Of a stretch of DNA of 48,996 nt, positions 1 through 48,996 are shown in pieces (the stretch's first letter is position 1; each line of letters starts with the position of its first letter). A program made the translations under genes and the position numbers. The DNA comes from Gammaproteobacteria bacterium (lineage in GTDB: Bacteria > Pseudomonadota > Gammaproteobacteria > Pseudomonadales > Pseudohongiellaceae), in the NCBI GenBank assembly GCA_030682575.1, contig JAUXNX010000022.1:1-48996 (forward strand). The letters are read 5' to 3'. The notes beneath the pieces were generated by a model. The model was not told where the DNA came from and did not search any database. It saw only the letters and a list, made by a program, of their open reading frames with translations.

Positions 1-742
1 TCACACGGCGGAATGCGCCGGGGCTGCCGGAAGTGGACGATCCGTAAGCCTTCTCCCACTCCCGCAGTCTCTCGTACTGCATCAATGGAGTCTTTTTCTT
101 GTTCTCGAACGCGCCCACATAGTGGATGCCATTGTCGAACATCTTGCCCCACATGGCAGCAGCCGTGGTCTCATCCATACCACGTTCTTCAGTGGTCTGA
201 TGATAGACACGAGCGCGGAAACCTTCGAAATCCTTGTTGGCAAGAATGTTCACTACGCCCGCTACCGCATCTGAACCGTACAGTGCAGAACCACCATCCA
301 GTACCATTTCCAGACGGCTGATCGCAATCTCCGGCAATGAGCTGGAGACTGCAGGGGCCAGTGTGCGAGTACCATCCACCAGTGTCAGCGTGGAGTTCTC
401 ACCCAGACCACGCAGGTTGAAGCTGGCTGCGACAGAAGTCTGCGCACCGTTCTGACTGGCCAATACATTGGCTACCACATTGGTATTCTGGGTGTATGTC
501 AAATCCCGAATGTAGTTGGACATACTGGGCGCACCTGAGTCGTACAGATCCTCCTGAGTCACTGTGTCAACAGGGGAGTTCTGGGCAAAGGCGCTGTTCC
601 TGATGTAGGAACCGGTGACGACTACCTCTTCTACTTGTGGCTCAGCCTGCTGGGCGTGGGCGACCAGCGGAGCAGCAAGAGAAGCGGCGAGACATGAGTG
701 GATCAGATAGCGCAGTTTCCCGCGCCTGGTGATGTTAGGCAT
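1..742 (-). CDS. TonB-dependent receptor, N-terminal part (cut by window edge)
   Basis: This is the first 247 or so codons of an outer-membrane TonB-dependent active transporter; the rest lies beyond position 1. The start is the ATG at 742, preceded by GGAG eight bases upstream. The signal peptide begins MPNITRRGKLRYLIHS and ends near AHAQQ. It is followed by the TonB-box-like EEVVVTGSYIRNS and a plug domain with the conserved DGGSALYGSDAVAGVVN. It is a close paralogue of the next two genes and of the receptor at 41135-44035. The substrate cannot be read from the sequence. Gene 2 ends in its own terminator, so this gene is probably transcribed separately. What is seen is the signal peptide, plug and paralogy; a transport role is known for the family; nutrient identity is open. 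Confidence 0.93.
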   Translation of the reverse strand, partial: MPNITRRGKLRYLIHSCLAASLAAPLVAHAQQAEPQVEEVVVTGSYIRNSAFAQNSPVDTVTQEDLYDSGAPSMSNYIRDLTYTQNTNVVANVLASQNGAQTSVAASFNLRGLGENSTLTLVDGTRTLAPAVSSSLPEIAISRLEMVLDGGSALYGSDAVAGVVNILANKDFEGFRARVYHQTTEERGMDETTAAAMWGKMFDNGIHYVGAFENKKKTPLMQYERLREWEKAYGSSTSGSPGAFRRV

Positions 743-1035
743 ATTTATCTCCGATTGTCAGCCATACTTGATGTAACGTTCTTGTTTGGCTTTTATTATT
801 TAAAAAATCAATCGCTTAATAGCTACCACCAAGACTGCAACTTGAGCTATTCCTCCCTAACTGTCATTGAGTTCAAACCATTCCAGCCTTTGGATATTCA
901 GTTCCACTCAATATGCGACAATTTGTTACAAATCCCTTTCCGGTGGATTTTAATCATGTTTATTGAGCAATCGCAAATTATTTTTAATCACGACTCATAG
1001 GTACAGAATTTCTAAACTGATAATTTATAAACCGA
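743..1035 (-). promoter_or_regulatory. Long AT-rich leader and putative promoter of the first TBDR
   Basis: The 489-bp gap 743-1231 has no supportable gene. It holds this leader, then the terminator of the next receptor. The 17-mer GATAATTTATAAACCGA (plus-strand sense) at 1019-1035 recurs unchanged upstream of the second receptor at 4394-4410. Both copies sit exactly 277 bases from their start codons. On the minus strand it contains TATAAA, which could be a -10 element. Other shared blocks are AATCAATCGCTT about 60 bases before the start and GCAAT-GCAAA near the distal end. A long structured or regulated 5' untranslated region is inferred, not shown. Confidence 0.5.
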
Positions 1036-1131
1036 ACGAATAACAGGAAAATTCGAAACATAAAATGTGTAGATGCGTAACAAATTGGAATTCTTACTCA
1101 GAAACATAGGGCTCTAAACAAATAACCATAT

Positions 1132-1173
1132 CAAAAGACAAAACGGCCAGAGCAATCACCTTGCTCTGGCCGT
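1132..1173 (-). terminator. Intrinsic terminator of TBDR gene 2
   Basis: A perfect 13-bp stem (1143-1155 with 1161-1173, ACGGCCAGAGCAA paired to TTGCTCTGGCCGT, five-base loop) lies about 60 bases past the stop codon at 1232. Read on the minus strand the stem is followed by TTTTGTCTTTTG, the expected U-rich tail. Confidence 0.85.
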
Positions 1174-1231
1174 CTTATCATATACATCTCTCTTTTGGAC
1201 AGCCTGCCTCTACCAGCAGGTCAAAAGCAGA

Positions 1232-4117
1232 TCATGCACCAGGCGTCCAATCCAGAGACAACCAGATTCTACGTCCGAACGGATCCTGCAGGCGGCTTTC
1301 AAAACCGCCCTGCTCCGGAGTTCGCTGCGGCATCTGATCAAACATGTTGGTCAGACCGGCACTGACAGTAATCTCACTGTCGAAATACTGATCAAACACA
1401 TAGGCGTACTGGATATTCCAGATATCCTGCCCCTTGATCTTGCGAGGTGCTTTTAGCCCAAGACCATAGCGGTCCACAGTGGTGTTGTCATAGATGACAT
1501 CATCGTAGAAGTTGCTGGTCAGGCTGGCGCTGTGCTTGTCCATGAACCAGTTGAAGCTGAGGTTACCTTTGTACTTGGGCAAGGGTGGCACAATACCAGT
1601 TCTGGCATTCTGGAAACCGTTGGCATCTCTGACGCCGCCAGTCAGATCCTCATATTCATAGTTCATGAAGTAGGAGGTTGTGAGCGTTGTCTGCAAAGTT
1701 CCCCACGAACCGGTATCGTAGGTGTAACGCACACGCGCATCAATCAGATCGATCCAGACAGAACTGATGTTTTGCGGTTGACGTATCACCCGTATCACCC
1801 GCTGTGTGACGGGATCACGTGTCACAACATTTGTATTGTTGCGCACCCAGGCATCAGCGATCAAACGCGTTGGCGAACCAATCGCATTGTTATATGTGGC
1901 CGCTGTGAGACCAGTCTCTGCCAGGAATCTGCCGAACTCACCCCGCACCACATCCTCATTGGTGATTGCGCGGATTCGGTCGATGTACTCGACTTCCTGA
2001 TAGTCGATGCTGACACTCAGTCCATCCAGTGCATTATCCGGCTCCCAGGTAAACCCGATATTCCTGATGGTGGATGTTTCCGGTTGCAGGCCGGGATTGC
2101 CGGACACACAGGTTGTCGCCCCGGTCAGATTCAACGTTGTGAATGGGTCTGTACCAGAGAACAGCTCTGAACACCCTGAGTTCGGGTCGAATGGTTTGAC
2201 GTCTGTAGGCGTTGGTGCAAGAAAACTCTCGCCCCAGGAGGCCCGGACAGCAAGCGTTGGCAGAGCCTCCCAGCGCAGGGCTACTTTGGGTGTGGTGGCA
2301 TCCAGCCCATAGGTGCCGAAACGCTCATGTCTGCCGGCAAACTGCATGCTCAAGGTTTCCAGAACAGGTACCTCGATCTCCACAAATACCGCTTTCACTG
2401 AGTTGTAAAGCTCCTCGTCAACGGGCGGGACCGAGAAAATATTGGTGTTGTAGTTCTGTTTTATCTCAGAGTACCCATTGGCAAACGTCAGAATCTCCGT
2501 ATCCCGCCATTGGTAACCCGTTGCCATCTGTACAGCACCAGCAGGCAGATTGAACAACTCACCTGTAGCGATCACTTCTGCAACTTCCAGTTTATTGCGA
2601 CTGGCTGTTCCATTGTTAGGGCCGAACATCCAGTCTACAAGCTCCTGAGAGTTGCTCGTCACGCCTGCAACATAGAAAGGCGAACGCTTGTCCGCAGAGC
2701 CAAAGGGGTTGAAGTACTCATTTCCGTTGGGCCCTCCTTTACCTTGCAACGCATTCTGCATTCTGGGCAGCACCAGGGAAACCTGATCCTTGCGTGACTG
2801 CCGGTTCTCCTGCCTTGAATAAGACGCTGTGCCTGTCCACGTGTCGCTCAAATCAAAACGGGCACTGAACTTCCAGCGATCCGTATATTCCCGTGTCGGG
2901 AACAGTTGTGCCCCTGTTGATCCTTCCAGGTGACTGGGTACAGTACCTATATCGGTAAACGGTCTCCAATCGTAAGGTATGACGTCGAATCCAAAAGGAT
3001 TGGCGGGATGGTTGGCGGGAACAAGCAGAGCTAGACGGTTATTCTCTGTGACAGCTGTGGTCGATGTGGAGCGAGTATTCCGGAACTGAAAATTAAGGTT
3101 GGTCTGCAACTCCAACTGCAACCAGTCAGTGGTCTCCCAGGTAACGTTGGAATAGAGGTTCTGCTCCTCGATTTCGCCCGCATAAGCGAACATCTTGGTG
3201 TAGTTGAACCGGCAGGCAAGGCCTGCACCGGTTCCTGTTCTGACGCCGCTGGGTGTATTGAAAGCGGCGGTCAGATCCTCATATCCCTGGTTATAGGTGC
3301 CACAGCTTGGATCGATTATGCTGGCACCGGTGATGGTTCCACCATGTCCAGCGCCAACATTCACTTTGCCGTTTGTGACTCTTCGGTACATACCTGGATT
3401 GCCGGAAGTTGAAGATCCATCATCCGCATACCATTCTCTCGGGCGCTCAAACTGCATGAGAGGGGTTTTTTTCTGGAACTCATAAGCGGTTACCCAGTTC
3501 ACATCATTACTGAACGACTTGCCAAACATGAAGGAGATTGAAGGCTCCTCCATCGCGCCATCTTCAGTTCTTGAATAGTAGGCACGCGCTCTGAAGCCAT
3601 CGAACTCCTTGATGGGTATCAGGTTTACTACCCCAGCGACAGCATCGGAACCGTACAGGGCAGAGCCTCCGTCGAGCACGACTTCCATTCTGGCCGTGGC
3701 AATGTCAGGCAACAGCGCCGTCACAGCGGAACTAACGACTCGGCTGCCATCCATCAGTGCCAGAGTACTGTTCTCACCCAGGCCACGGAGATTGAATTGT
3801 GCTCCGTTGGAAGTCTGTGCGCCGTCCGAAGAGGCCAGTACGTTCGACACAGTATTAGTGTTCTGCGTGTAAGTCAGGTTACGTATGTACTGCGCAATGG
3901 TGGGCGAACCGGACTGAAAAAGATCTTCCTGACTGACGGTATCTACGGGCGATGCGCCGGTAAACTTGCTGTTCCTGATGTAGGATCCGGTAACAACTAC
4001 TTCTTCTACCTCTGGAGCTGCGCTCTGAGCGTGAGCGATCACCGGCAGAGTCAGAGAAGCGGCAAGACAGGAATGAATCAAATAGCGCAGGTTTCCGCGC
4101 CTGGTGATGTGAGGCAT
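1232..4117 (-). CDS. TonB-dependent receptor (961 aa)
   Basis: A full-length outer-membrane TonB-dependent transporter of 961 residues. The signal peptide begins MPHITRRGNLRYLIHS and is predicted to be cut near AHAQS, about residue 31. The TonB-box-like VEEVVVTGSYIRNS follows, then the plug with DGGSALYGSDAVAGVVN and a large beta-barrel ending WLSLDWTPGA rather than in the usual terminal aromatic residue. Two cysteine pairs lie in probable extracellular loops: CGTYNQG with a downstream ACRFNY, and CSELFSG with TTCVSGNPGL. Both pairs recur in the paralogues. The start is the ATG with GGAG upstream. A 277-base leader and a 3' hairpin terminator indicate a monocistronic unit. The substrate is unknown, and no regulator or degradative enzyme lies next to it. 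Confidence 0.95.
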   Translation of the reverse strand: MPHITRRGNLRYLIHSCLAASLTLPVIAHAQSAAPEVEEVVVTGSYIRNSKFTGASPVDTVSQEDLFQSGSPTIAQYIRNLTYTQNTNTVSNVLASSDGAQTSNGAQFNLRGLGENSTLALMDGSRVVSSAVTALLPDIATARMEVVLDGGSALYGSDAVAGVVNLIPIKEFDGFRARAYYSRTEDGAMEEPSISFMFGKSFSNDVNWVTAYEFQKKTPLMQFERPREWYADDGSSTSGNPGMYRRVTNGKVNVGAGHGGTITGASIIDPSCGTYNQGYEDLTAAFNTPSGVRTGTGAGLACRFNYTKMFAYAGEIEEQNLYSNVTWETTDWLQLELQTNLNFQFRNTRSTSTTAVTENNRLALLVPANHPANPFGFDVIPYDWRPFTDIGTVPSHLEGSTGAQLFPTREYTDRWKFSARFDLSDTWTGTASYSRQENRQSRKDQVSLVLPRMQNALQGKGGPNGNEYFNPFGSADKRSPFYVAGVTSNSQELVDWMFGPNNGTASRNKLEVAEVIATGELFNLPAGAVQMATGYQWRDTEILTFANGYSEIKQNYNTNIFSVPPVDEELYNSVKAVFVEIEVPVLETLSMQFAGRHERFGTYGLDATTPKVALRWEALPTLAVRASWGESFLAPTPTDVKPFDPNSGCSELFSGTDPFTTLNLTGATTCVSGNPGLQPETSTIRNIGFTWEPDNALDGLSVSIDYQEVEYIDRIRAITNEDVVRGEFGRFLAETGLTAATYNNAIGSPTRLIADAWVRNNTNVVTRDPVTQRVIRVIRQPQNISSVWIDLIDARVRYTYDTGSWGTLQTTLTTSYFMNYEYEDLTGGVRDANGFQNARTGIVPPLPKYKGNLSFNWFMDKHSASLTSNFYDDVIYDNTTVDRYGLGLKAPRKIKGQDIWNIQYAYVFDQYFDSEITVSAGLTNMFDQMPQRTPEQGGFESRLQDPFGRRIWLSLDWTPGA

Positions 4118-4410
4118 ATTTATCTCCGATTGTTGGCTGTTTTGATTTAATTTTTTGCTTTTTATTTTTTAATCAATCGCTTGGATAGCCTTCACCCAGA
4201 CCGCAAATTAAGCCATCCCCCTTAGGTCGTCATTGAGCTTGAGCGCCTCCACCTCCAGGTATTTTCAGCGCCACTGGAAATGCAACAAAATGCAACAAAA
4301 GGTCACATCTCATTGCATGGCGGAGTCTAGCCTCGTTTTCCGGGCAATTGCAAACCATTTTTACAACCACTTAAATTCCATATTTTTTACACCGATAATT
4401 TATAAACCGA
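4118..4410 (-). promoter_or_regulatory. Long AT-rich leader and putative promoter of TBDR gene 2
   Basis: The gap 4118-4534 contains this leader and the terminator of gene 3, with no supportable gene. The leader aligns with the one at 743-1035: the same ribosome-binding segment (GGAGATAAAT before the ATG), AATCAATCGCTT at 4171-4182, and the identical 17-mer at 4394-4410, again 277 bases from the start codon. The middle is more diverged, so equal spacing of the 17-mer looks conserved. TATAAA within it could be a -10 box on the minus strand. Promoter function is inferred. Confidence 0.5.
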
Positions 4411-4450
4411 TCAGAAAAAAACAATTTAACTAGGGGTTTTTCAAACAGGC

Positions 4451-4487
4451 AAAAAAAAGCCGGAACAAACTGAATGTTCCGGCTTTT
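4451..4487 (-). terminator. Intrinsic terminator of TBDR gene 3
   Basis: A perfect 13-bp stem, AAAAGCCGGAACA (4455-4467) paired with TGTTCCGGCTTTT (4475-4487), has a seven-base loop. On the minus strand it runs into eight consecutive T residues (A tract at 4451-4458). It lies about 50 bases after the stop of the 4535-7441 gene. Confidence 0.9.
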
Positions 4488-4534
4488 CGTTTCAATCCCC
4501 GTCAACAGAAGGGGGGGTTGATATCACAGGCAGC

Positions 4535-7441
4535 TCATGCGCCAGGCGTCCACTCCAGCGACAGCCAGAACTGACGTCCCCAGGGCACTGACAAACGAGT
4601 CTCGGCACCACCGATAATCGCCAGACGCTGCGGACGCTTGTCAAACAGGTTGTTGACACCGGCACTGACCGTGAATTCACTGTCGAAGTACTGGTCAAAC
4701 ACATGCGCGTAGCGAACATCGAAGATGTACTCGCCTCTGATATTGTTTGGTGGCGTCGCCACTGAGTAACCGTTTTCCGAAGCATAGAAATCCACGACCT
4801 GGTCGTCGAAATTAATAGTGCTCCAGTAGTTGGCGGAGATTGATGCGCTCTGATTACCACGGAACCAGTTCAGCCGGGCATTGGCCTTGATGTCAGGCAA
4901 CGGCGGCACAATCCCTGTTCTGCCGTTCTGATTGCCCAGCGCTTCGGTAACTTTACCATCCAGCCCCGCATACTCATAAGTCAGGTAGTAGGTGGTCTGC
5001 AGCGTCGTGGTAAAGCTTCCCCAATCATTGGTATCCACTCTGTACTGCGCCTTCATGTCAATCAGGTCTACCCATACCGAACTGACATTGGCAGCCTGCG
5101 CGAACAGCCTTGTCACTTGCCCGTCAGGACCTCGCAGAATGGGGTTTCCCGGACGCGCTGCCTGCTCTGCCAGCCAGGCGTTGGCTGCAGTGCGGGTTGC
5201 CGAGCCCGGCCTATGATCGTAAGCCGACTTGGCAATACCGGTTGCATTGAGGAACCGATTGAACTGATTGGTCACGGTATCCTGCTGACTCAGGGTACGA
5301 ATACGATCGACGTATTCAATCTCCTGATAGTCCATGGACAGATTCAGACCTTCCATAAAGCTCCCTGAGGGTTCCCAGGTAAAACCGATATTGCGGATGG
5401 TAGAAGTCTCGGGCTTGAGGTTCGGGTTGCCAGACTGACACCAGATGCCTCCGATGAGCGGCGTCTGGGTGAAATCGTCGATTCCACTGAACATGTCCGC
5501 ACAGCGGTCATCGGCAACAAAGGGACGAGCCTGGAAGGGCGAGGGAGCCAGGAAGCTCTCACCCCAGGAACCGCGCACAGCCAGTGTCGGGAGGGCTTCC
5601 CAGCGCAGCGACACTTTGGGCGTGGTGGATTCCAGACCAAAGTCCTTGAACTCCTCATGACGCACAGCAAACTGTGCTGCCAGAGTCTCCAATATCGGCA
5701 CTTCCAACTCCATGAAGACTGAACGGGTCTCGGACTCATAGACTGAGTTCTTCTGCCGCTCTCCAAGCACCTGGCTGTTGGCGTAGTTCTCCCCTAGTAC
5801 TGTCCAGGGGTTGGCAAAGTCCTTGTTGACCAGATCTCGCCACTGGTAACCGAATGCCATCTGCACTGCCCCCGCCGGCACATCGAACAGTTCGCCGGTG
5901 GCGAGAGTCTCGAAGACTTCCAGCGTGTCTCGGCCAGAGACCCTATTGGGATCGAACAATTGCAGCCAGTCGACCAACTCCTGAGAATGACTGGTCACAC
6001 CCTTCACATAACGCGATGACAAGGGCGATTGGGAGCCAAAGGGGTTGAACCACTCGTTTCCATTGGGTCCGCCCTTGCCGGACATGGCCAGTTGCAATCG
6101 GCTGGTACTCGTCACGTTGGAGTCAGACATCGCCTTGCTGTCCTGGGTGGTGTAGTAGGTATAGCCGGTCCATGAACCGCTGATATCGTACTCCGCCGTC
6201 AACTTGATCCGGTTCAGGGAGTAATCGCTGTCGATCCGCTTGGAGCTGTCGCTGTAGTAGTAGCTGGGCAAGGGTGCTCCGGTATTGCCAAACACCCGCC
6301 AGCTCCACGGCGTCAGATCCACGCCCCAGGGGTTGGCCGGATGATTGGCCGGGATCTTCATCACGGCCCGATCATTGCCGCCATTGGGGGAGGTGCCGGT
6401 TGAGCGGTTCTGGTTGATACGATAATGATTGTTCAGGGTCGCGTTAAAGCGCAGCCAATCCGTTGCCTCAAAGGTGACCGTGTTGTACAGGTTATAGTTC
6501 ACCTCATGCCTGGAATAGGCATGCTGAATACTGTAGTCATAGGTACAGTTGGCGCCGAAGATGGTGCCGGAGGGATTACTGTTGTAACCCTCGCCGCGTG
6601 GTACAAAACCCTGGTTGAACTGGCCGCAGTCAGGGTCCCGGAGCACCGCGCCTGTATGGGTGCCGCCATGAGGGCCGAGCACATTCACACCTGGAGTAGC
6701 GCCCACGATCTGGCGGAAGGAGCCCACCGGGCCGGCGTTGGAGGCATTGTTGGAGTGTTTCCATTCCCGGGTACGCTCGTACATCATCAACGGAGTCTGC
6801 TTCTGGACTTCGAAGGCGCCCACGTAGTCCACGCCATTATTGAAGGATTTGCCCCACAAGAAGGAGCCCCTCATTTCCTCCATCGCGCCGTCTTCGGTAC
6901 GCTGGTAATAGGTACGTGCGCGGAAACCCTCAAATTCCTTGATCGGAATGATGTTCACCACCCCGGCCACCGCGTCTGACCCGTACAGGGCCGAACCACC
7001 ATCCAGTACCATTTCCATACGGCCGATGGCAATTTCAGGCAGACTCGCAGACATCAAGGGGCTGAGAGTGCGTGTGCCATCGATCAGCGTGAGCGTGGAA
7101 CCCTCGCCAAGACCGCGCAGATTGAAACTGCTGTTCCCCGTCTGGGGACCCGAGTTGCCCCCCAGCACAACGTTCACTACATTGGTGTTCTGGGTATAGC
7201 TCAGATCTCGGATGTAGGCTCCCATGCTCGGCGCACCGGATTCAAACAGGTCTTCCTGTGTGACGGTATCGACTGGTGAGTTTTGGGCGAAGGCGCTGTT
7301 CCTGATATAGGAGCCTGTCACAACTACTTCTTCCACTTGGCGATCCTGCTGAGCATGAGCAGCCATGGGAAGAGTGATGGATACTGCGAGGAGGGAATGG
7401 ATCAAATGGCGCAGTTCCCCGCGCCGGGTGAAGTTAAGCAT
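4535..7441 (-). CDS. TonB-dependent receptor (968 aa)
   Basis: A third tandem outer-membrane TonB-dependent receptor. The ATG at 7441 (MLNFTRRGELRHLIHS) is preferred over an in-frame start 27 bases upstream because it is preceded by GGAGATAACC and matches the paralogues' N termini. After a signal peptide ending AHAQQ come VEEVVVTGSYIRNS, the plug with DGGSALYGSDAVAGVVN, and a barrel ending WLSLEWTPGA. Loop cysteines are conserved: CGQFNQG with NCTYDYS, and CADMFSG with WCQSGNPNL. Its leader shares only the start-proximal part (GTTATCTCC, AATCAATCACTT) with genes 1 and 2 and lacks the distal 17-mer, so its regulation may differ. The substrate is not predictable from the sequence. It is separated from the upstream efflux operon by about 300 bases. 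Confidence 0.95.
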   Translation of the reverse strand: MLNFTRRGELRHLIHSLLAVSITLPMAAHAQQDRQVEEVVVTGSYIRNSAFAQNSPVDTVTQEDLFESGAPSMGAYIRDLSYTQNTNVVNVVLGGNSGPQTGNSSFNLRGLGEGSTLTLIDGTRTLSPLMSASLPEIAIGRMEMVLDGGSALYGSDAVAGVVNIIPIKEFEGFRARTYYQRTEDGAMEEMRGSFLWGKSFNNGVDYVGAFEVQKQTPLMMYERTREWKHSNNASNAGPVGSFRQIVGATPGVNVLGPHGGTHTGAVLRDPDCGQFNQGFVPRGEGYNSNPSGTIFGANCTYDYSIQHAYSRHEVNYNLYNTVTFEATDWLRFNATLNNHYRINQNRSTGTSPNGGNDRAVMKIPANHPANPWGVDLTPWSWRVFGNTGAPLPSYYYSDSSKRIDSDYSLNRIKLTAEYDISGSWTGYTYYTTQDSKAMSDSNVTSTSRLQLAMSGKGGPNGNEWFNPFGSQSPLSSRYVKGVTSHSQELVDWLQLFDPNRVSGRDTLEVFETLATGELFDVPAGAVQMAFGYQWRDLVNKDFANPWTVLGENYANSQVLGERQKNSVYESETRSVFMELEVPILETLAAQFAVRHEEFKDFGLESTTPKVSLRWEALPTLAVRGSWGESFLAPSPFQARPFVADDRCADMFSGIDDFTQTPLIGGIWCQSGNPNLKPETSTIRNIGFTWEPSGSFMEGLNLSMDYQEIEYVDRIRTLSQQDTVTNQFNRFLNATGIAKSAYDHRPGSATRTAANAWLAEQAARPGNPILRGPDGQVTRLFAQAANVSSVWVDLIDMKAQYRVDTNDWGSFTTTLQTTYYLTYEYAGLDGKVTEALGNQNGRTGIVPPLPDIKANARLNWFRGNQSASISANYWSTINFDDQVVDFYASENGYSVATPPNNIRGEYIFDVRYAHVFDQYFDSEFTVSAGVNNLFDKRPQRLAIIGGAETRLSVPWGRQFWLSLEWTPGA

Positions 7442-7744
7442 GGTTATCTCCAGTTGTTGGCACCGCACGCTGTGGGCTGCGGATCCTTTATTATTTTTAA
7501 ATCAATCACTTGACAAAAAATCATTAGCACATGAAGCCATTTGGCTTACGGTTACTTCACTATAAGGTACTTCCCGATTATCACTGGATGATGAACGGCA
7601 AATCTCAAAATCCATGCTTCGATACACTTCCTACTACGCCTTAAAGCGAAAAGATCAGAGCAAACTCTTGAGACAAAAGCAACGAATTTCGCGATAAGCC
7701 GCCATTTTTTTACAAACATGTAGGAAAATTCCTGCATAAAGAAA
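7442..7744 (-). promoter_or_regulatory. Intergenic leader region of TBDR gene 3
   Basis: This 303-bp AT-rich gap separates TBDR gene 3 from the MacB-type permease stop. It holds the ribosome-binding site and the AATCAATCACTT block at 7500-7511 shared with the other two leaders. I found no strong terminator for the efflux operon and no convincing promoter hexamer pair. No small gene is supported. Confidence 0.35.
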
Positions 7745-9109
7745 TCATTCATGCCGGAGAGCCTCCACCGGATCCATATCTGCTGCGCGCATGGACGGAT
7801 AGATGCCAAATGCCACGCCGATCAGCGCGGAGATGGAAAATGCCAGCAAAGGAGCGCCAAGCGTCACAATTGTCGTCATATCCCAGAAGATGGAGATAAT
7901 GATGGGAATAGTGATACCGAGCACCACACCAATCAGCCCGCCTACGCCGGACAGTATCACGGCCTCGATCAGGAACTGCATGATGATGTCTTTCTTCTTG
8001 GCGCCCAGCGCTCGTCTTATGCCAATCTCGCGCGTGCGTTCGGTGACACTGGCCAGCATGATGTTCATGATGCCGATACCCCCAACCAGCAATGAAATGC
8101 CTGCAATAGCACCCGCCACGATCTGGTCGCGCAGGGCGCTCTCCTCTGCCTGGCGGATCAGAGCCATCGGCACATCGATTGCGTAATCGATCTTGGCATG
8201 GCGCCGCTGCAGTATCTGCTCGATGATCCGGCCAACGTCCTCCACTGAATCCTGGCTCTGCGTTTGAATGATGGCTTCATGCAGCTCCACGGTTTCCGAC
8301 TCCATGCCACCGGAGGTCTGGCGCATGATGGTCTCGCCAAATCTATGACGTGCGGCGCTCAGGGGAATGAAGATACGGCTGGGTGCTGCATTGGAACTAC
8401 CGGCCTGATTCTGGCCAAGATTGGAATAGGCTTCCGACTCCATGATGCCGATGATGTTGTAGTAATTACCATCGATCCGGATGCTGTCGCCAACAGGGTC
8501 GGTAACCGGAAACAGCGCGTTGGCCACTTCGTCGCTGAGCACCACAACGTTCTTCTGGTCTGTGACCTCATCTTCGGTGAAGAAGCGTCCCTGGCGCAGG
8601 TTGTAATTGCGTGATATCGGGTAATCGACCGTGGTGCCGACCACATCAGTGTTCACGGTCTTGCCCAGATGTCGAACAGTCTTCTTGATGATGCGCGAGG
8701 GAATGACATTGGTCACGCCAGGAATGGTGAGACGGATGGTCTCGATGTCCTGATAGGTCAGACCATAGACCACGGCAGGCTGGCGAAATCCGGTGACCCC
8801 TGACGCCTCGGCCTCGGGGGGTTTGACGCTCTTGACGATTATGTTGTTGCTGCCCAGTGCGCGGAACTGCTCTTGCGCCTCGAAGCTCGCACCCTCGCTG
8901 ACGGCCAGCATGGCGATCACCGCCGCCACGCCGATCACGATACCGAGCACTGTCAACAGCGAGCGCAAGCCGTGGGAATAGATACTCTTGATACCAACGG
9001 CCACGGTTTTCTTGAAACGAGTCCAGTTTGCTGCAGAAGCTGTGGCAACTTGCCGCTGTCCGGCTCTCTCACCCAGCGGGCGACGATTCTCAAGTACGGC
9101 GTCGTTCAT
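7745..9109 (-). CDS. MacB-type ABC transporter permease (454 aa)
   Basis: The inner-membrane permease of a MacB-like tripartite system. One N-terminal membrane helix (SLLTVLGIVIGVAAVIAML, about residues 50-68) is followed by a large periplasmic core domain. Three C-terminal helices form the FtsX-like domain with the family hallmark TREIGIRRALGAKKKD, ending PSMRAADMDPVEALRHE. The ATG at 9109 is chosen over an in-frame start at 9169 because GGTGGAAAG lies before it and it overlaps the ATPase end by only 20 bases. The overlap implies translational coupling with the ATPase gene. MacB proteins use ATP to drive substrates from the periplasm through an adaptor and outer-membrane channel. Here ATPase and permease are separate chains. 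The substrate (drug, peptide, lipid or siderophore) is undetermined. Confidence 0.92.
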   Translation of the reverse strand: MNDAVLENRRPLGERAGQRQVATASAANWTRFKKTVAVGIKSIYSHGLRSLLTVLGIVIGVAAVIAMLAVSEGASFEAQEQFRALGSNNIIVKSVKPPEAEASGVTGFRQPAVVYGLTYQDIETIRLTIPGVTNVIPSRIIKKTVRHLGKTVNTDVVGTTVDYPISRNYNLRQGRFFTEDEVTDQKNVVVLSDEVANALFPVTDPVGDSIRIDGNYYNIIGIMESEAYSNLGQNQAGSSNAAPSRIFIPLSAARHRFGETIMRQTSGGMESETVELHEAIIQTQSQDSVEDVGRIIEQILQRRHAKIDYAIDVPMALIRQAEESALRDQIVAGAIAGISLLVGGIGIMNIMLASVTERTREIGIRRALGAKKKDIIMQFLIEAVILSGVGGLIGVVLGITIPIIISIFWDMTTIVTLGAPLLAFSISALIGVAFGIYPSMRAADMDPVEALRHE

Positions 9110-9857
9110 CGCTTTCCACCAGGCCGTCACGCAGACGGATGGAGCGCTCGGAGCGCTCGGCCAGTTCATCGGAGTGAGTCACCATGATCAGGGTCTTGCC
9201 CTGCTGGTGCAGTTCGTCGAAGAGATTGAGAATTTCGGCTCCGGATTTGGAATCCAGGTTTCCTGTCGGCTCGTCGGCGAGAATGATCAGAGGGTCATTG
9301 GACAGCGCCCTGGCAATCGCCACACGCTGCTGCTGGCCGCCAGAGAGTTCATAGGGCTTGTGATCAAGCCGGGTATCAAGCCCGACACGGGTGGCAAGGT
9401 CGATTGCAATCCTGCGGCTCTCCTCCTCCGGAACCCCCTGATAGAACAGTGGCAATTCAATGTTCTCCACCACCGTCAGTTGCTGAATCAGGTTGTAGGA
9501 CTGAAAGATGAAGCCAAGCCGCGCTCCACGAATTGATGACAACTCATTGTCAGCCATCTTCGAGGTATCTTCGTCACCCAGAAAATACTTGCCGGAAGTG
9601 GGCTGATCAAGACAACCCAGGATGTTCATGAGGGTCGACTTGCCACAACCCGAGGGGCCCATGATGCTGATGTAGTCACCACGAAAGAAATCGATGGAGA
9701 TACCATGCAGTACCTGCACAGACAAGGCGCCCATCTGGTAGGTCTTGCGGATGTCCTGCACCCGCGCCACGACTTCTCTGTTCAGCGCAGCGACAGAGGC
9801 ACGCGCTCCAGCGGATGCGGAACTCGTGTTCGAGGTGCTGGCCACAGGGCTGGTCAT
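9090..9857 (-). CDS. MacB/LolD-type ABC transporter ATPase (255 aa)
   Basis: The cytoplasmic ATPase partner of the permease. Walker A is GPSGCGKST (residues 67-75), Q-loop Gln119, signature LSGGQ (171-175), Walker B IILADE (191-196), and a switch histidine in MVTHSDE. A Ser/Ala-rich extension of about 30 residues precedes the fold and is longer than usual for LolD or MacB ATPases. The gene begins 15 bases after the adaptor stop, with GCAGGA upstream of the ATG, and overlaps the permease start, so the four efflux genes form one operon. The family energises export of lipoproteins, peptides or macrolides; the presence of an adaptor and channel favours the MacAB-TolC arrangement over LolCDE. Confidence 0.94.
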
Positions 9858-9872
9858 ATCAATCCTGCACTC

Positions 9873-11996
9873 TCATGACCTGACCGCTGCCACGGAATTC
9901 TGTCGCGGCGGCAACAGCATGACTTCCTCGCCGGGGCGCAGACCTGACGTGATCTGGATGAACTGCTCGGAGAAGGAGCCCACTTCCACCACACGGCGTG
10001 AGCTGCGGCCATTATTGACCACGTAGACCACCTGCTCGTTGTCATAGTAGGTCACTGCCTGCAGCGGCACATAGATGGCATCATCGAGACGCTCGACAAG
10101 AATCTCCACCTGCGCGCTCATCCCTGGACGCAGCCACTCATGCACGCCGTCTATCTTGACCATGCTGGGGTAAACCTTCAGGTCCGGATTCATGAACGAA
10201 TTGCCTGAATCGGCAACCACAGCCACCTTGGTGACAACGCCAGTCAGATTGATGTTCGGAAACGCGTCAACACGCAGAGCAACTTTCTGTCCTTCCGCAA
10301 CTCGTTGTACCGCGGATTCATGAATATTCACTCGCACTGCCATCTCGGTCAGGTCAGGAATGGTGAGAATGGGTTGGCGTTCGCGCACTGTCGCGCCTTC
10401 GGCAATAGGCTCCTGATTGTTGCCACCGCGAAACTGTTGTGTCTGCTCAGCTGAACCGTATACCACCAGTCCCGGGCGTTGAGCACGAATCACAGTAGCC
10501 GCCAGTTGATTATTGAGGTCTGCCAGTTTCTCCCCTTCCAGATTCAGACGCTTCTCTGCCGACTTGTACTGAGCCTCTGCCTGCGCCAACTCGGCCTGCC
10601 CTTCTGCACGGGTACGCTGATAACTCATGATGGCGTTTTCGTAGTTGGCCAGAAACTGCTCGGCATCCTTGGGAAAGGAATACTGCTGATACAAACGCAG
10701 TTCGGTGGCAGCAGAGTCCAGACGAATCTGGGTCTTCACCACCTTGACCTCTTCCAGTTCCAGTTCAGTGGGGGTTATGAAACCCCGTTCCTGCAATCGG
10801 CGCTGACCATCAAGGCGGGCCTGGGCCTGCAGATGATCTTCCTCTGCAACACGCAGCGCATCCTCAAGTTCACGAAGACGTTGCTTGGCCTCACCATCCT
10901 CCAGGCGTGCTGTGCTCGCATACACGCTGAAGTCCAGAGTATTGCGGATGCTCATGTAGCTTGCGTCCATGAGCATGACTGAATTGACCTGAATCGGGGC
11001 ATCGCTGAGTTCGGCCAGCTCCATGACAGCGGGTTCTTCAAGCACAGATGTTACGGCCCTTCGCTCATCAGACGATGCGCCCTGAGCAAACGGGGAAGCG
11101 CCATCAGTGCGCGGAGTCCGGGCAGCTCCACCGCCCGCTGCCAATGCCTGCATGCGCTGCAGCATTTCTGCGGGCAACTGACCGCCATTCTCGGCCATGG
11201 CTGCTTCAATGCGCTCACGCATTGGTGCCGGCAATTGTGCAAGACTTGCTGGATCGAATGTTTCTGCGGATGCCGGTGCGCGACTGCGGCGCTGGGCAAT
11301 CGCTTGCAGATCCACCGGCTGACGAGGCGTGGCTATCGCCTGAGCCGCTACAATATTGGCGCGCTCCGATTCTGCAAGACGCGCTTCTATTTCCAACGTC
11401 TCGACAATCTCACCGACCACATTCAAGCCAAGGAATTTCTCGAAGTCGAGGCGGGCGAATTTCATGCTCTGCTGGGCAGAATTGAGATTGCTGACGTTCT
11501 GGTTGATGCGGATTTCGAGCTGTGCCTTGCGTTCCACGAAGGTGGCCTCGGCTGTCTCGTAGGTGATTTCCTGATTCAGTTTCTCTGCTTCGAGTTGGGC
11601 GGAATCCAGTTCAACCAGGATCATGCCTGCGGCCACGTCCTCTGCCGTCACCCGATAGCCTTCCTCGACGATGCCCAGAATCTTGGTGCCATCCCGACCC
11701 TTGATGGTGGATCGAATTTGCTGGGATTGCAGAGCCTCGACATTGCCGCCTTCCAGCACGACCACATCAAAAGGCCCCTGCCGCACGGTGAAAGTGGTTC
11801 CGGAACCAATGTCGTCAGATGAACCACCCATGAGGGACAGCCCCACGACAACAAACACTCCTGCGCCGCCAAGGATCGCGATACGGGTATTCCGGCTGGC
11901 CGCCAGAAAGCGCGCCCTGCTGGTCTCGATAGCCTGTCGCACCTGTGCAGTCAGTTTTTCCTGCAGCTCCTTTGTGCCCTTTGCCTCAGAGTTCAT
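9873..11996 (-). CDS. HlyD/MacA-type periplasmic adaptor, unusually long (707 aa)
   Basis: The membrane-fusion adaptor linking the MacB-type pump to its outer-membrane channel. The ATG at 11996 is preferred (GGAGGAAGG upstream; it overlaps the channel gene by 11 bases). A cytoplasmic N-terminal stretch precedes one membrane helix (about residues 39-56), then a lipoyl-like half (to about 130), a coiled coil (about 135-215) and an Ala/Pro-rich insertion (about 215-355). A second coiled coil (about 365-530) leads to the second lipoyl half and beta-barrel domain with PILTIPDLTEMAVRVNI. MacA-like adaptors are commonly under 400 residues, so this one is nearly double. The insertion between hairpin elements is the oddity. 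Assignment to the HlyD superfamily is firm; substrate and reason for the insertion are unknown. Confidence 0.88.
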   Translation of the reverse strand: MNSEAKGTKELQEKLTAQVRQAIETSRARFLAASRNTRIAILGGAGVFVVVGLSLMGGSSDDIGSGTTFTVRQGPFDVVVLEGGNVEALQSQQIRSTIKGRDGTKILGIVEEGYRVTAEDVAAGMILVELDSAQLEAEKLNQEITYETAEATFVERKAQLEIRINQNVSNLNSAQQSMKFARLDFEKFLGLNVVGEIVETLEIEARLAESERANIVAAQAIATPRQPVDLQAIAQRRSRAPASAETFDPASLAQLPAPMRERIEAAMAENGGQLPAEMLQRMQALAAGGGAARTPRTDGASPFAQGASSDERRAVTSVLEEPAVMELAELSDAPIQVNSVMLMDASYMSIRNTLDFSVYASTARLEDGEAKQRLRELEDALRVAEEDHLQAQARLDGQRRLQERGFITPTELELEEVKVVKTQIRLDSAATELRLYQQYSFPKDAEQFLANYENAIMSYQRTRAEGQAELAQAEAQYKSAEKRLNLEGEKLADLNNQLAATVIRAQRPGLVVYGSAEQTQQFRGGNNQEPIAEGATVRERQPILTIPDLTEMAVRVNIHESAVQRVAEGQKVALRVDAFPNINLTGVVTKVAVVADSGNSFMNPDLKVYPSMVKIDGVHEWLRPGMSAQVEILVERLDDAIYVPLQAVTYYDNEQVVYVVNNGRSSRRVVEVGSFSEQFIQITSGLRPGEEVMLLPPRQNSVAAVRS

Positions 11997-13692
11997 TGAT
12001 GCCTTCCTCCCATTGTCCGTCGTCGTGAACGTACAGCAGACCAATGTCCCGCCACAGTTCCAGTTTTGCTACGTTGTGATCCACAATCGCTCCAGAAAGA
12101 GCAGTTCTGGCATTCGTCAAATCATTCTGTGCATCCACTGTGTCCTGGATATCACCGAGACCCAGTTCGGCACGCAACTCCGCTTCTTCCACACGACGCT
12201 CGTTCAACGCCACGCTGACCAGGCTGATCTCGTAATCTCTTTCCGCCTCCTCGATGGCCCGCCAGGCATCGAGTACCTGCAACTTGATGTTGTCCACAGT
12301 GGCCTCGTAGGAACGAACAGCCGCCTCGAAATCAATCAGTGCGCGGCGGTAGTTGCTGCGCTCGCTCATGCTGTCCAGAGGCAAATCCAGTTGCAGGCCC
12401 GCGCTGTAGTCAGTCTGCCGGAAGTCCAGATCGCCGAGGCGGTTGTTACCTCTCGCAGGAACCGCCGCACTGACGAACAGATCCAGCCGCGGCTTGAAAC
12501 CATCGGCTGCCAGTTTGATGCGCCGTTCGCGATCCTGTATCTGGTCCACCCGGGTATACAGATCCAGGCGTGTCTCCAATGCCATTGCGATGGCCTGCTC
12601 CAGAGAAATGTCTGGACGCTGCATGCCCGCGGCTGTAACCAGAACCAGTTGGGCATCATCCAGTATCACCGCATCATCAGCCTTTAGACCGACCAGAATC
12701 TTGAAATTGTCCAGTGCTGTGCTGTATCGCGTGATGGCTCTCGCCCAACTCAGCTCACGTTGCAGTGCGGATTGTTCCAGACGTGCGATCTGACCAAGCG
12801 TTCGCAAGCCTTCCGCCTGAAAAGCGCGCTCCCGTTCCAGACTGCTGCGCGTGGCCAACAGACCCTGATAATTGTTGCGCACGGCGTCACGAGTCTGCAG
12901 CACTGTGTAGTACTGGGAAGCCACTCGCACAGCCAGTGATTTGCGATAGCGGGTAAATTCGCGCAGTTGATAAAGCAAGTCGCGCTCGGCCTGCATCAAT
13001 GTTTCATCTGCAGTGCGCCCGGCACCACGCAGCAATGGCTGGGTGAAGGAGCCGATGAGTGCTGAGCTCACCGTCTGCTCGGCATCTCCTGTCACAAAGC
13101 GCAGGAAGTTCGACGTCAGGTTCAATGCAATCTGGCCGCCGCCACGGATCAGCAGGCGCGAGCCAAGGGTCGAGCGACCGGTGATGAACTCCTCAGTCAC
13201 GGTTTCACCGGCGGGGATCAGCAGCAGGGTATTGGCATCCTGCACAAACTCGTTTTCCACATCCCATTCATAGGTGCCGGTGGCAGTCGCCGTGAAAATC
13301 GGTGTGTACTGGTAGCGATCCAAAGTCAGCGACAGGGCCTCAAGATAGAGTTGCTCCTTCTGCAGTTGATACTCGCGGTTGTAGCTGAAAGCCAATTCCA
13401 GCGACTGATCAAAGCTCATTACCCGAGCACCCAGCTCGAACTCACCCTGCGACCCCAGAAAGGCGGCGAGCGGGCTGGTACTGACAGGAAACTGCTCCAA
13501 CGACAGCGCCTGGCGCTGTTCGAGGGTGAGAGTACGAGTCATACCAGGAACCTGGCCAGCCTTGCCGGCAATGGCGGCATAAGTCTGTCGATCCGCTGCA
13601 TCCTCATGGTAGGCAGACGTGCAGGCGCCCAGAACAAGACTCAATATGGCAATCGGCAAACCGACAATGACTACAGATGGCAATCTACGCAT
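11986..13692 (-). CDS. TolC-family outer-membrane efflux lipoprotein (568 aa)
   Basis: The outer-membrane channel of the tripartite pump and first gene of the operon. The signal peptide ends in the lipobox LGAC, with Cys24 as the lipidated residue. The remainder is alpha-helical, with the two repeated OEP-type helical hairpin regions typical of TolC/NodT proteins. Examples are LELAFSYNREYQLQKEQLYLEALSLT-like helices near residue 90 and a second set around residues 340-480. The stop overlaps the adaptor start by 11 bases, indicating coupled translation. Proteins of this class form trimers spanning outer membrane and periplasm. No local transcriptional regulator or two-component pair is seen, so the inducing signal is unknown. 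Confidence 0.88.
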   Translation of the reverse strand: MRRLPSVVIVGLPIAILSLVLGACTSAYHEDAADRQTYAAIAGKAGQVPGMTRTLTLEQRQALSLEQFPVSTSPLAAFLGSQGEFELGARVMSFDQSLELAFSYNREYQLQKEQLYLEALSLTLDRYQYTPIFTATATGTYEWDVENEFVQDANTLLLIPAGETVTEEFITGRSTLGSRLLIRGGGQIALNLTSNFLRFVTGDAEQTVSSALIGSFTQPLLRGAGRTADETLMQAERDLLYQLREFTRYRKSLAVRVASQYYTVLQTRDAVRNNYQGLLATRSSLERERAFQAEGLRTLGQIARLEQSALQRELSWARAITRYSTALDNFKILVGLKADDAVILDDAQLVLVTAAGMQRPDISLEQAIAMALETRLDLYTRVDQIQDRERRIKLAADGFKPRLDLFVSAAVPARGNNRLGDLDFRQTDYSAGLQLDLPLDSMSERSNYRRALIDFEAAVRSYEATVDNIKLQVLDAWRAIEEAERDYEISLVSVALNERRVEEAELRAELGLGDIQDTVDAQNDLTNARTALSGAIVDHNVAKLELWRDIGLLYVHDDGQWEEGINEL

Positions 13693-13885
13693 AACATCCC
13701 TGGACCTGAAATCAGCACGGTTCGGACAGTGTAGGAGGGGTCACAGCAGACCAGGCCTCGCTTGATTCATTGCGTGTTCTACGACCTTATCCTGAAAATC
13801 TGTCGCCAGGTTTTACGGCAGACTACAAAGCGCTAGAATCCCGGCCACTTGCGCAGTACGCGCCCGACGATATAAGGACGCCCCC

Positions 13886-14209
13886 ATGAAAGCAACCCTC
13901 ACTGTCAGCCTGCTCGCCATTGCCGCCCTGGGGCTCGCGTTGGTGCAATACAACACTGTACAAGAGCTGCAGCGACAATTGAGCGAAAGCGAGAACCACA
14001 GCGTCTATCTGCAGCAACAGATACAGGAGCAAACTGAAACCAATACCCGTCTGCAGTCCACATTCGAGGAGCAGATCAACCAGTTGCAGCAAAACTTGCA
14101 GAGCTCGTCCCGACAGTTGGTCATCCTCTCGGAATCCCTGCAGGAAACCCGCGAATTACTCAACCAGAATGCGCCTGCAGTAACTCCTGTGCCTGGCACA
14201 GCTCCATAG
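13886..14209 (+). CDS. Small membrane-anchored coiled-coil protein (107 aa)
   Basis: A short protein with an N-terminal hydrophobic segment (LTVSLLAIAALGLALVQY, about residues 4-21). A glutamine- and glutamate-rich heptad region predicted to form a coiled coil follows (about 25-90), then a Pro/Thr-rich tail. It could be membrane-anchored with a periplasmic coiled coil, or cleaved and exported. I recognise no family. It is divergent from the efflux operon across 193 bases that must hold both promoters, and lies 166 bases upstream of the M16 peptidase on the same strand, so co-transcription with it is possible. The coding frame has codon use like its neighbours and a clear initiator Met, but no partner is proven. 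Confidence 0.72.
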   Translation: MKATLTVSLLAIAALGLALVQYNTVQELQRQLSESENHSVYLQQQIQEQTETNTRLQSTFEEQINQLQQNLQSSSRQLVILSESLQETRELLNQNAPAVTPVPGTAP

Positions 14210-14375
14210 AAAATCAATGCACGGTCGCAATATTGCGACCATCCTGCTGGTCTGAAACCCACGAACGCATCAATGTAACGGGAGCGAATCCTGACCCGGA
14301 CAGAGGTGGACTTCTGCGTAGAATTCCGTACATTAGCCGCAACATTACTGCACCGAATCCCCCTTGGAGAATTGT

Positions 14376-17366
14376 ATGTCCTACTCCCTGCCAATGTCTG
14401 ACGGTCTGACTGCCATGGTCACTCGGGGCACCGCCGCTCTGCTGGTCGCCTTCGCTCTGGCCGCCTGCGGCCCACAGAGCAACACCGCACCTGCAGACAC
14501 GCAGAGTGCTGGCAATCAGGATTCAGCAGGCTACCGCCGCATCAATACCCCCAACCCCGAAGACCCCCTCGACACCCATATCTTCGAACTGGACAACGGT
14601 TTGCAGGTGTACCTGACGGAGAATCACGAAGAGCCACGCTTCTACGCCGAGATAGCTGTGAAGGCTGGCAGCAAGCATGACCCTGCGGATGCCACTGGAC
14701 TGGCACACTATCTTGAACACCTGCTGTTCAAGGGCACCCAGACACTCGGCACCATCGACTACGCAGCCGAAAAACCCTATCTCGATCAGATCACGGAACT
14801 GTACGAGCAGCACTTCAACGAAACCGATCCCGGTGCGCGTGCCGCCATCTACGCCGAGATCAACCGGGTCTCTCAATTGGCCGGACAATACGCCGTGCCA
14901 AATGAAATCGACAAGCTCTACAACGGCATGGGCGGCTCCGGACTCAATGCCCACACCTGGCACGAAGAGACCGTATACAAGGTTGGGTTGCCATCCAATC
15001 GCCTGCAGCATTGGGCCGCGATTGAATCCAGCCGCTTCGTCGATCCTGTCTTCCGTCTCTTTCACACTGAACTGGAAACAGTCTACGAAGAACAGAACCA
15101 GAGCCTGGACAACCGTGGCCGCGTGTCCTACTACGCGATGGGCAGGCTGCTCTACAAGAAACACCCCTATGGACAGCAGACCACCATCGGAGATTCCGAG
15201 CACCTGAAGAATCCCTCGCTCGTCTATATCCAGAATTATTTCGATACGTACTACGTGCCGAACAACATGGCCATCTTCATCAGTGGCGACATCAATATCG
15301 ACAAGACGATTGCCATCATCAGCGACTCTTTCGGCAGTTGGCAGCGTCGCGATGTTCCGGAAGTCGGTCCCTGGGTGGAAGAACCGCTGCAAGGCGCCGA
15401 GCGTGTGACCGTGCGCTACCGTGGCGAAGAAGAAGTGCAACTGGCATTTCGCACAGCACCCAATGGCCACCCGGACAAGGAAGCCCTGATGCTGTTTGAC
15501 ATGATTCTGGACAATCGCACCGCCGGGCTCATCAACCTGAATCTGAACCAGGCGCAGGCTGTGCAGGCGGCAGGTTCATCTCCCGAATTTCTCAACGACT
15601 ACGGCTCACAGCGTCTGTGGGGCATACCCAAGCAGGGGCAGACCCTGGCCGAAGTGGAGCAATTACTGCTCGACCAGATCGAACTGATCAAACGTGGTGA
15701 GTTCGAGGACTGGATCATTCCCGCCATCGTCAATGACTTCAAGAAGAGCCAGAAGCAGTCGCTTGAATCCAACACCGCGCGCGTGACGATGATGCGTCAG
15801 GCTTTCCAGATGGAAGCGGACTGGGATCATTATCTTGCCGAGATCGAGCGTCTGGAACGGATCACCAAGGACAACATCGTGGCAGTGGCAAACAAGTACT
15901 TCGGCAACAATTACGCCGCCGTTCACCGCATTGATGAGCAACAGGAAATTCCCCACGTCGAGAAGCCGCAGATCGATCCAGTTGCCATCGATCCCAGCCG
16001 TCAGTCGCAGTTTGCCGCCAGCATATTGGCGATGCCTTACGAAGAGATCGAACCCACCTATGTGGATCCGAACGAGGACTACAGTATCGTCGACTTCGCA
16101 CCCGGTGTGCGGCTCTACTATTCGCCGAATCCGCTGAACGACCTGTTCTCTTTCTCCATCAGCGTCGAGGTGGGCACAGAAGAAAATGATCGTCTGGGTC
16201 TGGCCACTGCATTGCTGGAAAAATCCGGGGCCGGCAATCTGTCCGCCGAAGAACTGCAGAAGGAATGGTATCGCCTTGGCAGTGAGTTTGGTGTCGGTGC
16301 AGGCGCCAACGAATCCTCGATCGGCATCTCCGGTCTCGACGAACAGTTCGAGCCGACACTGGCCCTGATGCTGCAACTGGTCCGCAATCCGACCGTCGAC
16401 GAAGCCACTCTGGAAGAGCTCAAGGCCATCATTCTCAAGTCCCGTGCAGACCAGAAGCAGGACCCGGCCGCCATCAGTCAGGCGCTGTTCCTGTACAACC
16501 GCTACGGCGAAGATTCACCCATGCTGCAATCGCTTACCAGTGCAGAGATACAGGCAGCAACCGTGGCGGATTTACAGAACGAAATCGCCGACCTGCTCCA
16601 CTACAAGCACACGCTGACCTACACCGGCTCACTACCATTGGAAGCGCTGATGGAGAGCATCAGACGGCACTACGACATCCCTGCCGAACTGCGGGATACT
16701 CCAGCCTATCGCTTCCGCACCGCACGCCTGGTCGAAGAGAATGAGGTGTATTTTGTCAATCAGCAGACTGCCCAGTCTCAGGTTCGCATCGAATTCCCCG
16801 ATGGCACTTACAACGAAGAGCTGGTTGTCCCTTCTTCGCTGTACAACACCTACTTCGGCACCAGCATGTCGAGCGTGGTGTTTCAGGAACTGCGCGAGGC
16901 GAGAGCACTCGCCTATTCTGCACAAGCGCAGTACGCACAGGGCGGACGCCTCAATGCCGAGAATCTCGTGCTGGGCGCGATCAGCTCGCAGAATGACAAG
17001 ACTGTGGAAGCAATCGACGCTTTCCTCGACCTGTTCGACAATATGCCCTCCTCCGGAGACCGCTTCCAGGAAGCCAAGAGCTCCATGGAAAATCGCTACC
17101 GCACCTCCACTGTCGGCTTCCGCCAGGTGATCGGCACTGTTCGTTCCTGGGAGCGACTCGGGCTGCAGGGTGATCCGCGTGAAGCCCGCTTTGCACAACT
17201 GCAGACTGCCACGCTGGAGGATATGTTGAACTTTCAGCGCCAGCACGTAGCGGGCAAACCGAAGCTGATCTCCATTGTGGGCGACATGTCCCGTATAAAT
17301 GCCGACACCTTGCGCGAATTCGGCAAGGTCACGGAACTTGAAGTTGACGATCTGTTCGTGGAGTAG
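14376..17366 (+). CDS. M16-family zinc metallopeptidase lipoprotein (996 aa)
   Basis: A pitrilysin/insulinase-type peptidase with both halves of the clamshell in one chain. The inverted zinc motif HYLEH is at residues 111-115, with a distal ELETVYEEQNQ segment supplying the third metal ligand. The second, non-catalytic half begins near residue 570. The signal peptide ends in LAAC, with Cys31 the likely lipidated residue, so the enzyme should be anchored in the envelope. The ATG at 14376 is chosen because GGAG precedes it by six bases; an in-frame TTG lies 12 bases upstream. M16 enzymes degrade or mature peptides enclosed in their chamber. It lies 47 bases before the ABC-2 exporter genes, so a link to exported peptides is possible but is inference; no precursor peptide gene is visible. 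Confidence 0.95.
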   Translation: MSYSLPMSDGLTAMVTRGTAALLVAFALAACGPQSNTAPADTQSAGNQDSAGYRRINTPNPEDPLDTHIFELDNGLQVYLTENHEEPRFYAEIAVKAGSKHDPADATGLAHYLEHLLFKGTQTLGTIDYAAEKPYLDQITELYEQHFNETDPGARAAIYAEINRVSQLAGQYAVPNEIDKLYNGMGGSGLNAHTWHEETVYKVGLPSNRLQHWAAIESSRFVDPVFRLFHTELETVYEEQNQSLDNRGRVSYYAMGRLLYKKHPYGQQTTIGDSEHLKNPSLVYIQNYFDTYYVPNNMAIFISGDINIDKTIAIISDSFGSWQRRDVPEVGPWVEEPLQGAERVTVRYRGEEEVQLAFRTAPNGHPDKEALMLFDMILDNRTAGLINLNLNQAQAVQAAGSSPEFLNDYGSQRLWGIPKQGQTLAEVEQLLLDQIELIKRGEFEDWIIPAIVNDFKKSQKQSLESNTARVTMMRQAFQMEADWDHYLAEIERLERITKDNIVAVANKYFGNNYAAVHRIDEQQEIPHVEKPQIDPVAIDPSRQSQFAASILAMPYEEIEPTYVDPNEDYSIVDFAPGVRLYYSPNPLNDLFSFSISVEVGTEENDRLGLATALLEKSGAGNLSAEELQKEWYRLGSEFGVGAGANESSIGISGLDEQFEPTLALMLQLVRNPTVDEATLEELKAIILKSRADQKQDPAAISQALFLYNRYGEDSPMLQSLTSAEIQAATVADLQNEIADLLHYKHTLTYTGSLPLEALMESIRRHYDIPAELRDTPAYRFRTARLVEENEVYFVNQQTAQSQVRIEFPDGTYNEELVVPSSLYNTYFGTSMSSVVFQELREARALAYSAQAQYAQGGRLNAENLVLGAISSQNDKTVEAIDAFLDLFDNMPSSGDRFQEAKSSMENRYRTSTVGFRQVIGTVRSWERLGLQGDPREARFAQLQTATLEDMLNFQRQHVAGKPKLISIVGDMSRINADTLREFGKVTELEVDDLFVE

Positions 17367-17413
17367 ATCGTTACAGGGCTTGTGAATTCATTTAGATAGA
17401 CAGGAAGCAGTCC

Positions 17414-18382
17414 GTGCCCAAAAAGGATACCCCCAAGAGGGAAATCAATGTCAGTGCTCCTCTGGTTGTCAGAGAACTGAACAAGAAATACGGCCAGTTC
17501 GAGGTGCTTCGCCAGTTGAACCTCGAAGTGCTGGCCGGTGCCGTGCATGGTCTGGTCGGGCTCAACGGATCCGGCAAGACCACCACACTGGAATGCCTGC
17601 TCGGCATGCAGTCGTTCAACAGCGGCGACGTGCGTGTGCTCGGCTTGCCACCTGCACAGTTGCACAAGAGCCGTGGCCGCATCGTCAGCATCTTCGACAG
17701 TCCCAGTCTGCATCCGCAACTGACGGTACGGCAGGCACTGGAACATGCCAGCCTGCTGTGCGAGCAACGTGTGCGCACCCCGGCTCAGGTCGAAGCCATG
17801 CTCGGTATCAGCCGCTACAGCCAATTCAAGATCCGTCATCTCTCCCTTGGCAATCGCCGCCGCGCCTCCATTGCACAGGCTTTGCTTGGGCGCCCCGAAT
17901 TCGTGATTCTGGATGAACCCTTCAATGGTCTGGATGCAGGTGGCGTAGAAGACGTACTGGCACTCATCAGCCAGTTGAACCGTCAGGAAGGAACCGCATT
18001 CCTGTTGTCGAGCCATCAGTTGCCTTACCTGGAAAAAATCTGTTCGCACCTGTCGATACTGCACAAGGGGCAGATCGTGGTGAGCGATCACGTCAGCAAA
18101 CTCTTCAACTCGCAGCAGAGCCGTCTACTCGTGTATTGCGATGACGTCGTGCGCGCCTGCGCGATCGTGCAAGACATCCCCGGCGTGGTGATTGAAGACA
18201 ACAGCGAGCCTGGATTGTTGACGCTGCAACTGGATAACGTGAGCACAGCGCTCATCAATCAGAAACTCGTGCAGAAGAACATCATGGTGAACGAACTGGT
18301 GCGCGAGCGCGCCTCGCTTACCAGCCTGTTCCACGACATCACATCGCGCGATCCGGTACAGACCGGGGAGGCTGCCGCATGA
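17414..18382 (+). CDS. ABC-2 type exporter ATPase (322 aa)
   Basis: The cytoplasmic ATPase of an ABC-2 exporter. The GTG at 17414 is preceded by AGGAAG. Walker A is GLNGSGKTT (residues 49-57), the signature is LSLGN (143-147, the form common in BcrA/NosF-like ATPases rather than LSGGQ), Walker B is VILDE (164-168), with a D-loop NGLD and switch His in LLSSHQ. The Q-loop position reads IFDSPSLHP, lacking an evident Gln. About 90 C-terminal residues form an accessory region. The TGA overlaps the permease ATG by four bases, so the pair is translationally coupled. Such ATPases power export of polysaccharides, peptides, antibiotics or membrane proteins; the substrate is not known here. Confidence 0.92.
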   Translation: MPKKDTPKREINVSAPLVVRELNKKYGQFEVLRQLNLEVLAGAVHGLVGLNGSGKTTTLECLLGMQSFNSGDVRVLGLPPAQLHKSRGRIVSIFDSPSLHPQLTVRQALEHASLLCEQRVRTPAQVEAMLGISRYSQFKIRHLSLGNRRRASIAQALLGRPEFVILDEPFNGLDAGGVEDVLALISQLNRQEGTAFLLSSHQLPYLEKICSHLSILHKGQIVVSDHVSKLFNSQQSRLLVYCDDVVRACAIVQDIPGVVIEDNSEPGLLTLQLDNVSTALINQKLVQKNIMVNELVRERASLTSLFHDITSRDPVQTGEAAA

Positions 18383-19242
18383 ACGGATTTGTTGCAGCAC
18401 TCAAGGCAGAAATCTACGTCGCTCTGCGCAGCAACAGCACGCGCCTGCTGGTTTTGCTGCCTGCATTGATCGTGGCTGTGCGCGCCCTCGTGATCAAGCT
18501 TTCGGAGACTGGTCAGGACGCCCGCAATGCATTGCTGGGTCAGAACAGCTTCACCGACGCTGCCGGTACCGGCACCAATGCCTGGGGCCATTTTGTCGAC
18601 AGCTTCTCCATCGGCCTCACACTGCTGAGCCTCATCCTCGTGGCCTATGCCGCTTTCTCGTTCGCGAATGATCGTGACACCGGCTCGCTGCGCCATGTCC
18701 TCATCCGTCGCACCAGCCGCCCCGCCCTGGTACTGGCCAAGCTCGCCACCGTCCATTTGCTGGCGCTGTGTGCGCTGCTGTTGATGGCCCTCAGCATTGG
18801 TATCATCACTGCGCTGCTATGGGAGTTCGGCCCTGTGGTGGAAGATGGCTACGAGTTGATCGGCAGCGCCGAGATTCGCACCGAGGTCGCCCTTGGTCTG
18901 CGACTCGCACTGATTCCGATTCCTGCCGCGCTCGCGTTCGGAGTGCTGGTGTCCGTGTGCGCGCAGTCGGCGACGCAGGCAGTGACCAGCGCACTGGGTG
19001 TCACGCTGGCACTGGACATCTTCAAGGGTGTGCTCGGCGAGCGCGCCAACTATCTGTATGCGACATTTCAACCCTCACTCATTGACCAGTCCTACCTGAA
19101 GGACGTGAGCCGACTGGTACGGGGTTATTCCGACGTCATGATCGATTCACGAATGCTGCAACTCAATGAGTGGATACCACTGCCGCAGATGCTGCTGTTC
19201 GTGGTGCTGGCGCTGATAATTGTGGGAGTGAGGAAGCTATGA
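18379..19242 (+). CDS. ABC-2 type exporter permease (287 aa)
   Basis: An integral membrane partner of the preceding ATPase, with about six hydrophobic segments: roughly residues 24-40, 70-95, 115-140, 170-195, 200-220 and 265-285. The motif FANDRDTGSLRHVLIRRTSRP after the second helix is typical of ABC-2 permeases (NosY and CcmB-like class). It overlaps the ATPase stop by four bases and its own TGA overlaps the next gene's ATG. This tight coupling suggests stoichiometric synthesis of ATPase, permease and PDZ lipoprotein. Function as an exporter half is confident; cargo is unknown. No alternative upstream start is plausible because the ATG coincides with the coupling site. Confidence 0.88.
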   Translation: MNGFVAALKAEIYVALRSNSTRLLVLLPALIVAVRALVIKLSETGQDARNALLGQNSFTDAAGTGTNAWGHFVDSFSIGLTLLSLILVAYAAFSFANDRDTGSLRHVLIRRTSRPALVLAKLATVHLLALCALLLMALSIGIITALLWEFGPVVEDGYELIGSAEIRTEVALGLRLALIPIPAALAFGVLVSVCAQSATQAVTSALGVTLALDIFKGVLGERANYLYATFQPSLIDQSYLKDVSRLVRGYSDVMIDSRMLQLNEWIPLPQMLLFVVLALIIVGVRKL

Positions 19243-20219
19243 GGCTACGTTTTGCAGGATTGCTGGTGGCATGTCTACTCAGCGCGTGCGTCAGCCGGGA
19301 GCCACGCCAACTGGTGCCCAGCATCACACTTTCGCCGGAGACCGTCAGCCTGAGCGAAGGCGAACGGGTTGGCAGCGGCCTGAATTTCGGCATGACCACA
19401 GCTATCAATGAAAGTGACTCGCTCACCAACATCGCCATCCTCCCCGGTGTGCGGGTGCGCGCAGTGACACCGAATGGTGCAGCCGATGTCGCTGGAATCC
19501 GTGCGGGCGACGTCATTCTCAGCATCGATGGCCGGGAGATCAATCAGCCCGATCTGCTTGATGCACTGGCGCAACAGGTAGGCTCTGACGGCAGTTTCGT
19601 GTTTCAGGTAAGGCGCAACACCACTGTGTTCGAGACCACCGTGAATGCGCGCATGATCAGTGACGAGCGTTCCGTACCAATAGAACTGTACCGCGTCGAT
19701 CCGATTGCCACCCGCGCCGGCTACACCACCGAAGTGTATGAGGCTCCCGGCGCACAGGCAGTTTCTGGCGCACGTATAGTGCAATTCTTTGCACAGAGTC
19801 CGCTGCCTGCGGCGAATCTGCGTGTGGGCGATACCATCCTGGCACTGGACGGCGAACCCATACGCTCCGCTCAGCATTTCATCACCAGAATCCACACCGA
19901 GCATCAGCTTGGCGACAGCGTTCGGCTCAGCGTGGTTCGAGCTGCGGATGTCACCAACGGTGGCATACAGAATCAGTTGCTGGAAGTGAGTGTGCCATTG
20001 TGGGACCCGGGACGCCGCGTGAGCAGACTGTCGCTGTGGCCACTGGTGCGTTATGAATCCAGCCTGGCGCCCCAACAGACACGTCTCACCATTGGCGATC
20101 TGTGGTTATTCTCTCTGTTCAACTACCAGCATGTAGAGGGCGAGAAGGAATTCAGCCTGTTCAGCCTCTTCCGTTTTGCCACTGGCTACGGCGAACTGCT
20201 GGAGGAAACCGCGCCATGA
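19239..20219 (+). CDS. Double-PDZ-domain lipoprotein (326 aa)
   Basis: The ATG at 19239 overlaps the permease stop. The signal peptide ends LLSAC with Cys17 as the expected lipidation site. A first PDZ-like domain (about residues 65-140) includes NGAADVAGIRAGDVILSIDG. A second (about 185-255) includes SPLPAANLRVGDTILALDG. The C terminus (about 275-326) is hydrophobic and aromatic, with LWLFSLFNYQ and FSLFSLFRF. PDZ domains bind C-terminal peptides; in the envelope they occur in proteases and in assembly factors, but no protease domain is present here. By position it may present or select cargo for the ABC exporter, or tether the two following FG-GAP proteins. That role is inference. Confidence 0.88.
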   Translation: MRLRFAGLLVACLLSACVSREPRQLVPSITLSPETVSLSEGERVGSGLNFGMTTAINESDSLTNIAILPGVRVRAVTPNGAADVAGIRAGDVILSIDGREINQPDLLDALAQQVGSDGSFVFQVRRNTTVFETTVNARMISDERSVPIELYRVDPIATRAGYTTEVYEAPGAQAVSGARIVQFFAQSPLPAANLRVGDTILALDGEPIRSAQHFITRIHTEHQLGDSVRLSVVRAADVTNGGIQNQLLEVSVPLWDPGRRVSRLSLWPLVRYESSLAPQQTRLTIGDLWLFSLFNYQHVEGEKEFSLFSLFRFATGYGELLEETAP

Positions 20220-21781
20220 ACCGAATAGCCACAAGGGCTTGGGGGGCAGCCAGCATTCTCGGACTGGCGTTCACACTGACATGGAGTGCCCACCTGCAGG
20301 CACAACTGAACTTCAGCGCCTCCGAGATCACCCTCGGAGAATGGCCGGAAGATATCCTGCGTGCCGACATGGATGGCGATGGTCGTCACGACATTATCGT
20401 GCCGCAGTGGAGCAGTGATACCGGACGCGAACTATTGATCTATCTGCAGCAGGGTAATGGCCGCTTCCCTTCCGAGCCGTCACGCCACGTCGAGATCAAG
20501 CCAGAGATCATTGCGATCGCGATCGCCGATGTGCGCGCAGATCCCGGCGCAGAACTGTTACTGTTTTCCGGTACCGATGTGTTCAGCCTTTCCTCTGCCA
20601 TCGCCAGCTACACCGGCAACCTGAAGCCCCTGTTTCAATGGGAGCTGATTGCGTCAGTGCCTGATCGACGCCGGGTGCTCTACTTCCCCGACATCAGGGA
20701 CATGGATGGCGACGGCCATGTCGATCTGCTGTTGCCTGGCCGTGAAGGTTACGGTTACTTTCGTGGCGGGCCCGATGAGAGTTTCACTCTGGCCCACACA
20801 TTCAGCACCGTGAATGAAGAACTCGACCCGTCTGCGATTCCCATTGGTGGTGCACGTTTCGATACCAATGTTGCCATCAATCAGCGCGAGGGCATCGTGT
20901 TGAGTGTGCGGGCGATCAGCAACTCTCCATTCGCAAACTTCGTGACGGACTGGAATGATGTCGAACAGACCAGCCTGCTCGACATTCGTCACTTTCTACC
21001 TTCAGCAATCACAACCCGTTTGAACAAGGACGACTCTGACGACATCATCTTCATGAACATCGGCAATGATCTGTATGGGCAGGTGAATGTACTGCTGCAG
21101 AACAGCGATGGCAGCTATCCCGACAAGCCGAACTGGCAGGGGCCAATCGACACCCGTGGCGATATCCGCCTGATGGATGTGAATGGTGATGGTCTCAGCG
21201 ACCTGTTGCGTATTGTCGACAACTCCAATGACTGGGACGTGCATTTCTTCTTGAACCGCGAAGGTCAGTTCAATCTGATGCAGCCCGATCAGGTCATGCG
21301 CTTTTCCGGCTATGACCTGACGCTGTCCGTCACCGATCTGAACAACGATGGCCGTCCACAGCTGAGTGCGAGTTATTACACAATCCCTGTAGTGAACGCC
21401 GTGCGCAACGCCAGCATCGTGCGCAGCCAGTTGCTGTTCGCGAGCAGTAGTCAGACGAATCAGCTATTCAACGCGCGCCCCGACTTCAGACTGGACGAGA
21501 CATTCTCGGCAACGCAGGTGCGGGGTCTGTCATCCCAGATTCACCTGCAGACCGATCTGAATGGCAACGGCCGGCGCGATGCTCTCTACCTGACCAACGA
21601 AGGCACGCTGGCCGCCAAGTCCATCGACGCCAATCTGCGCTTCGCCGACACACCGTTCTGGCAGTATGTGCCCGCCCGCACAGTGCTGCGCTTCGACGTC
21701 GAAGACCTCAACAACGATGGCACCGCCGACATGATTCTCTATCACTCCACCTCCATGACGATTCTGGTATCAACGCCATGA
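20216..21781 (+). CDS. Exported FG-GAP/VCBS-repeat protein (521 aa)
   Basis: It starts at the ATG overlapping the PDZ gene stop. A signal peptide of about 33 residues ends AHLQAQ. The mature part carries repeated calcium-binding-type loops of the FG-GAP/VCBS class: DMDGDGRHDIIVP, DMDGDGHVDLLLP, DVNGDGLSDLLRI, DLNNDGRPQL, DLNGNGRRDALYL and DLNNDGTADMILY. This implies an integrin-like beta-propeller fold of about 480 residues, probably periplasmic or at the cell surface. Its stop overlaps the next gene, a paralogue with the same organisation. FG-GAP propellers mediate adhesion or protein binding. Coupling to an ABC-2 exporter and a PDZ lipoprotein is unusual and gives no precise function. Confidence 0.85.
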   Translation: MNRIATRAWGAASILGLAFTLTWSAHLQAQLNFSASEITLGEWPEDILRADMDGDGRHDIIVPQWSSDTGRELLIYLQQGNGRFPSEPSRHVEIKPEIIAIAIADVRADPGAELLLFSGTDVFSLSSAIASYTGNLKPLFQWELIASVPDRRRVLYFPDIRDMDGDGHVDLLLPGREGYGYFRGGPDESFTLAHTFSTVNEELDPSAIPIGGARFDTNVAINQREGIVLSVRAISNSPFANFVTDWNDVEQTSLLDIRHFLPSAITTRLNKDDSDDIIFMNIGNDLYGQVNVLLQNSDGSYPDKPNWQGPIDTRGDIRLMDVNGDGLSDLLRIVDNSNDWDVHFFLNREGQFNLMQPDQVMRFSGYDLTLSVTDLNNDGRPQLSASYYTIPVVNAVRNASIVRSQLLFASSSQTNQLFNARPDFRLDETFSATQVRGLSSQIHLQTDLNGNGRRDALYLTNEGTLAAKSIDANLRFADTPFWQYVPARTVLRFDVEDLNNDGTADMILYHSTSMTILVSTP

Positions 21782-23496
21782 GGAATCCAAACACCAATAA
21801 TCGGTTCTTTACTCCGCAGATGATTGCGGCACTGGCGCTTTGCGGCATGGCTGCATGGCAACCCGTGCTGGCACAGGATGCGAATACGTTTCCAGGTTAC
21901 CGAAGCGTGCCTTTCTCGCTGCCCCCCGACATTGAACGCATGCTGATCGTCGATGCAGACCGCGACGGACTGAGCGATCTGCTGACAGTAGGCGAGAAGC
22001 AGATCAGTCTCTACTTCCAACGCCAGACCGGCTTCGACTTCAATCAACCGGACACCTTCATCGAACTGCCAGGCCGCAGCGCAGGCTGGGAACTGAGTGA
22101 GAACTATCAGGATGCACAGGGCAATCGTGCGTTCTCTCTACTGGCACTGATCGACGGCACGCGTGTCATGCAATGGCAACTCACTGGCCGCAGTTTCGCG
22201 GAACCCACTGCCCTGCTCACTGACCTGTTCGGCTTTCCGGGCAGCGGAGTCAATCGTCTGAATTTTTCCCGCGACATCAACAACGATGGTTTGGACGATC
22301 TCATCATTCCTGGTGCCGGTTCGCTGCTGCTGCACATCCGCAACGCCGATGGCAGCTATCAACAACCACTCAGTGTGCTTTCAGACATGCAGGTCAATAC
22401 CACGCTGTCGTTGCGGCAGTCTCTGGAGCGAGATGTTGGCCAGTCACTGCGAATTCCACTGATTGAACTGCGCGATGTGAACAACGACGGCAATCCCGAT
22501 CTGATATCGGAAACTACTGAAAGTTTCGATGTGTTTCTCGCCAATGCTGGCGGGAACGAATACTTTTCGCAGAACCCAACCTACGCGATTGATCGGCTGG
22601 AGATTCGCGAGCGCCTCGGCAGCTTCGACATCGATCAGCTCGACTTCTCCAACCTGACCGGTATGCTGGCGCTCACACACGAAGAAACTCTGGAGGATGT
22701 CGACAACGATGGCATCGCCGACTTCGTGCTGCGCGAAGGTGGCAAGGTGTCACTCTTTGCCGGCACACCGGACGGCATGGATTTTTCGCAGCCACGTCAG
22801 GTGCTGCGTTCCGGCGGCAATGTGCTCACCACATTTCTGCAGGACGAGAACGAGGACGGCCTGAAGGACTTGTGGCTGTGGCGCGTAGAACCTGTTTCAG
22901 TGGGTGATCTGTTTCTCTGGCTCGCCCTCTCCGGCAGCATCAACGTCGAGGCTTTCGTGTATCACAACGAGGGCCGAAGCTTTGCACGGCGTCCGGCCCG
23001 TCAACTGACCGTGACCCTGAGGTTCCCCTCGGCTGTCAGCCTGATCAGCACCGCCATGAGTGTGCGGGGACAGGTCGATGCTGCCCGCGATGCGCAGATC
23101 ATCCCGACGGCTGTCGCAAAATTGAGCGGGATCGGCTCCAATCAGGATTTGGTAGTGCTGCTGAACGAACAGATACAGGTTTTCCTCAACAGCATGGCGC
23201 CAGAACCTGCAAAGCCTGAAGACCAGTTCCTGGCGTCGCTCAACTACAGTCGCAGTCGCAACAATTACGAGATCGATATCCGTCGCATCATCGATGAGTT
23301 CCAGATCGAGCAGAACGAAGAGTTGCGATCAGTAGCGGGTCGCACACCCGATCACACTCTTGCCCTCCCCCAGGCCATGCGCAACGGCGATCTGATGAGT
23401 ACCAATCTGAACAACGATGGGCTGGACGACATCTTCGTCTTTCTGGAGCACAGCAAGGAAGCCATCAATGGAGTGTTATTGCTGTCTGGGGATTAG
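21778..23496 (+). CDS. Exported FG-GAP/VCBS-repeat protein, paralogue (572 aa)
   Basis: The last gene of the five-gene coupled block, starting at an ATG that overlaps the previous stop by four bases. The signal peptide ends near PVLAQ (about residue 33). Acidic loops of the FG-GAP/VCBS type recur: DADRDGLSDLLT, DINNDGLDDLIIP, DVNNDGNPDLISE, DVDNDGIADFVLR, NEDGLKDLWLW and NLNNDGLDDIFVF. A seven-bladed propeller is plausible. The protein resembles the preceding gene product in size and repeat type, suggesting an old duplication and perhaps a heteromeric complex. No membrane anchor or sorting signal is evident at the C terminus. I cannot assign a ligand. Confidence 0.85.
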   Translation: MRNPNTNNRFFTPQMIAALALCGMAAWQPVLAQDANTFPGYRSVPFSLPPDIERMLIVDADRDGLSDLLTVGEKQISLYFQRQTGFDFNQPDTFIELPGRSAGWELSENYQDAQGNRAFSLLALIDGTRVMQWQLTGRSFAEPTALLTDLFGFPGSGVNRLNFSRDINNDGLDDLIIPGAGSLLLHIRNADGSYQQPLSVLSDMQVNTTLSLRQSLERDVGQSLRIPLIELRDVNNDGNPDLISETTESFDVFLANAGGNEYFSQNPTYAIDRLEIRERLGSFDIDQLDFSNLTGMLALTHEETLEDVDNDGIADFVLREGGKVSLFAGTPDGMDFSQPRQVLRSGGNVLTTFLQDENEDGLKDLWLWRVEPVSVGDLFLWLALSGSINVEAFVYHNEGRSFARRPARQLTVTLRFPSAVSLISTAMSVRGQVDAARDAQIIPTAVAKLSGIGSNQDLVVLLNEQIQVFLNSMAPEPAKPEDQFLASLNYSRSRNNYEIDIRRIIDEFQIEQNEELRSVAGRTPDHTLALPQAMRNGDLMSTNLNNDGLDDIFVFLEHSKEAINGVLLLSGD

Positions 23497-23590
23497 TATC
23501 TTGAATTATTTTGCGCCGAGGATAGTGCACGCTGTCGGTAGACCCGCAAACCGATTTGCTACTGGGTGCGAATTACCACTGCACTGCGAA

Positions 23591-23752
23591 GGCATGCTGC
23601 CGATGAACCCAACGATGACCGTCAGCCGCCAGGGCAGAAAAATGCTCCTGCATTTTCTGCACTTCCGCCATCCATGGCGGTCGGATGGCGGATGACGAGC
23701 CCCCATGGATGGGTTCACGGCGTGTCATCGTTGGGTTCATCGGTAGCGTGCC
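23591..23752. repeat. Multi-hairpin inverted-repeat element (162 bp)
   Basis: The gap 23497-23799 holds this element and no supportable gene. The outer arms at 23600-23619 and 23724-23743 are perfect 20-bp inverse complements (CCGATGAACCCAACGATGAC). They extend to 29 bp with two mismatches (23591-23619 with 23724-23752). Inside are two smaller hairpins: GCAGAAAAATGC with GCATTTTCTGC (23634-23660) and CCGCCAT with ATGGCGG (23665-23680). The element lies between the end of the FG-GAP block and the small membrane protein. It resembles REP- or MITE-like intergenic elements; no transposase is present. The arms suggest a long cruciform or RNA stem that could end the upstream operon. Confidence 0.75.
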
Positions 23753-23799
23753 CACCCACCCGAGTACGATGAACCACAGCAAATGGCACAAGAGGCCCC

Positions 23800-24003
23800 A
23801 TGAAAAAAATAATATTGCGCACATTCCTGATTGCAGTCGTGGTGGTCAATCTTCTTGGCTGGCTGGTGGGCGTTTACAGTGATGTGACCATTGGCGCCGT
23901 CTTCCGGATTGCACTGATCATGGGCATCACCGTCATCAGCACCATCTTCACTGGCGCCGCCGCCCTGCTCGGCTTTCTCGACACCGAGAAACCCAACAAC
24001 TGA
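23800..24003 (+). CDS. Small two-helix membrane protein (67 aa)
   Basis: A short hydrophobic protein with two predicted membrane helices (about residues 5-25 and 31-60) and a polar tail ending TEKPNN. The ATG follows AGAGG at a suitable distance. I do not recognise a family. It lies 83 bases upstream of the SulP gene on the same strand and just downstream of the inverted-repeat element at 23591-23752. Codon use is like its neighbours. It could be a small accessory protein of the SulP transporter, but nothing beyond adjacency supports that. Confidence 0.68.
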   Translation: MKKIILRTFLIAVVVVNLLGWLVGVYSDVTIGAVFRIALIMGITVISTIFTGAAALLGFLDTEKPNN

Positions 24004-24086
24004 CAATGCGGGTCAGACAAGCGTTGCGCCTGTTGCTCGCTGGCGTAGAATGCACCGTAATGCCGCCACACTGAGAAGTTGCCACG

Positions 24087-25817
24087 ATGCCTCACCGCAG
24101 ACATCTGTTCTCCCTGCGCTTTGCCCACGCCCTGCGGGAAAGTTGTATCAGCGAAACCTACACACGAGACCGCTTCGTCAAGGATTTGCTGGCAGGCATC
24201 ACTGTCGGCATCATCGCCATTCCGCTTGCCATGGCATTGGCGATTGCGAGTGGCGTCGCTCCGCAGTACGGTCTCTACACAGCCATCCTGGCGGGCTTCC
24301 TCATCGCACTGAGTGGCGGCTCACGCTACAGCGTCTCCGGTCCCACCGCTGCATTTGTCGTCATCCTCTACCCAATTGCACAAAGTTACGGACTCAGCGG
24401 CTTGCTGGTAGCGACGGTACTGTCAGGCGTCATTCTGGTGGCGATGGCGCTGCTGCGGCTTGGTCGTCTGATTCAATACATACCGGAATCGGTGGTACTG
24501 GGGTTTACCGGCGGTATCGCCGTCGTGATTGTGATCCTGCAACTCAAGGATCTGTTCGGGCTGCCAATAGCAGTGATGCCGGAACACTTTCTCGACAAGA
24601 TGCTGTTGCTCGCCGCCCATGCAGACGACATTCACTGGCCCAGCATGGCAGTAGCCGCATTGACTCTGGTCATCATGATCCTGTGGCCACGTCTGCACTC
24701 CCCGATACCTGCCCACCTGCCCGCGATTGCACTGGCGAGTGTCGCGGCTATGCTCTTCGCACAAGCCGATATGGCAGTCGACACCATTGGTTCACGCTTC
24801 CATTATCTGCTGCCGGATGGCAGCAGCGGACAGGGAATTCCGCCGGTGCTGCCGCATTTCGAATGGCCATGGCTACGCGAGGGGACAGGAGGGGCACCAG
24901 CAGTGTGGAACTGGCAGGCTATGCAAGACATTCTGCCCGCAGCACTGGCCATCGCCATGCTCGGTGCTATCGAGTCCCTGTTATGTGCAGTGGTCCTTGA
25001 CGGAATGAGTGGGCGCCGGCACAGCGCCAACAGTGAATTGCTCGGTCAGGGCATTGGCAATATCGTCACACCGTTCTTCGGCGGCATCACAGCGACAGCA
25101 GCCATCGCCCGCTCGGCCGCCAACTTTCGGGCTGGCGCGCAGTCACCCGTCGCGGCCATGATTCACTCCGTGGTGGTCTTGCTGGGACTCGTGGCACTGA
25201 CCAGACTGCTGAGCTATCTGCCAATGTCGGGCATGGCAGCGCTGTTGCTGATGGTGGCATGGAACATGAGTGAGGCGCCGAAGGCTCTGCATCTGCTGAA
25301 GACGGCCCCGCGCAGTGACATCGCCGTGTTCATCACCTGCTTTTCCCTCACGGTGCTGTTCGACATGGTGATCGCCATCAGCACCGGCATGGTGCTGGCG
25401 GCACTGCTGTTCATGAAGGAAATCGCCGACATGACCCGCGTCACCGACATCAGTGACAACAAGCGTCTGGTGGCAGAGCCTGTGCCACAAGGCTGGTGCG
25501 TGCTGAAAATCAGCGGGCCGCTGTTCTTCGCGGCGGCAGACCGGGTGTTCGGCGAAATCGCGGCCATGTGTGAGAACCGGCGCGGCATCATACTGTATCT
25601 TGATGGCGTGCCCATTCTGGACTCAGGTGGCCTTGCCGCCCTGGAAAAACTGGTCTCAGTCTGTCGCAAGTCCGGCACACAACTGATGCTGACTGATCTG
25701 CAGTTCCAGCCTCTGCGCACACTGGCCAAGGCAGGCGTGCAACCGATCGCAGGCGTGCAAACCTTTCACCCTTCAATCAGGGAAGCGCTGGAAGCGGCCG
25801 CCACCACGGCTGCGTGA
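24087..25817 (+). CDS. SulP-family anion transporter with STAS domain (576 aa)
   Basis: An inner-membrane SulP/SLC26 anion transporter. The membrane domain (about residues 30-430) begins with the family motif DLLAGITVGIIAIPLAMALAIASGVAPQYGLYTAI and includes SGPTAAFVVILYPI and a later NIVTPFFGGITATAAIARSAANFRAGA. The C-terminal STAS domain (about 465-565) contains YLDGVPILDSGGLAAL. Substrates in the family include sulfate, bicarbonate and dicarboxylates; without a carbonic anhydrase or cys operon nearby the substrate is undetermined. Length and domain order are normal. The ATG is weakly preceded by AGAAG. No obvious regulatory partner is adjacent. Confidence 0.93.
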   Translation: MPHRRHLFSLRFAHALRESCISETYTRDRFVKDLLAGITVGIIAIPLAMALAIASGVAPQYGLYTAILAGFLIALSGGSRYSVSGPTAAFVVILYPIAQSYGLSGLLVATVLSGVILVAMALLRLGRLIQYIPESVVLGFTGGIAVVIVILQLKDLFGLPIAVMPEHFLDKMLLLAAHADDIHWPSMAVAALTLVIMILWPRLHSPIPAHLPAIALASVAAMLFAQADMAVDTIGSRFHYLLPDGSSGQGIPPVLPHFEWPWLREGTGGAPAVWNWQAMQDILPAALAIAMLGAIESLLCAVVLDGMSGRRHSANSELLGQGIGNIVTPFFGGITATAAIARSAANFRAGAQSPVAAMIHSVVVLLGLVALTRLLSYLPMSGMAALLLMVAWNMSEAPKALHLLKTAPRSDIAVFITCFSLTVLFDMVIAISTGMVLAALLFMKEIADMTRVTDISDNKRLVAEPVPQGWCVLKISGPLFFAAADRVFGEIAAMCENRRGIILYLDGVPILDSGGLAALEKLVSVCRKSGTQLMLTDLQFQPLRTLAKAGVQPIAGVQTFHPSIREALEAAATTAA

Positions 25818-25901
25818 GCCCGCTCCAGACGCGCCTCGTGTTGCACCGGACCGGTGTGCTGGCTAGACTCCGACTCATTCAATAGAGCAGCGGATGATTC
25901 A

Positions 25902-26843
25902 ATGTACGAACCACAGCACTTGAAGACGAATGGTATTCACGACCGATGCAGGTTCTATCTTGGATGGCTGCTTGGCCTTGCTGTCATTGTCACCGCCAAT
26001 GCAGTCAGCGCTGACAATTTCCTTGACCTTGGCGCAGGCATTGCCAGCAACAGCAATGTGACACGTGCCTTTCTCGACAGCGATCAATATCGCGATGTAA
26101 GTGCGACCCTCGATCTCACCGCTGGACGCTTCGTCGAGCTGCGCCCTGGTCGCTCGGTGACGACTTTCGCCACGCTCTCGGCAAGTCGCTTCAATGAACT
26201 GATCGGCCTGAATAGTGAAAGCATCGGAGTGGGCAGTGTCTATCAACACAAATTCGGGCTCGGGGCCTACGCACCGACAGTGGGCGCCGCGCTGAACTGG
26301 AGCCAGCACAACAGCAGAGGCAAGACCCGCGACCGCCACATCGCCGAGTTCGAACTCAGCTACAGCAAACGTCTGTCGCCGGCATGGAATACCCGGATCG
26401 GTGCCGCACATGAAGTCAGCGAAGGGACTCATGACGGACGACGATACGCGAGCCAGTACAGCACTCGGAATGACATTTTCGACTTTGACCAGACCACCCT
26501 CTTCGCGACCATGGACTATGTGTTTGCGAACGACACCATGCTGGCGCTGACTTATACCTGGATCGACGGCAACACTGTATCGAGTGCACTGGCTCCCAAT
26601 CCGCGCCTGCTCGGAATAGCGAAGGCGTTGACCCTTGATCCTGCGGTGAAGGCGCCGCCGGGACGCAATCAGGTGGCGTACTCACTGGCCAGTCGCGCGC
26701 ATCTTGTGGCACTGGACTGGAGTATCCCGCTCGGCCGGGATACCTCACTCAATCTGGGGTATGTCCGTCAGGAGATTCGTGCTGACAGCAGTGTGGACTA
26801 TGGCAATGATCAATTCAGTGTGACATTCATGTTGGTGTTGTGA
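25902..26843 (+). CDS. Predicted outer-membrane beta-barrel protein (313 aa)
   Basis: The ATG at 25902 is preferred to an in-frame GTG 48 bases upstream because the signal-like segment (GWLLGLAVIVTANAVSADN) then lies near the N terminus. The mature region alternates hydrophobic and polar residues with frequent aromatic strand ends, such as FVELRPGRSVTTFATLSASRF and NTRIGAAHEVSE. It closes with repeated long strands, consistent with a 12- to 14-strand barrel. No recognisable domain family comes to mind. It follows SulP by 84 bases on the same strand and ends before a copy of the dispersed palindromic element. The cargo or function is unknown. Confidence 0.7.
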   Translation: MYEPQHLKTNGIHDRCRFYLGWLLGLAVIVTANAVSADNFLDLGAGIASNSNVTRAFLDSDQYRDVSATLDLTAGRFVELRPGRSVTTFATLSASRFNELIGLNSESIGVGSVYQHKFGLGAYAPTVGAALNWSQHNSRGKTRDRHIAEFELSYSKRLSPAWNTRIGAAHEVSEGTHDGRRYASQYSTRNDIFDFDQTTLFATMDYVFANDTMLALTYTWIDGNTVSSALAPNPRLLGIAKALTLDPAVKAPPGRNQVAYSLASRAHLVALDWSIPLGRDTSLNLGYVRQEIRADSSVDYGNDQFSVTFMLVL

Positions 26844-26873
26844 TGGCTCTTCATTTTTAGTGGTGACAAGCAG

Positions 26874-26984
26874 CTTCGATCGGCGGCGGGCAGCAGGGGC
26901 CGGTTCTGCGGCTGACCTGCTCCGCTCCGCGGGGCCCTCTCTCCGCAAGAGGGCACAGGCAACAGACCGGGATGCCGATCAAAG
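26874..26984 (+). repeat. Dispersed palindromic element, core-less subtype, copy A
   Basis: It lies in the 202-bp convergent gap between 26843 and 27046. The outer ends CTTCGATCGGC (26874-26884) and GCCGATCAAAG (26974-26984) are near-perfect inverse complements. The interior carries the family block GCTCCGCGG, but the central GCAAAAAG...CTTTTTGC hairpin found in the full elements is missing. Its reverse complement aligns along its full length with copy D at 46943-47053. Confidence 0.75.
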
Positions 26985-27045
26985 AAGGTGTGACTCAACC
27001 AAGAGCCCGATATATCGATGACAACAGAAGCACTATCAGCGCCTT

Positions 27046-29301
27046 TCAATCATCGCCAAGCGCCATACGTACCTTGTTTGCCAACTCGCTGCGCTGATAG
27101 GGTTTGTTGAGCAGGTGCACTCCGGGGTCCAGGCGCCCCTGATGAACAATGGCGTTCTCGGTATAACCGGACATGAACAGCACCTTCAACTGTGGCCTTG
27201 CCTGCACCGCTGCCTCGGCAAGCTGACGTCCGTTCAAACCTCCGGGCATGATCATGTCGGTCAGCAGCAGATCCAGAGGACGACTGCTTCGTATGATTTC
27301 AAGTCCCTCATTGCCGTTGTTCGCAACGACCACGTCATACCCCAGACCCTGCAGAAGTCTGGCGGTGTATTCGCGCACAAGCTCATCGTCTTCGACAAGC
27401 AGAATACTTTCGCTGCCGCCTGCAAGCGCGGCAACATTTGCGTCGATAGTCAGTGGCACACCATCACATTGCGGTAAATACATGTTGATGGTCGTGCCCT
27501 GTCCAAGCTCGGAGTACAGACTGATGTGGCCATGGGATTGCTTCACGAATCCATAGGCCATACTGAGACCCAGCCCGCTGCCCTGGCCCTGCGGCTTGGT
27601 AGTGAAGAACGGATCGAAAACCCTGGGCAGAACATCGGGGGCAATCCCGGTGCCGGTGTCGGACACCGACAGCATCACGTACATGCCGGGCACCACGTCG
27701 GTGTGCGCGGCAGCATACTCCTCATCAAGGCAGCGCGTTCCGGTCTCGATGGTGAGTCTGCCACCCTCAAGCATCGCATCGCGGGCGTTGACGCAAAGGT
27801 TCAACAACACTGCCTCCAACTGCACAGGGTCCACCAGCGCCTGCACCGAGCCATCGTGGATCAGACGGATATCGATATCCTCCTGCAGTGTTCGTCGCAG
27901 CAGACTCTCCATGCTGGTAACCAACGCACGGATATCAGTGATCTGTGGCTCCAGCGCCTGCCGTCTGGCGAAGGCCAGCAGCCGACGCGTCAACTCCGCG
28001 CCTCGGCCTGCGGCCTCTCGAATCATGGTGGCCAGTGGCTGTAGAGCTTCATTCTTCTCAAGATCTTCTTCCAGCAGTTCTGCGTTGCCGAGAATCACCG
28101 TGAGCAGATTGTTGAAGTCATGAGCCACACCTCCGGTCAACTGCCCAATGGCCCCCAGGTACTGTGACTGTCGCAGGCGATCCTGCATGGCGAGTTGCGA
28201 GGTAACATCGCGGAAATACACCGCCAGCCCCTCACCTGAAGGATAGGCTCGTACCTCGAAAGTTTTTTGCAGGGGTTGGTACTCGGCGGTGAATTCCTGT
28301 GTGATCTGTTCTGCGACGGCCTTGCGGTAATGCTTTTCGAAAACGTCCGCGCCAGGGTATTCCGCCCATATAATGCGACCAAGCAGATTCTCCCGCTTTA
28401 CTCCCAGCAACTCCTCGGCTTTCGCGTTGATATAGGTAAGGCGCCAGTTCTGATCGAGCGTGATGAAGGCATCGGTGATGCTCTCCAGCGTATTGATGAG
28501 ACGATTGGCAAGGCGCCGGGCATCCTGCAACAGCAGGCGCTGATCGTGGACGTCAATCGTGGCGCCATACCACTTCAGAACATTGCCACGCCGGTCGCGG
28601 ATTGGCCTGGCCTGGCTGAGATGCCAGCGGTATACCCCATCCTTGTTCAGCAGGCGATACTCCTGCGTGTAGTTCGTCGCTGTCTGGTTGGCGACACGCC
28701 AGGCTGCAGACACCATGCTCATGTCTGCAGGATGAATGGCCGCGCGCCAGCGCTCTGCCGGCGTCATATCATCACCAGAAGTGGTACCCGTGTAGTCGGT
28801 GAATGCGCGGCTGGTGAAGTCAGTGGTACCTCTGCTGTCTGCACTCCAGACAATCAGGGGCATACTGTCAGCCAACTGGTTGAAGCTCTCCCGGCTTTCC
28901 ACCAGCGCCTCATCCTTGCTTCGCTCCTCAGTTATATCTGTGATGTAGCCTTGCAGCACCGAAGTGCCTTTCTCCTCTGTGCGCACTGCCTCGCCTTGCT
29001 CCCACACCCATTTGATGGTGCCATCACGGGCCACCATTCTATAGGTACAGCGGAACGGACGACGCCCCCGCACGGCATCACGCACCTCCTTCTCGACCAT
29101 AGTACGATCGTCAGGATAAATAAGGGAGGCGTAGGAGACCTTGGCGTTGTTGAGCAGATCGTCAGGAGAATAGCCGGTAAGCGACTTGCATCCGGCGCTC
29201 ACGAACAGCATGGTCCACGCCTCGTCGTTGCGACAGCGATAGACCATGCCCGGAACATGTTTCAGCAGTAGCTGCTGATCTAAAGGAGTGTTGCGATCCA
29301 C
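27046..29301 (-). CDS. PAS-domain hybrid sensor histidine kinase (751 aa)
   Basis: A cytoplasmic multi-PAS hybrid kinase. Three PAS/PAC units span about residues 8-130, 135-260 and 265-375. The dimerisation/phosphoacceptor domain has His395 in GGVAHDFNNLL. A HATPase domain follows, with N-box NLCVNARDAM, DTGTGI and GQGSGLGLS. A C-terminal receiver (about 630-751) has Asp682 in LLLTDMIMPGG and the conserved KP in LNKPYQ. No transmembrane helix is visible. The start is a GTG (29301) with a weak ribosome-binding site; the next Met, at residue 19, would cut into the first PAS. No cognate response regulator is adjacent, so it is an orphan hybrid and its output is unknown. Confidence 0.93.
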   Translation of the reverse strand: MDRNTPLDQQLLLKHVPGMVYRCRNDEAWTMLFVSAGCKSLTGYSPDDLLNNAKVSYASLIYPDDRTMVEKEVRDAVRGRRPFRCTYRMVARDGTIKWVWEQGEAVRTEEKGTSVLQGYITDITEERSKDEALVESRESFNQLADSMPLIVWSADSRGTTDFTSRAFTDYTGTTSGDDMTPAERWRAAIHPADMSMVSAAWRVANQTATNYTQEYRLLNKDGVYRWHLSQARPIRDRRGNVLKWYGATIDVHDQRLLLQDARRLANRLINTLESITDAFITLDQNWRLTYINAKAEELLGVKRENLLGRIIWAEYPGADVFEKHYRKAVAEQITQEFTAEYQPLQKTFEVRAYPSGEGLAVYFRDVTSQLAMQDRLRQSQYLGAIGQLTGGVAHDFNNLLTVILGNAELLEEDLEKNEALQPLATMIREAAGRGAELTRRLLAFARRQALEPQITDIRALVTSMESLLRRTLQEDIDIRLIHDGSVQALVDPVQLEAVLLNLCVNARDAMLEGGRLTIETGTRCLDEEYAAAHTDVVPGMYVMLSVSDTGTGIAPDVLPRVFDPFFTTKPQGQGSGLGLSMAYGFVKQSHGHISLYSELGQGTTINMYLPQCDGVPLTIDANVAALAGGSESILLVEDDELVREYTARLLQGLGYDVVVANNGNEGLEIIRSSRPLDLLLTDMIMPGGLNGRQLAEAAVQARPQLKVLFMSGYTENAIVHQGRLDPGVHLLNKPYQRSELANKVRMALGDD

Positions 29302-29699
29302 ATTAAAGGACTCTTCATCTGCCCATGGCAGGGGCGACTGTCCACCACCAGGGGCATGTGCATTGTAGACTACCTGTCAAGCCGACCTTGCAGCCTGCTG
29401 GCCTTTACAAAACCTTCTATTTGCGACCTTTGCTCCGTGAGAAGAAAACGTGACTGCTCAATAAAACACTGCGAGGAGATTACCTCAGATCAACACTACA
29501 CGGTAGCCTTGCCAAAGGAGTTACCGGTCAGTTCAGGACATAATGCCAATCAGCGCGATGACCCGAAAAGTAGCCCGATGACGCCATATCTGATAAAAGC
29601 TCTCTGGGGAAACTGCAGGGCATTGTTTGGCGGTTTCTCAAGAAAAGTATTGCTGGGCATGTTCGGCAGAAAACATTCAACAGAATCAGGGTACAACGC
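29302..29699. other. Intergenic region between divergent sensor kinase and HupE-like gene
   Basis: 398 bases between divergent genes. It must contain two promoters. I see no convincing -35/-10 pair, no recognisable riboswitch, no repeat-family copy and no supportable small gene. Confidence 0.5.
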
Positions 29700-30476
29700 A
29701 TGTGGAAGCTTTATAAGCACACCGGAAACGCGGCATTGACTGCCTTGCTGCTTGGCAACAGTGGCGCCGCCATAGCTCACGATGTGTCGGAAGTAGCACG
29801 CGACCGCATGCAGAACGGCGGCATACTCGACTATATCTGGACCGGCGCGGAACACATGCTGACAGGCTATGACCATCTGTTGTTCCTGCTTGGCGTGATG
29901 TTCTTCCTGACCCGCTTCATCGACATTCTGAAATTTGTCACTGCTTTCACCATCGGCCACACCATCACACTGGTGTTCGCCACTTATGCAGGCATCAGCG
30001 CGGATCACTATCTGATCGACGCAGTGATTGCCGTAACCGTGATGTACAAGGGCTTCGAGAACCTGGACGGATTCCGGCGCTGGGTTGGTACTGCAGCCCC
30101 CAATCTCATCTACATGGTCTTCATCTTCGGTCTGATTCATGGCTTCGGTCTCTCGGCGCGGCTGCAGGACCTGACCATGACGGAGGAAAGCGGACTGCTG
30201 GCAAAAATCCTGTTCTTCAATCTCGGTGTGGAATTCGGTCAGATTGCTGCGCTGGTCGTCATGGGCGTCGTCATACGCGCCTGGCAGCAGACCACTGCCT
30301 GGGAGCCGATCACCCGAATCGTCAATGCCAGCCTGATCTTCTTCGGCTTCCTGCTCCTGCTGTTCCAGCTACACGGCTATCTGCACGAGAGTGGCCATGT
30401 GCATGGCCCTGCCACCATGGACGCAGCGACGGGAGTTCCTCACAGTCACGATGGAGGGCCGCTGCATGTTCACTAG
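29700..30476 (+). CDS. HupE/UreJ-family membrane protein with His-rich C terminus (258 aa)
   Basis: A predicted polytopic inner-membrane protein of the HupE/UreJ type, a family linked to nickel or cobalt uptake. An N-terminal signal-like helix ending IAHD is followed by GAEHMLTGYDHLLFLLGVM, then FTIGHTITL and LIHGFGLSARLQ, matching the family's conserved His/Asp membrane motifs. About six further helices follow. The C terminus is histidine-rich (HGYLHESGHVHGP and PHSHDGGPLHVH), as expected for metal buffering. No urease or hydrogenase gene is nearby, so a stand-alone metal permease is more likely than an accessory for those enzymes. The following gene's ATG overlaps this stop. The ribosome-binding site is weak (CAGGG). 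Confidence 0.9.
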   Translation: MWKLYKHTGNAALTALLLGNSGAAIAHDVSEVARDRMQNGGILDYIWTGAEHMLTGYDHLLFLLGVMFFLTRFIDILKFVTAFTIGHTITLVFATYAGISADHYLIDAVIAVTVMYKGFENLDGFRRWVGTAAPNLIYMVFIFGLIHGFGLSARLQDLTMTEESGLLAKILFFNLGVEFGQIAALVVMGVVIRAWQQTTAWEPITRIVNASLIFFGFLLLLFQLHGYLHESGHVHGPATMDAATGVPHSHDGGPLHVH

Positions 30477-30894
30477 GGCACTGGTTATCAAGACTCTGGT
30501 GGGGTGTCTGCTGGCGCTGTTCTACGGCTTTGTCAGCGCACAGGAAATGCAGATCGAGCTTCTTGCAGACGGGCCATTGATCATTGGTGTGGTGAGCAAT
30601 GCGGACGGCTCGCCTGTGGCAGAAACTGCCGTGCAGATTGCGCTCGTGTCACAGCCACAAACTTCTGTCGCTACTCTACAGACAGACGCTGTCGGCATCT
30701 TCACGTACACAGGAAATGACAACACCAGTTACCGCATCACCGTGGGCAACACAGTGGTGGACATCACCTCCGGTGCTGCACCGCCAGAACCCTTCACTTG
30801 GCCGCCAATCTACGTCACCCTCGGCATCCTGATGCTGCTCTCGCTAATTCCAGCGCGAATTCTGCGCAGGAAAGAGCCACAGCACAAAGAATAG
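30466..30894 (+). CDS. Small exported membrane-anchored protein, partner of HupE-like gene (142 aa)
   Basis: The ATG at 30466 overlaps the HupE-like stop by 11 bases. A signal peptide (ALVIKTLVGCLLALFYGFVSA) precedes about 75 residues that look like a small beta-sandwich of the carboxypeptidase-regulatory/Ig-like kind (DGPLIIGVVSNADGSPVAETAVQIAL, then TDAVGIFTYTG). A C-terminal membrane helix (about residues 112-130) ends with RRKEPQHKE. This suggests a periplasmic domain anchored next to the HupE-like permease, perhaps handing metal over or gating it. That role is inference; the family is not named with certainty. It is convergent with the DUF5916 gene, 23 bases away. Confidence 0.8.
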   Translation: MFTRALVIKTLVGCLLALFYGFVSAQEMQIELLADGPLIIGVVSNADGSPVAETAVQIALVSQPQTSVATLQTDAVGIFTYTGNDNTSYRITVGNTVVDITSGAAPPEPFTWPPIYVTLGILMLLSLIPARILRRKEPQHKE

Positions 30895-30917
30895 ATCGGC
30901 ATGCAACGTGATACCGA

Positions 30918-33161
30918 TCACGGCTGCCACGCATAGCTGAACTTGGCGAAGATCGTGCGATTGCTGGTCTCGATGGAATTCAGACTGTCATTCTGGAAAC
31001 CAGCATCCGAATAGCCGATGAAGAACAGCGTCTGCGGCGTCAGCTTGTAGCTGTAAAGCAACTGTGTAGTCAATTCCTTCGACTGACTCTGCACCGGATT
31101 GATATACAGCGCCCTGTCTCTCTCATTATCACTGTATTGCACGATAAATCGCAGAAAGCTGCGCACATTGAACTGATAGGTGGCGCGAAGATTTACCAGG
31201 TTGGCGGTGAACAAGCGCCCGCCTTTCACATCAAAGGTTTGATGAGTGTATTGCAGATTCATCTGCAGATGCTGACCCATCTGGTAGTTCACGGTAGGAG
31301 AGTAGCGCTTCGATTCGCCAAGACGGGTATTGGCAAAGTCCACGATGTCTTCGATGCGCACCAGCATCTGCAGAAAAAGCTCGCTGTTCGGGCGTGCTGA
31401 CACCGAGAGCTGGTTGAACTGCTCATCGAAATAGAAGCCGTTGTAGTATGTTTTGCTACCTCCGAACAGACCGTTGATCTGCGACTGCAGCGGACCGTTC
31501 ATCTCCAGAAACACCTCAAACTCTTCCTCCAACTCCAGCCCCGCCTGATCGTGAGTATTGTCCCAGTCCAGCGCAACCCGAATGCGATCAAAGAAGGTGC
31601 CTGCCTCGTAGCGCCAGGTGTGTCCGACTCTCAAAGTGTTGCGTGTGTAATCCACGCGATTGATGAAACCGAGGTCGGCACGGAAGTCCTTGCCAAAGTC
31701 GACGTGCTCGGCCCACACGTCCCAGCGGCGATCGTTGTGACGATACTCTATCAAGTACGTCTCATCACTGATGCTGTCGTCCTGCCGGTAGCGCGTCTGG
31801 ATCGCCAGCGGATAGTCCGACTGTGAACGCAGTACCTGCAGATTGATGACATCGCTGCCACTGAGGCGCCAGCGTGCGTCTGCACCTGCCACTGTGTTCG
31901 AGTAGCCGTCGCCATTGCGATGCGTCAATACAGTACCGATACTGGAATTGGTGAGCACTTCCTGCCGGTAACGCAGGATCGACACGTCACTGTCGGACTG
32001 ACCAAGGGAGGCCACCGATGAGCTGTCATTGGTGGGAATCATGAAGCTCGTGCTGGTGTCGTTGGCCTGCAGCAGACCATAGGAGTGCCGGCCACTCTTG
32101 CCGGTGAGTTTCACTCCGTAATCGGGGTCTGCGATATTGCGCGTGTGCACGATGTTGAGCTGGCTGTTGAAGTAGTCAGCGCCATCCAGGAAGAACGTGC
32201 GCTTCTCCGGAAAGAACAGAGAAAAAGTATTATTGATTTCCAACTGCGCACTGTCAGCCTCCACCTGAGAGAAGTCCGGATTCAGGGTAGCATTCAGATA
32301 AGTGTCCTGATTGATTCCCCAGCGCAGGTCCACACCCGCATCCGGATCAGTCTCGGTGCTGCTCCAGGAATCGAGGGCGGGATTGGGTCGCCTCTGTGCC
32401 GCCGATGCAGTGAGCGTTGGAATGATCTCCAGATTGCGCCCCGGCACAACGTTTGCGAAGCCACTGGCCTTGCGAAACTGACAGACGGTGCAGGAAATAT
32501 TGCGATCCTGCTCCGAGTCCGTGAAGCGGTAACGTCGATCACGCGGATAGTCACGAATGAATTTCACGCCCCAGATCTTTTCCCCGGCACCGCCCTCGAA
32601 ACGCAACTGCTTGAACGGAATCGCCATTTCGGTCATGTAACCGGTGGCGGTGAGGCTGCCCTCGCTGTCCCACAGCGCGTTCCAGGATTCGTCATAGCTG
32701 CCACTAAGGTCGTCAGTAGCTGCGTCAAACTGCACACCCAGGGGTGTGGTGATGAATTCGAAGGAGCGGGCTTCGTCATTGAACGTGTCCAGCAGCACAC
32801 CCACGTAGTCACCACCGCCAATGGAATCACGGTCGCGATAAAACGTGCGGATCTGTTCCGGGTTCGGGTCTGTGGCGATGAAGGCAACGTAGAGGTACTC
32901 GCCATCTTCCATGATGAAGGCCTCGGTCTGCACACTGGCCGGAATGTTGTCCGAAGGCGAGGTTTCCAGCCCCAACACTACACGGGTGGCCTGACCCCAT
33001 TCAGCACTGCCCACTTCTCCGTCGATGACCGGAGCCACGCTGATGCGAGGAATATGAAAATCAACAGTTGATCCGGGCTGGGCATGGACAGACTGAACTG
33101 GCAGGAACGGCAGAAACAGCGCAACGGCAAACAGCAGCGCGCGACAGGTCGATTGTGGCAT
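30918..33161 (-). CDS. DUF5916-type outer-membrane protein with CBM9-like domain (747 aa)
   Basis: A signal peptide ends near VHAQP. The N-terminal domain (about residues 35-205) has the CBM9-like features IDGEVGSAEWGQAT, EYLYVAFIATDP and AIPFKQLRF. The remaining 540 residues resemble the DUF5916 beta-barrel, with NPDFSQVEADSAQLEINN and FFPEKRTFFLDGADYF, a segment typical of the family. It ends in strands closing with FSYAWQP. The family is found in the envelopes of Gram-negative bacteria, sometimes near peptidases or TonB receptors, and its function is not established. Neighbouring minus-strand genes are two exported cupins, separated by short gaps. It may be the last gene of that group. Confidence 0.9.
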   Translation of the reverse strand: MPQSTCRALLFAVALFLPFLPVQSVHAQPGSTVDFHIPRISVAPVIDGEVGSAEWGQATRVVLGLETSPSDNIPASVQTEAFIMEDGEYLYVAFIATDPNPEQIRTFYRDRDSIGGGDYVGVLLDTFNDEARSFEFITTPLGVQFDAATDDLSGSYDESWNALWDSEGSLTATGYMTEMAIPFKQLRFEGGAGEKIWGVKFIRDYPRDRRYRFTDSEQDRNISCTVCQFRKASGFANVVPGRNLEIIPTLTASAAQRRPNPALDSWSSTETDPDAGVDLRWGINQDTYLNATLNPDFSQVEADSAQLEINNTFSLFFPEKRTFFLDGADYFNSQLNIVHTRNIADPDYGVKLTGKSGRHSYGLLQANDTSTSFMIPTNDSSSVASLGQSDSDVSILRYRQEVLTNSSIGTVLTHRNGDGYSNTVAGADARWRLSGSDVINLQVLRSQSDYPLAIQTRYRQDDSISDETYLIEYRHNDRRWDVWAEHVDFGKDFRADLGFINRVDYTRNTLRVGHTWRYEAGTFFDRIRVALDWDNTHDQAGLELEEEFEVFLEMNGPLQSQINGLFGGSKTYYNGFYFDEQFNQLSVSARPNSELFLQMLVRIEDIVDFANTRLGESKRYSPTVNYQMGQHLQMNLQYTHQTFDVKGGRLFTANLVNLRATYQFNVRSFLRFIVQYSDNERDRALYINPVQSQSKELTTQLLYSYKLTPQTLFFIGYSDAGFQNDSLNSIETSNRTIFAKFSYAWQP

Positions 33162-33209
33162 GGGGCGGGTATCTCTCTTTATGAATTGTTGTAGTGTGTG
33201 AGTGTGATT

Positions 33210-33704
33210 CTATTCCACAGGGACATTGAACCGCACTTCTAGATAGGTAATCGCCCCCTCCACTGCCGTGTAGTGGTGTGGAGTCCCTTCTGGAATCAGT
33301 ATCGCATCGCCCTTTTCGACGCGCTGCGATACGGCATTCCGGGTCGTTGCCGGTCCGCCATCGGCAGGACGATTGACCGTGCCGCCAGTGGTGAGAATAC
33401 CTGCGCCTTCCACGATGAAGTGCAACTCTGTGCCCGGTCTATGCACGATGGCTCCGTGGGCCTCGGTGCGGGTGATGAGGTTGATGCGGTAATGGTCACT
33501 CGTGGTAATCAGCGAAGCGCCCATGGCGGGCCGTTCAGCAAGAGAACTCTGCAAAGCGGCGGCAATATCGGTGCCTTTCATGTATAGCGCCGGGGCGACA
33601 GGTGGGGTCTGGGCGCTGACACCAATGACCACGAGGAGGCCCAGGGTCAATATGGTCAGGGGTTTCACGAACAGGAAGAATACGGAGAGTGTGCGTTTGA
33701 ACAT
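33210..33704 (-). CDS. Exported cupin protein (164 aa)
   Basis: A small secreted or membrane-anchored cupin. The N-terminal hydrophobic segment (LTILTLGLLVVIGVSAQ, about residues 16-32) acts as a signal. The cupin fold (about 60-160) shows GAIVHRPGTELHFIVEGAGIL and a second motif GDAILIPEGTPHHYTAV; the His and Glu residues fit a metal site. An AAGGA lies upstream of the ATG. It lies 48 bases before the DUF5916 gene and 120 after a second exported cupin of similar size, all minus strand. Function (isomerase, dioxygenase or binding) cannot be told from sequence. Confidence 0.82.
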   Translation of the reverse strand: MFKRTLSVFFLFVKPLTILTLGLLVVIGVSAQTPPVAPALYMKGTDIAAALQSSLAERPAMGASLITTSDHYRINLITRTEAHGAIVHRPGTELHFIVEGAGILTTGGTVNRPADGGPATTRNAVSQRVEKGDAILIPEGTPHHYTAVEGAITYLEVRFNVPVE

Positions 33705-33824
33705 GGTAGACGTCCTTCCCGCCTCGCGGGTTTATTGTTGTTTTGCCGCAATATACGGGGCAGCGGATGGCAAGTCCACGCCCCTCGAATTGGGCGGGCT
33801 GCATTTTCTGCAATAAAGGGAGGA

Positions 33825-34352
33825 TTATCTTTCGGCTTGCAGCCCCTCCGGGTCCGGCCTGAAGATGAGATAGCGGATGTCAGAGTCCAGACTGCTCCAC
33901 CAGTGCGGCACATTTGGCGGAATGAGCACAACGTCCCCCGGCATGATCCTGCGGGACACTCCTCCCTCAATGCGCGGCCCCCGGTAATTGGCGCGATTGG
34001 TATTGGGGCTGAGACCTGAACTGACTTCCTCGGCGATCACTCCCCCCGTCACCAACGTCGCAGTACCCTCCAGCATGTAATAGATTTCCGTCACACTGGT
34101 GTCATGGCGGATCGCATCACCTGGCAGTGCTTGTGGACGAAACACGCCATACACGCCCGCCTTGCCATTACCGACATTGACGACCCGGATGGGCCTGTCG
34201 CTGATCGCATCCTTCGGCAGCGCGTCGATGAAGGCCTTGATGTCGGCTGCAGTGACATCCACTGCCGGCAGCGTGGATTGAGCTGCAACCGGGAACGCAT
34301 ACATGCTGATCGTAAAAAGTAGTGTCAATGAGGGCAATACCTGGTATCGCAT
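33825..34352 (-). CDS. Exported cupin protein, second copy (175 aa)
   Basis: A signal peptide (LTLLFTISMYAFPVAAQS) precedes a cupin domain with HDTSVTEIYYMLEGTATLVTGG and GDVVLIPPNVPHWWSSL, giving the usual His/Glu metal-binding pattern. AGGAGA precedes the ATG. It resembles the next gene downstream in size, export signal and motif order, so the two probably come from duplication, though they are well diverged. Both sit between an outer-membrane barrel gene and the DUF5916 gene. No substrate can be proposed. Confidence 0.82.
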   Translation of the reverse strand: MRYQVLPSLTLLFTISMYAFPVAAQSTLPAVDVTAADIKAFIDALPKDAISDRPIRVVNVGNGKAGVYGVFRPQALPGDAIRHDTSVTEIYYMLEGTATLVTGGVIAEEVSSGLSPNTNRANYRGPRIEGGVSRRIMPGDVVLIPPNVPHWWSSLDSDIRYLIFRPDPEGLQAER

Positions 34353-34434
34353 GAGAATTTCTCCTGATCATTGTTATTGTTCGGGCATGTCTGATTGCGA
34401 TGACATGTGCAGCGATAATAGCAGGACCCAAATG

Positions 34435-34483
34435 CAAAGAGGTCGGAGAATGAACGCATTTGCGTCTCTCTCCGACCTCTTTG
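34435..34483 (-). terminator. Hairpin terminator of the small beta-barrel gene
   Basis: A perfect 15-bp stem, CAAAGAGGTCGGAGA (34435-34449) with its complement at 34469-34483, has a further ACGC/GCGT stem in the loop. It lies 24 bases past the stop of the 34507-35169 gene. The minus-strand tail is T-poor (TTTGCATTTGGG), so efficiency is uncertain. Confidence 0.65.
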
Positions 34484-34506
34484 TTCAATCAGCTCCTACC
34501 GTGGGA

Positions 34507-35169
34507 TCAGAAGCTGAAACGCACGCCTGCAACCCAGGTAGACAACTCGTCACCCGCGTCCACGCCCAGATTCAGACTCAGAGCAGGTGTCAGTTCAAAC
34601 AGCAGATTACCGATCACACTGACTCCATCAACGCTCTCGATGTCGGTGTAACGTGCGCCCAGACTGCCCTCCAGCCAAGGAGTAAGCTGCGAACGCAGCG
34701 CAGCATCGACGAAGAAACCGTCCGATCCATCGTCATTGAGATCATCCAGAGATTTATCGCCAGTCGCACCAAAACGGAATCGGTCACGATCTGAATCGGT
34801 GTATGCACCGGTGAAAACGAGATCCGTGTTGGTGGCAATCGGTGTGTGGAAACCGAGACCGAGATCGATCTTCTTGATATCAGTTTTGGCGGGCACGAAA
34901 AGGCCTGCATCGTTGATGAAATTCACATCTGCTTTCGTGTCAGAATAATTGGCAAACAGGAAAAAATTGTCGCTGATTGCCAACGACCCCTGAACTCCAA
35001 AACCGCCGCCGTTATCGAAGTCATCCGCGATATTGCCGCCGTCACCTACACGGTCGATATCCAGATTAACGTAATCCAACTCCAGCCAGGTGTAACTCAA
35101 ACCCTCCTGAGCCATAGCCCCGGCAGGCACCAGCAACACACCTGCAAGTACGGATTGATATAGCTTCAT
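34507..35169 (-). CDS. Small outer-membrane beta-barrel protein (220 aa)
   Basis: The ATG at 35169 is preferred over an in-frame start 42 bases upstream because AAGGAGAG precedes it. A signal peptide (KLYQSVLAGVLLVPAGAMAQ) is followed by about eight amphipathic strands and the terminal signature VAGVRFSF. The final phenylalanine is the classic outer-membrane assembly signal. Size and pattern match OmpA-like or OmpW-like eight-stranded barrels. Loops are Asp-rich (GDKSLDDLNDDGSDG), possibly binding cations. It is monocistronic, with its own terminator hairpin. The function is probably structural or small-molecule permeation; not recognised more precisely. Confidence 0.82.
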   Translation of the reverse strand: MKLYQSVLAGVLLVPAGAMAQEGLSYTWLELDYVNLDIDRVGDGGNIADDFDNGGGFGVQGSLAISDNFFLFANYSDTKADVNFINDAGLFVPAKTDIKKIDLGLGFHTPIATNTDLVFTGAYTDSDRDRFRFGATGDKSLDDLNDDGSDGFFVDAALRSQLTPWLEGSLGARYTDIESVDGVSVIGNLLFELTPALSLNLGVDAGDELSTWVAGVRFSF

Positions 35170-35355
35170 AATGTCTCTCCTTGTAAATGTTCGAATAGTT
35201 TCTAACTGCACACGGAGTCTAGGGACATGAGGCGCTGACCGTTACAAGCAGTACGCCCTTTCTAGATGTAAGTCACATATCAAGCAAATAGTCGACATTC
35301 ACATCACAGCAAACTATAGTTGTGAACTGAAAGAAGAACATACAAGAGGAAGTTC

Positions 35356-36012
35356 ATGAACTCTGTCAGTGTGCGACAGACTCGCCGCGAGGATATTCCC
35401 GCACTCATCGCGCTGCAAAAATATATCTACCCGACAATTCCAGCATGGAGTGAGCGCAAACTGCATGATCAGCTCGAAGCTTTTCCGCAGGGACAGATCG
35501 TGGCAGAGAACGAGGAAGGTCTGCTTGGTTGTGCCAGCTCCATCACAGTGGTGTGGGACGACTGGGAGGAAGCGCATAGCTGGAAGGAGATCACCAGCTC
35601 AGGCTCCTTCGAAAACCACAATCCGCTAGGTCGCACTCTTTATGGAGTTGAGGTCTTTGTTGATCCCGATTCACAGGGCAAGGGTGTCGGCCACCTGCTT
35701 TACGAGGCACGCCGTAATCTGTGCCGCAGCATGAATCTCAAACGCGTCATCGCCTGCGGTCGTCTCCCTGGATACCATCGCCACGCAGACAACATGACTG
35801 CAGAATTCTATGCACAGAAAGTCGTATGGGGTGATTTCACAGACCCGGTATTGAGTTTTCAGATCAGAGAAGGCTTCAGCTACTGCGGCGTCATGGAAAA
35901 CTATATTCCGGAGGATACAGAATCCTGTGGTTACGCGTCACTCATCGTTTGGTTGAACCCGGACTATCGTTCGGACCTGCCAGTCAATCTTCTGGAGAAA
36001 AAAATCTCATGA
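35356..36012 (+). CDS. GNAT-family N-acetyltransferase (218 aa)
   Basis: A cytoplasmic GNAT enzyme transferring an acyl group from acyl-CoA to an amine. The acyl-CoA-binding signature is VEVFVDPDSQGKGVGHLLYEARR (about residues 97-119). The N-terminal VRQTRREDIPALIALQKYIYP is the usual beta-1/alpha-1. AAGAGGAAG precedes the ATG. Its stop overlaps the start of a nitrilase-family gene. In many bacteria these two domains are fused in one polypeptide (GNAT followed by carbon-nitrogen hydrolase), so the split, coupled pair here probably works on a shared amide or amine substrate. The natural substrate of such pairs is unknown to me. Confidence 0.9.
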   Translation: MNSVSVRQTRREDIPALIALQKYIYPTIPAWSERKLHDQLEAFPQGQIVAENEEGLLGCASSITVVWDDWEEAHSWKEITSSGSFENHNPLGRTLYGVEVFVDPDSQGKGVGHLLYEARRNLCRSMNLKRVIACGRLPGYHRHADNMTAEFYAQKVVWGDFTDPVLSFQIREGFSYCGVMENYIPEDTESCGYASLIVWLNPDYRSDLPVNLLEKKIS

Positions 36013-36884
36013 TCGTTCGTATTGCTGCTGTCCAGTACCTGCTTCGCCAGATCAACGATTGGTCTGGATTCGAGAACCAGGTACGCTTCATCATGAAAGC
36101 AGCGGGCGACTACAAACCGCATTTCGTTTTGCTACCCGAGATATTCACTACTCAATTACTATCTTTCATGGACACATCAGATGTGCGCACGTCCGTGCGC
36201 AACATGAACGACTACACCAAACGCTACAAGGATCTGATGCAGGAGCTGGCAGCACATTGGAATGTACACCTGATTGGCGGCAGTCATCCCACGTTGCATG
36301 ACGATGGGCGACTCCTCAATACCGCATACTATTTTACTCCCAGTGGACAGATTTTCGAGCAGGACAAAATTCATCGCACACGCTGGGAGCGAGAGAAGTG
36401 GAATACAGATGCAGGCGATAAATTACATCTGTTCGAAACTCCATTCGGCAAGATCGCCATCCTGATCTGCTATGACATCGAATTTCCGGAATTGGCACGC
36501 ATGGTTTGCGAGGCAGGTGCCGACATCCTGATGGTGCCGTCCTGCACAGACGATCGCCAGGGTTTCCTGCGTGTGCGCTACTGTTGTCACGCGCGCGCCA
36601 TCGAGAATCAGGTCTTCGTCGTGATGACCAGCACGGTAGGCAACCTGCCCGTGGAAGGCCTCGGCATGCACTATGGACAGGCCAGCATCATCACTCCCTC
36701 CGATTTTTCATTTGCGCGTGACGGCATCGCGGCCGAAGGCACACCCAATATTGAGCAAATCATTGTCGCGGATGTCGACCTGCAGGATCTGGTGAGCAAC
36801 CGCCTCAGCGGCACGACGATTCCGCTCTATGACAAGCGCAAGGACATCTACGAAAATCCTGTGGAGATCATCAAGACAAATTGA
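36009..36884 (+). CDS. Carbon-nitrogen hydrolase (nitrilase superfamily, 291 aa)
   Basis: An amidase/nitrilase-superfamily hydrolase. The catalytic triad is visible: Glu44 in LLPEIFT, Lys120 in FEQDKIHRTRW, and Cys154 in LICYDIEFPELAR. The fold covers the whole chain. The ATG at 36009 overlaps the GNAT TGA, giving translational coupling; an in-frame start 60 bases earlier would lie inside the GNAT gene. Members hydrolyse amides or related C-N bonds. With the acetyltransferase it could form an acylation/deacylation pair, which is inference. The gene ends 22 bases before the convergent MFS gene. Confidence 0.92.
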   Translation: MIVRIAAVQYLLRQINDWSGFENQVRFIMKAAGDYKPHFVLLPEIFTTQLLSFMDTSDVRTSVRNMNDYTKRYKDLMQELAAHWNVHLIGGSHPTLHDDGRLLNTAYYFTPSGQIFEQDKIHRTRWEREKWNTDAGDKLHLFETPFGKIAILICYDIEFPELARMVCEAGADILMVPSCTDDRQGFLRVRYCCHARAIENQVFVVMTSTVGNLPVEGLGMHYGQASIITPSDFSFARDGIAAEGTPNIEQIIVADVDLQDLVSNRLSGTTIPLYDKRKDIYENPVEIIKTN

Positions 36885-36906
36885 CATGACACTACGCGCA
36901 AAACTG

Positions 36907-38115
36907 TCAGCGCACCCGCATCATGGAAGAGCGATAGAACACAATGAAAACCACAGCCTGTACAACGCCGCACACGACGAAGACTGCCCGCGCACCGGCG
37001 ACATCGGCGAGAAGTCCAGCGCCGATCAATGCCAGAGGCACACCGACCTTGAATATCGAGCCGGTCATGCCACTGACGCGCCCGATCAAGGGGGCCGATG
37101 TGGTCTCATGACGATATGCCCATATGCAGATGTTCTGCATGGTGGTCATGAAACCGAAGCAGAACATGGCCAGTCCCACGGTGTAGGAAGAACTGTGGAA
37201 CCCCGTCAATGAATAAGTGACACCGAGCACCACCAGACTCAATGCCAGACTCGCGCCAATCCCTATCGCCATGCGAATGCGTTCGGTCAGCACACTGCCC
37301 AGCAACCCTCCGATGCCCGCGCAGGACAGCACGATGCCTACTTGTGCCGTGCTCCACTGCAACTCATCCTTCACATAGAAGATCACCATCAACTCATAAC
37401 TCGCACTACTGGCGTTGAAGAACACCACGAACCAGGTCATTACCCATAGCGCCCTGTTTTCGCGCAGCGTTGACCACCCTTCTCGCAACTCGCTGCGAAA
37501 GCCCTTATCAAGAGTGCTGCGCGGCGTCTCATGCAACTGCAGCCTTGCGAGCACCACGAGAGCCAGCAGATACATCGCTGCGGTGATAAGCAACCCGATG
37601 TAGAGACTGGAGAGAAACAGGATGGCACCGGAGATCGCCGGGCCCATCACCTGCATCAATGTCTGGATGAAGGTGAACTTGGCATTGGCCGAGGTCAGCA
37701 TCGATGTTGGCAGCGCCCACTTCACGCTACTGATTCTTGCGTTGGTGTAGGCATAGCTCAGCAGCATCAAAAAGAAGCCTGCCACGTAGAACAGACCAAC
37801 GTCCGGGGTACCGCTCCGGGTCTGGAAATAGAGTGTGAACAACAGCGCTGTCTGCACACTGACCATTGTCAACATCCAGCGCTTCTTGTCTGCTCTGTCA
37901 ACGAACACACCAATGATCATGCCGAACAGAAAGATGGGCAAGAACTGGATCGCCCGCATGGTGCCCATTGCAACCGAAGACTGGGTCAACTCGTAGATGA
38001 TCAGCGGCAGCGCCAGTTCATATACCCGTGCACCGAAACTAAGCAAAAAGCCCGTGGAAATCAGGATCACGAAGTTCCTGTGCTTCCAGATACTTTCCCT
38101 GGGAGATGCTGTCAT
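36907..38115 (-). CDS. MFS transporter, 12 transmembrane helices (402 aa)
   Basis: A major facilitator superfamily exporter or symporter. Twelve hydrophobic segments are visible. The loop-2/3 motif GVFVDRADKKRWM fits the family A-motif (GxxxDRxxRR) and the layout resembles EntS-type (MFS_3) transporters. Length is normal. It is convergent with the nitrilase-family gene and divergent from the glycine-rich TonB receptor at 38291. A siderophore-export role next to a TonB receptor is possible, but no siderophore biosynthesis genes are present. The start is an ATG with only a weak CAGG upstream. Confidence 0.9.
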   Translation of the reverse strand: MTASPRESIWKHRNFVILISTGFLLSFGARVYELALPLIIYELTQSSVAMGTMRAIQFLPIFLFGMIIGVFVDRADKKRWMLTMVSVQTALLFTLYFQTRSGTPDVGLFYVAGFFLMLLSYAYTNARISSVKWALPTSMLTSANAKFTFIQTLMQVMGPAISGAILFLSSLYIGLLITAAMYLLALVVLARLQLHETPRSTLDKGFRSELREGWSTLRENRALWVMTWFVVFFNASSASYELMVIFYVKDELQWSTAQVGIVLSCAGIGGLLGSVLTERIRMAIGIGASLALSLVVLGVTYSLTGFHSSSYTVGLAMFCFGFMTTMQNICIWAYRHETTSAPLIGRVSGMTGSIFKVGVPLALIGAGLLADVAGARAVFVVCGVVQAVVFIVFYRSSMMRVR

Positions 38116-38290
38116 CGAAATGTGAGCCTGTGGCGAGAGGGATGGCGGTGACTGGGAGCCATCTTACCTGTACGACGTAAGTTGGTATATCGCAGTGCTG
38201 TGCGCGTGCAGTCGTGTTCGTGCACAAATTGTCACAGTTGTAAGCCGATCATTCCTATAGAATTCGCAGCATCGAATTCACAAGGGAAAC

Positions 38291-40474
38291 ATGATGATCA
38301 GAAATCCACGCCATACCCCCATGACATTATCGGCCTTGCTCCTGGTCATGAGCCTGTCCTCACAGACCTTTGCACAGGAAACTACAGGCAACGACTCCAC
38401 TGTGGTCTATCCAGCCGCCTATTTCAGTGAATACGCGCCGCTTACCGCGCAGGACATGCTGAACAGAATTCCAGGAATCGGCTCTGGTGGCGGTGGCGGT
38501 GGTGGCGGCCCCGGTGGCGGTGGTGGCGGCGGCGGAAACCCTGGCGGTGGTGGGCGCGGCCTCGGCAGCGGTGGTGGCGATCAGGTTCTGATCAACGGCA
38601 AACGCTCGGCCGGCAAGAATAACGACACACGAAGCATGCTGGGGCGCATCAATGCCACTCAGGTTGATCGCATCGAAATCATCCGCGGCACCTCCGGCGC
38701 CCTGGATGTTCGGGGCAGCAATCAGGTCATCAACGTAGTCCTGTTCGAAGAGCTCTCCAGCACCAGCATTTCCTGGGAAGCCAATGTGGATCGCTACGCC
38801 GACCATGAAACACAGCCAGGTGGCTCGCTCTCGGTAAGTGGACAGACTGGCGCCCTGACCTATCTGTTCAGCGCCCAGGCCGAACCCCGCTACGATCACT
38901 ACATCAGCAAGGAGAACAGCGTACTGGGTGACTTCTCGGCCAATGACGAAGTGCGCGAAGACCGTATCCGGGAACAGACGTCGTACCAGTACTCCACCAA
39001 CCTGAGCTATGAACTGACTCCCAACAGCAGCGTGCGCCTCAACGGCCTCTACGGCCAGAACGATAACCCCACCAAAATCTCCCGCGTCACGACCAATCTC
39101 AAGGTGAACCCCAGAACCTTGTCTTACGAACGCGAAGACATCCCGGGCGAGCGCGACAATTGGGAAATCGGAGGCGACTACGAGTACCTCACCGCTGGTG
39201 GCAGCCGTTTCAAGGCTCTGTTCATCACCAACGAAAATGATGGCAGCAGCTTGCGGGAACGCTATCGCGTCAATGCCGATGGCTCCGAGACCAAGAGTCT
39301 GTTCCTGGACAGCGGCAGTGTCAGCAAGGAGCGCATCTTGCGCTCTTCCTACACAATGGGTCTGATGGATGGCCAGGACATCGAATTCGGTATCGAGCGC
39401 GCCCAGACCATTCTGGACTCCTATCTGCGCCTGGGTCTGGCCAGCAGCACCGGCACACCGTCTGCAGCCTTTGGAGGCTTGGTGCCTCAGAATGTTGCCA
39501 ATGCCAATTCCATGGTAGAGGAAATGCGCTACGAACCCTTCGCCGTGCACAACTGGCAGATCAATCAGCGCATGTCCCTCGAAAGTACGTTGGTGTGGGA
39601 AACCTCCGAGATTACCCAGACCGGAGATGTCTACAACCAGCGCAGCTTCGATTTCTGGAAGCCGAAAGTGGACTATCGCTTCGATGTGGCCAGCAACTTC
39701 CAGTTGCGTGCGATGGCCGAATACAACGTGCGTCAGCTCAGCTTTTCCGATTTCGTGGCTGCCACTGACAATCAGGACAACGACAAGAATACTCAGGCAG
39801 GCAATTCCAACCTGGAGCCGGAAACTTTCATCAACGCCGACCTGGATGCCGAATACCGTCTGCCGGATGACATTGGCGTGGTGACTGCCCGTATCAATTT
39901 CATGCGTCACTATGACAAGATCGAGCGCATTGACGTCACTACCAACGAGGCCAAACTGCAGTCTGCCAACGGCAACATTGGCACCGGCGACATGTGGGTG
40001 TTCTCGATCAATTCCAGCATCCGCATGAAGATGATCAACATGCCCAACCTGCTGGTGACCACCAACTTCCAGGTGCGTGACTCCAAGATCAAGGACCCGT
40101 TCCTGGGCATCAACAGGCGCTTCACGAACTTCGAGCGCGGCCGCCTGGACCTGCGCTTCCGACACGACCTGCCGCAGTACAACATGAACTACGGTCTGAG
40201 CTGGAACAACCGCTTCGACGGCAATATCAAGCGTTATGACATCGAGGATATCGAGTTGACTTCAGGCGATCCCATGGTCATGGCGTTCGTGGAATTCGTC
40301 GCCTTCAATGGCATCACGTTCCGGTTCGATGCGAGAAATGCCACCGACAATCTGCAGTGTCGTGAGCGTCTGCGTTATGTTGGGCGCACCAGTGCCGGGA
40401 TACTGGAAGAGATCGAGGACCAGTGTGGTGGTTCCGGCCGCGTGCTGTCCTTGAAGATCAACGGGTCGTTCTGA
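38291..40474 (+). CDS. TonB-dependent receptor with glycine-rich insertion in the plug (727 aa)
   Basis: An outer-membrane TonB-dependent transporter unlike the other four in the window. The signal peptide ends TFAQE (about residue 29). YFSEYAPLTAQDMLNRIPGI opens the plug, which is interrupted by a tract of about 34 residues almost entirely Gly with a few Pro, Asn and Arg (residues 64-97, DNA 38480-38581). The plug then resumes with DQVLINGKRSAGK and INATQVDRIEIIRGTSGALDVRGSNQVINV. The barrel ends VLSLKINGSF with a terminal Phe. The start is the first of two adjacent ATGs after AAGGG. An intrinsic terminator follows. The insertion could be a flexible linker or length-variable region; the substrate is unknown. 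Confidence 0.92.
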   Translation: MMIRNPRHTPMTLSALLLVMSLSSQTFAQETTGNDSTVVYPAAYFSEYAPLTAQDMLNRIPGIGSGGGGGGGGPGGGGGGGGNPGGGGRGLGSGGGDQVLINGKRSAGKNNDTRSMLGRINATQVDRIEIIRGTSGALDVRGSNQVINVVLFEELSSTSISWEANVDRYADHETQPGGSLSVSGQTGALTYLFSAQAEPRYDHYISKENSVLGDFSANDEVREDRIREQTSYQYSTNLSYELTPNSSVRLNGLYGQNDNPTKISRVTTNLKVNPRTLSYEREDIPGERDNWEIGGDYEYLTAGGSRFKALFITNENDGSSLRERYRVNADGSETKSLFLDSGSVSKERILRSSYTMGLMDGQDIEFGIERAQTILDSYLRLGLASSTGTPSAAFGGLVPQNVANANSMVEEMRYEPFAVHNWQINQRMSLESTLVWETSEITQTGDVYNQRSFDFWKPKVDYRFDVASNFQLRAMAEYNVRQLSFSDFVAATDNQDNDKNTQAGNSNLEPETFINADLDAEYRLPDDIGVVTARINFMRHYDKIERIDVTTNEAKLQSANGNIGTGDMWVFSINSSIRMKMINMPNLLVTTNFQVRDSKIKDPFLGINRRFTNFERGRLDLRFRHDLPQYNMNYGLSWNNRFDGNIKRYDIEDIELTSGDPMVMAFVEFVAFNGITFRFDARNATDNLQCRERLRYVGRTSAGILEEIEDQCGGSGRVLSLKINGSF

Positions 40475-40490
40475 TTTTGTAACTAAGAAA

Positions 40491-40526
40491 GCCGACCCGG
40501 GGATCGTTCTCCGGGTCGGCTTTTTT
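40491..40526 (+). terminator. Intrinsic terminator of the glycine-rich TBDR
   Basis: The stem GCCGACCCGG/CCGGGTCGGC (40491-40500 with 40511-40520) with a ten-base loop is followed by six T residues. It lies 17 bases after the stop at 40474 on the plus strand. Confidence 0.92.
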
Positions 40527-40544
40527 GCTCACAGATTGGTGTTG

Positions 40545-40693
40545 CTTCGATCGGTGGTGGGAGGCAGGGCCCGGTCCTGCGGCTGACCCGCGCCGCTCCG
40601 CGGTGCCCTCTCTCCGCAAAAAGCCCAAGGTCTTTTTGCTGCGTTCGGCGCTGGTCTTTTATGCCGCTGAACCGGGCCCTGCCTCCCACCACC
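40545..40693 (+). repeat. Dispersed palindromic element, full subtype, copy B
   Basis: Perfect 23-bp outer arms (40553-40575 with 40671-40693, GGTGGTGGGAGG... ) enclose a conserved interior: GCGCCGCTCCGCGGTGCC (40590-40607) and the core GCAAAAAG CCCAAGGT CTTTTTGC (40616-40639). It is in the opposite orientation to copy C at 40892. The pair flanks a 198-bp segment in the 660-bp gap between convergent gene ends; no gene is supported in the gap. Confidence 0.85.
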
Positions 40694-40891
40694 TTGTAAA
40701 ACTCTTGACGACTGGATGTGCAGATTCTAAAGGCTGCCACTCGTCTTTGCTCACAGAGATATCTGCCACCTCGTTCAGTGACACACGGGGGATCTTACGC
40801 AAATGAAAGGCCCACGGAGACATACTACGAGTGACCATGCCCCACTTTTGACTATTTAGTTTGTTCGTGCGTTGCACTTGCAGCACGCCAG

Positions 40892-41023
40892 GGGCTATTG
40901 CCTGTGCCCGCCAGCGACAATCAGGGCCGCGCCGAGCGCAGCAAAAAGACCTTGGGCTTTTTGCGGAGGGAGGGCACCGCGGAGCGGCGCGAGACCGTCG
41001 CAGGTGGGCACAGGCAATAGCCC
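40892..41023 (-). repeat. Dispersed palindromic element, full subtype, copy C
   Basis: Perfect 18-bp outer arms GGGCTATTGCCTGTGCCC (40892-40909) and its complement (41006-41023) differ in sequence from those of copy B. The core reads GCAAAAAG ACCTTGGG CTTTTTGC (40941-40964), the inverse complement of copy B's, and GGCACCGCGGAGCGGCGC lies at about 40973-40990. Confidence 0.85.
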
Positions 41024-41049
41024 GGGATACCTGAAAGAATAGTCAGCAA

Positions 41050-41105
41050 GACCTCAAGAAAAAACGGCGGCAAGCAACCAATTCAGTTGCTTGTCGCCGT
41101 TTTTG
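41050..41105 (-). terminator. Intrinsic terminator of TBDR at 41135
   Basis: A stem of about 16 bp with one mismatch (41063-41078 with 41086-41101, ACGGCG...CAAGCAAC against GTTGCTTG...CGCCGT), seven-base loop. On the minus strand it runs into a T-rich tail (41059-41064 AAAAAA). It lies about 30 bases past the stop at 41135. Confidence 0.88.
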
Positions 41106-41134
41106 TTCACTACCCGACTTCAGTAGCGATCAGG

Positions 41135-44035
41135 TCATGCACCTGGCTGCCAATCGAGTGACAGCCAGACCTGACGGCCCCACGGTGTTGACAGACGAGA
41201 CTCGAAGCCACCGATGATCGGCAGACGCTGCGGCCTGATGTCAAACAGGTTGCTCACACCACCACTCAGAGTGATCGTGCTGTCGAAGTACTGATCAAAA
41301 GTGTACGAGTACTGAGCATTGGTAATGGTTTCGGCGTCGATCTTGCGATCTGCCATTGCCAGCCAGCCATCGCCGTAACGGTCTACGGGACGATCATCGA
41401 ACACTACACCACTGCGATAGTTCGCAGACAAACTGCCACTGTGGTTGCCCTTGTACCAGCCCAGACGCAGACTGCCTTTGATATCGGGCAGCGGTGGCAC
41501 GATACCGGTCTGTGCATTCTGCATGCCCAGCGCATCGATCAACACACCAGTGTTGTCCTCATACTCGTAGTTCAGGTAGTAGGACGCCTCCAACGTGGTG
41601 GTGAAAGTACCCCAATTGCCTGCATCGTAGATGTAGCGGGCTTTCGCATCCAGCAGATCGATGTACACGGACGCGATGTTCTGCGCCTGCCTGAAGATGG
41701 TATCCACAGACATGTCTGCCGGATCACGCAGTACCGGATTGCCAGGACCGGCGATGCTACGCAGATAGGCCGTAGCCGCTGCACGATCCGTCGCGTTGGC
41801 CGGGTTGTAGGTGGCCTCAGTGCGGCCAGTCGCCTGCAAGAACTCGCGGAACTGGTCATACACGGTATCCGTATCATCAAGCGTACGAATACGATCCACA
41901 TAGCTCACGCTCTGATAATCCATGCTGATGCTCAGATTATCGATACCTTCATAGGTGAAACCGAAGTTCTTGATGGTTGAAGTTTCCGGTGCCAGATTGG
42001 GGTTACCCGCCTGGCAAGTGGATGAACCGATCAAAGACGCATTGAAGAACGGGTCGTTGCCTGAGAACGCTTCACCGCACAGCTCGTTGGGAATAAAGGG
42101 ACGAGCCTGTTCAGGTGTTGGTGCCAGGAAGCTCTTGCCCCATGACGCACGCAGTGCCAGACCATCCATCGCTTCCCAGCGCAGCGCCACCTTCGGAGTG
42201 GTGGATTCCAGACCGAAGTCGGTGAACTGCTCATGACGCACCGCACCCTGTGCTGTCAGGCTTTCAAGGATAGGCACTTCCATCTCGAGGAATACCGCAC
42301 GCACCTGGCTGACGTATTCGGCGTCCTTGCGCACCGGTGTGGTGATGTCCACGTTATAGTTGTTGCCGATCGCGGAAAGCGGGTGTGCAAAATCCTGCAC
42401 AAGTGTGTCACGCCACTGGTAACCGGTTGCCATGGAGACTGCACCAGCAGGCAGGTCAAACAGCTCACCGGTGATCGTAACTTCGGCGATGTCGAGGTAA
42501 TCGCGATCCGTTGTCAGACTGATGTCGTCCCACATCCAGGCCATGATCTCTGGGCTGTTGTCCGTTTTGCCCTTCACGTACAGGGGCGAGCGCGGATCAG
42601 CAGAGCCGAAGGGGTTGAACCACAGATCGTTGTTGACACCGCCCTTGCCCATCAAGGCCTGTTGCAGCTTCTTCAGGTTCATGTTGTTACGCATAGCGCG
42701 CGACCAGGCCTTGCTCTCCTGACGTGAGTAGTAGGCATAACCTGTCCACGTCTCACTGAGATCAAAGCGCGCCCCCAGCTTCATGCGGTTGGAACTGGTA
42801 TCTGTACCGCCCTTTGTTTCACCGAATTCGCTGATCCAATCTGGCATGGTGCCAAGGCCGGCCGCCGGGCGCCACAGATAGGGCACAACGTCAAAGCCGA
42901 AAGTGTTGGCTGGGTGGCTGGCGGGTATATAGAGTACCGTGCGATTGTTGGGATTGAGCGCCGTGACCACACCCCTGGTACCTGCGTCCAGCAGGTAGTT
43001 CCAGTTGCCGGTGGCCTCGAGCTGCAGCCAGTCGGTCGCTTCCCAGGTGACGTTCTGGTACAGATTGTATTCGGTCATCGCACGCGCGTAAGGATACGTC
43101 GTGGTGTAGTTGTACCAACAGGTTCTGTTGTTGCCTGTGCCGGTGATGATGCCGCTGGGGATGCTGCCGCGCTTGGTGCGATCCTCCAGTCCCTGGTTGA
43201 ACGTGCCGCAACTTGGGTCTGGCAGGTTGCCACCGGAGAGCGTGCCGCCATGCTGGCCGCCCAGCACCGGATTGGCGTTGTTGATGCGACGATAGGTCCC
43301 GGGGTTACCCGAACCGGAGGAGCCGTCTGCCATCTCCCACTCACGAGGACGCTCGTACATACCCAGATGCGAGCGCTTTCTGGCATCGAAGGCACCAACA
43401 TAATTGACTCCGTTGGTGAAACTCTTTCCCCACAGAAGCGACAGGTTGCCCTCTTCCATGCCACCCTCTTCTGGCGTCTGGTAGTAAGCACGTACGCGGA
43501 CACCATCAAATCGTTTGATGGGGATCATGTTGACCACACCCGCGACCGCATCGGAACCGTAAAGGGCCGAACCGCCGTCCAGAACCACTTCAACGCGCGC
43601 GATGGCAATATCGGGAATCAACGCTGTCACGGAGTTATCGATGCTGCGCACACCATCCATCATGGTCAGTGTGCTGTTCTCTCCAAGCCCCCGCAGGTTG
43701 AACGTAGTACCAACGCCACTCTGTCCACCGGAAGCGGTGGCCAGCACGTTCTGCACGGTATTGGTGTTCTGTGTGAAACTCAGGTCACGAATGTAATTCG
43801 CCATACTCGGCGCACCAGATTGATACAAATCATCCTGGCTTATAGTCGCTACGGGGGAATTCTGAGCGAATGCACTGTTGCGAATATAGGAACCAGTGAC
43901 TACTACTTCCTCGACCTCAGGGGCATTGTTGGCCTGTGCCATTAAAACAGCAGGTGTACTCAGTGTCATCGCGATACCGAGTCTGATCATGTTGCGCAAA
44001 TAATGCTTCTTGCTACCTTTGTGGGGGTATGACAT
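41135..44035 (-). CDS. TonB-dependent receptor, fourth member of the 1-7441 family (966 aa)
   Basis: The ATG at 44035 (MSYPHKGSKKHYLRNMIRL) is chosen because CGGAGAG precedes it; an in-frame start 78 bases upstream lacks support. The signal peptide ends VLMAQANN. It is followed by VEEVVVTGSYIRNSAFAQN, DGGSALYGSDAVAGVVN and a barrel ending WLSLDWQPGA. It is a close paralogue of the tandem receptors at 1-7441 but 34 kb away, with a different signal peptide and leader. Cysteine pairs are conserved: CGTFNQG with TCWYNY, and CGEAFSG with TCQAGNPNL. Its substrate is unknown. It suggests a multi-copy, divergently regulated receptor family. Confidence 0.95.
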   Translation of the reverse strand: MSYPHKGSKKHYLRNMIRLGIAMTLSTPAVLMAQANNAPEVEEVVVTGSYIRNSAFAQNSPVATISQDDLYQSGAPSMANYIRDLSFTQNTNTVQNVLATASGGQSGVGTTFNLRGLGENSTLTMMDGVRSIDNSVTALIPDIAIARVEVVLDGGSALYGSDAVAGVVNMIPIKRFDGVRVRAYYQTPEEGGMEEGNLSLLWGKSFTNGVNYVGAFDARKRSHLGMYERPREWEMADGSSGSGNPGTYRRINNANPVLGGQHGGTLSGGNLPDPSCGTFNQGLEDRTKRGSIPSGIITGTGNNRTCWYNYTTTYPYARAMTEYNLYQNVTWEATDWLQLEATGNWNYLLDAGTRGVVTALNPNNRTVLYIPASHPANTFGFDVVPYLWRPAAGLGTMPDWISEFGETKGGTDTSSNRMKLGARFDLSETWTGYAYYSRQESKAWSRAMRNNMNLKKLQQALMGKGGVNNDLWFNPFGSADPRSPLYVKGKTDNSPEIMAWMWDDISLTTDRDYLDIAEVTITGELFDLPAGAVSMATGYQWRDTLVQDFAHPLSAIGNNYNVDITTPVRKDAEYVSQVRAVFLEMEVPILESLTAQGAVRHEQFTDFGLESTTPKVALRWEAMDGLALRASWGKSFLAPTPEQARPFIPNELCGEAFSGNDPFFNASLIGSSTCQAGNPNLAPETSTIKNFGFTYEGIDNLSISMDYQSVSYVDRIRTLDDTDTVYDQFREFLQATGRTEATYNPANATDRAAATAYLRSIAGPGNPVLRDPADMSVDTIFRQAQNIASVYIDLLDAKARYIYDAGNWGTFTTTLEASYYLNYEYEDNTGVLIDALGMQNAQTGIVPPLPDIKGSLRLGWYKGNHSGSLSANYRSGVVFDDRPVDRYGDGWLAMADRKIDAETITNAQYSYTFDQYFDSTITLSGGVSNLFDIRPQRLPIIGGFESRLSTPWGRQVWLSLDWQPGA

Positions 44036-44591
44036 TACTTCTCTCCGTTGTGTTACTTCGTTGTAGTTTTTGTCGAACGGCTGATACCTTGTAAATCTCT
44101 CCCTTGGTATCACGATCAGATGGGTCCATCCAAAATCCTAGACCACCCTCCTTCTTGCAGAGCGAACCTTGATTTCATCAAAACATGAATATGCGCCAGG
44201 CGAAGTTTTCCCAGGGGAATATGGTGCAGGGCTGAGCTCAAAGCTATGGCGATGCCAGTAAGCACTCATGAATGAAGAAGACGAAAGGCCTGATTTCGAA
44301 GAAACCAGAGCGCCTTCTTGGGGAAAAAGCATTGATAAGTACCTAATGTATTTTTTTAGTAGGGCCGATTCTCTCTATTATAAGAAGTCAGGTCAACCCT
44401 AAAAACTTTCATTAAATCAGTAAAAGTTCGCCAGGATGACACACCAAGAGGAATACATGCATTAATCTGAACGCTCGCTATATTCCAGGCTCGATTTACA
44501 GTAAGGGGCAGGGCACACTATTAATGGTGCCAGGGTGACACGTGAATTCAGGGCTGCGAAATTTCCATGAGCGCTCGCTCATGACAGATAT
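44036..44591. other. Gene-free intergenic region upstream of the fourth TBDR
   Basis: 556 bases with no supportable gene and no copy of the palindromic family. The start-proximal part must hold the TBDR promoter; no copy of the 17-mer found upstream of TBDR genes 1 and 2 is seen. Two small features are visible: a direct repeat-like GGTGCCAGGGTGACACG and CATGAGCG-CT-CGCTCATG near 44567-44584, an 8-bp perfect inverted repeat just past the heptosyltransferase stop. It lacks a T tract, so it is not a clear terminator. Confidence 0.4.
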
Positions 44592-45668
44592 TCACGACAT
44601 GGACAGGATTGATTGCGATGTCGCCTGCAGCATTGCATGGACCTCCACCATAACAACTTCCGGCGTGATCTCGCGCATGCAGGCGTGGTGCCCTAGCGGG
44701 CAGATTTTCTTGTGACAAGGTACACAGGGCAGATCGCGCTGCAGCACCCTGGTCTTTTCCAGATTGGCATTCGTGTACTGCGCGTTGGTAGGCCCCATCA
44801 GTACAATGTGCGGCACATCAAAGGCCGCTGCATAGTGACGGGGTCCGGTGTCATTCGTCACCAGCAGATCGCAACGCTTGATCAGGGGTTTCAAATCGGC
44901 AAGATCGACTCGCTCCGTGCCAGTATTGATGATGCTGGCACAACTGGCGTCAACAATTTTCTGTGCAATACCTTCTTCGCCGGGACCGACCAGCAGCAGT
45001 ATCCTGCAATGCAGGCTTTCCTGCAGCATCTCGGCAAGGCGGGCGAAATATTCTGCAGGCCAGCACTTGGAGGAACCGAAGCTGGCGCCAGGATTCAGCC
45101 CGATCACCATGTCTTCATCTCTCACACCCCAATTACGCAAACGTGCCAACCCTCTCTCATTATTGACGTCCGATAAATGCAGTTTCCCGCGCGGCTGCAA
45201 GGGCAGGACAAGACCGAGATAGCGACACAATTCCAGATAGTATTCCTGCATCGGGAGAGGTTTGTATTTTCCCCCTTCGCGCTGCGGTTCCGGCCCATCC
45301 GTCAGGAAATATTTGCGCAGATTGCGACGATATCCGTAGATATTCGGCACCCCCGCGAACTTGAAACTGAGAAAAGAGTGAGTGGTATTGGTCAGCAGCA
45401 ACCCGGCATCGGGTTTGAGCGGCTGCAGGGCCGCACGCAAGTGACGCAGCCCCTGCAAACTCTTGTCCTGACAGGGAACGATATGATCAAACCACGGAGC
45501 ATCCTGTAGTATCCCGCGCGCGTAGGGGCGTATGCATGCAGTAATAGTGGCATTGGGGAAGTTGTTGCGCAGACATTCAAACACCGGCGTCGCCATGACG
45601 ATATCGCCGACCCAGTTGGGGCAGCGCACCACCAGACTCTTCACGGATTGCAGTGCAGGAAGCATCAT
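44592..45668 (-). CDS. waaF: LPS heptosyltransferase II (GT9 family, 358 aa)
   Basis: A cytoplasmic-face enzyme adding the second L-glycero-D-manno-heptose from ADP-heptose to the LPS inner core. The N-terminal NWVGDIVMATPVFECLR is the RfaF hallmark. Downstream VIGLNPGASFGSSKCWPAEYFARLAE and LVTNDTGPRHYAAA form the nucleotide-sugar site, and the C-terminal CVPCHKKICPLGHHACM cysteine/His cluster is typical. The ATG at 45668, preceded by CAGG, is preferred over an upstream TTG at 45686. It stands alone; other core-biosynthesis genes are outside the window. Divergent from the dienelactone hydrolase gene. Confidence 0.92.
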   Translation of the reverse strand: MMLPALQSVKSLVVRCPNWVGDIVMATPVFECLRNNFPNATITACIRPYARGILQDAPWFDHIVPCQDKSLQGLRHLRAALQPLKPDAGLLLTNTTHSFLSFKFAGVPNIYGYRRNLRKYFLTDGPEPQREGGKYKPLPMQEYYLELCRYLGLVLPLQPRGKLHLSDVNNERGLARLRNWGVRDEDMVIGLNPGASFGSSKCWPAEYFARLAEMLQESLHCRILLLVGPGEEGIAQKIVDASCASIINTGTERVDLADLKPLIKRCDLLVTNDTGPRHYAAAFDVPHIVLMGPTNAQYTNANLEKTRVLQRDLPCVPCHKKICPLGHHACMREITPEVVMVEVHAMLQATSQSILSMS

Positions 45669-45993
45669 CAAGGCCTGATCAGACAACGGAAATTGAAAGT
45701 GCCGGAAGCATAAAATCTATGCCAATGGATGTCCATGACTCATATTCATGTTCTCAGTCAAGACTGGCAAAATGGTCAGGTGCAGAATCGATCCAAGGGT
45801 GGGCTGGACGAAGATTCTGGAGAGGTCGGCTGCAGCACATGAAGGATGAGTGAGGGAGCTGCATTTTCAACGTGCTTTTGTCTTCATCCATGCCATACAC
45901 TGCCCGCCTGATCCCCTCCTGATCGCCAGGAGAAGAAAACGCGCTTCACCCCGATATAACAATTCAAACCACATTCCCAGGAGAACAAGAACA
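45669..45993. other. Divergent intergenic region, waaF and dienelactone hydrolase
   Basis: 325 bases between divergent genes. It must hold two promoters; the AGGAGA site for the dienelactone hydrolase is at its right end. No repeat copy, hairpin or small gene is convincing. Confidence 0.45.
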
Positions 45994-46872
45994 ATGTGCG
46001 ATAACCATACCAATGAAGAGAACGAACAGTATCTGAAGCTGGCCCGCAAGATGAACCGTCGCCAGTTCGGCAAGCTCACTGCCGGTGCCGCCATGATGGC
46101 CATGCTGCCTTCAGTCCTGCACGCGCAGGACGTGATGGAGATGGATGTCGAAATCCAGACGCCCGATGGCACCGCCGATTGCTACTTTGTCCACCCGACC
46201 TCTGGCGCCCATGCTGCCGTATTGATCTGGCCGGACATTCTCGGCCTGCGCCCTGCTTTCCGTGCCATGGGCAAGCGCATGGCGCAGTCAGGTTATTCCG
46301 TGCTGGTGGTGAATCCGTTCTACCGCAGCGCCAGGTCTCCCGTTGTAGGAGAGGGCGCGAGCTTCGCCGACCCCGCGATTGCCGCTATCGTGCGCCCGAT
46401 GGCAGGACAACTGAACGCCACCACGCACGTCACCGATGCGAATGCATTCGTCGCCTGGCTGGACCGACAGCCTTCCGTCGACACCAGCCGCAAGATTGGT
46501 ACCATGGGTTACTGCATGGGCGGGCCGATCGTCATGCGCACTGCATCTTCACTGCCGAATCGCATCGGTGCAGGCGGCTCATTCCACGGTGGCGGTTTGA
46601 ATACAGCGAATCCCGACAGCCCGCACCTGGGCATCCCCAGCATGGATGCGCATATGCTGATCGCGGTTGCGGCCAATGACGATGAGCGTGATCCGGAGTC
46701 CAAGAACGTGTTGAGGGCTGCGTTTGACGCGGCGGGTGTAGCGGCCGAAATTGAGGTTTACGAGGGGGCGATGCACGGTTGGTGCGTGCCGGATTCGGCA
46801 GTCTACAACGAGTCCCAGGCCGAACGAGCCTGGAGCCGCATGCTGGCGATCTTCGAGACTGCGTTGGCCTGA
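45994..46872 (+). CDS. Tat-exported dienelactone hydrolase family protein (292 aa)
   Basis: An alpha/beta hydrolase of the dienelactone hydrolase family. The N terminus contains the twin-arginine-like NRRQFGKLTAGAAMMAMLPSVLHAQ (residues 20-44), so export in folded form is expected. Nucleophile Cys174 sits in GTMGYCMGG, with Asp in AANDDERDPES and His in GAMHGWCVP, the Cys-Asp-His triad of the family. The ATG at 45994 is used because AGGAGA lies upstream and the Tat signal would otherwise be internal. Substrate could be a lactone or another ester; it is unassigned. It is followed by the palindromic element copy D. Confidence 0.87.
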   Translation: MCDNHTNEENEQYLKLARKMNRRQFGKLTAGAAMMAMLPSVLHAQDVMEMDVEIQTPDGTADCYFVHPTSGAHAAVLIWPDILGLRPAFRAMGKRMAQSGYSVLVVNPFYRSARSPVVGEGASFADPAIAAIVRPMAGQLNATTHVTDANAFVAWLDRQPSVDTSRKIGTMGYCMGGPIVMRTASSLPNRIGAGGSFHGGGLNTANPDSPHLGIPSMDAHMLIAVAANDDERDPESKNVLRAAFDAAGVAAEIEVYEGAMHGWCVPDSAVYNESQAERAWSRMLAIFETALA

Positions 46873-46942
46873 GTCCACGTCAATCAGACCTGCGAATGGC
46901 TCCTGTTAATCGAGACGCGGTCTGGAGCCCGTGCACCACTGC

Positions 46943-47053
46943 TCTCGATTGATAGCCCGGTCTGCTGCTTGTACCCACTTGCGACGAGTCGGCACCGCGG
47001 AGCGGCGCAGGTCAGCCCCAGAACCGGGCCCTGCCACCCGCCGCCGCTCGAAG
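46943..47053 (-). repeat. Dispersed palindromic element, core-less subtype, copy D
   Basis: It lies in the 464-bp gap 46873-47336. It aligns with the reverse complement of copy A (26874-26984) along its full length: GCCCGGTCTGCTGCTTGTACCC at the left, CACCGCGGAGCGGCGCAGGTCAG in the middle, and CGCCGCTCGAAG at the right. The central GCAAAAAG/CTTTTTGC hairpin is absent. Boundaries are approximate by a few bases. Confidence 0.7.
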
Positions 47054-47261
47054 CGGCTATCCAAATCACCCGGAATACCAACGAAGAGCCCGCCAGCCTG
47101 ACTGGTCTCTGCCTAATCGCCCGATCTGGCGTGGGACACAGACAGGCTGACGTGCTCCACATCTCTCAGCATGTTTCATACCAGCGCCACTGAAGTCACC
47201 AACCTCATGATTTGGAAGAATTAATTTCTCCCTCAATCAAAAGCGCCCATACAGTAACTGG

Positions 47262-47330
47262 TGAAAACCGCCACCAGGTGGCGAGGGATTGGAACAAGCT
47301 GCAAAGCAGCTTTGCTCCCACCCCGCGCTT
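47262..47330. repeat. REP-like hairpin segment upstream of SpmAB-like gene
   Basis: GCCACC-A-GGTGGC followed by AAGCTGC-AAA-GCAGCTT (47296-47312) and TTGCTCCCACC resembles REP-type intergenic repeats of gammaproteobacteria in layout. It overlaps a possible early start of the next gene, which argues for the ATG at 47337 instead. Only one copy is in this window, so repeat status is inferred from appearance. Confidence 0.35.
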
Positions 47331-47336
47331 ACGCAT

Positions 47337-48578
47337 ATGATTGCCGCCATGCTCAATATCCTCTGGCTCAGCTTCTTCTTCCTCGCCTTCATTGCCGCCC
47401 TCTGGCAATGGTTGTCAGGTACCAATCCCGAAGTGTTCAGCGAACTCGTCGCGGCTGCTTTCGAGATGGCCAATCTCAGCGTTGAGATCGCCATCGGATT
47501 GATAGGGCTGATGGCGCTGTGGCTCGGCCTGTTCCGCATTGCCGAGCATGGCGGCTTGATGGCTGTTGTCGCACGGGTGATGGCGCCTCTGTTCAGACGA
47601 TTGATGCCCGGCGTGCCCGAGAACCATCCGGCTCTTGGCTCTGTGACGATGAATCTGGCAGCCAATTTTCTCGGCCTCGACAACGCTGCCACCCCCATGG
47701 GCCTGAAGGCCATGAACGATCTGCAGGAGCTGAACCCGGACAAGGACACTGCCAGCAATGCCCAGATCCTGTTTCTCGTTCTCAACACATCCTCCGTCAC
47801 GCTGTTGCCCGTCACGATCTTCCTGTATCGCGCCCAGGCTGGAGCCACCTCTCCGGCCGATGTGTTTCTGCCTATCCTCATGGCCACTTCCGCGTCCACG
47901 CTGGTGGGTCTGGCCAGCGTCGCCTGGGTGCAGAAGCTGAAGCTGCTCGACCGCGTGGTAATGGCGTGGTTCCTGGGTTTCGCTCTGTTTCTGGCGGCAA
48001 CGCTGAGCTGGATCGTCAGCCTGCCTCCTGACCTGCTTTCCAGCCGCTCTGCCTTGATCGGCAACCTGCTGCTGTTCAGTGTGATCGTGCTGTTCCTGAT
48101 CTCCGGCGTGCAACGCAGACTCGACTGCTATTCGCTGTTTGTCGAAGGTGCGAAAGAAGGCTTCAATGTCGCCATCAAGATCATCCCCTTTTTGCTGGCG
48201 ATGCTGGTGGGCATAGGGGTGTTTCGCGCCAGTGGTTGTCTGGACATTCTGTTGTCCGGAATACGCGCGCTGGTCTCGGGACTTGGCATCGATACCGGGT
48301 TCGTTGAGGCGTTGCCCACGGCATTCATGAAACCGCTGAGCGGAAGCGGAGCCCGCGCCATGATGCTGGAAACGATCAACACCTATGGAGTTGATTCCTT
48401 TGTTGGACGGATCGCGGCGACGGTGCAGGGCAGTACCGAGACGACCTTCTATGTGCTGGCGGTGTACTTCGGCAGCGTAGGCATCCGCAAGACCCGCCAT
48501 GCGATCACCTGCGGCCTGCTCGCTGATGTTGCAGGAATTACCACCGCTATCCTCGCCTGCTACTGGTTCTTTGGCTGA
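47337..48578 (+). CDS. SpmA-SpmB-like nucleoside-recognition membrane protein (413 aa)
   Basis: A polytopic membrane protein resembling fused spore-maturation proteins SpmA and SpmB (Gate/nucleoside-recognition domain). Two similar halves are visible: the first with HPALGSVTMNLAANFLGLDNAATPMGLKAM (about residues 98-127), the second with GAKEGFNVAIKIIPFLLAMLVGIGVFRASG (about 281-310) and KPLSGSGARAMML. About eight to ten hydrophobic segments are present. Despite the name, such genes are common in non-sporulating proteobacteria, with no settled function. Start 47337 or 47349 is ambiguous; both ATGs are in frame. No operon partner follows before the repeats at 48619. Confidence 0.85.
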   Translation: MIAAMLNILWLSFFFLAFIAALWQWLSGTNPEVFSELVAAAFEMANLSVEIAIGLIGLMALWLGLFRIAEHGGLMAVVARVMAPLFRRLMPGVPENHPALGSVTMNLAANFLGLDNAATPMGLKAMNDLQELNPDKDTASNAQILFLVLNTSSVTLLPVTIFLYRAQAGATSPADVFLPILMATSASTLVGLASVAWVQKLKLLDRVVMAWFLGFALFLAATLSWIVSLPPDLLSSRSALIGNLLLFSVIVLFLISGVQRRLDCYSLFVEGAKEGFNVAIKIIPFLLAMLVGIGVFRASGCLDILLSGIRALVSGLGIDTGFVEALPTAFMKPLSGSGARAMMLETINTYGVDSFVGRIAATVQGSTETTFYVLAVYFGSVGIRKTRHAITCGLLADVAGITTAILACYWFFG

Positions 48579-48618
48579 TTCTTAGCGGAGATCCTCTTCG
48601 AGAGTTCTTTTCACAGAT

Positions 48619-48759
48619 CCCAGGGCTGCGGCCTGTGCCTGCATGCGACTGCCCTGCGCCGCTCCGCGGTGCCTTCCCTCCGCAAAAAGCCCAAGGTCTT
48701 TTTGCTGCGCTCAGCGCAGGGCTCTTATGTCGCCTGCAGGCACAGGCCACATCCCTTGG
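48619..48759 (+). repeat. Dispersed palindromic element, full subtype, copy E
   Basis: Outer arms GGCCTGTGCCTGCA (48630-48643) and its exact complement (48735-48748) extend outwards to about 25 bp with three mismatches. The interior holds GCGCCGCTCCGCGGTGCC and the core GCAAAAAG CCCAAGGT CTTTTTGC (48682-48705), in the same orientation as copy B. It lies just past the SpmAB-like stop. Confidence 0.82.
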
Positions 48760-48887
48760 CGTGCTGGAAGGACAACGATCCTTTCGAAAGACGACGTGGA
48801 CACCAGGTCCCGGAGTGAGGTTCGAAGAATGCGCCCTTCCCCGGGTTGGCACAATTCGAGGTGGTGGCTTGGGGCGGGGGTGGGGCA

Positions 48888-48996
48888 CTGCCGTTCAGCG
48901 GCATAAAAGACCTGCGCTGAGCGCAGCAAAAAGACCTTGGGCTTTTTGCGCAGAGAGGGCACCGCGGAGCGGCGCAGGTCAGCCGCAGAACGGCAG
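48888..48996 (-). repeat. Dispersed palindromic element, full subtype, copy F (may continue past the window)
   Basis: Arms CTGCCGTTCAGCGG (48888-48901) and CCGCAGAACGGCAG (48983-48996) pair with one mismatch. The core GCAAAAAG ACCTTGGG CTTTTTGC (48926-48949) is inverted relative to copy E, 128 bp away (48760-48887). The right edge coincides with the window end, so the arm may be longer. AGCGGCATAAAAGACC is shared, inverted, with copy B. Confidence 0.8.

Follow-up and report, generated by a model that had tools for sequence, protein, structure and literature searches.

Facing pairs of cloverleaf palindromes with conserved cores and copy-specific arms suggest a hitherto unrecognised class of small mobile DNAs

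The window, that is, the whole 48,996-nt stretch of gammaproteobacterial DNA that was analysed, carries six copies of a palindromic element between positions 26874 and 48996. All six copies of the original prediction were present, none of them lay within a gene in a simple gene model of the window, and the central block CCCAAGGTCTTTTTGC was found exactly four times in the window (at 40624 and 48690 on the plus strand and at 40941 and 48926 on the minus strand). With up to 3 mismatches allowed, the block had 5 matches in the window compared with 0.40 expected, a number reached in 0 of 100 shuffles. The four block-bearing copies form two convergent pairs (model matches starting at 40577 + and 40910 − and at 48643 + and 48894 −), and fall into two subtypes, A and B. 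In pair 1, the left member is a complete subtype A copy (40545..40740, plus strand; covariance model E 1.7e-26), laid out as a 5' arm, a core (40577-40671), a 3' arm, and a tail, and its segment 40545-40692 has a predicted RNA fold of −94.7 kcal/mol (z −9.88); the right member is a complete subtype B copy (40875..41035, minus strand; core 40910-41003; E 1.1e-22). Pair 2 has a complete subtype B copy on the left (48610..48765, plus strand; core 48643-48737; E 9.7e-24) and a subtype A copy on the right (48860..48996, minus strand; core 48894-48988; E 4.2e-26), the outer arm of which is truncated by the contig end.

The remaining two copies, listed originally at 26874 and 46943, read from their sequence as collapsed composites in which the left ends of A and B have probably been joined and most of the core is missing. 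The first (26874..26998, plus strand) matched the left half of A by BLAST (26874-26948) and had a weak covariance model match (26906-26982; E 7.5e-5); the second (46937..47063, minus strand) matched the left half of A by BLAST (46979-47053), with no covariance model match listed. Upstream of the range of the original prediction, at 23591..23752 on the minus strand, a long inverted repeat with its own 29-nt arms carries the motif of a different palindrome, YPAL (Yersinia palindromic sequence, listed as YPAL/RU-2), and matches the printed core of YPAL at 31 of 41 positions (score 32 versus a shuffled maximum of 23).

In each A/B copy, which measures about 150 nt overall, a long stem ends in a branched core of about 95 nt with three hairpins and a one-sided bulge; the core is conserved, and the stem arms are mostly specific to each copy. 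The interior is asymmetric, as had been predicted, but that description was incomplete, since the interior is a branched fold of which GCAAAAAG...CTTTTTGC forms one hairpin. In the core alignment, 96.5% of the cells were paired and two-sided changes were found at 9 of 28 pairs versus a shuffled mean of 4.0, with further pair types (19) not exceeding those in shuffles (18.5). Two-sided changes were found at 20 of the 36 predicted pairs in the arm-containing alignment. Six of 46 copies, truncated or chimeric, were left out of alignments A1 and A2 beforehand, and two further matches had no 3' motif.

Close A/B neighbours were convergent in 25 of 27 cases among 155 places listed from the genome of the window, a near set of genomes, and an even sample of the order (one divergent pair, at L117, lies outside this tally), and the core-to-core gap within convergent pairs was 144 to 345 bp. 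Among copies in the genome of the window, 1 of 26 was flagged as overlapping a gene, which we read as an open frame extending upstream of a gap-like start codon, and 16 of the 24 with a called neighbour turned their 5' side to the 3' end of a gene. The latter orientation, together with the similarity of GCAAAAAG/CTTTTTGC to a terminator stem with a U-tract, would suit a bidirectional transcription terminator repeat. We consider such a role highly improbable: by eye, some A/B copies sit after an apparent intrinsic terminator that already precedes them, the pair at the C29 locus lies upstream of a transketolase-like gene, and a YPAL pair lies between same-strand genes named by eye as atpG and atpD, while the A/T tract has been lost from hairpin 2 stems in some relatives (L130 and L131).

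When copies were counted genome-wide, as proposed with the original prediction, the covariance model gave 26 matches and thus extended the family beyond the window. In the near set, A/B matches were obtained in 19 of 115 genomes and in 10 of the 14 of the genus (the genome of the window counted), and they were also found in a sister genus and in four genomes from further families; of 390 genomes drawn evenly from the order, 7 had them, a presence that is patchy between genera. Some copies are old and vertically inherited, such as the B copy of the C29 locus, which is common to six genomes; hairpin loss was seen at this locus in G010 and G008. Element-free relatives at the gap and valS loci were divergent, with only 73 to 86% identity (at valS, 3 of 12 loci, printed from the wrong side, were left out of the comparison), and no target-site duplication was seen for A/B, the element-free sites being too divergent to fix boundaries. 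For one A copy, 50,697 phage records and 72,556 plasmid records gave no match, and the exact A/B core pattern had none in IMG/VR.

REP sequences are short palindromes of 20-40 bp with a GTAG or CGTC tag. REPINs and BIMEs are dispersed miniature palindromes whose inverted doublets form hairpins, as described in PMC3116915, and the A/B copies are likewise dispersed, intergenic, and palindromic and lie in inverted doublets, as would members of a family mobilised by a RAYT (Y1) transposase. They differ in being hairpins with a branched core of ~95 nt and variable arms, and no RAYT association was found. The genome has a single Y1 transposase gene (Y1_Tnp; Pfam PF01797), and neither the core motif CTCCGCGG nor its complement occurs in the 3.3 kb around it. 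Nor do Y1 genes track the element across the genus: 2 to 4 are present in each of four genomes without the element, and none in G002 (86% complete), which has 24 element matches; G010 has classic REPINs of its own (TGTGGGAGCGGGC...), separate from A/B. Movement by a RAYT is accordingly quite unlikely, and the link to a Y1 transposase that the original prediction proposed to check was not supported. The broader proposal of a REP/BIME-like mobile or structural repeat stands as to kind, the element being patchy, intergenic, and present in many copies, with empty sites for the YPAL class.

Elements of a second core class, built on the same architecture as A/B, are present in genomes of this group as well; comparison with the printed YPAL sequence identified the class as YPAL (up to 45 of 54 core positions; score up to 60 versus a shuffled maximum of 22). 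YPAL is described in PMC2229807 as an intergenic palindrome of ~150-170 bp whose longer arms enclose terminal hairpins, mobile as judged from empty versus filled sites, and flanked by target-site duplications of 3-26 bp; it is reported from Yersinia and Erwinia, and its mover is not known. Like YPAL/RU-2, A/B is a long, intergenic hairpin of ~150-170 bp with internal inverted repeats, but its core is not homologous to that of YPAL by sequence (A scores 17 and B 16 versus shuffled maxima of 22 and 20). The original remark that no named element has this layout therefore fails for the layout, which YPAL has, and holds for the core. A literature search, with subscription papers outside its scope, found no description of the A/B core.

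YPAL-core elements are present in the same genomes as A/B and, in other species, are found in the same intergenic regions. Outside one tandem array, 7 of 7 YPAL-core neighbours were convergent among the places listed (contigs with several matches). As reported for YPAL, the YPAL-core pairs were missing at orthologous loci: they were absent from the relative at 5 of the 7 loci compared between G038 and G116, and of the remaining two, L381 had no core but aligned poorly and L380 could not be resolved. On the GGA strand, the YPAL core has two hairpins with AYGGAY-like loops, which we read as resembling the TwoAYGGAY motif. That motif is tabulated in human gut, gamma-Proteobacteria, and Clostridiales in PMC2864571. 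In a permissive Rfam search (E up to 1) of 17 further loci, every match lay below the gathering score, and none was to this motif. Ysr224 (RF02770) matched the YPAL-core class weakly (best E 0.0056; 28.6 bits versus a gathering score of 70) and had no match among the A/B copies in the window or the A/B loci searched.

Arms were assessed in 115 A/B copies, derived from 138 covariance matches and one other after removal by hand of duplicates in overlapping loci (the weak match L294:21-93 was omitted, and L098 and L100 of the genome of the window were outside that search). In the 106 copies measured (9 of 115 being unused), 2419 of 2717 arm pairs (89%) were Watson-Crick. The 14-nt inner arms had 96 distinct sequences among 109 copies; arms are not always unique, one inner arm being common to five copies from two genomes, and among A/B core pairs at least 95% identical, arms were less than 60% identical in only 6 of 31. 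In G038, the YPAL cores had a mean identity of 95% across eleven copies, eight being identical over 48 nt, while the inner-arm identity of their 26- to 31-nt arms was 49% (38% without the four core-adjacent bases) versus 32% (maximum, 36%) for shuffled arms, so that the real arms were slightly more alike. In G101, 18 YPAL copies shared arms at 92%.

As to a possible origin of the arms in target DNA, no arm sequence was seen by eye in the empty site at five G038/G116 sites, although the surrounding genes are only 71 to 85% identical. No clear extra source of the arms of 11 G010 copies was found in 0.99 Mb (~29%) of that genome, a weak result in that the count takes in those copies as well as relatives of the common arm. 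Insertion into the loops of pre-existing long hairpins was rejected upon inspection of 1.04 Mb (the window and parts of G010), whose 61 long inverted repeats were labelled as 8 A/B elements, 2 YPAL elements, and 51 others; by eye, these 51 were mostly classic REPINs, with two A/B copies missed by the pattern, one YPAL variant, and few naked long hairpins. Core variants are common to the members of some pairs (both members of the C28 pair have a long loop), as would be expected from gene conversion, and an ordinary hairpin with no special mobility might be spread in that way while mutation bias, through template switching within the hairpin, kept its arms matched. This we regard as unlikely, because it leaves unexplained the absent YPAL pairs, the patchy presence between genera, and the different arms on identical cores.

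Mismatches within arms were biased by strand. On the strand whose first loop contains TCC, A-C exceeded G-T in A/B (98 versus 37 distinct contexts; p 1.5e-7) and in the YPAL class (65 versus 36, p 0.005, with 1 of 52 copies unused), as well as in further YPAL copies that partly overlap the earlier set (31 versus 10; p 0.0015). The excess points to a folded GGA-loop strand that tolerates G-U, with counts that are not independent, the copies being related, and with a bias that strand-biased deamination could produce identically. Such a trace is expected of a structured RNA gene or cis-acting RNA, in which the GGA-loop strand would be transcribed outward from the pair spacer and the fold selected as a protein-binding or stability element, and the covariation in the stems and the retention of the C29 B copy across six genomes are in keeping with it. 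We nevertheless hold an RNA of this kind, which the original prediction also offered, to be a doubtful, if serious, possibility: selection on a fixed RNA would hardly yield different arms on cores that are identical or nearly so, hairpin 1 has a conserved G-T pair (40 of 40) that points to the strand opposite the GGA-loop strand, hairpins have been lost at orthologous C29 sites, and 0 Rfam families reached the gathering score in the window.

We favour, at a probability of roughly 55%, the reading that the A/B element is a non-autonomous, mobile palindrome of the YPAL-like kind that forms a new core class, the facing pair being the most likely unit of spread. A conserved tip on a different, self-matching stem in most copies suggests that these paired cloverleaf palindromes form a class of small mobile DNA that has gone unrecognised. 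One strand would fold while single-stranded, whether as RNA or as ssDNA at the replication fork; an enzyme acting in trans would recognise the folded core, and the unit would be copied into intergenic DNA. The arms would be renewed at or after insertion, a step proposed because well-paired arms of differing sequence sit on cores that are identical or nearly so. Hairpins may later be deleted, or copies may collapse to composites such as those at 26874 and 46943. Empty sites are demonstrated for the YPAL class and, for A/B, come from comparisons with divergent relatives only; no mobilising gene for A/B was found.

The YPAL core is thus seen in many related genomes beside an unrelated second core that shares its architecture, its facing-pair rule, and its variable arms. 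We tentatively suggest, as a conjecture with the odds against it, that these are mobile elements of two hairpins in which foldback copying creates a new palindromic arm of ~25-30 bp round the conserved core upon or shortly after each insertion, one strand serving as the folded substrate, with YPAL and A/B as independent cores on shared machinery. To our knowledge, no bacterial miniature element uses such a mechanism. Identical cores on different, well-paired arms are a sharp clue that can separate target capture, foldback copying, and gradual co-evolution, and arms that arose at insertion would represent a new way to build palindromes in bacterial chromosomes.

Next to the arms, a tail motif, GTGCCA, was observed 3' of the 3' arm; with counts inflated by related copies in both classes, it was present in 25 of 106 A/B copies versus a shuffled mean of 1.2 and in 7 of 51 copies of the YPAL class versus 0.4 in shuffles.

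All six palindromic copies counted in the original prediction were found in place in the window, where the central block occurred exactly 4 times, which is not by chance. The copies at 26874 and 46943 are composites in which the outer ends of two subtypes are joined and most of the core is missing; the remaining four form two convergent pairs, and the last window copy is truncated by the contig end. A second-class palindrome (YPAL core) lies at 23591-23752; its arms, 29 nt long, are its own, and a further hairpin is inserted in it.

The architecture of the A/B element comprises, from the outside, the outer arms, then GCGGC/GCCGC, then GACC/GGTC bulged on one side, and lastly three hairpins: GCGCCGC-TCC-GCGGTGC (hairpin 1), GCAAAAAG-variable loop-CTTTTTGC (hairpin 2), and GCGY-TCG-GCGC (hairpin 3). 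In the core alignment (A2), paired cells reached 96.5%, versus 92.7% after shuffling, and two-sided changes were present at 9 of 28 pairs (4.0 on average in shuffles); further pair types were no more numerous than in shuffles, and variation in hairpin 3 was confined to one side. The fit was almost as good (96.4%) if the 5' strand of hairpin 1 was instead paired to the 3' strand of hairpin 3. Two-sided changes were found at 20 of 36 predicted pairs in an arm-containing alignment, the fold of one copy was 9.9 standard deviations below shuffles, and in some relatives the hairpin 2 stem was replaced wholesale with its pairing kept.

The arms are largely complementary: 2419 of 2717 A/B arm pairs were Watson-Crick (106 copies measured of 115 collected). 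Inner arms of 14 nt took 96 distinct forms among 109 A/B copies, the commonest being present in five copies from two genomes. The contrast was stronger in the YPAL class: the eleven cores of one genome, G038, were 95% alike, eight being identical over 48 nt, and their inner arms shared 49% identity, or 38% without the four bases adjoining the core (shuffled-arm control, 32%; maximum, 36%), with perfect matching over 30 bases in two arm pairs. The exception was G101, in which 18 YPAL copies had common imperfect arms (92%). For A/B, 6 of 31 core pairs at least 95% identical had arms below 60% identity. Because arm and core identities differ in these ways, amplification sometimes brings the arms along and sometimes does not.

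With a 148-base copy as the BLAST query, the own genome returned 36 matches, some of which paired one arm with the other arm of a single copy. The genome-wide count proposed by the original prediction, made with a covariance model (40 copies, 95 positions, 28 pairs), yielded 26 A/B matches and extended the family beyond the window's copies. By a crude gene caller, 25 of the 26 were clear of called genes, the single overlap probably being an artefact; by the same caller, the 5' side was towards a gene end in 16 of 24 copies with a called neighbour. Distribution was patchy. Matches were found in 19 of 115 near genomes (10 of 14 in the genus, including the own genome; 8 in the sister genus; 1 in another family) and in 7 of 390 genomes drawn evenly across the order, namely, the own genome, two from the sister genus, and four spread over three other families. 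In these last four (best model E values, 2.6e-8 to 4.4e-4), the matches inspected shared the core motifs, and each carried its own arms. An exact pattern retrieved 18 stretches from the GTDB contig collection, with 17 records titled Gammaproteobacteria and 1 Hydrogenophaga sp.

The second class is YPAL, judged by the RU-2/YPAL sequence given in PMC2759123, with which its core agrees at as many as 45 of 54 positions; A and B copies gave no match to the same printed sequence, and no description of the A/B core was found in the literature searched. Of the 115 near genomes, 45 have the YPAL-core motif, among them members of the genus that lack A/B, and at the valS and C14 loci other species hold a YPAL core in intergenic regions where the own genome has A/B. 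Loops of the two hairpins on the GGA strand of YPAL elements (e.g., L227, L026, and L359-L376) read, e.g., AUGGAU or AGGGAU. UACAGGGAUGUA in the YPAL-core stretch L227 is identical to the high-affinity CsrA/RsmA site, and YPAL-core repeats could be dispersed putative CsrA-binding sites.

Among 155 listed A/B places there were 27 cases of close neighbours (≤700 bp), of which 25 were convergent (gaps, 144 to 345 bp), one was in each tandem orientation, and none was divergent; one divergent pair (L117) lies outside this tally. Among YPAL places listed, 7 of 7 were convergent, excluding one tandem array of six, and a pattern search resolved the eleven G038 loci into six convergent pairs and five with a single core. 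L227 (G113 contig 1) has six YPAL-core elements arrayed head to tail with a period of ~227 bp. At locus C17 (L161, L099), alignment of the pair spacer of the own genome to that of G010 scored 142 flipped versus 98.5 unflipped (maxima after shuffling, 73.5 and 68), an apparent inversion of pair and spacer. GTGCCA follows soon after the 3' arm in A/B and YPAL tails, and in several pairs of G038 TGGCAC stands ahead of the partner hairpin; the motif may be a recognition site. In L126 (G013 contig 15, ~1500-2600), an extra stretch between facing elements, bordered by tail and spacer in a second copy, holds an open frame that by eye resembles a membrane protein with a helix-turn-helix, as though the unit had captured a gene.

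Hairpin loss and missing pairs were seen at individual loci. In the C29 pair, upstream of a transketolase-like gene, the B copy is common to six genomes, and the hairpin of the A copy is gone from G010 and G008. Of the YPAL pairs at seven loci compared between G038 and G116, five were absent from G116, including those between atpG and atpD and between rpsJ and tuf (genes assigned by eye).

When the strand carrying TCC in hairpin 1 was read, A-C arm mismatches outnumbered G-T in three partly overlapping sets, which suits either strand-biased mutation or a folded GGA strand (RNA or single-stranded DNA). In hairpin 1, a G-T pair that never varies (40/40) argues for the opposite, namely, that the TCC strand is the one folded. 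We infer a mechanism in which the element, folded as a single strand, would be the substrate, an enzyme would act in trans, and the arms would be renewed. A RAYT as the mover, a link raised by the original prediction, is unlikely after checks of Y1 genes in the own genome and genus. Stretches L160-L226 of G010, from the same genus, carry many classic REPINs (TGTGGGAGCGGGCCCTGCCCGCGAT), distinct from the A/B element.
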